A DNA stretch of 64,000 bases, taken from Chrysoperla carnea (Eukaryota; Arthropoda; Insecta; Neuroptera; Chrysopidae). Each line of letters begins with the position of its first letter. The stretch's first letter is position 1. The notes beneath the pieces are model-generated. The model did not search any database, was not told where the DNA came from, and saw only the letters and a program-made list of their open reading frames with translations. Where the stretch lies: contig NC_058339.1 of NCBI RefSeq assembly GCF_905475395.1, positions 49,733,172 through 49,797,171 of the forward strand, in the 5' to 3' direction. Positions 1 to 64,000 of the stretch are shown one piece after another. The translations under genes were made by a program, and so were the position numbers.

Positions 1-547
1 CTACTCAAAAGTATAATGTGATTTGTTTACTAGAACAATAACGCCATTTAATAGAAAAGTTTTTTATTTAATTTTTTTATTTAATTTTTTTTCGAAACTT
101 TACTAAAAATAACTAAGAAAAATTAAAATGTTTCCTTTTAAATTGATTATTCATGCAATTTTACTTTTTCTAAACTATAAATTTAAACGCCAGTGACGTC
201 AGAATGTACAAAAAATATCGAACCGAAATCTGATTCATTTTCTTCCTTCCGAAATCAGATTCATTTTTTTTTTTAGTTGTAAAACAACTCAAGTAACTGC
301 ATTATGTTTTATAATCAAGCCTGCAAATTATTGGCTGATTTCATGAAATAATTGAAATCCTTTATGTTGGAAAGGGTTCCGAGTACATTTCTTGAATATG
401 GACACGATTTAATTGCAATTTGATGTACAAATTAATCACTAACTAAATGAATGATATTTTTTACCTAATCCAAATACAATATTTTTAAGTTGGGCTAGCC
501 AATTTTATGTACCAGCAAAAAGAAAGCGTTTTTTTAACTCCATACAC
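1..547. other. Gene-free AT-rich sequence
   Basis: I see no coding exon here. It contains poly-T tracts and a TGACGTCA palindrome near 194, with nothing nearby to regulate. Confidence 0.5.
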
Positions 548-1180
548 TTAAGGATGTATGAGCATGACAACAATGTTTGATTTAAAGGCTCAAAATTTGT
601 TTGTAGGTAGTCTTTTACTCAAAGAATATGTGGTTAAAATTTTAGCTTAGGTATCCGTGCAAATTTTTAAGAAAAAAGTCATTAAAAATCGATATAAAAT
701 ACATTGGCTCTTAAAAACGACATATTTTGGAAGTTTTTGATAATTTTCATTTGGAATGAATGAAAACAAATTTAAAAAAACCTTTTTAATAGAAAGTAAA
801 CATATTAGCAATGAATTAGAAAAGAAAAAAACTAAGTGTCACCGTCCATATAAGGGATGAAAGAGCAGGGTAGATTAAGGGTTGAAATTATTTTTATCTT
901 ATTTTCAACTTTGATGATGAATTTTGTTATAACTTCATGAATGTAGACGAAAAATAAGAATAAAATTTTTCGATATGTGTCTTGGTTTTCGAAATATCGA
1001 AAGCTAAATAATTACACAAAATTTTCAATTTTCGATATTTTGAAAATTAAGCCAGATATCGAAAAATTTTATTCTTACTTTTCGTCTTATATCGTCAAGT
1101 AATAATATAAATTTATTATCAAAATTGAAAATATCTATTTTTAAATTTGTGCCCCCACTACCATGCTCATACATCCTTAA
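548..1180. mobile_element. piggyBac-like MITE with TTAA target duplication
   Basis: The block is bounded by TTAA at 548-551 and 1177-1180. Immediately inside are inverted ends, GGATGTATGAGCATG on the left and its exact reverse complement on the right. A TTAA target with short inverted ends is the signature of piggyBac-superfamily elements. No transposase frame is visible, so this is a non-autonomous copy of about 0.63 kb. An internal inverted repeat (about 945-1087, rich in TTTTTCGATAT) adds a second hairpin. Confidence 0.75.
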
Positions 1181-1479
1181 GGCGCAATTCCACTGAGGCA
1201 ACACTGGGCGACATGTAGCTCAATATTTGTTGTCATGTGTTGCTTATTGTAAGCATGCGACAACGTAGCACAAAATTCAATTAAATCTGTCCAGATTCCA
1301 TGTTGCATGCTACAAGCCGCACCGATTCATTCACGTTGGATAAAAGACGACACTCTTCAACTTGTAGCGTTCGGCAGAGACCTATTTTTTGTCGCTTTGT
1401 GTTATCTCTATTAAAAGACTCAATGTAGCCGACTTCAATGCCACATGCTAAATGTTTCCTCAGTAGAATTGCGCCTTTA
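1177..1479. mobile_element. Second piggyBac-like MITE abutting the first
   Basis: The inverted ends are GGCGCAATTC (from 1181) and GAATTGCGCC (to 1475). Similarity continues inward (CACTGAGGCAACA against the reverse complement of TGTTTCCTCAGTA). The left flank is the TTAA at 1177-1180, shared with the previous element. The right flank reads TTTA, one change from TTAA. The interior is about 0.3 kb with no convincing coding capacity. Confidence 0.65.
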
Positions 1480-1847
1480 CACACTGAGTTACAAAAATGA
1501 ACATAGATTATATTTTCATAGAACTTTCTTGTCTTCTTAATTTAAATTGAATGGAAGTACACGAACGAATAATTAATTAAAATAAGTTGGTTTTAGAACA
1601 TATTAGAAGAATTATACATTATCGTTGACATAATAAATATAGAACAAGTAAAGTATTTAATACCATTTTATTAAGTACATTTTGATTAAAAATTGTGTAC
1701 AAACAAACATTATTTTATTGAATACTGATAAAACTGTTCTGTTTTAATACCATTTAATTTAAAGGAATGGTTTGCTGTTGTTGCTAATTTATTCATTTAT
1801 TTAATTTATTGCAATCAAAATTACTTGAAAAGTTTAATATGCATATG

Positions 1848-2416
1848 TAAAATAATAATAAACAAGTGAAAACAAACAATTGACTGAGTTAATTGTTGAA
1901 ATACCACGTATAGACAGTGTTGATTACTCTATCACATTACACATATACCTATACATGGCACACATACATAACTGATAATCCCATATTAATACATACCATA
2001 AAATTTGCATCTAATGTGTGCCCTCGTGAGTAAACAGTGATGCTTACAAAAAAATGTTTCCAACAAAAGTTGTTTATTTTTTGATAAGGAACATTTTTTA
2101 AATTTTAACATTTTGTTCTATCTCTAACGGTTTACAAAATGAGTCCTACGGACAAAAGACCCAATTGACCTAAGTTGCTCATTTACGAACTCGACCTCAC
2201 TTTTTACGTCCTGAGTGCGCTGTAAAAAACTTGATATCTTTTTTCGTTTTTGAGTTATCGTGTTGACAGACGGACGGAGGGACGACCGAAAATGGACTAA
2301 TTAGATGATTCTTGAACACCTATACCAAAATTTTTTTCGTAGCATCAATATTTTTAAGCGTTACAAACTTGGGACTAAACTTAATATACTATGTATATTT
2401 CATATATACATGGTAT
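1848..2416 (+). repeat. R1 interspersed repeat, near full-length copy
   Basis: R1 is an unclassified repeat with many copies in this window. It starts near AACAAGTGAAAACAAAC, carries ATACCATGTATA or a variant near its 5' end, has a (GACG)n tract in the middle (here near 2270), and ends with TATACATGGTAT plus an A run. It has no open frame of note. This copy is in the plus orientation. Confidence 0.8.
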
Positions 2417-5271
2417 AAAAATTTAGAGATAATTGTTTATTATTAATTTGTGCATTGTATTTATACCTTCTACAGACTATAGGGCATTACGGGTGACAAT
2501 ACAGGTCGAGGTCATATCTGGGGAATTCTTCGAGAGCCTTTGAGGGAGAAGCGTTTATCACAAACAATTTTCCTTATAACCTTGAATATGTTAGTTGGAA
2601 ATAACTGCAATAAATCAAATAATTTCGAATTTTTAAAGATAATTATTAGTGTTGTTTGCAGTGCACAGGATTGCCAGATCTCATGGAAAAAGACGAGATG
2701 ACGAAATATCATGTTTTTTAATTTAACATCTACATCTTTTGAAATTTTTTAAAAACTTATGCCGCGGATAGTCGCCTAGAACATGTAAGCGAAGAACACT
2801 TCTTGTTATTGGTTAACAAATTTGTCAAGAGCTTGAAAAAATGAAAAGAACTGAAAGAGACTAGATGAGAAAGTCAGCGATTATAATTTTTATTATTATT
2901 TTAACTTTAGTTTTAAACTATGGCACCAGAACGGTATAACATGACGATTTTCATTAACGGCTATCAGAAAATGAAAGCATTTTTGCGTAGCAAATCGTTT
3001 GAAAATTGTAATTTATTCGATTGAATATCATTTTCTTTTCAATAGTTAAGTAATTCGACCTTTAGAAGGACGCCTTATAAGCTATACCAAGTGATTAGAA
3101 ATTTTCAATCATTACATATTAAACAAATAAATAAAAATTGTATAAACATTTTTTTCAGTCCGTAATTTAAATTTTGAGTTATTCTCGAACTAATGAACTA
3201 TTGACATTATTAGTTTGATATAATCAATAATTAAAATTAAAATTATATATATATTATTAATATATTTACTTTGTTAAGAAATATTTAGGCCAAATTTACG
3301 TCTGTAGTTTATTACGATATTTATGCAATCTTTGAATAATATTGAAATATTTATAAAACGAAAAAATTAATGGCCTAATTTAAAAATTATATATTAGTTT
3401 TTAGGATTTTAGACAAATCATTTTTCTTACTTCTTTGCTAATTATTTATTATTTTACGTTTATTCAATTTTACGTGTAACCATCTTTTGATAGCGAAAAT
3501 GTTCTCTGGGGACTCAGAGATAGAGAAGTTGGTCTCGAATACGAGAGGTTGTGGATCAAAACATAAGCGCAAGTTAATTTTTACGATACTAAATTAAAAC
3601 GATTTTAATGTTAATTATTCCGCAGCCACCATAATTTGAAGCAAAAATTAAAAAGTCCATTTTTATCCAAAAAGTGTGGAAGCAAATAGCAAATTATCTT
3701 GTTATTGACTTAAAATAGTTTAATAGGTTTTTGTTTATTCGTATGTGTACTATTTGGCAGAACTTTCAAGTATCGAGCAGTTGCCTACTGACCCCCCGAA
3801 ATAGGGCACTACAAAGGAGTCAAAGAACATTAACGAAGACTAAAAAAAAGGGTAAAAAGAAAAATATTTATGGAAGGGCACCACAAGAGGGGTACCAAGT
3901 GGAAGATTTTATCTACTGAGCCTTTTTTATAAATTTATGTTTTTTAAGATAACAAAAAAAAAATTACAAGTCATGCGTGTTTTTTTACAGCATTTTTAAA
4001 ATAGCACACTAATCTGCCTCACCTTGAATCTACACATCGGACAAGATATATTCGAAACTGTACAGAATCATAACAAAAGCTTATCGATTATTTTTTATAC
4101 ATTTTCTTAGATAATTTTTAAGAACTTTGAAATCGCGATCAATGTAAGGAAAAGTTGTTTTCCTTATTCAGTGTCAATAATACGTATATTATTTGATTTA
4201 TGCCGAAATAAATAAACAGATAATATTATTTTATTTTATTTTATTTATTATAAAATGTTTAATAAATTGTACGTTATGAATAATAATTTAGTAAATAAAT
4301 TAAAAAATAAACAAATATTTAAGTTTAATTTATTTAATGAACCGTTTAATTATTATTATAAAAAATTAATGTTTAAAACACAGAAGAATTTTATCAAATA
4401 AATTGATAATTTAAAAAATATTATTCAAAAAAATTAAGTTAAAAAATATGTATAAACAAAAAAATTAAAACCATTTGGAACACAATTCAAATTACAAAGT
4501 AAAAACAAACCCATGATTTTACCCTTGTTGCTCTATCCAAACCGATTTTCTTAAAACATTTCTAAGAAACTCTCCATTAAATTACCATTTTTTTTAATGA
4601 AAATCAATGAAAACTTATCTACGTAGGACTATTAGAGGCAAACTTTAAGGCTTATCAATATTATCAATGTATTAAAAACTAGCTACACATTGCATGAGGC
4701 ATCTTGATCATCAAATGCCACTTATAAACCTATTCTAACTACCAAAAACATGCCTACCCATGATTTTTGTTACCCAACACGACGAATAGACCTTTGTCCT
4801 AAAATTTTTTTATTTCTTCAAAAGACGTTCGTTATTGAGCCAAAACATCGTGTGAAATCAATTTTTTGATAACATATGAAGGATATATGAAGGATTTAAA
4901 CGTACAAATGGAAAGAAAGGAAAATAACACTAGGTGATGTCATAACAATAAGGCTTATCAATCAATTTTAATTTTGATCATTCAGATCTTGTCATCTATT
5001 CTCGCACATTTTCAAATTTTAACGAAAGATACATTGAAATCGATAACAGGATAAAGGCCTATTGTGAGAGAAAACTGTTGTTCATACACATCATCAGTGC
5101 TAAACTTTGTGTATAACTAAGGCCAGATAAATGACTTACTAAATTACTTATATGTATATACTAGTCGAAACAATTAAGAGCATCGAACTTATCAAACACA
5201 TTCTAGAGTCTGAGCACTATTCTTAACATTTTTAATTCCTTGATAAGTAATTAACTGGAAATTTTATTTTA
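2417..5271. other. Gene-free AT-rich block
   Basis: No exon or recognisable element can be supported here. There is simple AT-rich sequence (for example TTTTA repeats near 4220-4250). Short open frames in this block have no coding character I can recognise. Confidence 0.5.
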
Positions 5272-5495
5272 TTATACCATGTATACATATATGAAATATA
5301 CCAAGAAATACTAAGTTTGGTCCCAAGTTTGTAACGCTTAAAAATATTGATACTACGAACAAATTTTTGATATAGTTGATAAAATCACCTAATTCGTCCA
5401 TTTCCGGTTGTCTATCCGTCTGTCTGTGGATACGATAGCTCAAAAACGAAAAGACATATATCAAGCCGAAATTTTTATAGCGTTTTTTTAAATAT
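5272..5495 (-). repeat. R1 fragment, 3' part
   Basis: The reverse strand matches the 3' third of R1: the TATACATGGTAT end, the CTTGGGAC-type stretch, the short GACG-related tract and the TCGTTTTTGAG segment. The 5' portion is missing. Confidence 0.7.
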
Positions 5496-7667
5496 TTAAT
5501 TATTAGTGTTTAAAATTTTGTTTGAAACAACTTTTTGTATAAACAAAATTTATTGTCCATTTTCTCCAAAACTATAAAAGAAAAGAAGTTGGAAATTCAC
5601 CGGTAGGTTCAACTAGAAGCCTTGTAAAACATTTTCGAATAACAAAAAAGAAATATAGAAATACTTTCGAAAATTTCCGAAATTTTAGAAAATGAAATAA
5701 ATGGCGAAAACGAAATAAATTATTTTTTATTTAATTAAACCCTGTATAAACATTTTTTTAAATAGTAGGTATCATGTGATGGTGTAATTTGTATTTATTT
5801 ACAAAATTTAATTGATAAAATAAAACAGATTACACAACCTCTTAGTATAGTATTTACGCTATTTTTTAATTTACGAAGGTTATAAATAATAGCAAAGAAT
5901 TTATCATTTAGGTAAATATTCTGTGAATCTATGATAATAGACACAAGATACGGGCTTCAGCTTTTGATCCTCCACAGATTAACGAACATTTACGCGAGAA
6001 CTGTAATGTTAGTTCCATATTATATTGGTTGGTTACATCAATGTTTGTCTACATGATTAGTGAGAGTGACTATCTACTTTTGTTTGTATTTGCTACAAAC
6101 ACTATAATATAATTGTGGTGACTTTTGTGACTAATAACTGTATGATAGTTGTTATATAATTTTTTTTAACAATAAGCCAGATCGACACGAGTCTTTCACA
6201 ACTCGTGTTCGTCAAGTTAATGGCACACTTAGCATGCGTCTCGAACAAACATGCCATTAAATTGAACAAAATATTTACAATAATCAACTATAAAAATTCA
6301 CTGATGATCCCGGTTTTCCATTATAATCAAGTATAAATATTGTTTTATCATACTTTTTATGAATAAAAAAATAGAAAAGGTAAAATGAATTCAAATTTTT
6401 CATTTTTTCTCAAAAAATGTCAGCTTCAGTTCAAGAAATAAAGCTACAAAAAATTATATTTCTAATACAGATATTAGAATTCAATACAGAATTTAGAACG
6501 TCCTAAATTTGAATATGCAAAATCGCCTTGTGTTGAGTTTTATTTGATAGAGAATTTGATTTAATTTAAAATCAGTAAAAATTCAATATGTAATTTTAAC
6601 CCTGAAAACGTATTCCTTATATTATTCAAAAAAAGAAACAAATTGGCTCGACTTAAGAAAAAAAAATTGCCAAATTTTCTGAATAAAATATTGTAGTCTG
6701 TATATATGGAAGTAATACATTACCCTCATTAATCATAATAAAAATAAAACTATTTTAAAATATTAAACAATAGATTTTTAAATATCACGTTTTAAACGAG
6801 ACATCTTTGTTTACTTTCATTGATTAATTTTATATTTTTTTATTCTAAAAACAATTAAATCATTTTTATGGGGGATAATTGATAAGAAAAATTTGACTAT
6901 TTAGGAATCAAAGTCATGTACGTAGATCGTATTTATTCATTATTAAGATTAGAACACATTTATAAAAGAATTTAAAAAAAATTTTTATCTCAAAGGATAA
7001 AATTTATTGTGTACATAATAAAATAATGCTAGATAACAATTCAGCAACATTGTAGATCCCCGGATGCGGGGACATATTAATTATGCGATTGGGGTCATGA
7101 AAATTCCCTTTTCCTATAATAACCCAAACGCTGACTTTATGATATTCTAAGAAACTCCCAAGTAGGAAATGTCAAGTAAAAAACAACCAAGTAAAAAATA
7201 AGCTTGAACTCCATTCTAAATTAGCACAGCATTGGGAAAATCTGCTTCGTTATTTCAGTTCTTCGCAAAAGTCTTGGATTATTGACTCCTCATGCCCAAT
7301 CCATATAAATTATGTCTTGGTTTGGAAAAAGGTGAAATTTAAATTGAATTTTAATTTTATTAACTCTTATAGCAAGTATAGCGTCTAATTGTCTAAATAT
7401 CCAGTGTCTTTGCAACATGCGTACATAATATTAACAACGGATGACCTAGCTTTGCTAGTTTTTTTCCCCGTTGTTGGAGCCGTTTCCGAGATTAAAGTTT
7501 CCGAGAGAAAATGAAACCTAGCTAGAAGAATTGCTCGTTTAAATATATAAAGATACTTTCATTGAAATATAAAAATACACAAATCGCTTATACCGACTAT
7601 CGGTTATAACAACCATCTTCGATATAACCCTTTTTTACTATATTGTAAGTACAGTTACAATACAAAC
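5496..7667. other. Gene-free AT-rich block
   Basis: No coding exon is recognised. At about 7430-7510 the sequence (CCTAGCTTTGCTAG and following) resembles the ends of dispersed repeats common in insect genomes, but I cannot delimit an element. Confidence 0.4.
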
Positions 7668-7884
7668 AAGAGTTTTAACATAGTGTAGTGTCAGAATTTT
7701 GATTATTCACTGAAAGTAAAATACATGATACTGTTACTTAATTAACGCACATGTCAAATTCTGTCAATTTTTATAAAAAATAACACTTTTATTTTTAAAC
7801 TCAGTATTTAATCGTAGTTATATACTGAAAATATAAACTCTGATTGTCACACAAGCTCGCGCTAGTACTATGTTAAAACTCTTC
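7668..7884. mobile_element. Short MITE with ~17 bp inverted ends
   Basis: The left end AAGAGTTTTAACATAGT (from about 7668) is repeated in inverse orientation at about 7867-7884. Further weaker inverse similarity (GTGTCAGA against the inverse of TGATTGTCAC) extends inward. The element is about 0.22 kb with no coding capacity. No clear target duplication is seen. Confidence 0.55.
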
Positions 7885-8025
7885 TTATAAATACAGTAAT
7901 TTACAAGCTTGGAATTGAAGTATGTGGGTTACTCCACAAAAATTTTGGCAGAGCTCCTAGCAGGTCATCATTATGATGGCGCAGCCAAGGGGCTCTCTTA
8001 ATTTAAATACAAACATAATTTTAAT

Positions 8026-8960
8026 ACCATTTATATGAAATATACGAAGGTATACTAAGTTTAGTCTCAAGTTTGTAACGCTTAAAAATATTAATGCTAT
8101 GAACAAAATTTTGGTATAGGTGTTATGGCATGCCATTTTAAATAGTAAAATGGCGTGCCATTTTAATATTTAATGTCCGAAAAAAAATGATCGTAATAAT
8201 AATAATACATCATAATAATAATCATTTTCACTATGTACATAATTTTAATTCAATCATTTTTATTATGTACATAATTTTAATTCAATCATTTTTATTATGT
8301 ACATAATTTTAATTCATATTAAATAGTAAAACGGCGTGCCATATATTTCCATTATGTACATAATTTTAATTCTCTATTTCCATCATGTACATAATTTAAA
8401 TTCAATCATTTTTATTATGTACATAATTTTAATTTTCTCTATTTCCATTATGTACATAATTTTAATTCAATCATTTTTTTGTTTATCTAATTCAAATAAA
8501 ATTAACTGATTTATTATTATGTATCATCATAATAATAATACATTATTATTATGATTACATAATAATAATACATTTTTATTATGTTATCATCATAATTTTA
8601 ATTCTCATCTCTCTTTTCTCATCTTATCTTATATCAATCTCTCTTTTACTAAGATTTATTTTACAAAATATAAAATATAAAATTTCTGATTGAAAAAAAA
8701 TAATTAATTAATTTTTTTCTCGATAAAAATTAGCCTATTAAATAGTAAAATAGCGATTACTCAAAAACGAAAAGAGATATCAAACTGAAATTTTAATAGC
8801 GTGCTTAAAGACGTAAAAGTGAGGTCGACTTCGTAAATGAGCAACATAGGTCAATTGCGTCTTGGGTCCGTAGGACCCATCTTGTAAACCGTTAGAGATA
8901 GAACAAAAGTTTGAATGTAAAAAATGTTCCTTATTTAAAAAGTAAATATTCTTCAATTTA
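8026..8960 (-). repeat. R1 copy split by a tandem-repeat insertion
   Basis: The 3' end of R1 lies at 8026-8128 and its middle part resumes at about 8755-8960, both on the minus strand. Between them is about 0.6 kb of unrelated tandem and AT-rich repeats. The insert is bracketed by repeated AAATAGTAAAATGGCG-type segments (about 8139, 8323, 8741), which suggests it expanded inside the R1 copy. Confidence 0.65.
8221..8480. repeat. ~32 bp AT-rich tandem repeat
   Basis: Seven occurrences of ATGTACATAATTT recur at intervals of about 31-33 bases, with two alternative spacers (TTCAATCATTTTTATT and TCTATTTCCATT). One interval is longer and contains GGCGTGCCATAT. It is a minisatellite inside the R1 copy at 8026-8960. 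Confidence 0.8.
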
Positions 8961-9454
8961 GTTTTTTAAAAGCTTTCATCTCATTTTTAAGCATTTCATC
9001 TTATTATATAACACCATCCTTGAAACTGTCAAATAACAAATTGATAATTGATAATTAATAATTAATACGAACAAAAAACATACGGTAATGATGAATTCGA
9101 GTTCAAATGTTCATAAATGACACAAGGACTTTTTTGTTTCAAAAAAAAAAAGTTTTTTTTTTCAAATACAATTGTATACATTGATTTATTTCTTTGTGTT
9201 ATTATTTTGTTATTTGCTTATCAATGTTTTAAAGTATGATTATATTATTATTGTATAATATATTCTCTGGCATGATACAAATAATATTTTGTCATAATTT
9301 TATCAAAAATATTTTTTAGTCATATTTTTCTCCAAAAATATAGACTGATGCACTAGGTCGAAGGTCAGCGAGGAAGGGTGTGTTATAAATCCATTTCATG
9401 ACTCCTAGAACCTACATAACTTAAACCACCCGGTATATAAATCTGTAATATACA

Positions 9455-9675
9455 GTGTGTCGCATTTAAGATAAAGACACCCTCATATTTTCGTTATTTA
9501 TAGGAATATTCATTTGAAATTCCTACAGGATGAAGGGTCACACATTTTAAGATACTTAACCGAGATCTGAACTTTTTAAACTCAGCCTACTACAAATTGT
9601 GTCAGAGATGGTTAGAGATAACGAAAAAAATTGTTGGAAAAGGTTACTTAGAATATTTGTTTATACCCATATACC
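9455..9675 (+). repeat. R4 interspersed repeat, copy 1
   Basis: This shares an ordered series of segments with 27268-27520: ATTTAAGAT.AAGACACCCTC, TTTTCGTTATTTA, GATG..GGGTCACA, CTACTACAAATTG and CTTAGAATATTT. The two copies are diverged and in the same orientation. The class is unknown. Confidence 0.65.
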
Positions 9676-11130
9676 TTTCATAATTTTCTTGAAAAATTCT
9701 CATTTTTTATTTTTTCATTATTTTGATCTTTACTCAAAATATGCATCTTCATCTTAAATGAAACACACTATAAATATTTTTTCCCACAACAATTGTCTTT
9801 TTCTAGTTAGAACGACATTATGAGAGTGGCGATAAATTTCATAAATTGGATGAGGTGCACAAGGGAACAACATTTTTTTCGTCGTTTTTAAAGCTTTAGT
9901 TGCCTCTACTGCCTCTTCAAATGAGAGCATGAGTTATAGAGTTGAACATCAGTGTGTACTTTGAGTTAGTGCAAAGAAGTGCTTTTTAGAGATGGCAACC
10001 TACCAGTTCCATTCTCCATTTTTCATGTTGAAAAATCAAGGATTTTGTCGATTTTTGAGACTTTGAACAGCTTTACAACCTCACCAAATAGATTTAGAGA
10101 ATTGAAAATGTACCTAACAATTGACTTAATATTACGGAGGTGCTTTTCAATAGTGTGGATTCCCGCGATCCCTTCCAAAAAAAGGCTTTCACCCGTTTTA
10201 TATAAATATTTCCTGGGTTCAAAAACATGAAAAGACAAAAATCTGATCTTAGTGATGGGGGCCTGCTACTCGAATTTTTTATATTAGTTGATGACAATGA
10301 AAGTATTATAAAACTTGCAATAAAACAGAGAGAAAGAATATTTATTTTGATTATTTCTAATAAACATTAAAAAAATTAATAATATTTAACTGCGTCGTAT
10401 TGGATTTATTTTGTTTATATTTTGAAAAAATCTTTATAAAATACATTTTAAGAATTTAGATGCATCATAATCTGAAAAATTTAGACGTTAAATTCTCTAG
10501 ATATCAAAATAATGTAACGCAGATATCAAATCAATTATTGCTCTTAACAATTTTATCTATAATGAGTAATTAATTAATTACTGAATTTTTGACACTTACC
10601 AAAAAATGCTTTAACTTCATCAAAAAATACAATTGCCCCCTACAAAAATAAAATTTTTTTGTATTTCCAGTTCAGATAAAAATCAGTTTCTAACGTGATT
10701 TTAATCTTAGGAAAACAAAACTCGGGTTTCTTAGACGATTTGACGACTAGTTTCTGAGATATCGGCTAAATCTGTAAACGTGGGATGATTTACTTGAGCA
10801 ATTTCTTCTGTTGATACCTCAGAAATCTGTCATTCAACCGCAAAATCTTTTTAAAGATTCAGTTTCAGTAGGTAAATGTGATTTATAGCATTTGGAAAAT
10901 AATTTATTAATAATAAGAGTAAAAATTTTGAGTATAAAAAGTGCATACTGTATTGCTGCCTGCCTTTTATCAGTTAAGCTTTTGAAAAATAAAACATCCT
11001 GTACTTTAGAATACGAGCCATCAATATGAACCCCCAAACCCTGGAATTTATTACTTATACATTTTTTGTTGTTGGTATTATCTACCAGATTAAGAATTCA
11101 ATTGTTTCCTCTTTTCAAACTTCACTTGCA

Positions 11131-11187
11131 AATTACAGCATATCCCGAAAACCACAAAAAATAATTTTCCGGAATATGCTGTAATTT
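11131..11187. repeat. Short hairpin
   Basis: AATTACAGCATAT at the left is matched by ATATGCTGTAATT at the right, separated by about 30 bases. It may be a remnant of a foldback element. Confidence 0.5.
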
Positions 11188-11744
11188 AAAAAGGGTAAAC
11201 AAGTAAATTCCTACAATTTGGTAGGTAATAATAACAAAAAAAAGTCTTAATTTGCCATGGGGGAAGGAAGGTTTTCATATTGGTGGCTCTTGGTCTACTT
11301 AGTCAATTATGAAATATAATAATGGATAGATATTACATGCATGTAGAAAGGAAATCGTGTTATATATTACCTACATAAACACATAATCTAATTTAATATT
11401 AAACTCTAAAAATAAATATGGTGCTCGGTAGTCATTTTCACACCTATCTATGCTTAAACAGACTTAATATTTTTTTAAGTTATTCGCAACTCTAAAATAC
11501 TTAACTGACCTCCACTGATTTAAATATGAAACGGAGAGAAGGGTGTAAATATAATTAAATGCAAGCCTGTGTGCACCAGCCAGGGAGAGTTTGGGGGCCA
11601 AATCCCCCCCATCCCTCATTGAGAATCTCTCCACAGAAGGCTCGTGTCAAAACAGACTCAACGCTCGAATATATAGACTGATTCAATGAAGATTATTTCC
11701 GGATCACCGTACATCTGTTTGTATTTCTAACGCATTTGTTTCTC

Positions 11745-12110
11745 ACACATTTACAGGATCGATTTTTGAATCATCGTAAAAATTTATCAAATTTCGGTTG
11801 TCTCATTCAGGAAAAATGTAAAATTTTGATAGATACTCTTGCACTCAACATTTTGAACCATACTCTTCAATTTTGCACGATAATTCCCGTAACACATGCG
11901 TCGACAAAGTTCAACTACAGCGAAAAACGCAATGCCGGACACGACGTCAAAAATTCGCTCGAAGCACTCGATATTTGTAATGAAAAAGCGTCTACCACCT
12001 TGCCTGTGAAAACAGCAAGGAATGAACGCTCCTTTTCAACACAAGAAATTGTGAACGAAAAAATGCCGGCGAACAAAAAAACACGGATGCGTACCACGTG
12101 CGTACGTTAA
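11745..12110 (+). pseudogene. hAT transposase C-terminal fragment (decayed)
   Basis: A plus-strand frame ends in a segment reading LPVKTARNERSFST, which resembles the C-terminal dimerisation region of hAT-family transposases (typically LPVTTA..ERSFS followed by an RLKTYLR-type helix). The following helix is scrambled here. Upstream residues RFLNHRKNLSNFGCL also fit hAT proteins. There is no N-terminal zinc finger, no catalytic core and no recognisable inverted ends. It is related at the DNA level to 52255-52640. It is a fossil, not a functional gene. Confidence 0.6.
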
Positions 12111-15100
12111 TAGATTGCCCTGACCATGAAACGGAAAGATATGTGAAAATTTAGATATGGATTTTCGAACTCATTACAATAACTTCTAACTATAATAGTA
12201 AGAATTTAATTATGCATGCATGGTAATCCGGTTGTCGTAAATTGCAGGCTTTGAGATTGATGTGATTTGGAGGCACCAAAAATTTCAGAATTGAGAAATA
12301 TTACCATATGCCCGACCAATTTCAAATTTTTGGCATAATCTACGTAATACATATGATATAACAGCTCTTTTTTTCTTTACAAAATGTTGTGCGTCTAACC
12401 AAGTAAAAAATAATTGGAAACGAAAAATAATAAACATTGAAAATTTTTTTAGTTGTATCATAATGTACTGTGAACAACAGATTGTTTATCGGAAATGAAG
12501 GTAAGGAAGAGGAGTATCTCTTAGCTAAAAAACCCATACTTGCATACAGGTGACAGATAAAAATGTTACCTGCTGCTATTTGTATAATTTTATCTAGGAA
12601 TGTATTTTATTTTATCTATTTGAAACCTACACAATATACCTACAAGTAAAGTTTTACCTGCCCAAATTCAAAATAAAATAATTTATTGTAATTCGTTCCG
12701 TAAATATTATCACAGCACTGTTGCAGACTTATATTTTAACTGCCAAATCAATCAAAAATATGTTCTTTAGACCATACCGAAAATGTGTGCCTACAGTATG
12801 ATGTGTTCGCATAAAAACTTCAAAACTGAGGTGGTCTGGTCGGTCTGGTCAAAAACATCCCAAGATTTGAAATATTAAAATTATTTCATATATTTTAGCT
12901 CGTTTTTAATTCTGATTTTTTATTTTACCACTTCAAAATATATCTACTGCACAATTTTCTTTCTTAAAAATACTCCTACACCAATTTTCAAAGGTTTAAA
13001 CTTTTAAATATTTTTACTTTTAAATAATTCTACTTTCAAAAAACACTACTCCTGTCAAATGTAATACTGGAAAATGTCACAAAAAATCGAAGGTGTTCAA
13101 ATATTTTGTACAGGAACTGATATTAATACTGGCCAGAATATTTTAGTTTAAAGCTTAAATTTTTGTGTGACATGTATCCATTTTGTGTGACATGTATCCA
13201 TATGAAGATAAAAATGATAAAAATTTATATTCAAATTTATAAATCTTTGAAAGAAAAATTATTTTGGAGCAGAAAAATATTACAGCATTAATATAAGTAG
13301 ATGCTTAGAAATATAATGAAATAGAAATATTTTAACGTAAGTAGTTTTATTTATGTAGGAAAATTGTGCATGAATAAAATATCATGTAGAATTCTTTTTA
13401 TGCCAAAATACGTACATACTCAAAATATGGTGGAAGCGATGGGAAAAAATAATTCAGTTTTTCAACACTTTTACCATAATTCAATCTTTTAAAATCATAA
13501 TACTTTGTAAACCAATTTACAATTTTCTCGTCAGGAAATATTCAAAAAGGTAGGAGTTAATAAAAAGGACTTAATAAAAGTTATATTCTTTAGCCCAATC
13601 ATTTTGATCAAATAATAACCACAGGGTTCTACAAATATTCATTGCTCAATTTGAATAACACAGTGTCCATAATTTCTAAAGTTATTGTCATCGAAATGAT
13701 TTAACCAAATAACGCAACTAAAAACGCATGATAAAATAAAATGTATTATATATTCTTTGTTCTCCAACCGAAACAAACAAAACCAGTTAGTCACAAAATC
13801 GACTCAGGGAATCATTGAGGACCAACCGGCAACCAGTCACACAACAATCGTGCACACAGTTCAGAAAAAAACGAAGACAAAATATAAACAAAAAACAGCT
13901 GAGTTAAATGAAATCATATTAATAGCTTTTATAAAATGAACAAGTTCAAATCATACTTGACCGATTTATCGTATAAATGAATACCTGTCTGACAACTTCA
14001 ATGTTATTGTTGGAGAAATGAGATTTCATCAAGAATTTAAGAAGAAATTATTATTCACAGCTGATCAAATGTAAATAATTCAATTACTCATAAAAGAGAT
14101 CAATTACCTATTTTTATTATTTTAAAGTTAGGGTTGTTGCCCGATTATTATACGACTATAAAACACAAAGACCGGATGATTTTAATTTTATAAATTTTCA
14201 AATAATTTTCAAAGTTAATAATACAATTTCATTTAACAAAAAATTTTTGACTATTAAAATTCTTTATTTGAATTGTCCAAAAATTACACTGCAAGCATAA
14301 GTCCAAAGAAGAGCAATCGGAGCAATTTTCGGCGCAAGAAAATTGCAAAGAATTCCTTCAAAATTGCTCTGAAATATAAACTTTTCTTACAAGATGTTGA
14401 GCATTATCACAAAAACTAAAAAATACAGAAATTAGGTCTTCTATAACGATTGGGCGAGTAAATCCTCAGATATGGACTAAAATTGTATAAGACGGGTAAC
14501 ATCCCGAAGAAATTTCTTCACCTTACACGCCAGAAACTTTCCATTCGCTCCCAAAACCAAATATGATTCAGATACACAAAAATCCAGTTTCAAAAATTAA
14601 TATTACCCTCTCCAAAAAACTTTTCGGATCCGCACTTAGGTACATTGGCAAGTTTTTAAACATAAAAAATAATTATTAAACGTACATGAAAAATATAAAA
14701 TCATCACAATTGGCAAAATAATACCAAATTATTTGCAAAAAAAAAAAAATTATCTTGCTAAAATATAATCAAAATTAATTAATTTTTAAATAATCCAGGA
14801 TAATTAAATTTTATCTAATCTTCATACTGTTTAAATACGGTATTCCGGTTTACTTCGAATATAGTCGTCCTTTTAGCGAAAAAAATTACTATAGATAGAT
14901 CTTACAAATTTTCTAGTATTAAGGCATAAATACACTATAGCTATATATGATCTGAATAGAGAGAGATTTGTTCTAGTTTGACCAAATTTAGCATTTAGAG
15001 CAAAGATAGAGCAAAAAGTATTCAGTAAACTGAACTAAGTGGATAGTCAGCTCTAATTGGAGCAAAATCTACATTCTACAGTTTATTGTTCTGTCAATAA

Positions 15101-15802
15101 TTCTTGGCAGTAATAACGGTAATTTGGTCAGTAATACGTCTCTTTGAACCTATTAATAGCGATTTTGGGGTCGATTTTTTCACTACTTATTAGGTATCTA
15201 CTCCAAATAAGTATCTATTTGATGGTATATCGGTTCAATAAACTTCTAAATTTTTTTTCTAGGTTCTATGAATTTTATTGTCTACAATCTACAACATTGT
15301 ATTGTCCGAGAGTACGGTCATTATGGACTACCACAATAGATTATTCAGTCCCTTAAATATGACGTTTATAAAAAAGCCATTTAAAATACATAATTCAAAA
15401 AAAAATTATGGGCGGATAACAGTTTATTTATTCTTTTTTATTTTGGCAAAAAAAAAATTTAATAAAAATGTATTCCTTATAAAAATTTTATTAACTTCTT
15501 AAAATACAAAATAAATGTTGGAGTCATTGACTTGACTAAAAAAAAAAAGGAATACTTAAACTAAACTAACAAAAGAAAAGAATATATGTTTAACGCAATC
15601 GAAACAATAAGAACATAACGATATAATAGTTATTATACAGAAAAATCTAGAAGCGTTTCTTTGTGAATGCCAATGTAGGCAAACAGCTGATTTATAATAA
15701 CAACACTATTTTTGCAAATATATAAAAATAAATCAAATACACATAAAATTAATAATTAGAGATAAAACTTTTTTTCTCTCACACATATAAAAAAAAACTC
15801 AC
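12111..15802. other. Gene-free AT-rich block
   Basis: No exon can be supported. It contains a tandem 20-base duplication (13161-13200) and a stretch at about 14300-14350 whose plus-strand translation (QRRAIGAIFGARK) faintly recalls the C-terminal part of a LINE reverse transcriptase, too short to call. If the minus-strand exon at 15803-15965 is real, this block would be its intron. Confidence 0.4.
13161..13200. repeat. Perfect 20 bp tandem duplication
   Basis: TTTTGTGTGACATGTATCCA occurs twice in direct succession without a mismatch. Confidence 0.95.
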
Positions 15803-15965
15803 CAAATATTGTTGCTAAAATTTGTAATAATTTTCCACTACATAAGAATTTAACACTACCACTTTTGCTATGATTTAATATCACATCGCTGTTTTTTAAT
15901 TGTTGTATATCAATTTTATGTGTTAAGGGTTTTAAACTAACTAATTCTTCTTTGGTTCCATCCAT
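15803..15965 (-). CDS. Probable first coding exon, sugar/trehalose transporter-like
   Basis: On the minus strand an ATG at 15965 opens 54 codons ending in TTTG|GTGAGT, a good 5' splice site, at phase 1. The peptide begins MDGTKEELVSLKPL and ends SGKLLQILATIF. A hydrophilic N-terminus followed by GKL.Q.LA and the start of a hydrophobic segment is the arrangement at the start of insect facilitated trehalose transporters (MFS sugar porters), where this stretch leads into the first transmembrane helix. That assignment is inference from a short motif. Codon content and the donor support a coding exon more strongly than they support the family. No downstream exon was recognised between 1 and 15800, so the rest would lie across long introns or beyond the left edge. 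Confidence 0.45.
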
Positions 15966-16239
15966 TGTGTCTCAAAAATAATTAAAAATGTCTTTAATAA
16001 ATAAATTAATTAATTAATAAGTACTTTTAAAAAAGCAAATTAATTTATATGATTTATACAAATAACACATTCCGAATAACAATAAATGAGAGTGTCTATT
16101 GTTACTTATTTATTTGTTTTAAAGTATTTAATTATTGAATAATAAATACGATTGTTATGTGTTCATGGCTAACAAATAACGAATAATGATACAAAATGAT
16201 TATACATGTGTGTTATTACTACGGTTTTAAGTTTACGTA

Positions 16240-16247
16240 TGACGTCA
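16240..16247. promoter_or_regulatory. CRE-like palindrome TGACGTCA
   Basis: A perfect CREB/ATF-type octamer lies about 275 bases upstream of the minus-strand ATG at 15965, a plausible promoter position for that exon. The octamer also occurs elsewhere in the window (for example near 194), so chance cannot be excluded. Confidence 0.3.
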
Positions 16248-16629
16248 CAATATACGACACAGTGTATGTGTTTGTTTATTTTGTTGTGCTATAGCACTGA
16301 ATAAAATTGAACTACCTACCAAGTTTTAAGAATTTGTTCAATATTATCTTGAATCTATGAAATTTACCACGTATTTTACAGAACATGTTTCTAAGCACCC
16401 GAAATTCTTTCAAGAAGTGGGAAATCAAAATTCAAAATACAGCGAAGACTCGGAAGTCGGTCTTGTTCTCAAAGGAGACTAAATTTTCTTCTTACGTATT
16501 TGAATTGGAAATGTTTAACATTAAAATCAAGCAGAAAGTTGAACACCCGGAAGTAACTCTTCAAAAACAGTTCAATTAGATATACAGAACACCAAAAAGC
16601 TCCTTGCCCTCGGAAACTCATCCTTTTCA

Positions 16630-16790
16630 GGATTATCCGCAACTCAACATGAGTAGTAAGTTTAGACGAATGTTTAAAACAACGATTTTACAAGTCATAT
16701 ATCCGGCCCGTACTTACGTACGGTGCCCCAATCTGGTCAAACGTTACATAAACAGAGCATATTGACGTAAAAGCACTTCATTAGCCAAAG
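16630..16790 (+). pseudogene. Jockey/R1-type LINE reverse transcriptase fragment
   Basis: Plus-strand translation gives KFRRMFKTTILQVIYPA and, after a one-base frame change, LTYGAPIWSN. The motif LTYGAPIW is typical of the C-terminal part of non-LTR reverse transcriptases of the Jockey/R1 type. Stops and frameshifts show it is dead. The decayed element may extend to about 17100, but I cannot follow the frame with confidence. Confidence 0.55.
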
Positions 16791-18299
16791 CCATCACGAT
16801 GTCTATAGATCCTATAACTTGACCTCACTAAATTTTCTCTTAAACTTCCGCCGTTGTACACTTTTTCCCACTTGATGTCCCTGAGCGGCAGCCTGATTAG
16901 CCTTTGGAGAGCCTAATCTACCCCCAACTGTCCCGTTGTACTGTTGTAAACTCGTACCACATTATAAGCGTACAAGCAGGCGAGCATACAATAAGATACA
17001 TCAAAAATTTTATGACATCGCAATAACAGATTAGGGCAAAAACAATCTCTATGGTCTGAGTGTCCGCTGCAAATGAAAAACAGCATATGCGACACTGATA
17101 TTCACAGATTGTCTTACGCTACCATCGTGGCATAAATTAGCTATCGTAAATATGTGCAAACTGAAACTTTACCACATAACGTAAGAATCATATCAAAATA
17201 GAATCATGTAAGTTAGCAAAGTTTTACACGAGCTATAAGCCCGCTAATAGGCAAGCATGGAGAAAAATGCTGTATTTTATAATATGAAAGGATAATTTAC
17301 GAGATTACTTCTAAGTTCAGTATACAAAATTCATTTCTCTCGAAAGAATGATAAAGTCATAAATAGGCTAAGGAATAAGGTGGCAGATTTTAAGAGACGT
17401 AATTTTGAAAAAATAATGTTGCAAAAAGATATAGAATACTGTTAAGTGCTATTGAATTAGTTCATTCATAGGATTCGACCTGGAAAGAAATATTATAAAG
17501 CCTGCGGCCAATTTTTTTATAAATTCCTCATTAACATCCTTGAAGGTTTCTCGTGAACACCTTTTAAGAATTTTCCTTTTTTAAGGCATATTTATGGATT
17601 GCCAGAAGGGGTGGAAATAGAAATTTTTTCTGCTGGAATCACTGAGGCATGCCATTCATTACTCAATGAATTTTTAACCAGACCAGAGGTAAATTTTCAT
17701 TTTAACTTTTTTCTGCTACACCAGCTTGGTGTGGCTAGAAGATTCCTGTCTCAGCTTGTTTTATAAATCCACGCTGGCTGTTGAACTTCTAAGAGAAATT
17801 TTCTTTTGGTGTAGTTAATAAATGTGGGATAAATACCACGACTTATCAAAACTAACGTTAAGTTTAAGTGGTTAGAAATTCTATTTACCGTCTTTTTTAA
17901 AATTAAATATATCTTTTAAATGGCTTTTCCAAGCGTAGAGGAAACAAATGTCTTACTCGATACGTTGCCACCAACTGACAACTACAAACCAATGTCTGAA
18001 GAAATAACTTTACAACATGCTTATTGATACTGCATGCATGCTGTAATTGTAATTGTTTCAGTATAAAATAATATAAAGTTTGTTCGATAATCATTTTAGA
18101 ATCAAGTTCAGTTTAGTATAATACTCATAGCGGATAGAAGCAAGGGTGTAGCAAGGAATTTCTCTAGGAGGGGAGGAAACAAAAATTAAAAAAACTGCTG
18201 GCTGGCTTAGAAATTTATACTATACTTGCACTAGTTTTTGACAATCCCAGTTTAGCATTGACCAAAGTTATTTTTAACCGACTAAGTGCCCGAGCTACT
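16791..18299. other. Gene-free block
   Basis: No exon is supported. The first 300 bases may be further decayed LINE sequence. The rest is AT-rich and unassigned. Confidence 0.35.
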
Positions 18300-18560
18300 A
18301 AAGGCACCATCACATTTACCTGTTCAACTACTTAGAAGTAGGTAGCAGGTTCGAATCCTGGCAGCGGCAGTCTGATCAATTAAAATCATTGGGGTGGAAA
18401 ATTGATCACACGTCGTTAATTGTATATATTTATATATCCGAATGTAGATTAAAAAAATAAAGATAAAAATAATGATGTGAGTGGCCTCTGTTAGAGAGTT
18501 AAAGACGTATATGTCTGAGGAACCGAGGTTAAACCCCATTATTGTTATTATTATTATTAT
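18300..18560 (+). repeat. Possible tRNA-derived SINE remnant
   Basis: GGTTCGAATCC at about 18352 matches a RNA polymerase III B box in a T-arm-like context (GCAGG..CCTGG). About 200 bases downstream the sequence ends in a (ATT)n run (18538-18558), as SINE tails often do. No intact cloverleaf can be formed. Confidence 0.35.
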
Positions 18561-19589
18561 AAAGTAAGTTTTTACCACAATGAATACGTTCTTCTTACCT
18601 TTTTTTGTACAAATTTTGGATTTAAGGAAGTATACCAATTCATAAATCATTAGACGTAGAATATTGAATTTTGATATCATTCTATCTTGACTAGTCTATC
18701 CGTTGCGCGCACAACCAAATTCAGTGTCGCTAGGAGTATTTAGAACTTCTATAATGTTTCATTATAGAATTATTGATATAATAATATTGTCTTTATTTCT
18801 GCGAGGGACGCTAAAAACGGTTTTGCACGCAACGAATGCATGTGATGTCCACATCATATTTTATCCAAGCTCTAAACTGGATATATTATTAGCTTGGAAT
18901 TAAGAATTATGATACGATGATTCTATTCAACTTACAATTGACTAGTCTCACCACGCTCCCTTTACTGTGTTTACCAACTTTTACTTCGCCTCCAGTACCC
19001 CCAAGTAGACCACCTGGGGAAAGAGAAAAAATTCTCAGAGAAATAATATAGTTATTTCGTATTCATTCCCGGTACAAAGTTTTTCCGTAAACAGAACATC
19101 TGTAAGTACCTACTCTTGCGAGTACGGCCTTGGCAACAAAATGATAAAGTGAATTCAAATCGATATGATGATTTGATGATGGGTCTTGCTTATTCTGTCA
19201 CTCACTTTTTTCTTTATTTCTAACATCTAGTTCATAAACATTTCAATTGTAATATTATTGTAATTTTAATTGAAATAATTATAAAAAATTTGTATATATA
19301 CAGTAACAGGTAACAGGTGATTTTTAATTATGGAAGCTATAAATAAACTAATAAGGTGATAAGTAAATTCCGCGCCCACGGACAATTTTTTTATTATTAT
19401 TTAACTACATTTATGATTTAATTGTGTTATACACAGAATAATCTTTAGAATTTCTTTCCAAAAGCGTATTGAATAGTACAGTTTATGAATATTCAAAATC
19501 TGTTCTGTCCATTCTAATGATAATAATAAAACCACGTCAACCTCCACGACCAAGTCACACAACATTAACTGTAATAATAAATAAATCGC

Positions 19590-20060
19590 AGTAAGGAACC
19601 TTTCCGGGTCACCAGATACTCCAGATCTTCGATTATCCTAGTTTTTATAGGTTTCCCTTTATGTGGCCATTAAACCCTAACTCTGTACCAAATTTCAACT
19701 CTCTGAGTTTATGGGAAGTACTAGTTCTATTCTGACGATCATAAGTGAGTGAGTGAGTGAGTGTCATAAATGCGAAACTTTGTTTTCGCTTAACTTCGGA
19801 ACTATATGACCTACAGACTGGAAATTTTGGATTTTAAATTTGTGATTGTTGCTTACTGGATGACGAAAATTTCTGCGTTCTGGTCTTATCCAGAGATTCT
19901 CAAAATGCGCCGGAATGGTTCCAGTAAAGGATGGTACGGCAGTGTTTGCTTGGCGCTCGATTTGGCGAGGGCACTGCCGTGCCCTTGATTCTCTATGTAT
20001 CGAGATGTATTCTCGCTATGATTCTCAGCATCAGAGTCTCGGCCTATTTTCGGTCTAAGG
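19590..20060. repeat. Dispersed repeat-like segment with (GAGT)n
   Basis: A block of higher GC than its surroundings contains a GTGAGTGAGTGAGTGAGTG microsatellite at about 19744-19762, followed by unique-looking sequence with an inverted GGCAGTG/CACTGCC pair (about 19938-19980). Its composition suggests a transposon remnant. The family is not recognised. Confidence 0.35.
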
Positions 20061-20595
20061 GCTAGTTTATATACGACACATTCGAAACAAACTTTTTTAC
20101 GTAGTTACATTAATCAACATACTGTACTTTCAGTTAGTACCATATTCTAATTTATTTATTTGTCACAGTAATTGATTTATCAATGTTTTGTTTTAATTAT
20201 TTTTAATATTATGCATTGTACTTATTGTACAATGAATCATCAGGCACGTGTGTATTGTATATACTGTTGAATCATTAAGGAGTAAAGGGAGGAATCATTG
20301 TAAAAAAAATTATCAGAAAACATGAATTTATATTATTTATTTACACTCTACTCTATGAAATAAGGTCAAAAAACTTTTTATATGTTACAATATGTTAATT
20401 GTTTTCAGCATATTGTTGATATTGTTGACATAATGCAGTATATACGAAAAAAAATCACGGGTGAAATCATCTGAATCATTACTTTTATAGCTTTAATACC
20501 CGCGTGATGATGACTTAAATAGCGGATAATTTTACACATAATAAAGGAATCTTTTAACTCCTATAAGCGGCCATTCATTAATTGCGTGAGCATTT

Positions 20596-20612
20596 GGGGG
20601 GGGGGGGGGGGG
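20596..20612. repeat. G17 homopolymer
   Basis: Seventeen consecutive G residues sit in an otherwise AT-rich setting. The length may be unreliable in the assembly. Confidence 0.9.
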
Positions 20613-23129
20613 AGTTTAAAAATCTATACATGCGCTTATGTGTAGGGGGACGGTTAGAAGGAGACTGAAGAAAGTGTTGATGCCATTGTTGCATTATTTT
20701 CTTTACAAGTTAGAAAAGTTTAAAAAACCAATGCAGTAATGACGTCCTTTCGGGTGCCAATTCGGGTGCGGTTTTCGAAAATTTCGAAAATTATCGAAAT
20801 TATTTTCTAATTTTCGCTCTCGCGAAAAAACAATGATATGTACGAAACAACCAGGTGTCACAGAACACCTCATAGTTCTTACATCGCCATAATTGGGTTC
20901 GTTAACGATTGGATAGATCACGAGGAGTATAACTATCGATTATTTATTAAAGTTGACTTTAAAATACCTGAACACAACGAGGGATTATTTTAAAACGAAG
21001 AATAATTTCCAACCGCTCTCCCCTACGTACCTATATATGTATTAGTTAAATAATTTTAACCACCTGTTACTCTGGTTTAAATCCAGTTAGGTATCAGATT
21101 TCTGTATAGGTATGATTTTTTAGGCTTGAAACAGGTACTGAGTAATTTAAGAAGATCGCTGAATCTGGAGAAATGTTAATATTTTTGACACGTTTATAAA
21201 ATTCACGTTGTGCTAGGCTTTTGCCTGATAAATGGATTTTATTGCATAAATATGATTTATCAGCCTTTTAAGATAAATTTTAATTTATGGGAATATTTAT
21301 CAAAATACTATACGTAAACAATCATTACTTTCAAGGAAAAAAGTTTGAAATGGAATTTGTAATTAATTCACTGTATAAGCAGAGTATAATATTTAAAAAT
21401 TCAGTTCATATGGTTGTTTTTAATTCGATATATGTCAAAATTTATCGCAAAGCAAGAATGAGATATTATTCTTCAACTCAATCGAAATGGGGGAATTCGA
21501 GGCGAACCAACAAAAGTTTGTGTAGGTATGAAGGCTACTTTTGGATTTTCATCTATGTAGACTAGAATAATACTTCCTATCATCTGCGAATGTAACTATA
21601 ATGCTTGTCTCATGAACTGGGAGACCTGCAATATAAATGAACCGATAGAACCGGTAATTCTGCGGTAGGTACAAAGTTGTATCAAGAATGCTAACCCGAC
21701 ATACCGGATTTAACATAAATAAAATAGGAACTTCTTCTTGAATTTTAACTTGGAAGTATCTGTGCTCTTAAAAATATTTAATTTTAGACTTTAGTAATAT
21801 TCACAAATCTAGCCCGAAAAATGAATCGTGATGCGCATTTGGGCACCGCATGCATATCAATTTTCATTCTAGTTTACTTCTTCATTATTACTTATTATTC
21901 TTAAAACTGAGCGCCAATGATTTCAGTATAAATCTGAAAGTGCTTAATAAAACGTATATAAGTTAATTATTTTACTGAAATTAAAATCTGATTCGAAAAA
22001 TGGCAGAGAATTTAATACACAGTAACATCTCACTAATGCGTCAGTATTAAAAGTCAGAGAGTGTCAGATTACTGAATTATATAGAAAAATTAATTATAAA
22101 TATCATCACTGGAAGAAAATCTTTCTTTTTTTGTAATTTTTTTTATAAAATTCGATTTCCGGAAGGTGCCACATTATTGAACATATCGGTCTATTGATGT
22201 GCCGGACTAGTCCTATTGTATTGTACATAGACTTTTACTCAATAGCTTGTCCCATCCTAAAAATTTTTAATCCTTACGCCTTCAATCAGTTTCTTTTCAG
22301 TTTTGCATCGTTTATGGATAGTATAAAAGACTCAATATTTATAAACTAAGATCCAATAAGCGTAAAAAAAAACAAACTAACGTTAAATCGTTAATTTTCG
22401 AAGTAAATGTGATTGAGAATTACCGATCTAGGTCATAAATGGCGTGTTTGTAAAAGTTAATGTGTGTGACATCTGGATCAAATTCCCTTCTCGTTTAAAC
22501 TTCCTTTTTTTAAAAGTCCTGAAATTTACCAACCGGTAGATAGACTAAATCATATAAATTCTAATTTTTTTATTTGAAAGTGCCTAGTACTAACATACCT
22601 ATCTAAATTTAAGATAAGCAGAGAACGATAAAATTTAATTGTTAATTAATTAAAAAATCGTAAATATTACTGATTAATCTTAAGTTAAGATTAATTTTTA
22701 AAGTTTTAATTATGTTATTACATCATTACTCTTTTATCATGCTTTAATACATTGAAAAAAATACAACTAAGTAAATAAATCAATGTTCCTATGTGGATTT
22801 ATTAAATGAAAATTTAATTTCCAGTGAAAATTTGAGCGCCGCATGATCTCCAAATATATGTCATCAAAAACTAAATTTCCTGAATAGTTTATCAGAAAAT
22901 CGACGATGTTTATTTCGTAAAAGTAAAGTAATCAGTACACAAAATATTAGTTTTTACTCTTAGTTTATTATATACGAAGGATTTTTAATATGACATGAAC
23001 GACATGATTATGATAATTGACTTGATTGACATGATGGGCTGTGTTCACTCTAGAAAAATCTAAATTGTTGAAAAAATATACAGTTTTAATATAATTTATC
23101 AAAGTTATAAAAACGCAAGTAATTGGGTG

Positions 23130-23625
23130 CTATTGATTTAATCTGATACCTATATATTATAATCGTGAAAGTTTAGATGAATGGATGAAGGGATGGATGT
23201 TTGATACTCAATCATGTCATTATCGCTAAGCGGATTTGGATGAAATTTGACACAGAGATAGATTATAGTCTGGGATAGCACAGAAGCTATTTGATCCCAG
23301 TAAAATGTATAGTTCCCGTGGGATAAAGTTTTAATTTTTCATAGAACAAAGGATCGACATGATTCTTTCATGAGGGGTCAGAAAATGACATAGGCTAATT
23401 TTTATCCCGGAAAAATGCACGGTTCCAATGGGATAGCATATCTACATGAACCCTATTTTTTAAAGAGCTTTGTAAAAGTTCGTGAAATAAATTTTTAGCG
23501 CATTTTTCTCAAGAAGGCTTGATTAATTTACACAATAACAATAAAAACTCTCAAAATCTCTATAAATCGTAGGGAACGCCACTATCTTTTAATCACGGGT
23601 ACACCGCGGGGCGCTATTGGTTTTA
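23130..23625 (+). repeat. Possible dispersed insect repeat (Helitron/SINE-like)
   Basis: The order ATGGATG..., GCTAAGCGGATTTGGATGAA, TTTGACACAGAG, CCCGTGGGATA and a GC-rich end (CACCGCGGGGCGCT) resembles short repeats that are common in insect genomes. I recognise the style rather than a named family, and I see no exact ends. Confidence 0.35.
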
Positions 23626-25119
23626 AATAATTGGAGAATGACATACATGGTATGTTTGACATCTCTAAACTTGAGATGGGAAAACGAAACCGATAACCGA
23701 GATCCGGATAACCGGAATACCGGAAACCAAAAATTCGATACTTCTAATTAGTTTAGCTGTAAGATTTTTTTCAAACCCAAAAAGAATAAAAGTCTTATGG
23801 AAACATCATTTTCTAGCATATGCCTTTGATCCAAGCACTGACAAAATGTGTTCTTGTTTCTTATCTCACAGTATTTGAAATCATTGAAAATTACTGATAA
23901 ATAAAAAATTCAAATTGATTTTTACCTTGTACATTAGACAAAAACACTTGTAAATGAAATGATTACGACTGATTAATTTTAAAAAATAAGAATAATTACA
24001 TTCATAAATAAAATAATTAAAAATATATATATAAAGAAGAGATCTCAGATTTTATAGAAATTAAAACAATATCAAGGCTAATAAATTATTATGTTTTAAT
24101 TAAAATTAATTAAAATATAATAGACGCGATTTCCATGCGTCTTTCATGCATACATAGTATAACGCGTGTCTTATTATACCACCCATACGGCGTTCACTAC
24201 CTCCAAAATCCAAAGAATGTCGTGGAATGTGAAACTTGAAATAAAAAAAGTCGCCATAGAGGATCGATTAAACAAATTTTCAGATCTGAACAAAAGTAGA
24301 TTTTTCAAACTCGTAACTGGTAAGCGATAGAGGCATATTTTAGGCTAGCAAGTTGCTCTTAATCAATAACCAAAAACTTTTACAACATACATTAATAAAA
24401 TGCAAAATTAAATTTCGGAAACTTGGACAAAAAGTAAAATATTAAATTTTCAAAATTATTCTCAACGTTTCGTTGGCTTATTTTCAACTTCACCTGGAGA
24501 TTATTTGAGTTTAATATTCAAATTGTGAAATCTGGTCCATGACACAAGGACAAATCAAATAAAAATTACATGAAATAAACTTTAATCAGAAATCGCTTTG
24601 TAGACATGTTACCCTTAATTGGGATATAGCCGTTTTCAATGAAGATTTCTCAATCTTCCATACTCTCGGGAAGTAGCCAGGTTTGTTCCAGTTTTTTAGA
24701 TTCTCATAACTTCTCCTCGTCCAATTTCGGTTCAGAGCTGGTTTCTTTTACACCAAATTAAAGGGGATATGAGGTACCTAGACTGGTAATGGTGGTATTG
24801 CGTAATATAATAGTTTGCCTGGATAGTCTATAAAATATTTTTTAAAAGCTCTAATTAATTATTCATGATCCATGATCCATGGCACTGCGCAGCATGGCTA
24901 TTCCTTTAAGTAAAGGAAGCCGCACAACCATTATAAGAAATGGCCTCCTGCTAAATTGTCTGAATTTTCTATATGTTATTGTTCTCTGCTTTCTGAATAA
25001 ATATTTCAATGGGCACAAAGAAAAGTTATAAGCAGTTTTGGAGTTATTAACTTATTACCCATTGATAAAGCATAATAATATTTTGTTGCAATCATAGAAA
25101 TAGTAGTTTTGTCCAAGAA
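23626..25119. other. Gene-free AT-rich block
   Basis: I see nothing that can be supported as a gene or delimited element. Confidence 0.4.
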
Positions 25120-25400
25120 AAATACTGCACCAATGAGCTTGTCTACCACCTCGAACATGCTGTACTTAAATATTTTTGTTTTTGAATACACACATGATTC
25201 ACTTTTGCTGAATTGTTTAATATTTATTAATGTTATGAAGTGGTCGTAGTGTCCGACAAACTCCATGCCGCGTTTTTTCATACCGCGTTGATTGCTTAAA
25301 TATGCCGTTATCATGCTCATTTGAAAACGCAGTACCTTTGGAAAAAGTCGTGAGTAGTGTGATAGACTCGCCAAAAGGAAGCTAAAAATTCGATAAAATA
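25120..25400. repeat. R2 foldback-family fragment, copy 1
   Basis: This shares segments with 40925-41400 and 57885-58250, for example AGTGTCCGACAAACTCCAT, TTATCATGCTCATTTGAAAA and CGCCAAAAGGAAGC. Those other copies are long inverted repeats, so this is a partial copy of the same non-autonomous element. A minus-strand open frame across it is not a gene. Confidence 0.6.
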
Positions 25401-27267
25401 CTACTTCCATAATTTTAGTAATTTATAATATCAAATACATGCATCGAAAAAAGACTCAAAAAACTTTATCAGTGGAGAAAATGCTAAGTAACTCAAAAAC
25501 TGTTCATAATTTTTGGTTGTGCCTATTGATTTAGAATGCTTAGAACTACAACCGATCAAAAATTCATTTTTATTGGGAGCCAATTATCATAAGGTTTGTG
25601 CGTGGTAATTTATATTTTAAGAGTATCCCCACGGACCCGTACTAAACGAATTAAAATGATGTTCATATTTATATACTTATTTCTTTAATTATATTAAATT
25701 GCCCGCATTGTGTCTAATAATATAAATATTAATATGTAACAAACATTTTTATTAATATAAATAAATAAAGCTTATGATATACAAAAACATTTATGATAAA
25801 ATATAGAGGTCTATTATACATTAGAAAGTTTTTCCCAACAAAGAAACAAAGAAAAAATATTTTATTAGCAATTATTTTTTTAAATATGAGTCAATTTGAC
25901 AAAAATTAAATGTAAAATTCCATATACAAACAATTTTCTTAAAGTTTTGAATCTCTGGTCATGAGATAGAGTTTTTGAACTACGGCCTTTTGAGAGCGTA
26001 TCTTTTCTAAAACTGTCCCAAACAGCGAAATTGAAATCAAAATTTAAAATTTGGAGCACTGGATTTAATAGTTTTAGTAGATTTTTACATTTAACTTCTG
26101 TCAAACCTATCCACATTTCAAAAAAAAACGTTACAAACCAAAAATATTACTGTTATAAGGAACAACTTTCTAACTAAAAATGGTCTACTATCACTATCAT
26201 GTAATAAAAGCGTGTTGGACTTTACCTGATCTTGAAAAAATTTTTCTTTATAGCTAGTTACTTTAGAAGATAGATCATATTAAAGAGTGACGAAGGTATT
26301 TTGGGACAGATTCTTTACTATGTACCTACACTTCAAGCACCAAGCATTGGTGCAACGATTATATACCTCAATATTTTTCAATATTGATTTCAATAAGTCA
26401 TTAGTCCAAAAAAGTCATCAGTTTTTCAATTTATCTAATCGAATGAACTTGAGTGAAATCTTTTGAATTGGCTTCATTTTTAAATAAATATTTTTAACAT
26501 CATAGTTATAATCAGCGACCTCAAAAATCTAAAGAATACCAAAATTATCCAAAAATGACAACATTTTGAGATTTTAACATTCTGTTCTAATATTCGACGA
26601 ACAAAAATTGTTTAACAAATTTTTATAAACATATTAAAGAATTCGTCACTCTGAAAATAAATATTTTCTACTTTTCTAGAAATTATAAAGAAATAAAATT
26701 AAGTTAATTGGTCTCATTTCACTCTAGTACTAGTTCTTTCGTCTTATTTATTTCCCTGTCTAATTCTTTTCTTCTGCGAGCTTAAGCATCTGTAAAGGAA
26801 CAGTTTTTCAGACTAAATAATAATATCTACCTACCTATATTGAATTAACTTATATAATATGCAGTCCATACCGCACATAAGCAGCATACGCTGGCATGTA
26901 TTTAGTAACAGAAGCATATTTTTGTTTATATTATAAAATATGTGAATTAAAATTATTAAGTGATAATAAAATTGTTTCTAAAAACAATACGCTTACTACT
27001 TTGATAAATTGTTATTCGTATTTTATATAAGTATACTCCACCCGCATAGATCATCACATTCGTTCCAAGATAGACAATGTACGTACCTATGCGGCTAACG
27101 CCACTATAAAAATTTGTGGTCAAAATATGCCTCCAAATGTGTGAAATATGTCTATCCAATTTCATAAAAATATTTTGAATTATGTCACAGAAATTCTTAA
27201 AAAAATGTTTTTGCTTAAAACTTTAACTCCCTATATCTTGGATACGAAGCGTTTGCGGACATACGGT
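25401..27267. other. Gene-free AT-rich block
   Basis: No exon or delimited element is supported. Confidence 0.4.
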
Positions 27268-27520
27268 GCGGACATTTAAGATGAAGACACCCTCACATTT
27301 TCGTTATTTAAAGGAATATAGATTTGGAATTATGCACAGTCATACAGAATGATGGGTCACAACTATTTAAGATACATAATCAATATTTGAACTTAAAACT
27401 CAAGCTACTACAAATTGACAAATAGGGCCGATTCTTAATATTTTGTCTATCGTCAGAAATGGTTGTAGATATTGAAAAATATTATTAGAAAAAGTTTCTT
27501 AGAATATTTTTATACCCATT
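27268..27520 (+). repeat. R4 interspersed repeat, copy 2
   Basis: This is a second diverged copy of the repeat described at 9455-9675, in the same orientation. Confidence 0.65.
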
Positions 27521-28734
27521 TTGATGGTATGTAGTACAATATTTGACAGGGGGCATAGTAGGTGGAGGGAACAATTAAATCAAACGGAGCGGTGTTATTT
27601 TATAAAATTTGCAATAAATCATTCGTTTTATTTAAAATATGACTGATTTTCAATTGTTTACACGTAAATGGTATAGTTATTAGTAAATGTTCGAATCTAA
27701 AAACTATATCTCGAATAAATTATCTCAGTGCCCACACACACATCTACCAGCGCCTGCACTATATAGTACAATAAATATCACTAGAATATTCTATTCGTTT
27801 ATAGGAACAAAAACAAATAATTCCATTTATAAATAATAAGAAAACATTATAAACAAAATGTATTATGTAGATTATTTTATATTAATAAACGAACTATATA
27901 AATTTATTATTATATGTTTATATTAAACTGTACTGCAATGGCTTCAAACAACATATCAATAATAAATAATACACTTAAGTACTGTTTCTAAAAAAAACAA
28001 CCAGAACATTCTGGAGCATCTTTTTAAAAAATTGGTGTAGGCACCCAATTTTTCAAAAGTCTTCTAAAGAAATATTTTTTTTAATTTGGAAAATTTTACT
28101 CTCAGCAGAAAATGATGATTTGGATAAACATCCTTACGTACTGGATCCCGTTATTGATCGGGCGATTAATTAAGCGTTAAATGAGTAGTTTTTGAGATTT
28201 CGACATAAAAACCAGATTTTTGTATCTTTTAATTATTTAGAATTTTAGAGTAATTAAGAGTTTAAAGCTTAACAATTCATCTCATTCGATGAAGATAAGA
28301 GGAGTACGTATTTCTGGAGATGTATCCAAAATCGCACCAAAGAATGAAATTATTAAATTTTGGATCTTTAAAATTATGGATCAAAATTGCCCTATATACA
28401 AAAATCATTATGTAGGAGTACTTTTACGCGAAAATAAAAAAATAATACTTTACGAAGAGTGATATCTTGGAACATTTCTTCAATCAATATCTCAGAAACG
28501 GGTTTTTCAATCGCAAAATTTTGGAGTTTTTGGATTATTTGGGGTAAATAGGATATTAAAAACTTAACAACTAAGCGCATTTCTCATTATAAATTTAAAT
28601 CGACCATAATCTTTAAAATGATCCAATCCAACTAACGTCACATGCCAGAGCTAATAATTGAATGTCACAAATTGTGGAGTTATGTTAAAAAGTCAAATCA
28701 TTCCTAATTCTTTATCATTTTAATTTTTTACGAA
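27521..28734. other. Upstream flank of ZAD gene A
   Basis: No exon is recognised. The promoter of gene A should lie at the right end. No TATA box or shared leader like that of genes B, C, D and F is apparent. Confidence 0.4.
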
Positions 28735-31700
28735 ATGGAGGAGTATATTCGATTATCAAATTTACAAACAAATTTTCAAAAAATTTGTAGAACTTGTTTG
28801 ATAGAAAAAGATAATTTACAAGCAATTTTTCGAATTATAGACTTATTAAAAGAATGCACTTCAATACAAGTAAGTACGGTAAAAACTAATAAGAAAACCA
28901 AGTTGAATATTAAATCTCATTTTTGTATATATTTAATTTTTAGATTGACATGGAAGATGATTTACCAAAAGTAATCTGCCTCGAATGTACTAACAAACTG
29001 AATACTGCGTTCGAATTTAGAAAACAATGTGAAGTATCCCAAAAAATTTTGTTACAACTAAGAGAGTTCGGAGAAACACCTGTTAAGCTTGAAAATAACG
29101 CATCAAATTCTCAGTTACAAAATGATAAAGCTGAAAATTTAGAAATAAATGAAGTAGACATTAAATCAGAAGATTCTTTTAATATAAACGAAGATAATTC
29201 TGATACATGTGATGAAACTAACAAATTTAAAGCTAACGATGTTTTTAATTTTGTGAAAATAAAACCATTTAGTAGTGTACAAAATTTTATTGATGTTAGT
29301 GAAAATAAAAATGTTTTGGACGTTTCTAAGAAACAAAACGTTAACTTAGAAAGTGAAAATACTAATATTGTGAAGGACAGCTCATCTTGTGATATTGATG
29401 ATCAACCTCTAGACAAAAGATTAAAGTTAGAAAATAATGATTCAGATAATATAGATAACGATTGTGATAATTCTACGCAAAGCAGTGATGAATCTGTAGT
29501 TTTAAGAAGAAAAAAGTATAATAAAAAATCCAATAAATTGAAAGACAAGAAAGAATTGGAAGTAAAACAAGATGACGATACAGCAAAAAATGGACTATCA
29601 TGTCCAAAATGTAAAAAATCTTTTGAATTAGAAACAGATTTAGAAATTCATATGTTAAAACATCAAAAGTTTGATGAATATATTTGTCCTAAATGTTCAA
29701 AGTCGTTCGAAAATGTAACAAAGTTAAAAAGACATCTGAACACACACATGATTAATAAGCCATATAAATGCAATGTTTGTGATAAAAGTTTTGTTGCAGT
29801 TGGTGATCGAAATCGTCATGTACGAATTCATGATGGTAAAACAACATCCACAGTAAAAAATGGACTACCATGCCCTCAATGTAAAAAATGTTATGAATTA
29901 GAGGTAGATCTACAAATTCATATGTTAAAACATAAAAAATTTGACGAATTTATTTGTCCTATGTGCTCAAAATGTTTCAAAAACAAAAATAATTTAATAC
30001 AACATTTGAATACACACATGACTGACAAGCCGTACAAATGCAGTATCTGTAATAAAGGTTTTGCAAAAGCTTATCATCGAGATATTCATATGCGAACAGC
30101 TCATACAGGTAATTTAATGTTATAGGGTACTACACCCATTTTTGGAAAGAATAACAAAGAATAAGAGTTTTGTAAAAGAACCACGGATCTAGTAATTATA
30201 GTAGGGATGTAGTATAAAGTCCTACTTTAGACGAGGGGGGTGTATCACTCAGGGAGGAAGCAATGTGCCTACTTTTGATTGGCTGCGGCTCTCATTTGCG
30301 GGAAATTCAAATAGAACGATAATATTTCGTGTGTTTTAGATTTTAATATTTCTATATCCATTGTTTTAGATTGCCTCAAGCAATATGCCTGCTTTTGATT
30401 GGCTGCGGCTGTTCGCACCCTCAATTGCGGAAAAATTTAAATGGGTAGCGAGTTCTGCGTGTGTTGTAGATTGGTCCGAGCAAAAAATCTTTCTATTTAA
30501 AGTAAAATCTTTTACCCTAAAGAAAAAAATGAATTTTTTAAAAAAATACAATTTAGAAATTAATTACAAATATAATATTTTTAACTAATTACCCTTGGAT
30601 GAAGGAATATACCTTTAATATTACCATAACCGACTTATTACCTAAAGAATATATCGTAAATAATTCGTAAAATAATAAAAAGAAAACTTCACTTATTTAA
30701 ATTAAGATTAGGTTCACGGGTACATAATTCAATACATAAATAAGTAATAATTTCCCCAAATAAATTTTGACATTAATTTAATATTTTATGTTCAAATTTA
30801 GTATTGAAAATTAATCGACATATTTTCGAGACATTCTTAAGAATTATATTAGTTAACTTATAATAGTCGTAACACTAGGACTGAAGATTTAATATTCACT
30901 AAATTGAATAGAATATTGTTGCGTTTAGTTACTAATATCGTTGATTGTTTTAAAACAAGCATAAATACTTCACGTATTTATTTTTCTTTACAAATTTTAC
31001 TTTTAAATATAAGATTATTTATTTATGTTGTCCACACACGTCAACCGTATGTCAAACATGTTTCCATGCTTACAAACGAATCAAAAACACTTAAAGAAGG
31101 CTTTGAGCATACTTTCGGCATGCACCTAGTTAACAGCCAATAGAAAGTAGGCACAATGATACCCTGCCTCTTCCCCCTGAGTGAGACTCACAACACTCGG
31201 TTATACTCCATCTCTTTTAAAATATTCCTATATCCATGAAAAAAACTATGTACCCGTGATAACTTTTGACCTACTCATTTAGGACTATCAGAAATACCTA
31301 CTTCTATAAAAACTAAAATGATGAGATTCACTTTATTTTTCTTCATTTTCGATTTATTTTGACGTATTTAACAAAATTTCACCGCCAATTCGCGCTGAAT
31401 GTCGTAATCGTTAACAAACAACGAAAAACTAACATAAAACTTTTTTATCTAGGCGAAAAACCATTGGTATGTTCATCATGTGGTGAGCGATTTACAGATT
31501 CCGGTAGATTGTACACACATAAAAAGAAATATCATATTGGAGAAAAAAATTTCGTGTGCTCATTTTGTTCTAAATCGTTCACGTTTGCACCGGAGCTTCG
31601 AAGTCATATGCGTGTGCATACTGGTGAAAAACCATTTTTATGTACAGAATGTGGAGAAAGCTTTAGCCACTTTAAAGATTTAAAACAGCATAGACTAAAA

Positions 31701-32516
31701 CATACAGGAGAACGTCCTTATTCTTGTACTGAATGTAACAAGAGTTTTCTTTCGAATGATTATTTAAAAGTACATATGAGAACGCATACTGGTGAAAAAC
31801 CATATGTATGTAAAATATGTAAAATGGGTTTTGCAAGATCTGATTATCTTGTTATACACACCCGATCACATACTGGTAAGCTTTATATATTAAGTCAATA
31901 ACTAGATAGTTTTTCTTACAAAAGATACAGAAGTTGTTTCTTTAGCAGGATATCTTCAGTTATATTATTGAACTTAAGTTTTTGATATATAACGGTTTCT
32001 CAAATAAAAATCTTGTCTGTGTTGGAAGGTATATAGATCTGGAATACGAAAGGTTAGGAGGGGGCATTCACCCACGTTCCTCTTTCTTGTCTGGGTCTGC
32101 CTTTCCTGTAGCAAAAAGCTTCTAAATTACCGAACTAAAGAGCGGTTAGGACAAGCCCATGTTGACTACTGAGATTTTATAGCGACGCAATTGTACTAGT
32201 AAATAATCACAAAAAAGTATCTATCTCTTTTTTTTAATTTGATGCGGAGCAGCAGTCCGTCAAAGTTGAAAGCTCAAACAAACCAGTAAAATATAAGTAA
32301 CTGAAAATATCCTGTCACAAAAAACAACTCCTATTTCTTTTTCAAAGTAATTTTAGTTTTTTGTCTTTACTATTGGTTTATTACAGATTCAATATAAATT
32401 GATATTAATGTTTCATTTCAGGCGAGAGACCGTTTAGTTGCAATATTTGCGAGAAGACTTTTAAATCAAATAAAAATTTATCACAACATAAACGAACACA
32501 CAATAAAGAAAGATGA
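28735..32516 (+). CDS. ZAD-C2H2 zinc-finger protein, gene A
   Basis: Four exons: 28735-28869, 28944-30108, 31453-31875 and 32422-32516, giving 605 residues. Intron 1 is phase 0; introns 2 and 3 are phase 1 inside the HTG|EK linker. The ZAD has its zinc cysteines at about 18, 21, 57 and 60. ZAD domains are known to mediate homodimerisation. Residues about 90-260 form an acidic, Ser/Asn-rich linker with three psi-K-x-E sites (VKLE, IKSE, LKLE), then a Lys-rich stretch that may be a nuclear signal. Twelve C2H2 fingers follow: six in exon 2 (two triplets), five in exon 3 and one in exon 4. An AATAAA lies at 32610. The product is probably a sequence-specific nuclear DNA-binding protein; its target is unknown. 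Intron 2 carries a TIR element. Confidence 0.88.
30200..31217. mobile_element. ~1 kb non-autonomous TIR element in intron 2 of gene A
   Basis: The left end (from about 30203: AGGGATGTAGTATAA, then ACTCAGGG.GGAAGCAATGTG) is repeated in inverse at the right end (to about 31215: TTATACTCCATCTCT, preceded by the inverse of CACTCAGGGGGA). The imperfect inverted ends span about 85 bases. About 90 bases of the left arm are repeated directly at 30375-30470 (both contain TTTTGATTGGCTGCGGCT). No transposase frame is seen. The superfamily is undetermined. Confidence 0.7.
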
Positions 32517-33379
32517 AAATTTTTAGTTGTTCTTGGAAAATAATGAATGAGATAATTACATTAACATTTTATTAATCAAACTAACTGCATCGACGTCATA
32601 AATTTTCAAAATAAACCGTGGCTAACGGGGTATATGTTAACGAATTTAATTATAATGGTTCGCATGAGGTGAAAGTTACATACTAAAAACAGTACTTGAT
32701 TTTTTTAAATATAAAAATAGAATATGTATATGTACAATACAAATTGATCAGTATTAAGTTCGTATTATCGTTCTTTGTTAAATCCTTGGCGAAGACATAA
32801 TCTCTGACGCGCCTGAGTAAATAATTCCTATTAATTAAATTCCTAGTGAATATAGTGTTTATTGAACATGTTAGAGATAGTCTATGAGCAGTGCCGAAAA
32901 AGTATGTGTAAATAAATCCCCTTGATATTGGCTTGTAATATGTAAATGCTGCCTAAGTTCAATATATACACGGATCAGTTGTTGTGTAATTTCCCGAAAT
33001 ATGAAAAGTAATAAACCATATGACGCATAGTGATTTGACCTCGTAAAGATCAGGGTTACCTACGATATATTTGATACACATAAATGCGCACCCCCTTTAA
33101 GAACCTTTAAGAATTTACGGACTAAAGTATAGACCTTCATCTGAAAATTTCTAGTTGACCTTGAAAAATTCAACAACTTTATTACAAATCACTTTTTTTT
33201 CCTGGTCCTTGTTCCGAGAAAATCAGCCGTTCTTAATCTTTTTGAACACCCCATATATCATGTAGGCTTTAAAAATTTTGCCCATCAAGTTGAATGTTTA
33301 GTATGGTAAAATACAATCGTTTGGTAGATGCTTTGCCCCTGAACAAAACTGTTTATAGTGCGGAGGCCTAAAAACTACA
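32517..33379. other. Spacer between genes A and B
   Basis: No exon is present. The 3' end of gene A is at the left, with its polyadenylation signal at 32610-32615. The remainder is AT-rich and unassigned. Confidence 0.5.
32610..32615 (+). terminator. Polyadenylation signal AATAAA, gene A
   Basis: A canonical hexamer lies 94 bases after the gene A stop codon. Confidence 0.6.
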
Positions 33380-34012
33380 TAAAAACAAGTGAAAATAAAC
33401 AATTGACTGAGTTAACTGTTATAGAAACATCCAACACTTTCTGTAATACCCTGTATTCTAGAAAGTGTTGGATGCCAGAGCTTGCGTTATTTTTAATAAA
33501 TAGAAAAGTTAAACAAATCAACACAATTATGGAGGCCTGTCAACCGCCATTTGTTTTGTTTTCGAAATTATTTTCTAAAATTCTTTTTTTCGATTTTCGA
33601 AAATCTTTTACAAGACCACTATAGTTGAAGCTACCTACAAGTTTTCTAGAAAATTGTCACAAAAATTTCGTCTTAATTTGCGCTCTCACGGATAAACAAT
33701 GATACTTAGGAAAAATGTTTCAAATGAAAGTTATTTATTTTTTTATAAGGAATAATAAAAACAATTCAAGGCCCAATTTGCCTAAGTGGTCATTAACGAA
33801 CTCAATTTCACTTTTACGCCCTGAGCGTGCTATAAAAATATCAGCTTGATATCTCTTTCATTAAGTTATCGCGCTGACAGGCGGGAGGGCGGCTAAGCGA
33901 AAATGGAATAATTAGATGATTTTTTGCTCGTAACATCAATATTTCTAAGCGTTACAAACTTGGGACTAAATTTATTATACCTTGATGTATATTTCATATA
34001 TACAGAGTATAA
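33380..34012 (+). repeat. R1 copy upstream of gene B, rearranged 5' part
   Basis: It starts with the R1 5' end (AACAAGTGAAAATAAACAAT near 33386) and finishes with TATACAGAGTATAA about 65 bases before the gene B start codon. The 5' part contains a foreign hairpin (ATCCAACACTTTCT at 33429 and its inverse to 33473). Confidence 0.7.
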
Positions 34013-34035
34013 TAACATAATGAATTATTACAAAA

Positions 34036-34079
34036 CTAAAAAGTAGTTAAGTACTTAGCAAATACAGATTTCTTACGAA
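34036..34079 (+). promoter_or_regulatory. Conserved leader motif of gene B
   Basis: CTAAAAAGTAG followed by AAATACAGATTTC just before the start codon. The same arrangement precedes genes C and F and, more weakly, D. It probably lies in the 5' leader or core promoter. Confidence 0.45.
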
Positions 34080-36253
34080 ATGAATATAAATTTAAAATTA
34101 TCAAATTTTCAGAAAATTTGTAGAACTTGTTTAATAGAAAAAGATAATTTGAAAGCAATTTTTAATATTTTAAATTTATTAAAAGAATGTACTTCAATAC
34201 AAGTAAGTACAAAAAATTCCAAAATAAATATGCCAGCCAAAAAGTATATTCAATTTTTAGATTGATATGGAGGATGATTTGCCGAAATTAATTTGCGTGG
34301 AATGTACGAAGAAACTAAATACTGCGTTTGAATTTAGAAAACAATGTGAATTGACTCAAAAAATTTTATTACAATTTAAAGATTTTGGGGCAACACGTCC
34401 TGTTAAATTTGAAAGTAACGGATCAAATCCTCAATCTCATAAAACTGAAAATTTAGAAACAAATGAAATAGATATTAAATCCGAAGATTCTTTTAATATA
34501 AACGAAAATAATTCGGACACATGTGATGAAATTAATAAGTTTAAAATAAACTATGAATCGAACATTTTGAAAACTAAAGCTTTAAGTTTCGGTAGTGTAG
34601 GTGAGACTATTGAAACTACTACGAATGAAAATAAGAATTCTTTAGACGTTTTGAAGAAACAAAATTTCAACTTGGAGAATATAAACACCAACACTGTAAA
34701 AAATAGTTTATCTTGTAATTTAGATGATCAGCCTTTAAACAAAAGATTAAAAATAGAAAACAGTGACTCAATTTCAGAAGATTATGATTGTGATATACCT
34801 ATTCAAAGTAGTGACGAATCTATAGTTTTAAGAAAAAATAAATACAAAAAAAAATCTATCAAACCAAATGATAAAAGAAAAGTCAAAAAAGCTGACCTTA
34901 CTTTAAAAAATGGTATATCATGCCCTCAATGTAAAAAATCTTTTGAATTAGAAGCAGATTTAGAAATTCATATGTTAAAACATAAAAAATTTGATGAGTT
35001 CATTTGTCCTAAATGCTCTAAATCTTTCGAAAATGAACGGAGTTTAAAACAACATTTCAATACACACATGATTGATAAGCCGTATAAATGCAATTTTTGT
35101 GATAAAAGTTTTGCTAAATCAGGGGATCGAAATCGTCATTTACGAATTCATACAGGTAATTTAATTGAAGTGGTCACAAACCTGGAAAACCAGTCAATAG
35201 GGAATATTCATATTTTTGTTTATATTTTTAATTCATTGTTTATACCGTTATAACAAAGTAAAAAATATAAATACTGCTTAAAAATGCTGTATTTAAGTGT
35301 AAAAAAATATTTAAAATACATTATAATTTTGAGATATTTAAACGCAGTTTTTTGCCGCTCTCTGTTGATGACGTATAAGTACGTGATCTGTCAATTTTTT
35401 ATAGTTCAATGTATAATTTACACTTTAAAAAAATGAATTTACAACACAGAATTTACACTCGTTATTATTAAGTTTTCTAATAAAAAGACTTAGAATAGTA
35501 TAATTTAATGAATTAACCCATTTAAAGTAATCATTGTATATTTTTATTTAGGAGAAAAACCTTTCATATGCTCGTCATGTGGTAAACGATTCACGGATTC
35601 TAGTAGATTGTCAGCACATATGAAATATCATCTTGGTGTAAAAAATTTCGTGTGTACAGTTTGTTCTAAATCATTTATGTTTCCGTCAGAACTTCGAAGT
35701 CATATGCGAGTACATACTGGTGAAAAACCATATTTATGTACAGAATGTGGAGAGGGTTTTAGTCACTCAGACGGCTTAAAACTGCATAAATTAAAACATA
35801 CGGGAGAACGTCCATACTCATGCACAGAATGTGATAAAAATTTTCTTTTAAATAAACATTTAAAAATTCATATGCGTTCTCACACAGGTGAAAAGCCATA
35901 TATGTGTAAAATATGCGAAATGGGCTTTGCAAGGTCAGATTCTCTTGTGATACACAATCGGATACATACTGGTAAGATTTATATACTGAAAATATTTATT
36001 AACACATATTAATTTATTTAAACAAATAGTATGAACAAAATTACACCCGGCTTCTATGTAATTTTTTGTGTCTTTCTATTTGTTTAAAGAAAAACAAAAT
36101 GTACGTTTTGTTTGAAAGTAAAAACGGGAATTATCAACTTATAATAACTTTGTTTTAGGGGAGAGGCCTTATTCTTGTAATATTTGTGAAAAGACTTTTA
36201 AATCAAGTAAAGATTTATCACAACATAAACGAACTCATAATAAAAGAAGGTGA
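34080..36253 (+). CDS. ZAD-C2H2 zinc-finger protein, gene B
   Basis: Four exons: 34080-34202, 34261-35155, 35552-35971 and 36159-36253, giving 510 residues, the shortest complete copy. ZAD cysteines are at about 14, 17, 53 and 56. The acidic linker keeps three psi-K-x-E sites (VKFE, IKSE, LKIE) and an SSDES..LRK segment before a Lys-rich stretch. There are nine C2H2 fingers: one triplet in exon 2, five in exon 3 (linked by TGEKP or TGERP except the first, LGVKNF) and one in exon 4. The last codons, AGA AGG TGA, contain a weak donor-like AG|GTGA. Intron 2 contains an R3 element. It is likely a nuclear, ZAD-dimerising DNA-binding protein and is probably closest to the ancestral layout because it has a single triplet. 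Confidence 0.9.
35194..35515 (+). mobile_element. R3 MITE, partial copy in intron 2 of gene B
   Basis: It begins TAGGGAATATTCAT and shares long stretches with the minus-strand copy at 48226-48785 and with 42640-43305 (for example AAACGCAGTTTTTT and AAGTACGTGATCTGTCAATT). Only about half the element is present. It occupies most of the intron. Confidence 0.75.
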
Positions 36254-36352
36254 ATTTGTAAAATATTTCTTGGATACAATAAGAAAATGAAAACTGCAGT
36301 TTTTAGTGATAGTTTTTTTTTTGTTTTTTTAAATTTTGGATGTAATTTTAAT

Positions 36353-36358
36353 AATAAA
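36353..36358 (+). terminator. Polyadenylation signal AATAAA, gene B
   Basis: A canonical hexamer lies 100 bases after the gene B stop codon. Confidence 0.6.
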
Positions 36359-36469
36359 ACAGAAATGTGTTATACCAAAAGTATAAGTATGTGTATTAAA
36401 ACCTAACGGTTGGCTGCAGCCATCCTAAAATCCTAAATTTGTTCTACCAAAATCTCGTGTATAGTACCT

Positions 36470-36770
36470 GGAGGGACAACTGAGTAAAGTTGATTAAGGG
36501 AAACTTAAAACAATGCCGCATTTTCAAGCGAGTTAAAACTCTACCGCCAATCCCACTCATATCTCAAACAGTCATACCTGCGTTTGATCAGCCCGTTGTA
36601 AATGCCTGAATCAAAAAATTAAAAATGGGACCACACGGGAAGCACTACCTTTCAAATAGATAAAGAATTATCAAAATCGGTTCACCCAGTCAAAAGTTCT
36701 GAGGTAACAAACATAATACAGTCGAATTGATAACCTCCTCCTTTTTTGTTTGAAGTCGGTTAAAAAGTAG
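36470..36770 (+). repeat. LINE 3'-end-like repeat between genes B and C
   Basis: It contains AAAATCGGTTCACCCAGTC, AAAGTTCTGAGGTAACAAAC, GATAACCTCCTCCTTTTTT and GAAGTCGGTTAAAAA in order. I recall this ordered set as a very common repeat tail in insect genomes, associated with LINE 3' ends. The family name is from memory and unchecked. Confidence 0.6.
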
Positions 36771-36864
36771 TAGGTATATGCAGTTAGTTTTTTTAAATTC
36801 GTATTGCGCATGTGTGTGTCCAAATTTATGTCAACATTAGGAGCTGAAAAATATAAATTGCCGA

Positions 36865-36896
36865 CTAAAAAGTAGCAATTTCAGATTTCAAACAAA
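36865..36896 (+). promoter_or_regulatory. Conserved leader motif of gene C
   Basis: CTAAAAAGTAG, then TTTCAGATTTCAAACAAA, ends at the start codon. It matches the leader of gene F at the same distance (32 bases). Confidence 0.45.
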
Positions 36897-39800
36897 ATGA
36901 ATACAAATTTGCGGCTAGCAAATTTTCAGAAAATTTGCAGAACTTGTTTGATAGCAAAAGACAATTTACAAGAAATTTTTAGTAGTCTAGATTTATTAAA
37001 AGAATGTACTTCAATACAAGTAAGTACAGTAAATGTTAACAAAACAAGATAAAAATATTTTGTCTTAATTTTTATATCTTTTATATCTTTACTTTTTAGA
37101 TTGACATGGAAGATGATTTCCCAAAATTAATCTGCGTTGAATGTACGGGGAAACTAAATACTGCTCATGAATTCAGAAAACAATGTGAACAATCTCAACA
37201 AGTTTTGTTACAACTGAGGACATCGAATGATAGCCCTGTAAAACTTGAAAGTGACATTACGGATTTCCAATTACAAAACGAAAAAACTGAAAATGTAGAA
37301 TTAATTGAAATTGTTATTAAAACCGAGCCCCAACCCGAAGAATCTTACAATACAAACGATGATTTAGCCAGTGTACACGACTTAATTAAAAATTTTACCA
37401 GTGAAAATAAAAGTGTGGGTGTTTGCAAAAAACAAAAAATTATTTTAGAAAGTGTAAATATTAATCTTACCAAAGATGGTTTACCTTTTAATTCTGATGA
37501 TCAACCTGTAAAAAAAATATTAAAGTTTGAAAATGATTATTTAATTCATGAAGATCATGATTATGACACATGTATACGAAGCATTGACAAATCTGTAGAT
37601 GAAAATAAATGTAATGAAAAACCTAGTACTCTAAAGACCCAGAGAAAATTGGATGTAAAAGAAGATAGTGTTACAATAAAAAATGGATTATCGTGTCCAA
37701 AATGTGAAAAATCGTTTGAATTAAACTCCGATTTAGAAATTCATATGTTGAAACATCAAGAGTTTGATGAATATATTTGTCCCAAATGTTCAAAGTGTTT
37801 CGAAACCGTAACAAAGTTAAAAAGACATCTTAGCACACATTTGGTTAACAAGCCACATAAATGCAATGTTTGCAATAAAAGTTTTAATGATGTTCGTCGC
37901 AGAAATAGTCATTTACGAATTCATAAACGTAATGAAGATAACAATTGTCAAACTCTTGATAAAAATATTAATGAACATTTAAAAAACAATGGAAGTTATT
38001 CATGTCTCCAGTGTAGTAAATGTTTTGAATTAGAAACAGATTTAGAAATTCATATGTTAATTCATCAAAAGTTTGATGAATTTAACTGTCATATGTGCTC
38101 AAAGTCTTTCGAAAATGAAATTGGTTTAAAACATCATTTCATCAGACACATGGTTTACAAACCATTTAAGTGTAACTTTTGTGATAAAAGCTATGCTAAT
38201 TCTGATGATCGAAATCGACATTTACGAATTCATACAGGTAAATTGATATATTTTAATAACACAGTGTCGGATTTAAGCCTTCTGGCAGGCAGACCACTGA
38301 GATGCTTACGCGTTTTTAAGCCATTTTTCCCTTTATAATTTTGTGGTGTTTGATGGAGTACCTTTTTTTGTTATGGGCTCTTAGTCTACGATAGAAATTG
38401 ATGATTTCTAAGCAAAATCTCAAAAAATTGTATTTTTGAATTTCTTATTTTGACCAGACTTTTTTCCTAAATTTGCCACTGAATTAAACAAGCAGTTAAA
38501 CCAACAATATCTATAGTCTCCAGTACAGAGGGGGTTAAAGTTTCGTGAATTTTATGAGGGGGTATGGTTTCGTGATTATAACACTCTTACGAAACTACGC
38601 AAGTGGCTTCATTTCACTATATTGATAAATTTTCATACCCTCGTTTTTCCGACATGTGTAAAAGTGGAGTTTACGCCAAACGGCTCAACATTTTTGCTGG
38701 CCACTATTATTCTCTCTTATTATATACATTTATCATATTTTTTCAATAGGTCGTTTAATTGACATTTTTTCCATTTTCCACATTGAAAACGCTCCAATTT
38801 CCAAAGATTCCGTAAATGTAAACTTTGTAGGTTACACTGAAATGAAGCCACTCACGAAGTTTCGTAAGATTTTTATTCACGAAACCATGCCCATGTAAAA
38901 CCATGCCTTCTGTACTGTAGACTACTATACATTTTTTTTTTCTGAATAGGTGAAAAACCTCATGTATGCTCTACATGTGGGGAACGATTCATGGAATCGA
39001 GTAAATTATCACGTCATATGAAATATCATCTTGGTATAAAAAATTTCGTGTGTACAGTTTGTTCTAAATCGTTTACTTTTTCACAAGAGCTTAAACGTCA
39101 TATGCTTATGCATACTGGTGAAAAACCTTACTTGTGTACAGAATGTGGGAAAAGTTTTCGTCAGCTGCAAAGCTATAAAGAACATCAAATTACACATTCG
39201 GGTGAACGTCCGTATTCATGTACAGAATGTGAGAAGACTTTCACTTTGAGTAAATATTTAAAATGGCATATGCGTTCACATACAGGTGAAAAACCATTTG
39301 TTTGTAAAATATGTGAGATGGCTTTTACAACAGCACGTGCTCTTGTTAGACACAATCGATCTCATACTGGTAAGGTTCATTTATTGAAAATGTGCAATAA
39401 AACGTAATAATTAATATTAATTTTAATTTAGGAGAAAGGCCGTATTCTTGTGATATTTGTAAAAAAACTTTTAAATCAAGTCAGGAAGTAACTCAACATA
39501 AACGGACCCATAATAAAATTCCCCAATTTTTCCTTAAGCAAGGTAAGATTTTTATATTTAATATGGATATTTTAAATGTAAAGCCGCGGCCACATAGCAC
39601 AATGCACAACTCACCACATATTTGTGTACTGAATAATTCTGGATAATTCTGAATTAAACATTCCAAAAACGTTTAAAAATTACAAGGTTCAAGAGTTACA
39701 AAGACTCCTTCAGAGTTTCTAAAACTTTTTCAGAGTTTTTAAGACTTATTTTTTCTTCAAAAATTTTTTCCACTAGGGTACGGATTTACAGATTTTTCTA

Positions 39801-40372
39801 TAATTTCCCATTAATTGTTTTTGTCTGAATCGAAATGTGATCTTAATAGTTTCTACATTATATTAACTTTGTTTTAGGGGATAGTCCATATTGGTGTGAT
39901 ATTTGTGGAAAGACTTTTAAGGCAAATAAATATTTAACACGCCATAAACGAGAAGCACATGTTGGTAAGCTTCATTTATTGAAAATGTTTATATTTAAAG
40001 GATCTTTTGCATGTGGAAATTCACCATCGTGTGGGAGTGATATATTTCTATTGTATTTTTGAGTGAATTTCCGATATTTTGATAATTACTTATATTTTCG
40101 TTGAGTAATTTACATATAAAAAAATCCTCAATATACTTTTTATAAACTAATGTAAATACGGTTGACTTAAAAACAAAATTAAAATTACATTTTGTCAAAA
40201 TTTTATTCAATTCCCTTGAGTAGATCTCTCATTTAAGGTAATTAGTCCATTAATAATTTATATTAATTTTGTTTTAGAGGGAAAACCATATTCCTGTGAT
40301 TTATGTGAAAAGGCTTTTAAATATAGTAAACATTTACGAGCACATAAACGAACACATGACGAAACAAGGTAA
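36897..40372 (+). CDS. ZAD-C2H2 zinc-finger protein, gene C
   Basis: Six exons: 36897-37019, 37100-38237, 38950-39369, 39432-39542, 39878-39964 and 40278-40372, giving 657 residues. ZAD cysteines are at about 14, 17, 53 and 56. The linker has VKLE, IKTE and LKFE sites; the SSDES segment is degenerate. There are fourteen C2H2 fingers: six in exon 2, five in exon 3, and one each in exons 4, 5 and 6. Exons 4-6 are copies of the single terminal-finger exon of the paralogs, with every boundary phase 1. Exon 4 ends with a short non-finger tail before its donor. The final AGG TAA overlaps a donor-like AG|GTAAAA, so another exon is conceivable. It is probably a nuclear DNA-binding protein with a lengthened finger array. 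Confidence 0.87.
38513..38933. mobile_element. Foldback MITE in intron 2 of gene C
   Basis: The left end TAGTCTCCAGTACAGA is matched by the inverse end (CTGTACTGTAGACTA). The arms continue inward (CGAAACTACGCAAGTGGCTT against the inverse of GAAGCCACTCACGAAGTTTCG) for about 110 bases. Its ends resemble those of the R2 family at 40925-41400. It has no coding capacity. Confidence 0.75.
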
Positions 40373-41937
40373 AATTATCTTTATCTTTACTGTTATAAGA
40401 CTTTTGACTGTTGAATTGGAGTATCTTTAAGGCTTTTATATATATTACCGATTTTATATATGGAGGTAAAGAGAGAAGATTGTAATAATTTTTCACTAAC
40501 ACAAGTAGTGATACAATAGAGTTATTTTTTTAGAAGGATTCTTTTTGTTTAGAGTAGGTATTATGTCAAAAAACTATTCAGAATTGTCAAACATATATTT
40601 TGTATTTGTCAAACATCGTTCTTTGTAGTATTGGTGCTACCTAAGGGAGAATGGTGAGTGATTTTTTGGCGGAATTTAGACATACATTTAAATATGTGAT
40701 GCCTGTAGCTCATTCCACCGATTTTGTTCGAAAGGAAGAGTGAAGCGCTGCCGCTAGCCTTGTATTTTATAATGCATTTGTATATATACTTAAATCTATT
40801 TTAATGGCAGCCAAATTTTTTAATAGTTAAAATTTATAACAAAATCTCATGTTTATATGAGTCTATAGACTGTGAGACAGAAACGATGGTTTGTTAAATT
40901 ATTAATACATAATTGAAACTTCTTAAGTGACTTCCTCTTAATTTTCTACTAAACTTCATATGAGCACGATAACGACTTATTTAAGCTATCGGTCTGAAAA
41001 ACCGCAACAGGGAATTTATCGGGCAGTATGATCACTTGTTAACATTAATAGTTATTAAACAATTCAGAAAAGTGAACTTTATATGTATTCAAAAACAAAA
41101 ATACTTAAGTACGGCATGTTCGAGATGGTAGATAAGCTCATCGGTGAAGTATTTTTGTCAGACAAAATATATCATTGCGTAATAATTATTTATGTTATCA
41201 AGTGGTCATAATGTCCGACAAATTCCATCGATAGCTGAAATATGTCATTATCTTGCTCATGTGAAAACGCAGCACTTTCGAAAAAAGTCGTAGAGAGAAA
41301 GTTTGGTAGACTCACCAAAAGGAAGCCACTAACGAAGTTTCAAGTATGTATTAATTATTTAACAAAGCACCCTTTCTGTACCATGGTCCACTGCATTTAA
41401 TCGCGACAAGTATATTACAATTCTAGAATAATCAACTCTACCTTATTCTACATACTAATAATAGCAGTAGTAAAATATATATTCCACATCCTTTCTTTAC
41501 TTATATATTCAAAGGTTACAGATACAGCCGTGATAACTTCATTTTTGCTTCTATACGTATGGCCATATACGTTTAATACCTCATTTATATACAGTGTGTT
41601 AATGTACATTTGTTTATTTTTAAAGGTAGTAGTTAACTTGTATTATCTTATTGTAGGCAATTTCGGGGTGGGATTAAAATTGAAATGGAAGAAGATAGTT
41701 GACATGTGCATTAATATAACAAACAGGTCCAAACTAAACATGAATGCTTGGAAGAGAAATTGAAAATTTTTAAACCTTTACTACCTCGGCTATGTAATTT
41801 TCACCGAAGAACAAGAATAGATATTGAACAAAGACCAATCGTGAAGGAAAATTAAATTTTTTTATCTATTTTTTTTTTGTAACAATTTTCTTGACGAACG
41901 GTAGTGAAAGCTGCACTATTAATAAAACCTTGAAAGA
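40373..41937. other. Spacer between genes C and D, left part
   Basis: No exon is recognised. It contains an R2 foldback copy (40925-41400). The region from 41400 to 41937 is AT-rich and unassigned and leads into a LINE fragment. Confidence 0.45.
40925..41400. mobile_element. R2 foldback element, copy 2
   Basis: The left arm (about 40925-41040, with AAGCTATCGGTCTGAAAAAC and CGCAACAGGGAATTTATCG) is repeated inversely in the right arm (about 41215-41345, with GAAAACGCAGCACTTTCGAA and CAAAAGGAAGCCACTAACG). The central part matches the inverse of 25130-25200. The termini resemble those of the MITE at 38513-38933. Confidence 0.65.
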
Positions 41938-42310
41938 AATTGAATCTATATAAAACTATTGAATCTTTTGAAGTTTGGTGTTGGAGAAGAAAATTTAAAA
42001 TAAAGTGGAATGATTATGTGACAAATGAAAAAGTATTAAAAAAGGCGAAAATTAGAAAGGAACTATTAAATCATATTCATCGTAGGCAATTATCGTTCTT
42101 AGGTCATATAATTAGAAAAAACGGATTCGAGATAATATGTCTGACGGAAGTTTGAAGGAAAAAAGGGAAGGTGGAGAAAACGTTTAAGCTATTTAGACAG
42201 CTTAGAATTAAGAAACTTAAACGCTAGTGAGATAGTGCATATGGTAGAGATTTGGAGAGACATGCTGATCAACGTCTGCGGAAAGCAGACATGATACTCT
42301 CATCATCATC
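41938..42310 (+). pseudogene. LINE ORF2 C-terminal fragment with (ATC)n tail
   Basis: One frame reads ESFEVWCWRRKFKIKWNDYV, then TNEKVLKKAKIRKELL and FLGHIIRKNG. This matches the post-reverse-transcriptase region of CR1/RTE/Jockey-type LINEs (AFEMWCWRRML.I.WTD.VTNE). After a frameshift near 42140 the reading continues EGKKGRWRKRLSYLDSLE to GKQT and a stop at 42292-42294. A short TCATCATCATCA tail follows, as in 5'-truncated LINE insertions. It is dead. Confidence 0.75.
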
Positions 42311-42639
42311 AACAATTTTACCCAGATTCATTTATAATAATTCGTAGAAAAAATGAATAATCAGGTCTAGGAGAATAAATGAATTAATTTATATAAATTA
42401 AACGTTTCGTCATTTATTCTTGCCTCCTTCAGCAACTAAAAATTAAAATCAATAATAATTTAACAATGCTAATTGTAATTAAGATCCTTCTCCATAGTTC
42501 TTATATGTGTTAGACAATTGAATTATAACAAGTGAAAACAAACAAATGACTGAGTTAACTGTTGAAATACCATGTCTAGACAGCGTTTATTATGCAATCG
42601 TTTGTTTTTTTCGTCATGTAATTAAAGAAAGGTAAATAA

Positions 42640-43305
42640 TAAATACTATATAATTTTGAGATTTTTAAACGCAGTTTTTTGGCGTTCTCTGTTGACGCAT
42701 AAGTACGTGATCTGTCAATTGGTGACAGTTCAATGTATAATTTAAAAAATGAATTTAAAACACAGAATTTACACTCGTTATTATTAAGTTTTCTTATAAA
42801 AAGTCGTAGAATGATTTAACTCAATGAAATACCCTATTGGATTTTAACGCTAAGATGTCAGCGCCACGAGTAAAAAAAATGTAAACCATTCTCGTTACAA
42901 TCAGCTGATTATTTCAATGATTAGAGAGGCAGAAGATATATGCTTTATTATACATTTTAATGTGCTGTGCTATATTTGGCGTTCTGACAATAGTTCTTTT
43001 TCCTATCGCCAGATAGAGTCTTTCTTAGCATTAAAAACCAATAAAATGTAAGTAATTAATACCATACAGTATGTCAACAAATTTGACAAGCGTGTGCTAT
43101 GATGTCACGTCCGTATAAAATTTGAATTTCCGTTTTAGAAATTTTTAAATGCCCTCATTGAATTTGTACTTTTATTAATTAATTTTAAGTAATTAAAAAG
43201 ATATTAATTACTAAAATAATGGTTTAGTTGAAATGTCCAGTCATTAAAGTTACGGAAGAAAATATTTGAACCAAATTTAAATTTCATGAATATTCCCTAT
43301 TGTGT
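42640..43305 (+). mobile_element. R3 MITE interrupted by a second MITE
   Basis: It matches the inverse of 48226-48785 on both sides of a 0.2 kb insertion and ends with CATGAATATTCCCTA. The R3 ends (TA|GGGAATATTCATG in inverse orientation) suggest a TA target, as in the Tc1/mariner group. Confidence 0.75.
42835..43043. mobile_element. ~0.2 kb MITE nested inside R3
   Basis: The inverted ends are TATTGGATTTTAACGCTAAG on the left and the inverse of TATTGGTTTTTAATGCTAAG on the right. The uninterrupted R3 copy at 48.5 kb shows where the host sequence resumes (ATACC / ATAAAATGTAAG). No coding capacity. Confidence 0.75.
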
Positions 43306-43445
43306 TACAATATCTCTTTTCGTTTTTGAGTTATCGTGATTACAGACAGACAGACGGACAACCGGAAATGGACTAATTAGGTGATTTTATGAAAACCTAT
43401 CTCAAAATTTGTTGTTATTCTCCTAGCCTATGTCTCACGAATTAA

Positions 43446-43881
43446 TTTTTATAATCAGGTATGGATACGAATATGGAAACATTATCATTTATAATATTTT
43501 TTCCAACTTTCCCTTCACTCTAGAATGTACATGAAAAATGAAATAAAATTTTTAATTTCTGGTATTTGAACATTTGTGTCAATTTGAAGCCTTTTTTTCT
43601 CTATATACAGAGTGTTTCAAAATTGTACGCCAATATTTTAGGTACGTGCAGAGGCGCATTTCCGAAACGCAACTTGGAAAATGTCTAGGGGCTACATAAA
43701 AACGCAGACATAGAAATTTTTAAGCAAAGAGCTAGTTGTATTGTATAAGTAGGTACTAGTTAATTGCACAAAATGTATGACCGTGTGTGTTCAGCTTTAT
43801 GCACATGCGTCCGGTATATGCATATCACATAAAAGAGTAAAAATTTTTAATTGAAAGATTTATGTCACATTATGTTTAAGT
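43446..43881. other. Upstream flank of gene D
   Basis: No gene or delimited element is seen. The proximal promoter of gene D should lie at the right end. Confidence 0.4.
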
Positions 43882-43911
43882 CTAAAAAATAAATATAAAT
43901 TTCAACGAAAA
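43882..43911 (+). promoter_or_regulatory. Leader motif of gene D (weaker match)
   Basis: CTAAAAAATAAATATAAATT, then TCAACGAAAA, precedes the start codon. It aligns with the leaders of genes B, C and F but with several changes. Confidence 0.3.
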
Positions 43912-46900
43912 ATGGATAAAATCATACAAACAAATTTTCAAAAAATTTGTAGAACCTGTTTGATAAAAAAAGATAATTTACAAGCTATTTTCCGTATCGT
44001 AGATTTATTAAAAGAATGCACTTCAATACAAGTAAGTATACAAAAATCAAAATACCAATAAAAAATCAATATTATTTGTTAAATTGCTTAATGTTTAGAT
44101 TGATATGGAAGATGATTTACCAAAATTAATTTGCCTCGAATGTACTAACAAACTAAACACGGCCTTTGAATTCAGAAAACAATGTGAAGTATCTCAAAAA
44201 ATTTTGTTACAACTAAGGCAGTTCGGTGAAACTTCTGTTAAACTTGAAAGTAACGGATCAAATGTTCATTTACAAAATGGAAAAAACGAAAATTTAGAAT
44301 TAAATGAAATCTATATTAAATCCGAGGAATCTTTTAAAAACGAAATAAATTCTGATACATCCGATGAAAATAATAAATTTGACGATGTTTTTAATTTTGT
44401 GAAAGTTAAACAGCTAACCAGTATACATGAGTTTGTCGAAACTAAAAATATTTTAGACGTTTCTAAAACTCAAAATATTAATGTAGAAAGTGTAGATACT
44501 AATCTTTCAAAGGACAGTTTACTTAGTGATTTTAAGGACAAAGATTTAGATAATAGATTAAAGATTGAAGATGAAAATGAAGAAGATATTCATGAAAATA
44601 ACGATTGCGATGCAGGAAATAGTGATGATGAATCTTTAGCTTTAAGGAAAAATAAATGTAAAAAAAAGTCTAGTAAGTTAAAGGTAAAGAGAGAATTGCA
44701 AGTGAAACAAGATACTCTTACAATAAAAAATGGATTATCATGCCCAAAATGTAAAAAATATTTTGAATTAGAAACAGATCTGGAAATTCATATGTTAAAA
44801 CATAAAAAGTTTGATGAATATATTTGTCCTAAATGTTCAAAGTCTTTCGAAACTGTTACAAAGTTAAAAAGACATCTTAGCACACATTTGATTAACAAAC
44901 CGTATAGATGCAATTTTTGTAATAAAAGTTTTATTGAAGCTCGTAACAGAAATCGTCATTTACTGGTTCATAAAGGTGATAAAGATACTTCTAATCAAAA
45001 TAGTGACGAATCAATTGCTTTGGGAAAACATAAGTTATTTAACATTCCAACAAGAGACGGACTTCCATGTCCTCAATGTGAAAAATTTTTTGAATTACAA
45101 ACAGACCTAGAAATTCATTTGTTGAAACATAAGAAATTTGAAGAATTTGTTTGTCCTATGTGCTCAAAGTCTTTTGAAAATGAAAAAAGTTTAAAACGTC
45201 ATTTCGATAGACACATGATTGACAAGCCGTACAAATGTAATGTTTGTGACAAAAGTTTTGTTAATTCTGACGATCGAAATCGTCATTCACGAATTCATAC
45301 AGGTAATTTAAAGTTTTATAATACGGTAAGGTACTCTGTAGAGACCTAACACTTGGACCCATAAGTTCCCTGTTTTTCTTTTGAGAATATTTTAAAACCA
45401 TAGGGAAGCACAGTTATTTAAGTAAAAAATACTGATTTAATCAAATAGCATTAGATTTTAATATTAGTTAGCCATCTCTTTGGCTATATGTTTATATTTT
45501 TTGTTTAGTTTATTGTTGGAAACTTTAATATCATTCATCTGGAAAATAAAAATCCTTTGGCCAAAGATATAACTTTTTTTCTTTATTTTTGGGAAAATTA
45601 AATTTTTTTACAATATTAATAATAATAGATTTCACAAAATTTGTATTCAATCGATAAGTATTATAAAAATGCATTTAAATTTTACTATAGAGATATGAAT
45701 ACATAAAGCACGCCAGGAGCCAAAAGATATGTGTAGCGAGAGAGATTTCCAGTGAGTTCCCTTGTGTCCTAGTCTAATACATATATATACAGACTATCGT
45801 GTATAATAAGTAAATATTGTACATATTATTACAAGGACGCAGGGGAACTCACTGGCAGTCTTCTTTCTCGCTCCACGTATCGCATCCACTTACATCCCTG
45901 ACTTCCCTTGCGGAAAAACAAAACTGTTAATAAGTCTGAATAACAGTTCTTAAAGTATTTCTCTTAAAAACTCTTATAAACTCTGAATAACTTTTAATAA
46001 GACGTAAAAAGTCGGAATAATTCCATTTTTTCGGACTCTGCCAGAAAAGTTATTCAGAGTTTATAAGACTTTTTCAAAGTTTTTAAGAGAAAGTAATACT
46101 TTAAGAACTGTTATGCAGACTTATTAACAGTTTCGTTTTTCCACAAGGGTTGTCTGTCTGTATTATTTCTATGTACTGGAAACAGTGGACGCCATATTTT
46201 GCTGTGGCCATGATTCATCTGAATAATATATTTTTAGAATTTTTCTCCTATAGGATAAAATAACCTATTTTGAAAACAAAATTTTAAACCTTAATTTAAT
46301 TATAATAATATTAATTTTTTTGTATCTAGGTGAAAAACCTTACGTATGCTCAACATGTGGTAAACGGTTTACAGCTTCTAATAGATTGTCACGTCACATG
46401 AAATATCATATTGGTATAAAGAATTTCGTGTGTACATTTTGTTCTAAATCGTTCATGTTTCCACGAGAGCTTAGAGGTCACTTGCGTACGCATACTGGTG
46501 AAAAACCTTACCTATGTACAGAATGTGGGGAAAGTTTTAGCCAACTGAAAGGTTTAAAAGTACATAAAATAAACCATACGGGAGAAAGGCCATTTTCATG
46601 CACAGAATGTGACAAAACTTTTACTATAAATAAATATTTAAAAGAACATATGCGTATCCATACAGGAGAAAAGCCTCATGTATGTAAGATATGTGGAGTG
46701 GGCTATACATCGCCAGGTGCTCTTGTTGTACATAATCGAACTCATACTGGTAAGATTTATAAAAGGCGTTTCATTTTACACGAACCGGAAATTTCACGCA
46801 AAGTAAATGATTTTGTCTTTTTATGATGGCGGAGCTGATTAGCATAATAATTTTAACTAGAAAAGAATTGATAATGTCCGAGGATTAATGTATCGAAAAA

Positions 46901-47722
46901 AGTTTTTTGTTTTTTTCAAAACTCCTACGATTTTCTCGGCTGTGAGTCGGCTTCTATATTTAAGTGTATTTTGCAATAAATTTTGTATGTTTTTTAAATT
47001 TAATTTTTTAGTCATGTGTTAAATGTCGGTCGCATGCTGAATTAGCTGTTTTCTATAAAGCCTGAATAAATAAAAATTTGGTGGTTGGGTTTCGAATACA
47101 CGTGCAATATATACTGCATTTGATATTCATGTGACATTCTAGAAACTGGTTTATTGCGCCAGCAACCCACATACGACTTTACATTTAATCGAACCGACAT
47201 AATAGACAAGACAGCATAGTCATTTTAAAGAGAAACGTGACAATTGACCGCGTTTTAGAAATTTCTAACAATTGAGAAAAACGAATTTTTCGATATGTGT
47301 TATTCATTTAGTTAACAAGCAAATTTCTTTCGTATTTCAACACTGAAATACTTTCTAGCTCCCTCCTAGGTAGAAGCAAGAAAATGAGGAATTAGAGAGA
47401 AATTCAAACTTTAATTTAAAACAATTTAATTTCATGAATAATCATGAATTTATCTATAAATTTTTTATGACAGTCAAAAAGTGGTTTAATAATTCTGGAA
47501 AAATTGAAAAATTTTTATTCTTCGACATGATAAACTGCTATAATTCTGACTTGGTTCGATTATAATGGAACGCTCTACGTTAATAATCTTCTTTAAATCG
47601 TAATAATTTATATTAACTTTATTTTAGGGGAGAGACCGTTTCCTTGTGATATTTGCGAAAAGACTTTCAAAACAAGTAAAAATTTATCACAACATAAACG
47701 AACACATAATAAAATTACATAA
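43912..47722 (+). CDS. ZAD-C2H2 zinc-finger protein, gene D
   Basis: Four exons: 43912-44031, 44099-45302, 46330-46749 and 47628-47722, giving 612 residues. ZAD cysteines are at about 13, 16, 52 and 55. The linker has VKLE, IKSE and LKIE sites and SDDES..LRKNK before a Lys-rich stretch. There are twelve C2H2 fingers. Exon 2 holds two triplets separated by a second NSDES..LGK segment, so the repeated unit includes linker sequence. Exon 3 has five fingers and exon 4 one. Exon ends follow the common phase-1 HTG|EKP rule. An AATAAA lies at 47823. Intron 2 (1,027 bases) contains two inverted repeats. The expected role is nuclear DNA binding with ZAD-mediated dimerisation. Confidence 0.9.
45727..45876. 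repeat. Inverted repeat in intron 2 of gene D
   Basis: GCGAGAGAGATTTCCAGTGA with GTTCCCTTGTGTCC is matched inversely by GGACGCAGGGGAACTCACTG..CTTTCTCGC. The arms are about 40 bases around a 70-base loop. It is probably a small foldback element. Confidence 0.65.
45903..46150. mobile_element. Foldback MITE with ~100 bp arms in intron 2 of gene D
   Basis: The left arm starts CCCTTGCGGAAAAAC and the right arm ends with the inverse CGTTTTTCCACAAGGG. The arms match over about 100 bases (AACTGTTAATAAGTCTG, CAGTTCTTAAAGTA, ACTCTGAATAACTTTT). A decayed relative may lie at about 39655-39780 in gene C. Confidence 0.75.
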
Positions 47723-47991
47723 AAAAAATTTAACTTTGAAATTAATAGAATAATTATTTCAGTTAATTATTTATGCAATGAATAGAGATAGATTTATTTT
47801 ATTTTAATTTTATTTAATTTTGAATAAAGTATTTTAAAAAAATCAAATAGAATATGTTATGGATAGTAGCAAAAATTTATTCAGAGATGTACAAATCCTT
47901 AAAAACTATCATAAAACATTAACTATCTACATAAAAGGCAGGTAAAAGTTTTGAGGAATTCACTTTCAAAAGCCACTTCCTTAATACTAAC
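47723..47991. other. 3' flank of gene D
   Basis: AATAAA at 47823-47828, 101 bases after the stop codon, is the likely polyadenylation signal. The rest is AT-rich. Confidence 0.5.
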
Positions 47992-48225
47992 TCAATTAAC
48001 ATATAAACATTTTCAACTAACTCATTTTGGAGAGACTGTAAAGGTTGGGTAAAGCCTCAAAAATCGTGAAAAAGCATGATATTTCGAAAAAAGAAGGGGA
48101 CAGTCAGTTGGGAAATTGACATTCTCAAAATACACAACACAGCCGCTATAAAGGCTTTAAAACCGATAACATATAAACATTTTCAACTAACTGAATTTGG
48201 AGAAATAGGGAGTAATCATGAAATT

Positions 48226-48785
48226 TAAATTTGGTTCAAATATTTTTCTTCCGTAACTTTAATGACTAGACATTTCAACTAAACCATTTTTTTAATAATT
48301 AATATCTTTTTAATTACTTAAAATTAATAAATAAAAGCACAAATTCAATGAGGGCATTTAAAAATTTCTAAAACGGAAATTCAAATTTATATACGGACGT
48401 GACATCAAAGTACGGGCTTGTCAAATTTGTTGACATACTGTATGATATTAATTACTTACATTTTATATGGTATTTCATTAAATTATACTATTATACGGGT
48501 TTTTATTAGAAAACTTAATAATAATGTGTGTAAATTCTATGATAAAAATTCATTTTTTAAAGTGTAAATTATACATTGAACTGTCACCAATTGACAGATC
48601 ACGTACTTATACGTCATCAACAGGGAGCGCCAAAAAACTGCGTTTAGATATCTCAAAATTATACTGTATTTTAAATATTTTTTTACACTTAAATATAGCA
48701 TTTTTAAGCAGTATTTTTTACTTTGTTATAACGGTGTAAACAATGAATTAAAAATTTAAAAAAAATACATGAATATTCCCTATTG
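48226..48785 (-). mobile_element. R3 MITE, complete copy
   Basis: This is the most complete R3 copy. Comparison with the uninterrupted R9 copy places its ends at TA|GGGAGTAATCATG and CATGAATATTCCC|TA (plus-strand reading), about 0.56 kb with imperfect inverted ends of about 13 bases and a TA flank. No coding capacity. Confidence 0.8.
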
Positions 48786-48836
48786 TAAAGGTTGGGTAAA
48801 GCCTTAAAAATAACGAAAAAGAACATGATATTTCTA

Positions 48837-49330
48837 AATAAACAAGTGAAAACAAACAATTGACTGAGTTAATTGTTGAAATACCATGTATAGGCAGTGT
48901 TGATAACTCTGTCACATTTCACATACATACATATCTGACATATTTAACTGATATTCTCATATAATGCGCAAGTGTTGATGCGCACTCGTTTGTTTTTTTG
49001 ACGTCACGTAAATAACAAAAGATACTCACTTTGATATTAATACATACTATAAAATTTGTACCTAATAAACGCCCTCGTGGGTAAACAGTGATGTTAACAA
49101 AAAAATGTTTCAAACAAAAGTTGTTTATTTTTTTGTAAGGAACATTTTTTACATTTAAACTTTTATTCTATCTCTAACGGTTTACAAGATGGGTACTACG
49201 GACCCATGACCCAATTGACCCATGTTGCTCATTTACGAACTTGACCTCACTTTTTACGTCCTAAGCACGCTGTAAAAATTTCAGCTTGATATCTCTATTC
49301 GTTTTTGAGTAATCGTGACCACAGACGGAC

Positions 49331-49362
<32 letters not shown>

Positions 49363-49506
49363 GGACGGACAACCGGAAATGGATTAATTAGGTGATTTTA
49401 TGAACACCTATACCAATTTTTTTTTTGTAGCATCAATATTTTTAGGCGTTACAAACTTGGGACTAAACTTATAATACTATGTATATTTCATATATACATG
49501 GTATAA
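48837..49506 (+). repeat. R1 complete copy with precise ends
   Basis: The empty R9 copy delimits this R1 at about 48837 (TAAACAAGTGAAAAC) and 49506 (TACATGGTATAAAA), about 0.67 kb. It contains ATACCATGTATA near the 5' end and its inverse TATACATGGTAT at the 3' end, CAATTGACTGAGTTAATTG near the start, and an expanded GGACGGACGG tract at 49325-49370. Confidence 0.85.
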
Positions 49507-49570
49507 AAAGGGGGTAGGCAGTTGGGAAATTGACACTGAAAAGACACATAACACACGAACTACAAAGACT

Positions 49571-49704
49571 TTTAACGATTTTAAAGCTCTTGTAGTACCT
49601 ACTACTGAAATGAAAAATCTATGCAAAAGTGTGTATTATGTTGTTATGATAATGGGTGGGAAAGGGTGAAAATCGAAAAGTCGTAAATACAAATTATTTA
49701 CATA
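49571..49704. other. Proximal upstream region of gene E
   Basis: Short spacer between the R9/R1 repeats and the gene E start codon. The leader motif seen before B, C, D and F is not clear here. Confidence 0.4.
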
Positions 49705-52700
49705 ATGGATACAAAGTTACGGTTACCAGATTTAAAAACTAACTTACAGAAAATTTGTAGAACTTGTTTGATAGGAAAAGACAATTTACAAACAATTTTT
49801 CGTATTTTAGATTTATTAAGAGAATGTACTTCAATACAAGTAAGTATAGAAAACAAACAATTAGCTGAGTTAATTGTTGAAATACCATGCATAAACAGTG
49901 TTGATTACTCTATCACATTACAGATACATACATGTCACACATACATAACTAATATAACTGATATTCCCATATAATACCTACTAAAAAATTTACGCCCTCA
50001 CGGGTAAATAGTGATGTTTACGAAAAAATGTATCAAACAAAAGTTGTTTTGTTTTTTATAAGGAACATTTTTTACATTTAAACTTTTGTTCTATCTCTAA
50101 TGGTTTACAAGATCCAATTGACCTATTTTGCTCATTTACGAACTTGGCCTCACTTTTTACGTCCTGAGTACGCTATAAAAATTTCATCTTGATATCTCTT
50201 TTCGTTTTTGAGTTATCGTGTTGGCAGACAGACGGACAGACAACCGGAAATGGACCAATTAGGTGATTCTATAAACAACTATACCAAAATTTTTTTCGTA
50301 GCGTCAATATTTTTAAGCGTTACCAACTTGGGACTAAACTTAGTATACCTTGCACATTACATATATGCATGGTATAAAAAGTTTTTATCAAAAAAGTATA
50401 TTTATTATTCTTGAATTTTAGATTAATATGGATGATAATTTACCAAAATTAATTTGTCTCGATTGTACTAACAAACTTAATACTGCATTTGAATTCAGAC
50501 AACAATGTGAAGTGTCTGAAAAAATTTTGTTACAACTGAGGGAATTCGGAGAAACACCTGAAATTACTGTTAAACTAGAAAGTAACGAATCAAATTCTCT
50601 AATACAAATAGAAAATTTAGAAACAAATGAAATATATATCAAATCGGAGAACTCTTACAATACAAATGAAAATAATTTCGATGAGTATAATAATAATGAA
50701 TTTAACGATGTTCATTCAACCAGTGTACATTCGGTTTTCGAAACTTCTCTTAGTGAAACTAAAAATATGTCGGACGTATCAAAGACACAAAACATTCGAT
50801 TAGAAAATGAAAATGTTAACCTCTCGAAGAATTATTCACCTTTAAATATAATACTAAAGGCCAAAAACGAAGAATCTCATGAAGATAATGATAGTGATAT
50901 TTCTTGGCAAAGTAGTGATGAATCTGTAACTTTAAGAAAAAGTAAACGTTATACAAAATCTAGTAAACTAAAAAACGAGGCAGAGTTGGAGATAACAAAA
51001 AATGGATTATCATGTTCAAAATGTAAAAAATCTTTTGAATTAGAAACAGATCTAGAGATTCATATATTGAAACATAAAACGTTTAATGACTTTATTTGTC
51101 CTAAGTGTTCAAAATCTTTTGAAAACTCAATAAAGTTAAAAAGACATCTTAGCACACATATGACTAACAAGCCCTATAAATGCAATTTTTGTGATAAAAC
51201 TTTTATTGCTGCTTGCGACAGAAATCGTCATTCCCTAGTTCATATTGGTAATAAAGATAACGATATTTTCGTACAAAATAGTGATGAAGCTATAGCTTTA
51301 AGAAAAACTGAATATAATAGAATTATAATAAAAAATGGACTTTCATGTCGTCAATGTAAAAAATTTTTTGAATTGGAATCTGATTTAGAAATTCATATGT
51401 TTAAACACCAAAAATTTGATGAATGTATATGTCCCAAATGTTGCAAGTCTTTCGAAAATGAAACAAAGTTAAAAAGACATCTTGACATACATCTGATTAA
51501 GAAACCATATAAATGCAACGTTTGTGAGAGAAGTTTTATTACAGTTCATGACAGAAAGCGTCATTTACTAAGTCATAAGGAAAAAACGTATAGCGATAAT
51601 ATTCCTATTCAAAATAGTGATGAATCTATGAATTTACGAACAAATGAATTTGAAAACATTACAATAGAAAATGGATTTTTATGTTCTCAATGCAAAAAGT
51701 TTTTTGAATTAGAAGAAGATTTAAAAATTCATATATTAAAACATCAAAAATTTGATGATTTGATTTGTCCTAAGTGTTCAAAGTCTTTCGAAAACGAGCA
51801 AGGTTTAAAACATCATTTTGATACACATCTGATTCACAAACCGTATAAATGCAATTTTTGTGATAAAAGTTTTGTTAATTCTGATGATCGAAATCGTCAT
51901 TCTCGTACTCATACAGGTAATTTAATTATACCTTAAAAACTTTTATTTGAAAAATTATAAAAAATTAAAGCTTTTTTGGAAAGTTTTTAAACCAGTCCGC
52001 TTCTTTTATGACCAATATTTAGAAATGTCGTAGACACATTGTAATTTCCAACCACAGTGTAATTCGACTTCGCATTATCTACCAAAATACATTCAAACTT
52101 TGACATCTAAAGCTAGCCAAGTCTAACAAAGGAATCGAACAAAGATAATTTTCTTCATAAAGTAAACTTGGGCACAACTCAAAGGAAATTACAATCTAGT
52201 TGAAATTAAAAATACCTCATTCTATTATCATCTTAAGTTTAGAATTTATATAACGTTTGTTATATAAAGACTCTTTCGTTCAACTTTTGAACCATGCTTT
52301 TCAATGATTCCCATGACATTTGGATCGACGAAGTACAACTTTGGCGAAAACGTATTGCTGGACAGGACGTCAAAAATTTACTCGAAACCTTCGATGTTTT
52401 CAATGAAGATGCGTTTACAAATGTCTACTAAATACTTCGCGTTCGGGCAGTTTTGTCTGTGACAAAGCTGCAAATGAACGCTTTTTTTTCGACTTTCCGT
52501 CGGTTTAAAACATATCTTAGATCGACAATGTCTGAAGGTCGCCCCTCCCCACTGGATAATTTCTGTGCACGGGTCTGCATTCATATCTCACACTTGCGCA
52601 ATCTTAAGCTTTTTGCTATGCCCGCCACACAAATATATTTAAACAAGCAGTTAAAAATTAATAATATACATCTTTTTAAATTTAGGTGAAAAACCTTATG

Positions 52701-53705
52701 TATGTTCGACTTGTGGAAAACGATTTACAGATGGCCGTAGATTGTCAGCACATATGAAATATCATCTTGGAGTTAGAAGTTTTGTGTGTACAATTTGTTC
52801 TAAATCATTTATATTTAAACGAGAGCTTCGAATTCATATGCGTATACATACTGGTGAAAAGCCTTATTTATGTATGGAATGTGGAGAAAGTTTTAGTCAA
52901 TCCTACAGCTTAACTAAACATAAACGAAAACATACGGGAGAACGTCCATATTCATGCACAGAATGTGATAAAAGTTTTACATTAAATAAATATTTAAAAA
53001 CGCATATGCTGTCTCACACTGGTGAAAAACCTTATATGTGTAAAATTTGTGATGCCAGCTATACTTCGTCTGGTTCTCTTATTATACACAATCGATCACA
53101 TACTGGTAAGATTTATATAGTTTGTTTCATAAGTCTGTAATCACCCTTTAATGAGATATATTTAAGTAAGCTAAAAATACAGAAACATGTTTCAAATAAA
53201 AGTTGTTGCGCTTAAGGTGGTTAATTCAAGTTCGTAACCAATTACAGGTCACTTTAAATTCAAAAATTGTTTCTTATAAAATAACAAAAATTTTTTGTAT
53301 GAAACACTGGAGGGGTGTTATAAGTTGACCGCTATAACACCACACATAAATATATATGTGTATGTGTCCGTCTGTCTCTCTGTGGCATCGTAGCTCCTAA
53401 ACAGAAGAATCGATTTTTTTTAAAGATAGTTTAATGGAGAGTTTTCTTTTCTATGTATTGATTTCTCTTTAAGTTACGAACTCGAGCTGCCGTTTAGATG
53501 GGATGAACAAACTTAATCTGCAAATTATTTCTCATAGAAGACTGGCTAAGGGTTTCTGAGACATTGTAAATATTCACAAAATATAATAATTTTTATAAAC
53601 TTTGTTTCAGGGGAGAGACCTTTTTCTTGTAATGTTTGTGAAAAGACTTTTAAATCAAGAAAACATTTGCTACAACATAAACGAACGCATAATAAAATAT
53701 TGTGA
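49705..53705 (+). CDS. ZAD-C2H2 zinc-finger protein, gene E
   Basis: Four exons: 49705-49839, 50422-51916, 52686-53105 and 53611-53705, giving 714 residues, the longest copy. ZAD cysteines are at about 18, 21, 57 and 60. The linker keeps VKLE and IKSE; the third site has become LKAK. There are fifteen C2H2 fingers. Exon 2 holds three triplets, each preceded by an (N/S)SDE(S/A)..LR segment and a few residues ending in NG. Exon 3 has five fingers and exon 4 one. Intron 1 is 582 bases, against 58-80 in the other five complete genes, because it is filled by an R1 copy; both splice sites remain consensus. Intron 2 contains a hAT remnant. It is likely a nuclear DNA-binding protein. Confidence 0.9.
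49851..50380 (+). repeat. R1 copy filling intron 1 of gene E
   Basis: It begins about 11 bases after the exon 1 donor (AAACAAACAATTAGCTGAG) and ends GCATGGTATAAAAA about 40 bases before the exon 2 acceptor. It is in the same orientation as the gene. The 5'-most 12 bases of R1 are not separable from the donor region. Confidence 0.8.
52255..52640 (+). pseudogene. hAT transposase C-terminal fragment in intron 2 of gene E
   Basis: Translation around 52470-52530 gives [19 protein letters not shown], a clear match to the hAT C-terminal pattern [14 protein letters not shown]. It is related to the fragment at 11745-12110 at the DNA level (shared GACGTCAAAAATT and surrounding text). There are several frameshifts and stops. 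Confidence 0.65.
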
Positions 53706-54666
53706 AATTGTTTTACCTGGGAATTAATATAGATGGATAAATAATATATACCAAAAAATGAAAAATTATTTAGAAACAACAGTAGATTTTTGCAATTTTG
53801 TTTTGTTGTGAAAGTTGGAAAAAGTGAAATATTTATTAATTTAACTTTATTACAAAATTTCAAATTTTAGTTTTAACGAGCGATTTTTTAATTTATAAAT
53901 ATTAATTTTAATATTTTGTAATAGGAGAATATGAGTGAGATAAACTATATGACATGTTCTCCTATTAAAAAGTTTCAAATTTTAGCATAACTAAGCCATT
54001 TTTGTACATATTTTTAATATTTTGTAACAGGAGAACATGATTTTAACGAGTGAGATATATTTATGATTATTTAAATTCCCACCCCCTGCCAGAATAGTGA
54101 TTTATGACATATGTATAACTGGAGTTATTTATAACAAGAGGAGGGGTTATATAGATAATTTAAAATACAAAAAGAGTGAAAAATTTTTAATTTCAGAAAA
54201 AATTCATTTAATTTAAAAGTAAAACTTTTAGGCACACCAGGATACGAACCAGCGTAACTTGGTTTCATAACCAAGTGCTATATCCACACAGCCACCCGAC
54301 TTCGTAATAATAATTAAAATTAACTTAATAGGTTTTCTTTTTGTGATATTTATTTTTAAAAAAAATTCCGTTCTGTACGATTTAGTAGAGCAATATTTAT
54401 CATTTATTTTATAAAAATAAGTAATGTTCAAATGTTTTTGTTATAAAATCTGAAATTTGTATATATTTTTAATTTATTAAAAATTGATGTTTTAATAATT
54501 TTTGACGTGTAAAGACTCTTTGTGGAATTTTTATCTATCACAGAAGAGTATTAAGTTTACTAATTAAAACAAAAATATAAATTTTCAAATATTAATATAA
54601 ACCCGCGAATAGCATTTAAACGGTAATATGCTGGTCTATACACTGTATAAACTCATTGATTTGTTA
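53706..54666. other. Spacer between genes E and F
   Basis: No exon is present. About 53850-53960 and 53980-54050 are diverged direct repeats (TTTCAAATTTTAG, TTTTAATATTTTGTAA, AGGAGAA.ATGA). A tRNA-like segment lies at 54231-54303. Confidence 0.45.
54231..54303 (-). repeat. tRNA-like remnant
   Basis: The minus strand reads like a 73-base tRNA: an A-box-like TGGCTGTGTGGATATAGCA, a perfect anticodon stem (CTTGG..CCAAG) with loop TTATGAA, and a B-box-like GGTTCGTATCC. The acceptor stem does not pair, the T stem has mismatches, and the implied anticodon (AUG) is not a normal eukaryotic one. It is a pseudo-tRNA or the head of a SINE. Confidence 0.5.
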
Positions 54667-54698
54667 CTAAAAAGTGGCAAATACAGATTTCCAACAAA
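54667..54698 (+). promoter_or_regulatory. Conserved leader motif of gene F
   Basis: CTAAAAAGTGG, then AAATACAGATTTC and CAACAAA, ends at the start codon, at the same distance as in gene C. Confidence 0.45.
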
Positions 54699-57600
54699 AT
54701 GAATAAAATTTTAGAATTATCAAGTCTTCCGAAGATTTGTCGAACCTGTTTAATGGATAAACACCACTTAGAAGAAATTTTTGGGTTTTTAGATTTATTA
54801 AAAGAATGTACTTCAATACGAGTAAGTTACACTAAAGATGAGAATGTAGTAAAAAACAAAAGTTTAAAAAGTATGGATAATTTTTAGATAAATATAAAGG
54901 ATAATTTACCAAAATTAATTTGCATCGAATGCATTAACAAACTTAACAATGCTTTTGAATTTAGAAAACAATGTGAGAAGTCTGAAAATATTTTATTACA
55001 TAGTAGAGGAATTGTAGAAACAAAACCTAATATTAAAGTCGATAAAAATCTATCATCCGTGGAAATCGAAATAATATCTGAAGAAACTGTAAAAAATGAA
55101 AATATTGCGGAAACTGATCAAAACATAAGTGGCGTGTTTAGTTTTGTGGAAGCTAAACCTATAAGTAATGTAGAAAAGATTAATAAAACTACTATTAGTG
55201 AAAATGAAATAAATTTAGACATTTCCAAGAAACAAAATAACTTGAAAAATGTAAATACTGATTCTGATAATCAGCATAGACAAATTATCAAAAACAAAGA
55301 GAGTTCAGATCATTTATATTATACACAATTGAATAACAAATCGTACAGATGTAATGTTTGTAATAAAAGTTTTGATATTCTGGAGGAAATAAATCGACAT
55401 TTACAAACTCATTCTGGTAATTTCAGGTATTTAAACAAGTAGTTAAAAAACTTGTAATTTATATAATATTATTTTACATCTAGGTGAAAAACCTTACATA
55501 TGTTCATCATGTGATGCACAATTCACAGAATCCAGCGCATTGTCAAAACATATAAAAGATGATCTTTGTGAAAAAAATTTCGTGTGTAAACTTTGTTCCA
55601 AATCGTTTGTGTTTGCACAACAACTTCGGCGGCATATGCGTATACATAAAGGTGATAATCCGACTACTGATGAAAAATCTTGTACTTGTAGCGAATGTGA
55701 AGAAATTTTTAATGATACAAGAAGCTTAAGAAAGCATATGTTAAAACATAAAGGAGAACAACGCTTCCACACATGTATAGCATGCGATAAGAGTTTCCAA
55801 ACAAGTTCACATTTAAAAGAACATATACGTTCACACACTGGTGAAAAACCATTTGTATGTCAAATTTGTGGTGCAAGTTTTGCTAGATCAGGTTCTCTTG
55901 TTATACACAGTCGAGCACATACTGGTAAGATTCATGTATTGATAATAGTGTACAGAAAGGGCTAAAAGTCTCGTTTCGATTTAAAAGGAGAATAACTTTT
56001 TTTAAGAATATATTTGTTGAAATTTTATTTTATTTCTAACATTAAACTTGACCAATCGTAATAAAAATCCTTACGCTATTTATGAGTTTTGCATTTTTTA
56101 TCGTAAGAATAAAAGACGTTTAGATTCAATTTGGATTGCAAAGAAAATAATCCTTAAATTGTTATTTTTCGATAAAACGTGAACGAGAATAAACCGAGTA
56201 AGATATAAATATTGTTTTGAGAGATTCAAACTATTGATGCAAATGGCGTTAGGATCAGAGTCCCGCCTTATTTTTCGAGCTAACTATAGACAAAATGGTT
56301 TTTGGGAAGCTCAAAATGGATAATTCAGTCTAATTTTCCGATGAATCCAAAAAAATCTTTTTGATAGGATATACTATTGGCTTATAAAACGTACTTAAAA
56401 ATTTGGGAAAAAAGTAAAAATAGTTTTATAATAAAAATATGTATGACTTATATTGTTGTGTACCAAAATGTCTTAGGCTGCCACCACAAGGTCTTAATAT
56501 TTGAAAAGGAAAGACTTTCAGAATCCTTGGGGATGAATATGACGTCCTACAAAATTAACACTGATATACTGATATTTCGTATGATATTTATTTTATTCAG
56601 AGACTTTAAAATATGTTATATTCAATTAATCACTGGTGTTTTTTATTACAAATTAAGTTGCACTTGAATCTCTAAGTTGTAATAATTACTATATGATTCT
56701 AATCAATTTCCAATGTCTTTAAATACAAAATTTTTAGGTCAAAATATTAAATATTGTGACGTAAAAATTAAAATATTAAATATTAATTTTGCTGACAAGT
56801 AAATATAATCAGAGCCACGCGCTATTATAAATTAGACCTCAATTCAATTATTTACATAAGTAACTTAATAATAATAATAACCAATATAAATTAGCTGACT
56901 AGCTAAATGAATTAATATTTCAAATTAGGTTTTTTAAAATATTATTTATTACTTAATAATAATATGAATGATTTAGTGTGTTAGAACCACGTTTTTAAGG
57001 ATAACGCCGTCCAGGGCCTAACAATATACTAGAGTATATGATAATTTGTATGACTTTTATACTAGAGCGAAACGTTTGTTGTCATAATAAAAATATACTA
57101 TTATGTAATTTTTATTAACTCTGTTTAGGTGAAAAACCATATTCTTGCGATATTTGTGAAAATGCTTTTGCATCAAATCAGCAATTAAAAGCACATAAAC
57201 AATCACATATTTGTGAAAAACCATATTTATGTTCAGACTGTGGAGCCAGTTTTAAATATACCCATAGTCTCCAAGTACATATGCGAAATCATACTGGAGA
57301 ACGTCCATTTTCATGTACAGAATGTAATAAGAGTTTTACAAAAAAAGCATATTTAACGGAACATACACGTATTCATACAGGTGAAAAGCCATTTGTGTGT
57401 CAAATATGTTTAACAAGTTTTCGTAAATCTGACGCTCTTGTTTCACACAGCCGAATACACACGGGTAAGATTCATTTATTGAAAATGTATATAAAATGTA
57501 ATAATTTATGTTTATTTTGTTTTAGGAGAAAAACCGTATTCTTGTAATGTTTGTGAAAAGACTTTTGTGTCCAATCAAGCATTATCAAAACATAACACAC

Positions 57601-58870
57601 GAACGCATAATAATAAAATAAAAAATGAAAATAATCAATCAATTACTGGTAAAATTCGTTAACAAATGTACAGCTAAACGTATAATTAACACTAACTTTG
57701 TTTTAGAGGAAAAATCGTATTCGTGTGATATTTGTGAAAAGACTTTTAAAACAAGTTATATCTTATCACGTCATAAACGAGAAACACACATTGGTAAGAT
57801 TCATTTATTGAGAATGAACACTAACTGTAATTAGATCGCGGAGCACCCTTTTTGTTAAAAGATCAATATATATACTTGAAGCTTGGTGAATCGATTTCTT
57901 TTGGCGAATCTGCCAAACTTTCTTTCTACGACTTTTTTCGAAAATATTGCGTTTCAAATAAACATGATAACGTCATATTTAAGCTGTCGGTCTGAAAAAA
58001 CGCAGGAGGGAATTTTTCGAACATCATGACAACTTGCAGTAGCAATATTTTTGTCGGACAAAATATTTTATTGTTTAATAATTATTAATGTTATCAAGTG
58101 ATCATAATGTCCGACAAATTCCCTGTTGCGTTTTTTTAGACCGATAGCTTATCATGTTTATTTGAAAACGCAGCACTTTCGAAAAAGGTGTAGCGAGAAA
58201 GTTTAGTAGATTCCCCAAAAGAAAGCCACTGACGAAGTTTCAAGTATGCGAACTAAATAGTTTTTATACTCTGCATATTATACTTTGTGTAGGAATTTAG
58301 GATGGTATTCATAAATCACAATTAAAATCTCTAAAAAAATTAAATTATTTGTATTTATACAAAGCAGTAATATCTAATCAACAAAACGGGAAGTAATCAT
58401 TTGAAATTGATTTGGTGCATGTAATTCTACTTGTTTCACATCTAAAGGTACTGCCAGCTAATTTTTTATTAGTCGTACTACTCTTGGGCCAAAGGTCCAT
58501 TCTTTAGACAAAATTTATCTGTAGCTAAATTGGTGATTGTTTCACAAACTTGAAAAAAATATATAAATAGCGTTTGAGGGACATTCACGAAAATAGTTAC
58601 CAAATTAGCGATTCTCATATATCTCTCAGGAGAATATATTAGACATTAACACGAATTAAAAATTTTATTGATAAGGAAGCGTATGCAGGGTATTTATCAA
58701 CTAACTTATCTTTACTTACTGATATATTGGTATATTTTATTAATTAATTTAATATTTTGATTAACTTTGTTTTAGAAGGAAGACCGTATTCTTGTGATGT
58801 TTGCCAAAAAACTTTTAAATATAGTAAAAACTTTGCACAACATAAACGAACAAATCATATAATAGACTAA
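54699..58870 (+). CDS. ZAD-C2H2 zinc-finger protein, gene F (divergent)
   Basis: Seven exons: 54699-54821, 54888-55416, 55484-55924, 57129-57464, 57526-57648, 57707-57793 and 58776-58870, giving 577 residues. ZAD cysteines are at about 14, 17, 53 and 56. Exon 2 is short, with only one finger (the third of the usual triplet), and the IKSE site has become IISE. There are about thirteen C2H2 motifs in all: one, five, four, one, one and one in exons 2-7. The first finger of exon 3 has lost its last zinc ligand (HIKDD where paralogs have HMKYH). Its third finger has a long linker. Exon 4, with four fingers, has no counterpart in the other genes. Phases stay consistent throughout, so it is probably functional but diverging. 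AATAAA lies at 58873, very close to the stop, so a later site may be used. Confidence 0.82.
57885..58250. mobile_element. R2 foldback element, copy 3, in the last intron of gene F
   Basis: The left arm (CTTTTGGCGAATCTGCCAAA, AAATAAACATGATAACG, GTCGGTCTGAAAAAACGCA) is matched inversely by the right arm (TGCGTTTTTTTAGACCGATA, TATCATGTTTATTTGAAAAC, GATTCCCCAAAAGAAAGCC). The arms are about 130 bases around a loop of about 90. Confidence 0.75.
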
Positions 58871-60061
58871 GTAATAAAAAGATAATAATAATTGTCAGAA
58901 CTGTTAGTATTGCCATAAAGTTTATGTTAAATTTTTTACTTGGAGAGAATTAAAAGAAACAATTAAACAGAAGGATATTTTATTTTTGAAACCAAATATA
59001 CCGTTATATTGATTAAAGCTACCACAATGCTCAAAGGTACCAATTCTCAAACTTATTCTACAATAGAAGTAGGAAGACGTTTGTCAACAATATTGAATAC
59101 CAGACAGGTCATCTGTACAGGTACACCGTAGCATATGTGTCAGCCACTGCAGGCAAACCTGTGCAGATGACCAGAGAAGAATCGAAATTCTATCCTTATT
59201 ATCTCTCGTATATGTAACTCTATTGGATTTTTTTTATCTGTTTCATTTTTGTTATCTTGAACGTTTTTTATTTTATTTTTTGATAACTCTGTACTGTTTT
59301 AACTACGGGTTGATTAGGTTGAGATTGTCGACTATAGAAGAGTTGTTTGGGTTCTGAAATTTTTAGCCCTTGCGTTCAAAAATGGGACACTATTGCAGAA
59401 AATGGAAATATTATCGTAAACGATATATAAAAGTACAAGTTAAAGTTACATGCTTATCTTTTAATATATAAAAGATATGCGATCGCGCCACAGTCAAGTG
59501 ATTGTGCTATGACTAGAAGTTAGTGCCACAAGCAGAGGACACGTCGTTTTTGTATTCCTTCTCGATCCATTTACCGTAGCGTGTGTGCTCTAGCCTGCAC
59601 AGGTATGCGTTACATGTATGCCCAGCCTAAGGAAAAATTAAGAAGAATGAACGTTTAATGTTTTGTGTATTTTAACTGCCTTAGATTTTTATCCAAATCA
59701 CAAACTTCATAAGATTTCATCTAATATTTTTTAGTCTGGAAGCTTATTCTACCACCGAAACGAACAGATTTTTTTGAAAAAAAATTTCTTCACATACATA
59801 TTTTACAAATTTCAATAAAATAATCGCACGCAGTCTTTTTTTATTTTCTTTCACTTTGAATATATAGGAATTCTATTTGAATTTTTTTATTAGGGATTTG
59901 GTCCTTGAAGCCAATCTGAGGGCGGTTGTTTTTGGAAGCTACAAGCATGCTTTTAATTCTAATATTTATTATCGTAATGTATTTGTAAAAGTTACAAAAA
60001 TAAATTTTATTTATCAATTTTGCATCACATTTTTTTTTTCCAATTCGTAAATGTAATATAT
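58871..60061. other. Convergent spacer between genes F and G
   Basis: No exon is recognised. A hairpin lies at 59105-59182 (CAGGTCATCTGTACAGGT against ACCTGTGCAGATGACC). The minus-strand AATAAA at 60006-60011 fits the 3' end of gene G. Confidence 0.5.
59105..59182. repeat. Hairpin in the F-G spacer
   Basis: Eighteen-base arms (CAGGTCATCTGTACAGGT and the near-perfect inverse) flank about 40 bases. It may be a foldback remnant. Confidence 0.55.
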
Positions 60062-61718
60062 TTATGAAGATTGTGAAGGTGTATTAGTTACAGGTCGGTC
60101 TACCATTCCTTGAACTTGGGATTGATCAGAGCTAGAATTAAAAATATTAATTAAAAAAATGGATTCAGTTTTGAACTCTAGAAAATTAGACTTACATATT
60201 TTTTATAACTGCATCGTTGCCTATTTGTGAAATTTTTGTATTTGTATGTGTTCGTTTATGCCTTGTTAAGCTGCTCGATACCGGATAACTTTTAAAACAA
60301 ATATCACATGTATATGGCATTTCCCCTAGTGCAAATAAATTTATCAGTGATCAACTATATGCTTGTGGTATAAAAACACTTACCAGTGTGAGAGCGGTTA
60401 TGTCTCACAAGAGATTCAGGCCTAGCAAAACCCATTTCACATATTTTACACACATGTGGCTTTTCACCAGTATGAGTTCTCATATGAAATTTTAATTGAT
60501 GATTTAAACGAAATTTTCGATTACATTCTGTACATGAATAGGGCCGTTCACCCGTGTGTTTACGCATATGTTTTGTGACACAATATGCTTGAGCAAAACT
60601 TTCACCACATACAGTACATAAAAATGGTTTTTCACCCGTATGAATACGCAAATGATTTCTAAGATCATTTGGAAATTTAAAAAATTTTGGACAAAATGTA
60701 CATGCGAAATTTTTTACATCGCTATGTGATTTCATATGTGCTGATAAACCGCTCGAATCTGAAAATCTTTTGCCACATGTTGAACAAACATAAGGTTTTT
60801 CTCCTGAAACAAATTGGTAAGTAATAAAAGATATTTTTTAGCCACAAACATTCTTACGTTCAATTTTTGCCACATATTAATTTTGTTATTAAAGATTGGA
60901 AAATTGGACATACGCCAGTTTACTTTTGGCAACAGATTTATGTTTTTTTGGTATGCTAATGATTAATTACATATTATTTTACCTGTATGTGTCCTTAAAT
61001 GTGAAAGACGACCGCCAGCATTTGCAAAACTTTTGGAACAATACAAACATTTATATGGTTTGTTTATCAAATGAGTTGTAACATGTTTTCGTAAATATGC
61101 TAAATTACTAAAAGTTTTCGAACATTTGGTACAAATAATTTCATCAGTTTTTGGATGCGAAATCATATGAATTTCTAAATCTGATTCTAATTCAAAACAT
61201 TGTGAACACTTTGGACAAGGTAGGCCATCTTTGAGTTTCGATTTTCTTTTTCCTTTGGTTTGTGAATTTACTTGTTTTTTAAACGTTTTTGTACGTTTCT
61301 TTTGTTTTTCAAAAACCGATTTACATTTGTTTTTGTCAATTTTATCTTTTTGCCTTAATGACAATACACCTCTTTTCTGCTCCTTTACAGATTCCTTATC
61401 ACCATCGTAAGTAATTAATTTTGATTCTTCATCATCATATTGGGATGAAATGTCGTTTTCTTCATCTTTTTTTATGAAACGTGTATTATGATTATTAGAA
61501 TCATGAAATTCTGACTCATTTATGGTGTAAGAACTTTCTGATTTAATATCATAATTTGTTTCTTCATTATTATCATTAGATGATAAATTACTTTTGTATA
61601 AATATTCTCTTAATGTTTCATCAGATATTTTACATTGTTTCCTAAATTCAAAAGAATTATTTAATCTATCAACACATTCCAAGCATATTAATTCCGGTAA
61701 ACCATCCCCTGTGTCCAC
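60062..61718 (-). CDS. ZAD-C2H2 zinc-finger protein, gene G (first exon not found)
   Basis: Minus-strand exons: 61718-60983, 60803-60384, 60325-60196 and 60131-60062, giving 451 residues from the first visible exon. That exon starts at a good acceptor with [15 protein letters not shown], homologous to exon 2 of the paralogs, so it carries only the second cysteine pair of the ZAD. The exon with the first CRTC pair is not seen up to 64000. There are nine C2H2 fingers (three, five and one). One IKSE site is present, and the linker is Lys-rich before the fingers. After the last finger, AAT AT|GTAAGT can splice to a 70-base exon encoding [16 protein letters not shown] and a stop. Without that splice the protein ends at the TAA one codon later. 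AATAAA (minus) lies at 60011-60006. It is the only family member on this strand. Confidence 0.8.
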
Positions 61719-61765
61719 CTAAAATTAGACATTCAGCACATTAGATTTGTAACAAAAATTTTGTA

Positions 61766-62194
61766 TACCATGTATATGAAATATACATAGTAAATTAAGT
61801 TTAGTCCCAAGTTTGTAACGCTTAAGAATATTGATGCTAAACAAAATTTTGGTTTAGGTGTTCATAGAATCATCTAATTAGTCCATTTCCGTATGTCTGT
61901 CTGTCTGTCGTTTGTCGTCTATCGGTCTGTCATCATGATTACTCAAAAACGAAAAGAGATATCAAAGTGAAATTTTTATAGCGTGCTGAGGACGTAAAAA
62001 GTCAGGTCGAGTTCGTAAATGAGCAATATAGGTCAAATTTCATTGTAAACCGTTAGAGATAGAACAAATGTTTAAATGTAAAAAATGTTCCTTATAAAAA
62101 AATTAACAACTTTTGTTTGAAACATTTTCTTGTAAACATCACTGTTTACCCACGAGGGCGCTAATTAGGTGAAAATTTTGTAGTATGTATTAAT
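61766..62194 (-). repeat. R1 copy upstream of gene G, 3' and middle parts
   Basis: It runs from the inverse of the R1 3' end (ATACCATGTATATGAAATA) through the GACG-like tract to ACGAGGGCGCTAATTAGG and then stops where an unrelated repeat begins (GTCCCGGAGCTGACC). It lies in what should be intron 1 or the promoter of gene G. Confidence 0.75.
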
Positions 62195-62660
62195 AGTCCC
62201 GGAGCTGACCGTAAGAACGCGAGCCGATCAGCGGTACGCATAAAATATATTTTCCCTACTACTACTAACCATAGTCAATAGGATGGGGCTTTAGTGCCTC
62301 AACGCAGTGGGCACATATAACATGGGTGCTTTCTTGAAAGTAAAATTTTTGTTGACGAACTGTACCAACTTTGTCCTGCTTGGTAATTACTTTAAAATCT
62401 TCTATTCATTGAATAGAACAAAATAATATTTAAGTGCCTCTACGCAACCGGTGATAACACGGTGGCACGGATTTTTCAATGAATTTTCCCGTGTGCACGA
62501 ACTATACCCATTCCGATCCGCTTAAAACTTTAACCAAATGAAAATTTAAACAATTTTATATACAAAAAAAAATAAGTGCCTCATTAGTTGCGGTTCTATA
62601 TGCCTGGCAGGACGCCTAACATTTCGCGAGCTCCTATGCTACTATGTAGATAACTCTTCC
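62195..62660 (-). repeat. GC-richer repeat with diverged internal units (R11)
   Basis: GTGCCTC(A/T)ACGCA and AAGTGCCTCATTAG begin successive units (about 62293, 62432, 62575). Each is followed by similar text (CACGAACTATACC against GACGAACTGTACC). The part from about 62387 is repeated in inverse orientation at 63735-64000 with very few differences. Confidence 0.7.
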
Positions 62661-62972
62661 GTCCGTCCGTCCGTCTGTGGTCACGATTACTCAAAAACGA
62701 AAAGAGATATCAAGAAATTCAATATCATCAACAAATTTTATAGTATGTATGTATTAATATAGGAATATCAAAGTGAATATCTTTTGTTATTTACATGACG
62801 TCAAAAAAAAAAACAAACGATTGCGCATCAACACTTGCGCATTATATGAGAATATCAGTTAAATATGTCAGATATGTATGTACATATGTGAAATGTGACA
62901 GAGTTATCAACACTGCCTATACATGGTATTTCAACAATTAACTCAGTCAATTGTTTGTTTTCACTTGTTTAG
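62660..62972 (-). repeat. R1 copy with internal deletion, left arm of an inverted pair
   Basis: The inverse R1 5' end (TTTTCACTTGTTT) is at 62972 and the GACG tract at about 62660-62680. About 230 bases of the R1 middle are missing after 62714 compared with 63461-63690. It lies just upstream of the plus-strand exon at 63021. Confidence 0.75.
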
Positions 62973-63020
62973 AGTACTTTTAATATTTTGCTCAATTAAA
63001 AGCCTTATAAAACGATAAAA

Positions 63021-63260
63021 ATGAAAAATCAGTGCTTTTTATGCCGTTGTGGTGAAAATTTGGTACCTTTTGATCAAACTCATTTCGAAAAGGCCAGACG
63101 AATGGCAATGTATCGAAAATATAAAAACCATAAATACGGAGACATTGATTTTCCTACAACAATGGAAAACGCTATGTATCATCCTGAGTGTTATGGAAAA
63201 TTCGTGGTATTGAAAGCAAAATATAAAGAAGAATTTAACATGATGTTACAACGTGAAGGT
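63021..63260 (+). CDS. First exon of an unrecognised Cys-containing protein (partial)
   Basis: An ATG at 63021 opens 80 codons that end at a strong donor (GGT|GTAAGT) at phase 0. The peptide starts MKNQCFLCRCGENLVPFDQ and contains ARRMAMYRKYKNHKYGD, FPTTMENAMYHPECYGKF and a Lys/Glu-rich end. The C..C...H..C arrangement (Cys 5, 8, 10, then YHPECY) suggests a small metal-binding N-terminal domain. I have an impression of similar N-termini in uncharacterised insect proteins but cannot name a family or function. Later exons are not visible before 64000; after the donor, R1 and R11 repeats fill the sequence. It could be a real host gene or the start of a transposon-encoded protein. Confidence 0.55.
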
Positions 63261-63388
63261 GTAAGTATGATTTTGAAAATATATGAACTTATTAATTATG
63301 ATATTATTATTTTCGATAATTACTGGTTCATATTTTACACTGATTGAAGTGTCATAATTAAATAATTCTGAAACTAACTACTTCTTAA

Positions 63389-63734
63389 TAACAAAAGATA
63401 TTCACTTTGATATTCCTATATTAATACATACATACTATAAAATTTGTACCTAATTTGTAATTAACGCCCTCGTGGGTAAACAGTGATGTTTACAAAAAAA
63501 TGTTTCAAACAAAAGTTGTTTATTTTTTTGTAAGGAACATTTTTTACATTTAAACTTTCATTCTATCTCTAACGGTTTACAAGATGGGTACTACGGACCC
63601 ATGACCCAATTGACCCATGTTGCTCATTTACGAACTTGACCTCACTTTTTACGTCCTAAGCACGCTGTAAAAATTTCAGCTTGATATCTCTTTTCGTTTT
63701 TGAGTAATCGTGACCACAGACGGACGGACGGACG
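63389..63734 (+). repeat. R1 copy, right arm of an inverted pair
   Basis: R1 without its 5' end, running from AATAACAAAAGATATTCAC to the GGACGGACGGACGG tract, then passing directly into R11. It is nearly identical to the left arm (62660-62795) in inverse orientation. Confidence 0.75.
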
Positions 63735-64000
63735 GAAGAGTTATCTACATAGTAGCATAGGAGCTCGCGAAATGTTAGGCGTCCTGCCAGGCATATAGAA
63801 CCGCAACTAATGAGGCACTTATTTTTTTTTGTATATAAAATTGTTTAAATTTTCATTTGGTTAAAGTTTTAAGCGGATCGGAATGGGTATAGTTCGTGCA
63901 CACGGGAAAATTCATTGAAAAATCCGTGCCACCGTGTTATCACCGGTTGCGTCGAGGCACTTAAATATTATTTTGTTCTATTCAATGAATAGAAGATTTT
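63735..64000 (+). repeat. R11 repeat, inverse copy of 62387-62655
   Basis: It reads GAGTTATCTACATAGTAGC, AGCTCGCGAAATGTTAGGC and on to AATGAATAGAAGATTTT at the window edge, matching the reverse complement of 62387-62655 almost base for base. The element continues past the window. Confidence 0.8.

Follow-up and report, generated by a model that had tools for sequence, protein, structure and literature searches.

A lineage-specific ZAD-C2H2 zinc-finger gene cluster in Chrysoperla carnea, probably shaped by tandem duplication, block inversion, three-finger block duplication and exon exchange

The seven ZAD-C2H2 zinc-finger genes found in a 64,000-nucleotide stretch of the Chrysoperla carnea genome (contig NC_058339.1, forward-strand positions 49,733,172 to 49,797,171; hereafter the window) form the left edge of a cluster of 24 genes (g1-g24) covering ~116 kb, and at least three further family members lie outside the cluster, one of them an intronless retrocopy; 27 genes were considered in all. 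We regard it as quite probable that these genes constitute a lineage-specific family of dimeric DNA-binding regulators, which grew by tandem duplication and was reshaped by the inversion of one block of genes, by duplication of a three-finger block and by conversion of exon 3. The ancestor, multiplied by tandem duplication, would have had four exons and nine fingers (3+5+1).

An earlier note on this DNA had placed seven genes here and read them as local duplicates; gene models with open spliced frames and a shared exon layout confirm the genes, and local duplication of ZAD-C2H2 paralogs is supported. The start of the span then given, 28735, is indeed the first methionine of g1 exon 1, but its end, 61718, is merely the start of g7 exon 2, and g7 exon 1 lies beyond the window end at extended coordinates 64369-64470. 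The models, in window positions, are as follows.

28735-28869, 28944-30108 (6 fingers), 31453-31875 (5), 32422-32516 (1), forward strand: g1, 12 fingers, open spliced frame with GT/AG borders
34080-34202, 34261-35155 (3 fingers), 35552-35971 (5), 36159-36253 (1), forward strand: g2, 9 fingers
36897-37019, 37100-38237 (6 fingers), 38950-39369 (5), 39432-39646 (1), forward strand: g3, 12 fingers
39878-39964 (with donor), 40278-40372 (with stop), forward strand: two more single-finger exons 3' of g3, open frames with AG acceptors
43912-44031, 44099-45302 (6 fingers), 46330-46749 (5), 47628-47722 (1), forward strand: g4, 12 fingers
49705-49839, 50422-51916 (9 fingers), 52686-53105 (5), 53611-53705 (1), forward strand: g5, 15 fingers
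54699-54821, 54888-55416 (1 finger), 55484-55924 (4 regular), 57526-57662 (1), forward strand: g6, divergent, 6 regular fingers
57129-57464, forward strand: extra four-finger exon between g6 exons 3 and 4, also in phase
57707-57793, 58776-58870, forward strand: two more single-finger exons 3' of g6, colinear with the pair behind g3
60983-61718 (3 fingers), 60384-60803 (5), 60192-60325 (1), reverse strand: g7 exons 2-4, 9 fingers

The usual gene plan comprises four exons, encoding one half of the ZAD, the other half with the linker and three fingers, five fingers, and one finger; the first and second ZAD halves occupy separate exons in 24/24 cluster genes. Spliced frames are open in 23 of the 24, g15 being frame-broken, and g14 and g6 are reduced. 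A C-terminal C2H2 array of 6 to 15 regular fingers is present in every cluster model (24/24, g15 being counted up to the point where the frame breaks). The range of 9 to 15 fingers proposed earlier holds for the regular copies, but g6 is reduced to six regular fingers and extra finger exons lie downstream. The extra single-finger exons of g3 and g6 share 80-83% DNA identity, with dN/dS values of 0.78 (28 codons) and 0.43 (23 codons), and those behind g3 are possibly an alternative tail or relics; the four-finger exon within g6 sits on a long branch of unsure placement.

The family assignment rests on both ends of the protein. Even with the half domain alone, the Pfam zf-AD profile passed its cut-off in 4/4 exon-2 frames scanned, and the joined domain of all four proteins tried (g1, g5, g9 and the retrocopy; g1 and g5 being the window genes among them) matched zf-AD (PF07776) at 46-56 bits (cut-off 28), over profile positions 1-74 of 75. 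Since half and joined domains both match, chance resemblance is excluded, and in each of the four joined proteins the N-terminal ZAD, with its two CxxC pairs, spans the full length of the profile. Among solved structures, the g1 ZAD matched 7pok (E 0.0004) and, weakly, 6fp5 (E 0.022) and 7po9 (E 0.025), all of which we take to be Drosophila ZADs. Pfam zf-C2H2 matched in 8/8 exon frames scanned, weakly in g6 exon 2, and no KRAB domain was among the Pfam matches of these eight frames. The three-finger block of g2 was predicted to fold as three fingers with helices at 11-21, 39-49 and 67-76 (mean pLDDT 90.1 in the best of five models, 75-83 in the other four), and a profile built from 14 blocks retrieved ordinary finger proteins among the best 60 of 177 PDB matches. 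Dimerization of ZADs and DNA binding are known from work in Drosophila; by analogy, these proteins most likely dimerize through the ZAD, contact DNA with their finger arrays and regulate chromatin or promoters.

Finger number is mostly constant and changes in units of three. Nine fingers occur in 16/27 genes, and within the cluster a 3n+5+1 arrangement, giving 9, 12 or 15 fingers, holds for 20 of 24 genes, the exceptions being g6, g14, g15 and g24; finger counts across the 24 gave no sign of frequent gain or loss of single fingers among paralogs. The 9/12/15 series reflects duplication of a 336-bp three-finger block, directly visible as a repeat in g5.

50997..51902, forward strand: 336-bp (112-codon) three-finger block repeat in g5 (Tandem Repeats Finder, 2.7 copies, 76% matches)

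A search that scored 150 of 4413 candidates found 30 such blocks in the cluster and at least four outside, all with 72.8 bits or more, the next match having 59.4. With g6 excluded and g24 counted by its first three fingers, both trees need three changes to account for the number of blocks, and pairing of blocks within a gene was rejected in all four genes covered by the test, g1, g4, g5 and g22 (AU p 0.003 or less). Block duplication mostly predates the gene copies; a weakness of the account is that first blocks grouped at only 79/80 when the retrocopy was omitted. One exon-2 block would have doubled in the ancestor of g1, g3, g4, g5, g22 and g23, giving 12 fingers, and a second duplication in g5 would have given 15. 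The 12-finger genes were not recovered as a single clade, yet such a clade was not rejected either (AU 0.40, 0.49); because they do not form one clade, a block may have disappeared from g2 and g19-g21. The fast turnover of array length suggested by the earlier note is not supported, in view of the prevalence of nine fingers, the three changes in block number and the rejected within-gene pairing.

Trees built by exon disagree. g12 and g17 pair together in exon 3 and not in the N-terminus; they share an 817-bp tract at 96.3% identity, against 62.2% outside it, and the opposing trees gave AU values of 0.042 (exon 3, barely significant) and 0.009. We conclude from these sequences that the five-finger exon was exchanged between g12 and g17, presumably by gene conversion, and the same exon has probably been exchanged between g8 and g9; exon 3 would thus have moved between paralogs. 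Introns 2 and 3 are in phase 1 and positioned inside TGEKP-type linkers, which makes exon 3 a cassette of five fingers that is neutral to the reading frame. A bolder reading, possible but on balance doubtful, makes the whole cluster a modular recombination system in which exon-3 cassettes and single-finger tails are swapped: ZAD/three-finger halves would be re-paired with five-finger cassettes (g12/g17; g8/g9, where g25 would be the third partner), and the spare single-finger exons at g3 and g6 would supply alternative DNA-reading tails by splicing. If this were true, specificity would shift more by swaps of whole modules than by point changes in contact residues.

The preferred account, of a tandem array with one inverted block, draws on gene order. 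The description of six tandem genes and one inverted is accurate inside the window, but it is an edge effect: g8-g23 (16 genes) beyond the window end are all reversed and g24 is forward, so g7 starts a 17-gene reversed block. Nor are the seven copies each other's closest relatives, as had been assumed, for in the exon-3 tree they do not form a clade; g7 groups with g8-g10 and g24 (99/99), and g1 with g22 and g23 from the far cluster end (99/96). Reversing g7-g23 (17 genes, ~80 kb) puts all genes in one orientation, and this inversion ranks first of 276 single inversions in both the exon-3 and N-terminus trees, raising the rank correlation of distance with kinship in exon 3 from 0.05 to 0.45 and in the N-terminus from -0.005 to 0.42; among 200 random orders, taking the best of 276 for each, the maxima were 0.40 and 0.33. 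The left breakpoint would lie in the window.

58871..60191, no strand: interval holding the left breakpoint of the inferred g7-g23 inversion (orientation change and test of 276 single inversions)

The right breakpoint interval, at extended coordinates 140597-141268, is outside the window. A single-orientation array would thus later have had g7-g23 inverted, probably as one event. Reversed duplicates are known in gene clusters, which lends some plausibility to the alternative that the block never inverted as a unit and that reversed single copies arose and multiplied independently; a comparison of the two breakpoint intervals also found no convincing repeats there (best match 27 bp, 85%). Even so, the kinship of g22 and g23 with g1, and of g7-g10 with g24, would then be accidental, and it would be coincidence that, in two separate gene parts, the inversion that equalizes orientation also fits kinship order better than any other of the 276, so we consider independent origins clearly improbable.

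How the copies have been selected bears on two further readings. The copies are under purifying selection: structural (zinc and core) finger positions show a dN/dS of 0.02, with 7/426 residues changed, and values are 0.29 for the ZAD and 0.51 for the linker (six pairs). The retrocopy (L032) encodes 12 fingers and is precisely intron-free at 3/3 junctions modelled against g1, and therefore at least one family member must in the past have undergone germ-line transcription and splicing. The frame of the retrocopy is open, with a pairwise dN/dS of 0.26 against g1, and inspection of its flanks by eye showed neither a poly(A) tail nor a target-site duplication. Judged on their sequences, most cluster genes look like working genes, and some copies may be dying (g15, and the reduced g14 and g6). 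These three copies are what could be cited for a largely decayed or silent relic of past duplication, which is highly improbable given the 23 open frames, the constraint on zinc and core positions, ZAD and linker, and the open retrocopy. An arms race like that of vertebrate KRAB zinc-finger genes, with array length and contact residues tracking transposons or other changing targets, has more to recommend it and is still unlikely. Contact residues differ between copies (median 22/36 over 210 pairs of 21 genes), their diversity over all copies exceeds that of other non-structural positions (1.71 vs 1.36 bits, nine slots pooled, one-sided P 0.009; higher in 7/9 finger slots, with E3 and E4 alone below 0.05, uncorrected), dN is higher at contact positions in 10/16 overlapping pairs, and gene duplication, block duplication and exon exchange do happen. 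(Exon-3 finger slots leave out g6, g14 and g15, the last-finger slot g14 and g15, and the block slots g6; g6, g14 and g15 were kept in the trees.) However, in eight recent pairs, chosen by the analyst and including g12/g17, which pair in exon 3 and not in the N-terminus, and g11/g18 and g2/g16 without sister support, 81/284 contact cells changed against 215/784 other non-structural ones (29% vs 27%, P = 0.76), with dN/dS of 0.35 and 0.34; six cherries gave 59/212 against 127/530 (P = 0.30). Contact-position dN/dS was below 1 in 16/16 overlapping pairs. In the eight pairs, the counting method detected no positive selection for helix residues -1, 3 and 6; the helix neighbours -2, 1 and 5 match contact positions roughly in diversity, and nine fingers prevail. 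PMC2604467 reports that positive selection was not found in the D. melanogaster and A. gambiae expansions, and PMC10547256 gives for flies no correlation between ZNF and TE numbers. The rapid specificity turnover proposed earlier is therefore not borne out in recent pairs, and retains support only in the greater all-copy diversity of contact positions, chiefly in the third and fourth exon-3 fingers (E3 and E4).

The closest known systems are the Drosophila ZAD-ZNF clusters (Odj-Nnk; Cucoid-clade), which likewise combine ZADs with C2H2 arrays in tandem, share common intron positions, show gain and loss, are suspected of gene conversion and include an intronless probable retrocopy, CG9215, but hold 4-5 genes (Odj-Nnk five) against 24 here (PMC7655104, PMC9810180). 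Duplication of a three-finger block distinguishes the C. carnea cluster, and its introns inside finger linkers may do so too. Mammalian KRAB clusters, according to PMC2604467, are also tandem, with gene conversion in some sets and finger gain and loss, finger numbers differing in 23/24 human/mouse paralog sets. The present cluster is unlike them in the lack of KRAB in the eight exon frames, in its mostly constant finger number and in that no positive selection at contact positions was found. Fish FZNF genes have an N-terminal domain that differs from ZAD. They too are a large, physically clustered, lineage-specific expansion and, according to PMC10547256, repress young transposons, a role of which the C. 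carnea cluster gave no sign. The cluster thus offers an insect contrast to KRAB genes: a large expansion with mostly constant array length, changes by three-finger blocks, no detectable positive selection at contact residues in recent pairs, and exon histories that differ. Gene trees of such clusters need to be constructed exon by exon, and a related genome could show whether module exchange or residue change moves DNA specificity in what is a very large insect transcription-factor class.

As a separate observation, a search for TTAGG-type repeats returned 474 matches, whereas the reversed pattern returned 7, and the matches listed were all on C1.

A six-frame scan of the window, which lies at C3:49733172-49797171, and of the adjoining 120 kb to its right recovered the seven ZAD-C2H2 genes (six tandem, one inverted) that the earlier note had treated as a local cluster; these are present, but they are not the whole cluster, as the scan added 17 further genes. 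The resulting 24 genes (g1 to g24, left to right) span 28735 to 144847 in extended coordinates, which carry the window numbering on to the right. Regular finger exons were not found by the scan left of g1 within the window, beyond one isolated odd match, nor in a further 18 kb leftward, nor right of g24 as far as extended 184000. An open frame that by eye resembles a sugar transporter lies left of the window (L029:3415-4533, minus strand) and is a possible left neighbour of the cluster.

The genes share a four-exon plan. Exon 1 carries the first ZAD half and terminates near ...CTSIQ before a phase 0 GTA donor, read out for 23 genes, the g13 donor being placed separately; exon 2 carries the second ZAD half, a long linker and one to three copies of a three-finger block; exon 3 encodes five fingers, and exon 4 a single finger followed by the stop. 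Introns 2 and 3 are in phase 1 and split the glycine codon of TGEKP-type linkers after its first base, intron 3 being modelled in 22 of the 24 genes (exceptions g14 and g15). All models except one are open through to a single terminal stop (23/24); g15 loses its frame around finger five of exon 3. Nine regular fingers are found in 14 cluster genes (g2, g7-g13 and g16-g21), 12 in g1, g3, g4, g22, g23 and g24 (the last arranged 4+5+3) and 15 in g5, with reduced counts in g6 (six), g14 (seven) and g15 (cut at seven). Spare single-finger exons, colinear and open, with splice-site-like borders, may be alternative tails or relics:
window 39878-40372, spare single-finger exons behind g3
window 57707-58870, spare single-finger exons behind g6
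Intron 1 of g7 contains an inverted repeat (window 62188-62714 and extended 63680-64205; arms of 527 bp, 99.4% identity) composed of a repeat family that recurs, in many diverged copies, across the 184-kb stretch.

We surveyed the genome assembly (559 Mb, 337 contigs) with the three-finger block of g2. Among the 150 scored of 4413 candidates were 34 blocks, 30 in the cluster and four outside, each of at least 72.8 bits (next match 59.4). The four outside blocks belong to two four-exon genes and to a double block on C2:
L031, C3:39043500-39053499 (C3:39.05 Mb), 10.7 Mb from the cluster, g25 and g26, nine fingers each as counted by open frames
L032:3039-4670, C2, minus strand, intronless retrocopy with a single open frame
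With these, nine fingers occur in 16 of 27 family genes. The L032 frame has 544 codons (534 from Met) and encodes a complete ZAD and 12 fingers; aligned with g1 (pairwise dN/dS 0.26), it is missing introns exactly at all three modelled junctions. By the tree placement of its blocks, given below, L032 derives as a retrocopy from a 12-finger member; it gives the gene models independent support for one lineage and shows that this lineage was transcribed in the germ line. A genome-wide zf-AD (PF07776) search placed at least 99 of 150 scored matches (484 candidates) in at least 15 clusters, each with three matches or more, on contigs C1, C2, C3 and C5. The g1-g24 cluster is the richest, with at least 15 matches; since 24 genes lie there, the zf-AD counts are lower bounds, and they indicate a very large ZAD expansion in Chrysoperla carnea. 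Interstitial (TTAGG)n runs also occur in this genome, on C1 among the matches listed.

Extra fingers arrive as a three-finger block with part of the linker; in g5 this block forms a 336-bp tandem repeat. The first blocks of g1, g3, g4, g5, g22 and g23 cluster together (79/80, or 96/98 once the retrocopy is included); the retrocopy blocks group with these and also with block two of g1 (95/92), in a tree whose bootstrap is not fully settled. Last blocks are placed among those of the nine-finger genes, which have one each, and within-gene block pairing is rejected in g1, g4, g5 and g22, the genes tested (AU p 0.0002, 0.001, 0.003 and under 1e-60). No single clade of 12-finger genes is recovered, nor is one rejected (AU 0.40, 0.49), and either tree requires three changes of block number, g6 left out. 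The rejected pairing and the three changes together indicate that array length changed only a few times, mostly before the genes duplicated. A different zinc-finger gene lies between g16 and g17 (extended 105645-107018, minus strand; L013:1645-3018), with a single open frame, 12 fingers and SGEKPFSC linkers; its finger units 2 and 6, and 3 and 7, are identical at the DNA level, and its internal duplication is therefore recent.

Different exons of one gene can have different histories. Between g12 and g17, identity is 97% in exon 3, 98% in intron 3 and 96% in exon 4 and 88% in the block, but falls to 78% for exon 1 and 69% for the linker; a tract of 817 bp stands at 96.3% against 62.2% outside. 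Grouping g17 with g13 and g15 is rejected by exon 3 (AU 0.042), and grouping g12 with g17 by the N-terminus (AU 0.009). Exon 3 also joins g8 to g9 (100/99) and rejects g8 with g10 (AU 0.0019), but the N-terminus rejects the g8-g9 pair (AU 0.023). The distant g25 is the partner of g8 by N-terminus (98/98) and by block (100/98), yet exon 3 does not join the two, which points to g8 and g9 having exchanged this exon, with the foreign copy in g8. The likely cause of such discordance is gene conversion or unequal exchange. Intron 1 of g12 and g14 (extended 87437-87502 and 94740-94805) shows 91% identity, with 81% in exon 1 and 75% in the linker, and is perhaps another short exchange tract.

Gene order and orientation point to a probable inversion of g7-g23. 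Genes g1-g6 and g24 are forward and g7-g23 reverse, and the exon-3 tree unites g7-g10 with g24 (99/99) and g1 with g22 and g23 (99/96). In the present order, the rank correlation of gene distance with tree distance stands at 0.05 for exon 3 and -0.005 for the N-terminus; inverting g7-g23 raises it to 0.45 and 0.42, first of 276 single inversions in both, and is the only one of the 276 that equalises all orientations. With the best of the 276 inversions applied to each, no random order exceeded 0.40 (exon 3) or 0.33 (N-terminus) in 200 trials each. The left and right breakpoint intervals share no better match than one of 27 bp at 85%. The fetched DNA contains no N, but the orientation change may still be an assembly misjoin.

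Selection was counted in eight gene pairs, with helix positions -1, 2, 3 and 6 as contacts. At zinc and core positions, 7 of 426 residues had changed (dN/dS 0.02), and contact positions (81/284, dN/dS 0.35) did not differ from other positions (215/784, 0.34; P = 0.76); in six pairs, dN/dS was 0.29 for the ZAD and 0.51 for the linker. Contact dN exceeded that of other positions in 10 of 16 overlapping pairs, with contact dN/dS below 1 in all 16. Across all copies, diversity at contact positions (1.71 bits) exceeds that at the other non-structural positions (1.36 bits; one-sided P 0.009), by finger in exon-3 fingers 3 (P 0.038) and 4 (P 0.018), both uncorrected; helix positions -2, 1 and 5, which are not contacts, reach about the same diversity. 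A fair reading is that specificity would have diverged earlier, above all in fingers 3 and 4 of exon 3, with constraint prevailing overall and no sign of fast turnover at present. PMC2604467 describes positive selection as absent from fly and mosquito expansions. Of the three fingers in the block, the first is nearly frozen, with L at -1 in 21/23 and D at 3 in 23/23; its helix is acidic, and it may be used for contacts that do not read bases.

Drosophila ZADs dimerise, and the proteins that carry them act on chromatin and promoters; by analogy, we infer that the cluster proteins would form ZAD dimers acting there too. Clusters of ZAD genes have already been described, as have gains and losses of fingers, suspected conversion and a retrocopy of a ZAD gene (PMC7655104, PMC9810180); we found no paper on introns in the linkers of ZAD genes, or on exchange in such genes, in the literature searched, which excluded most subscription journals. 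The present cluster is another member of this known kind, and its history is unusually clear.
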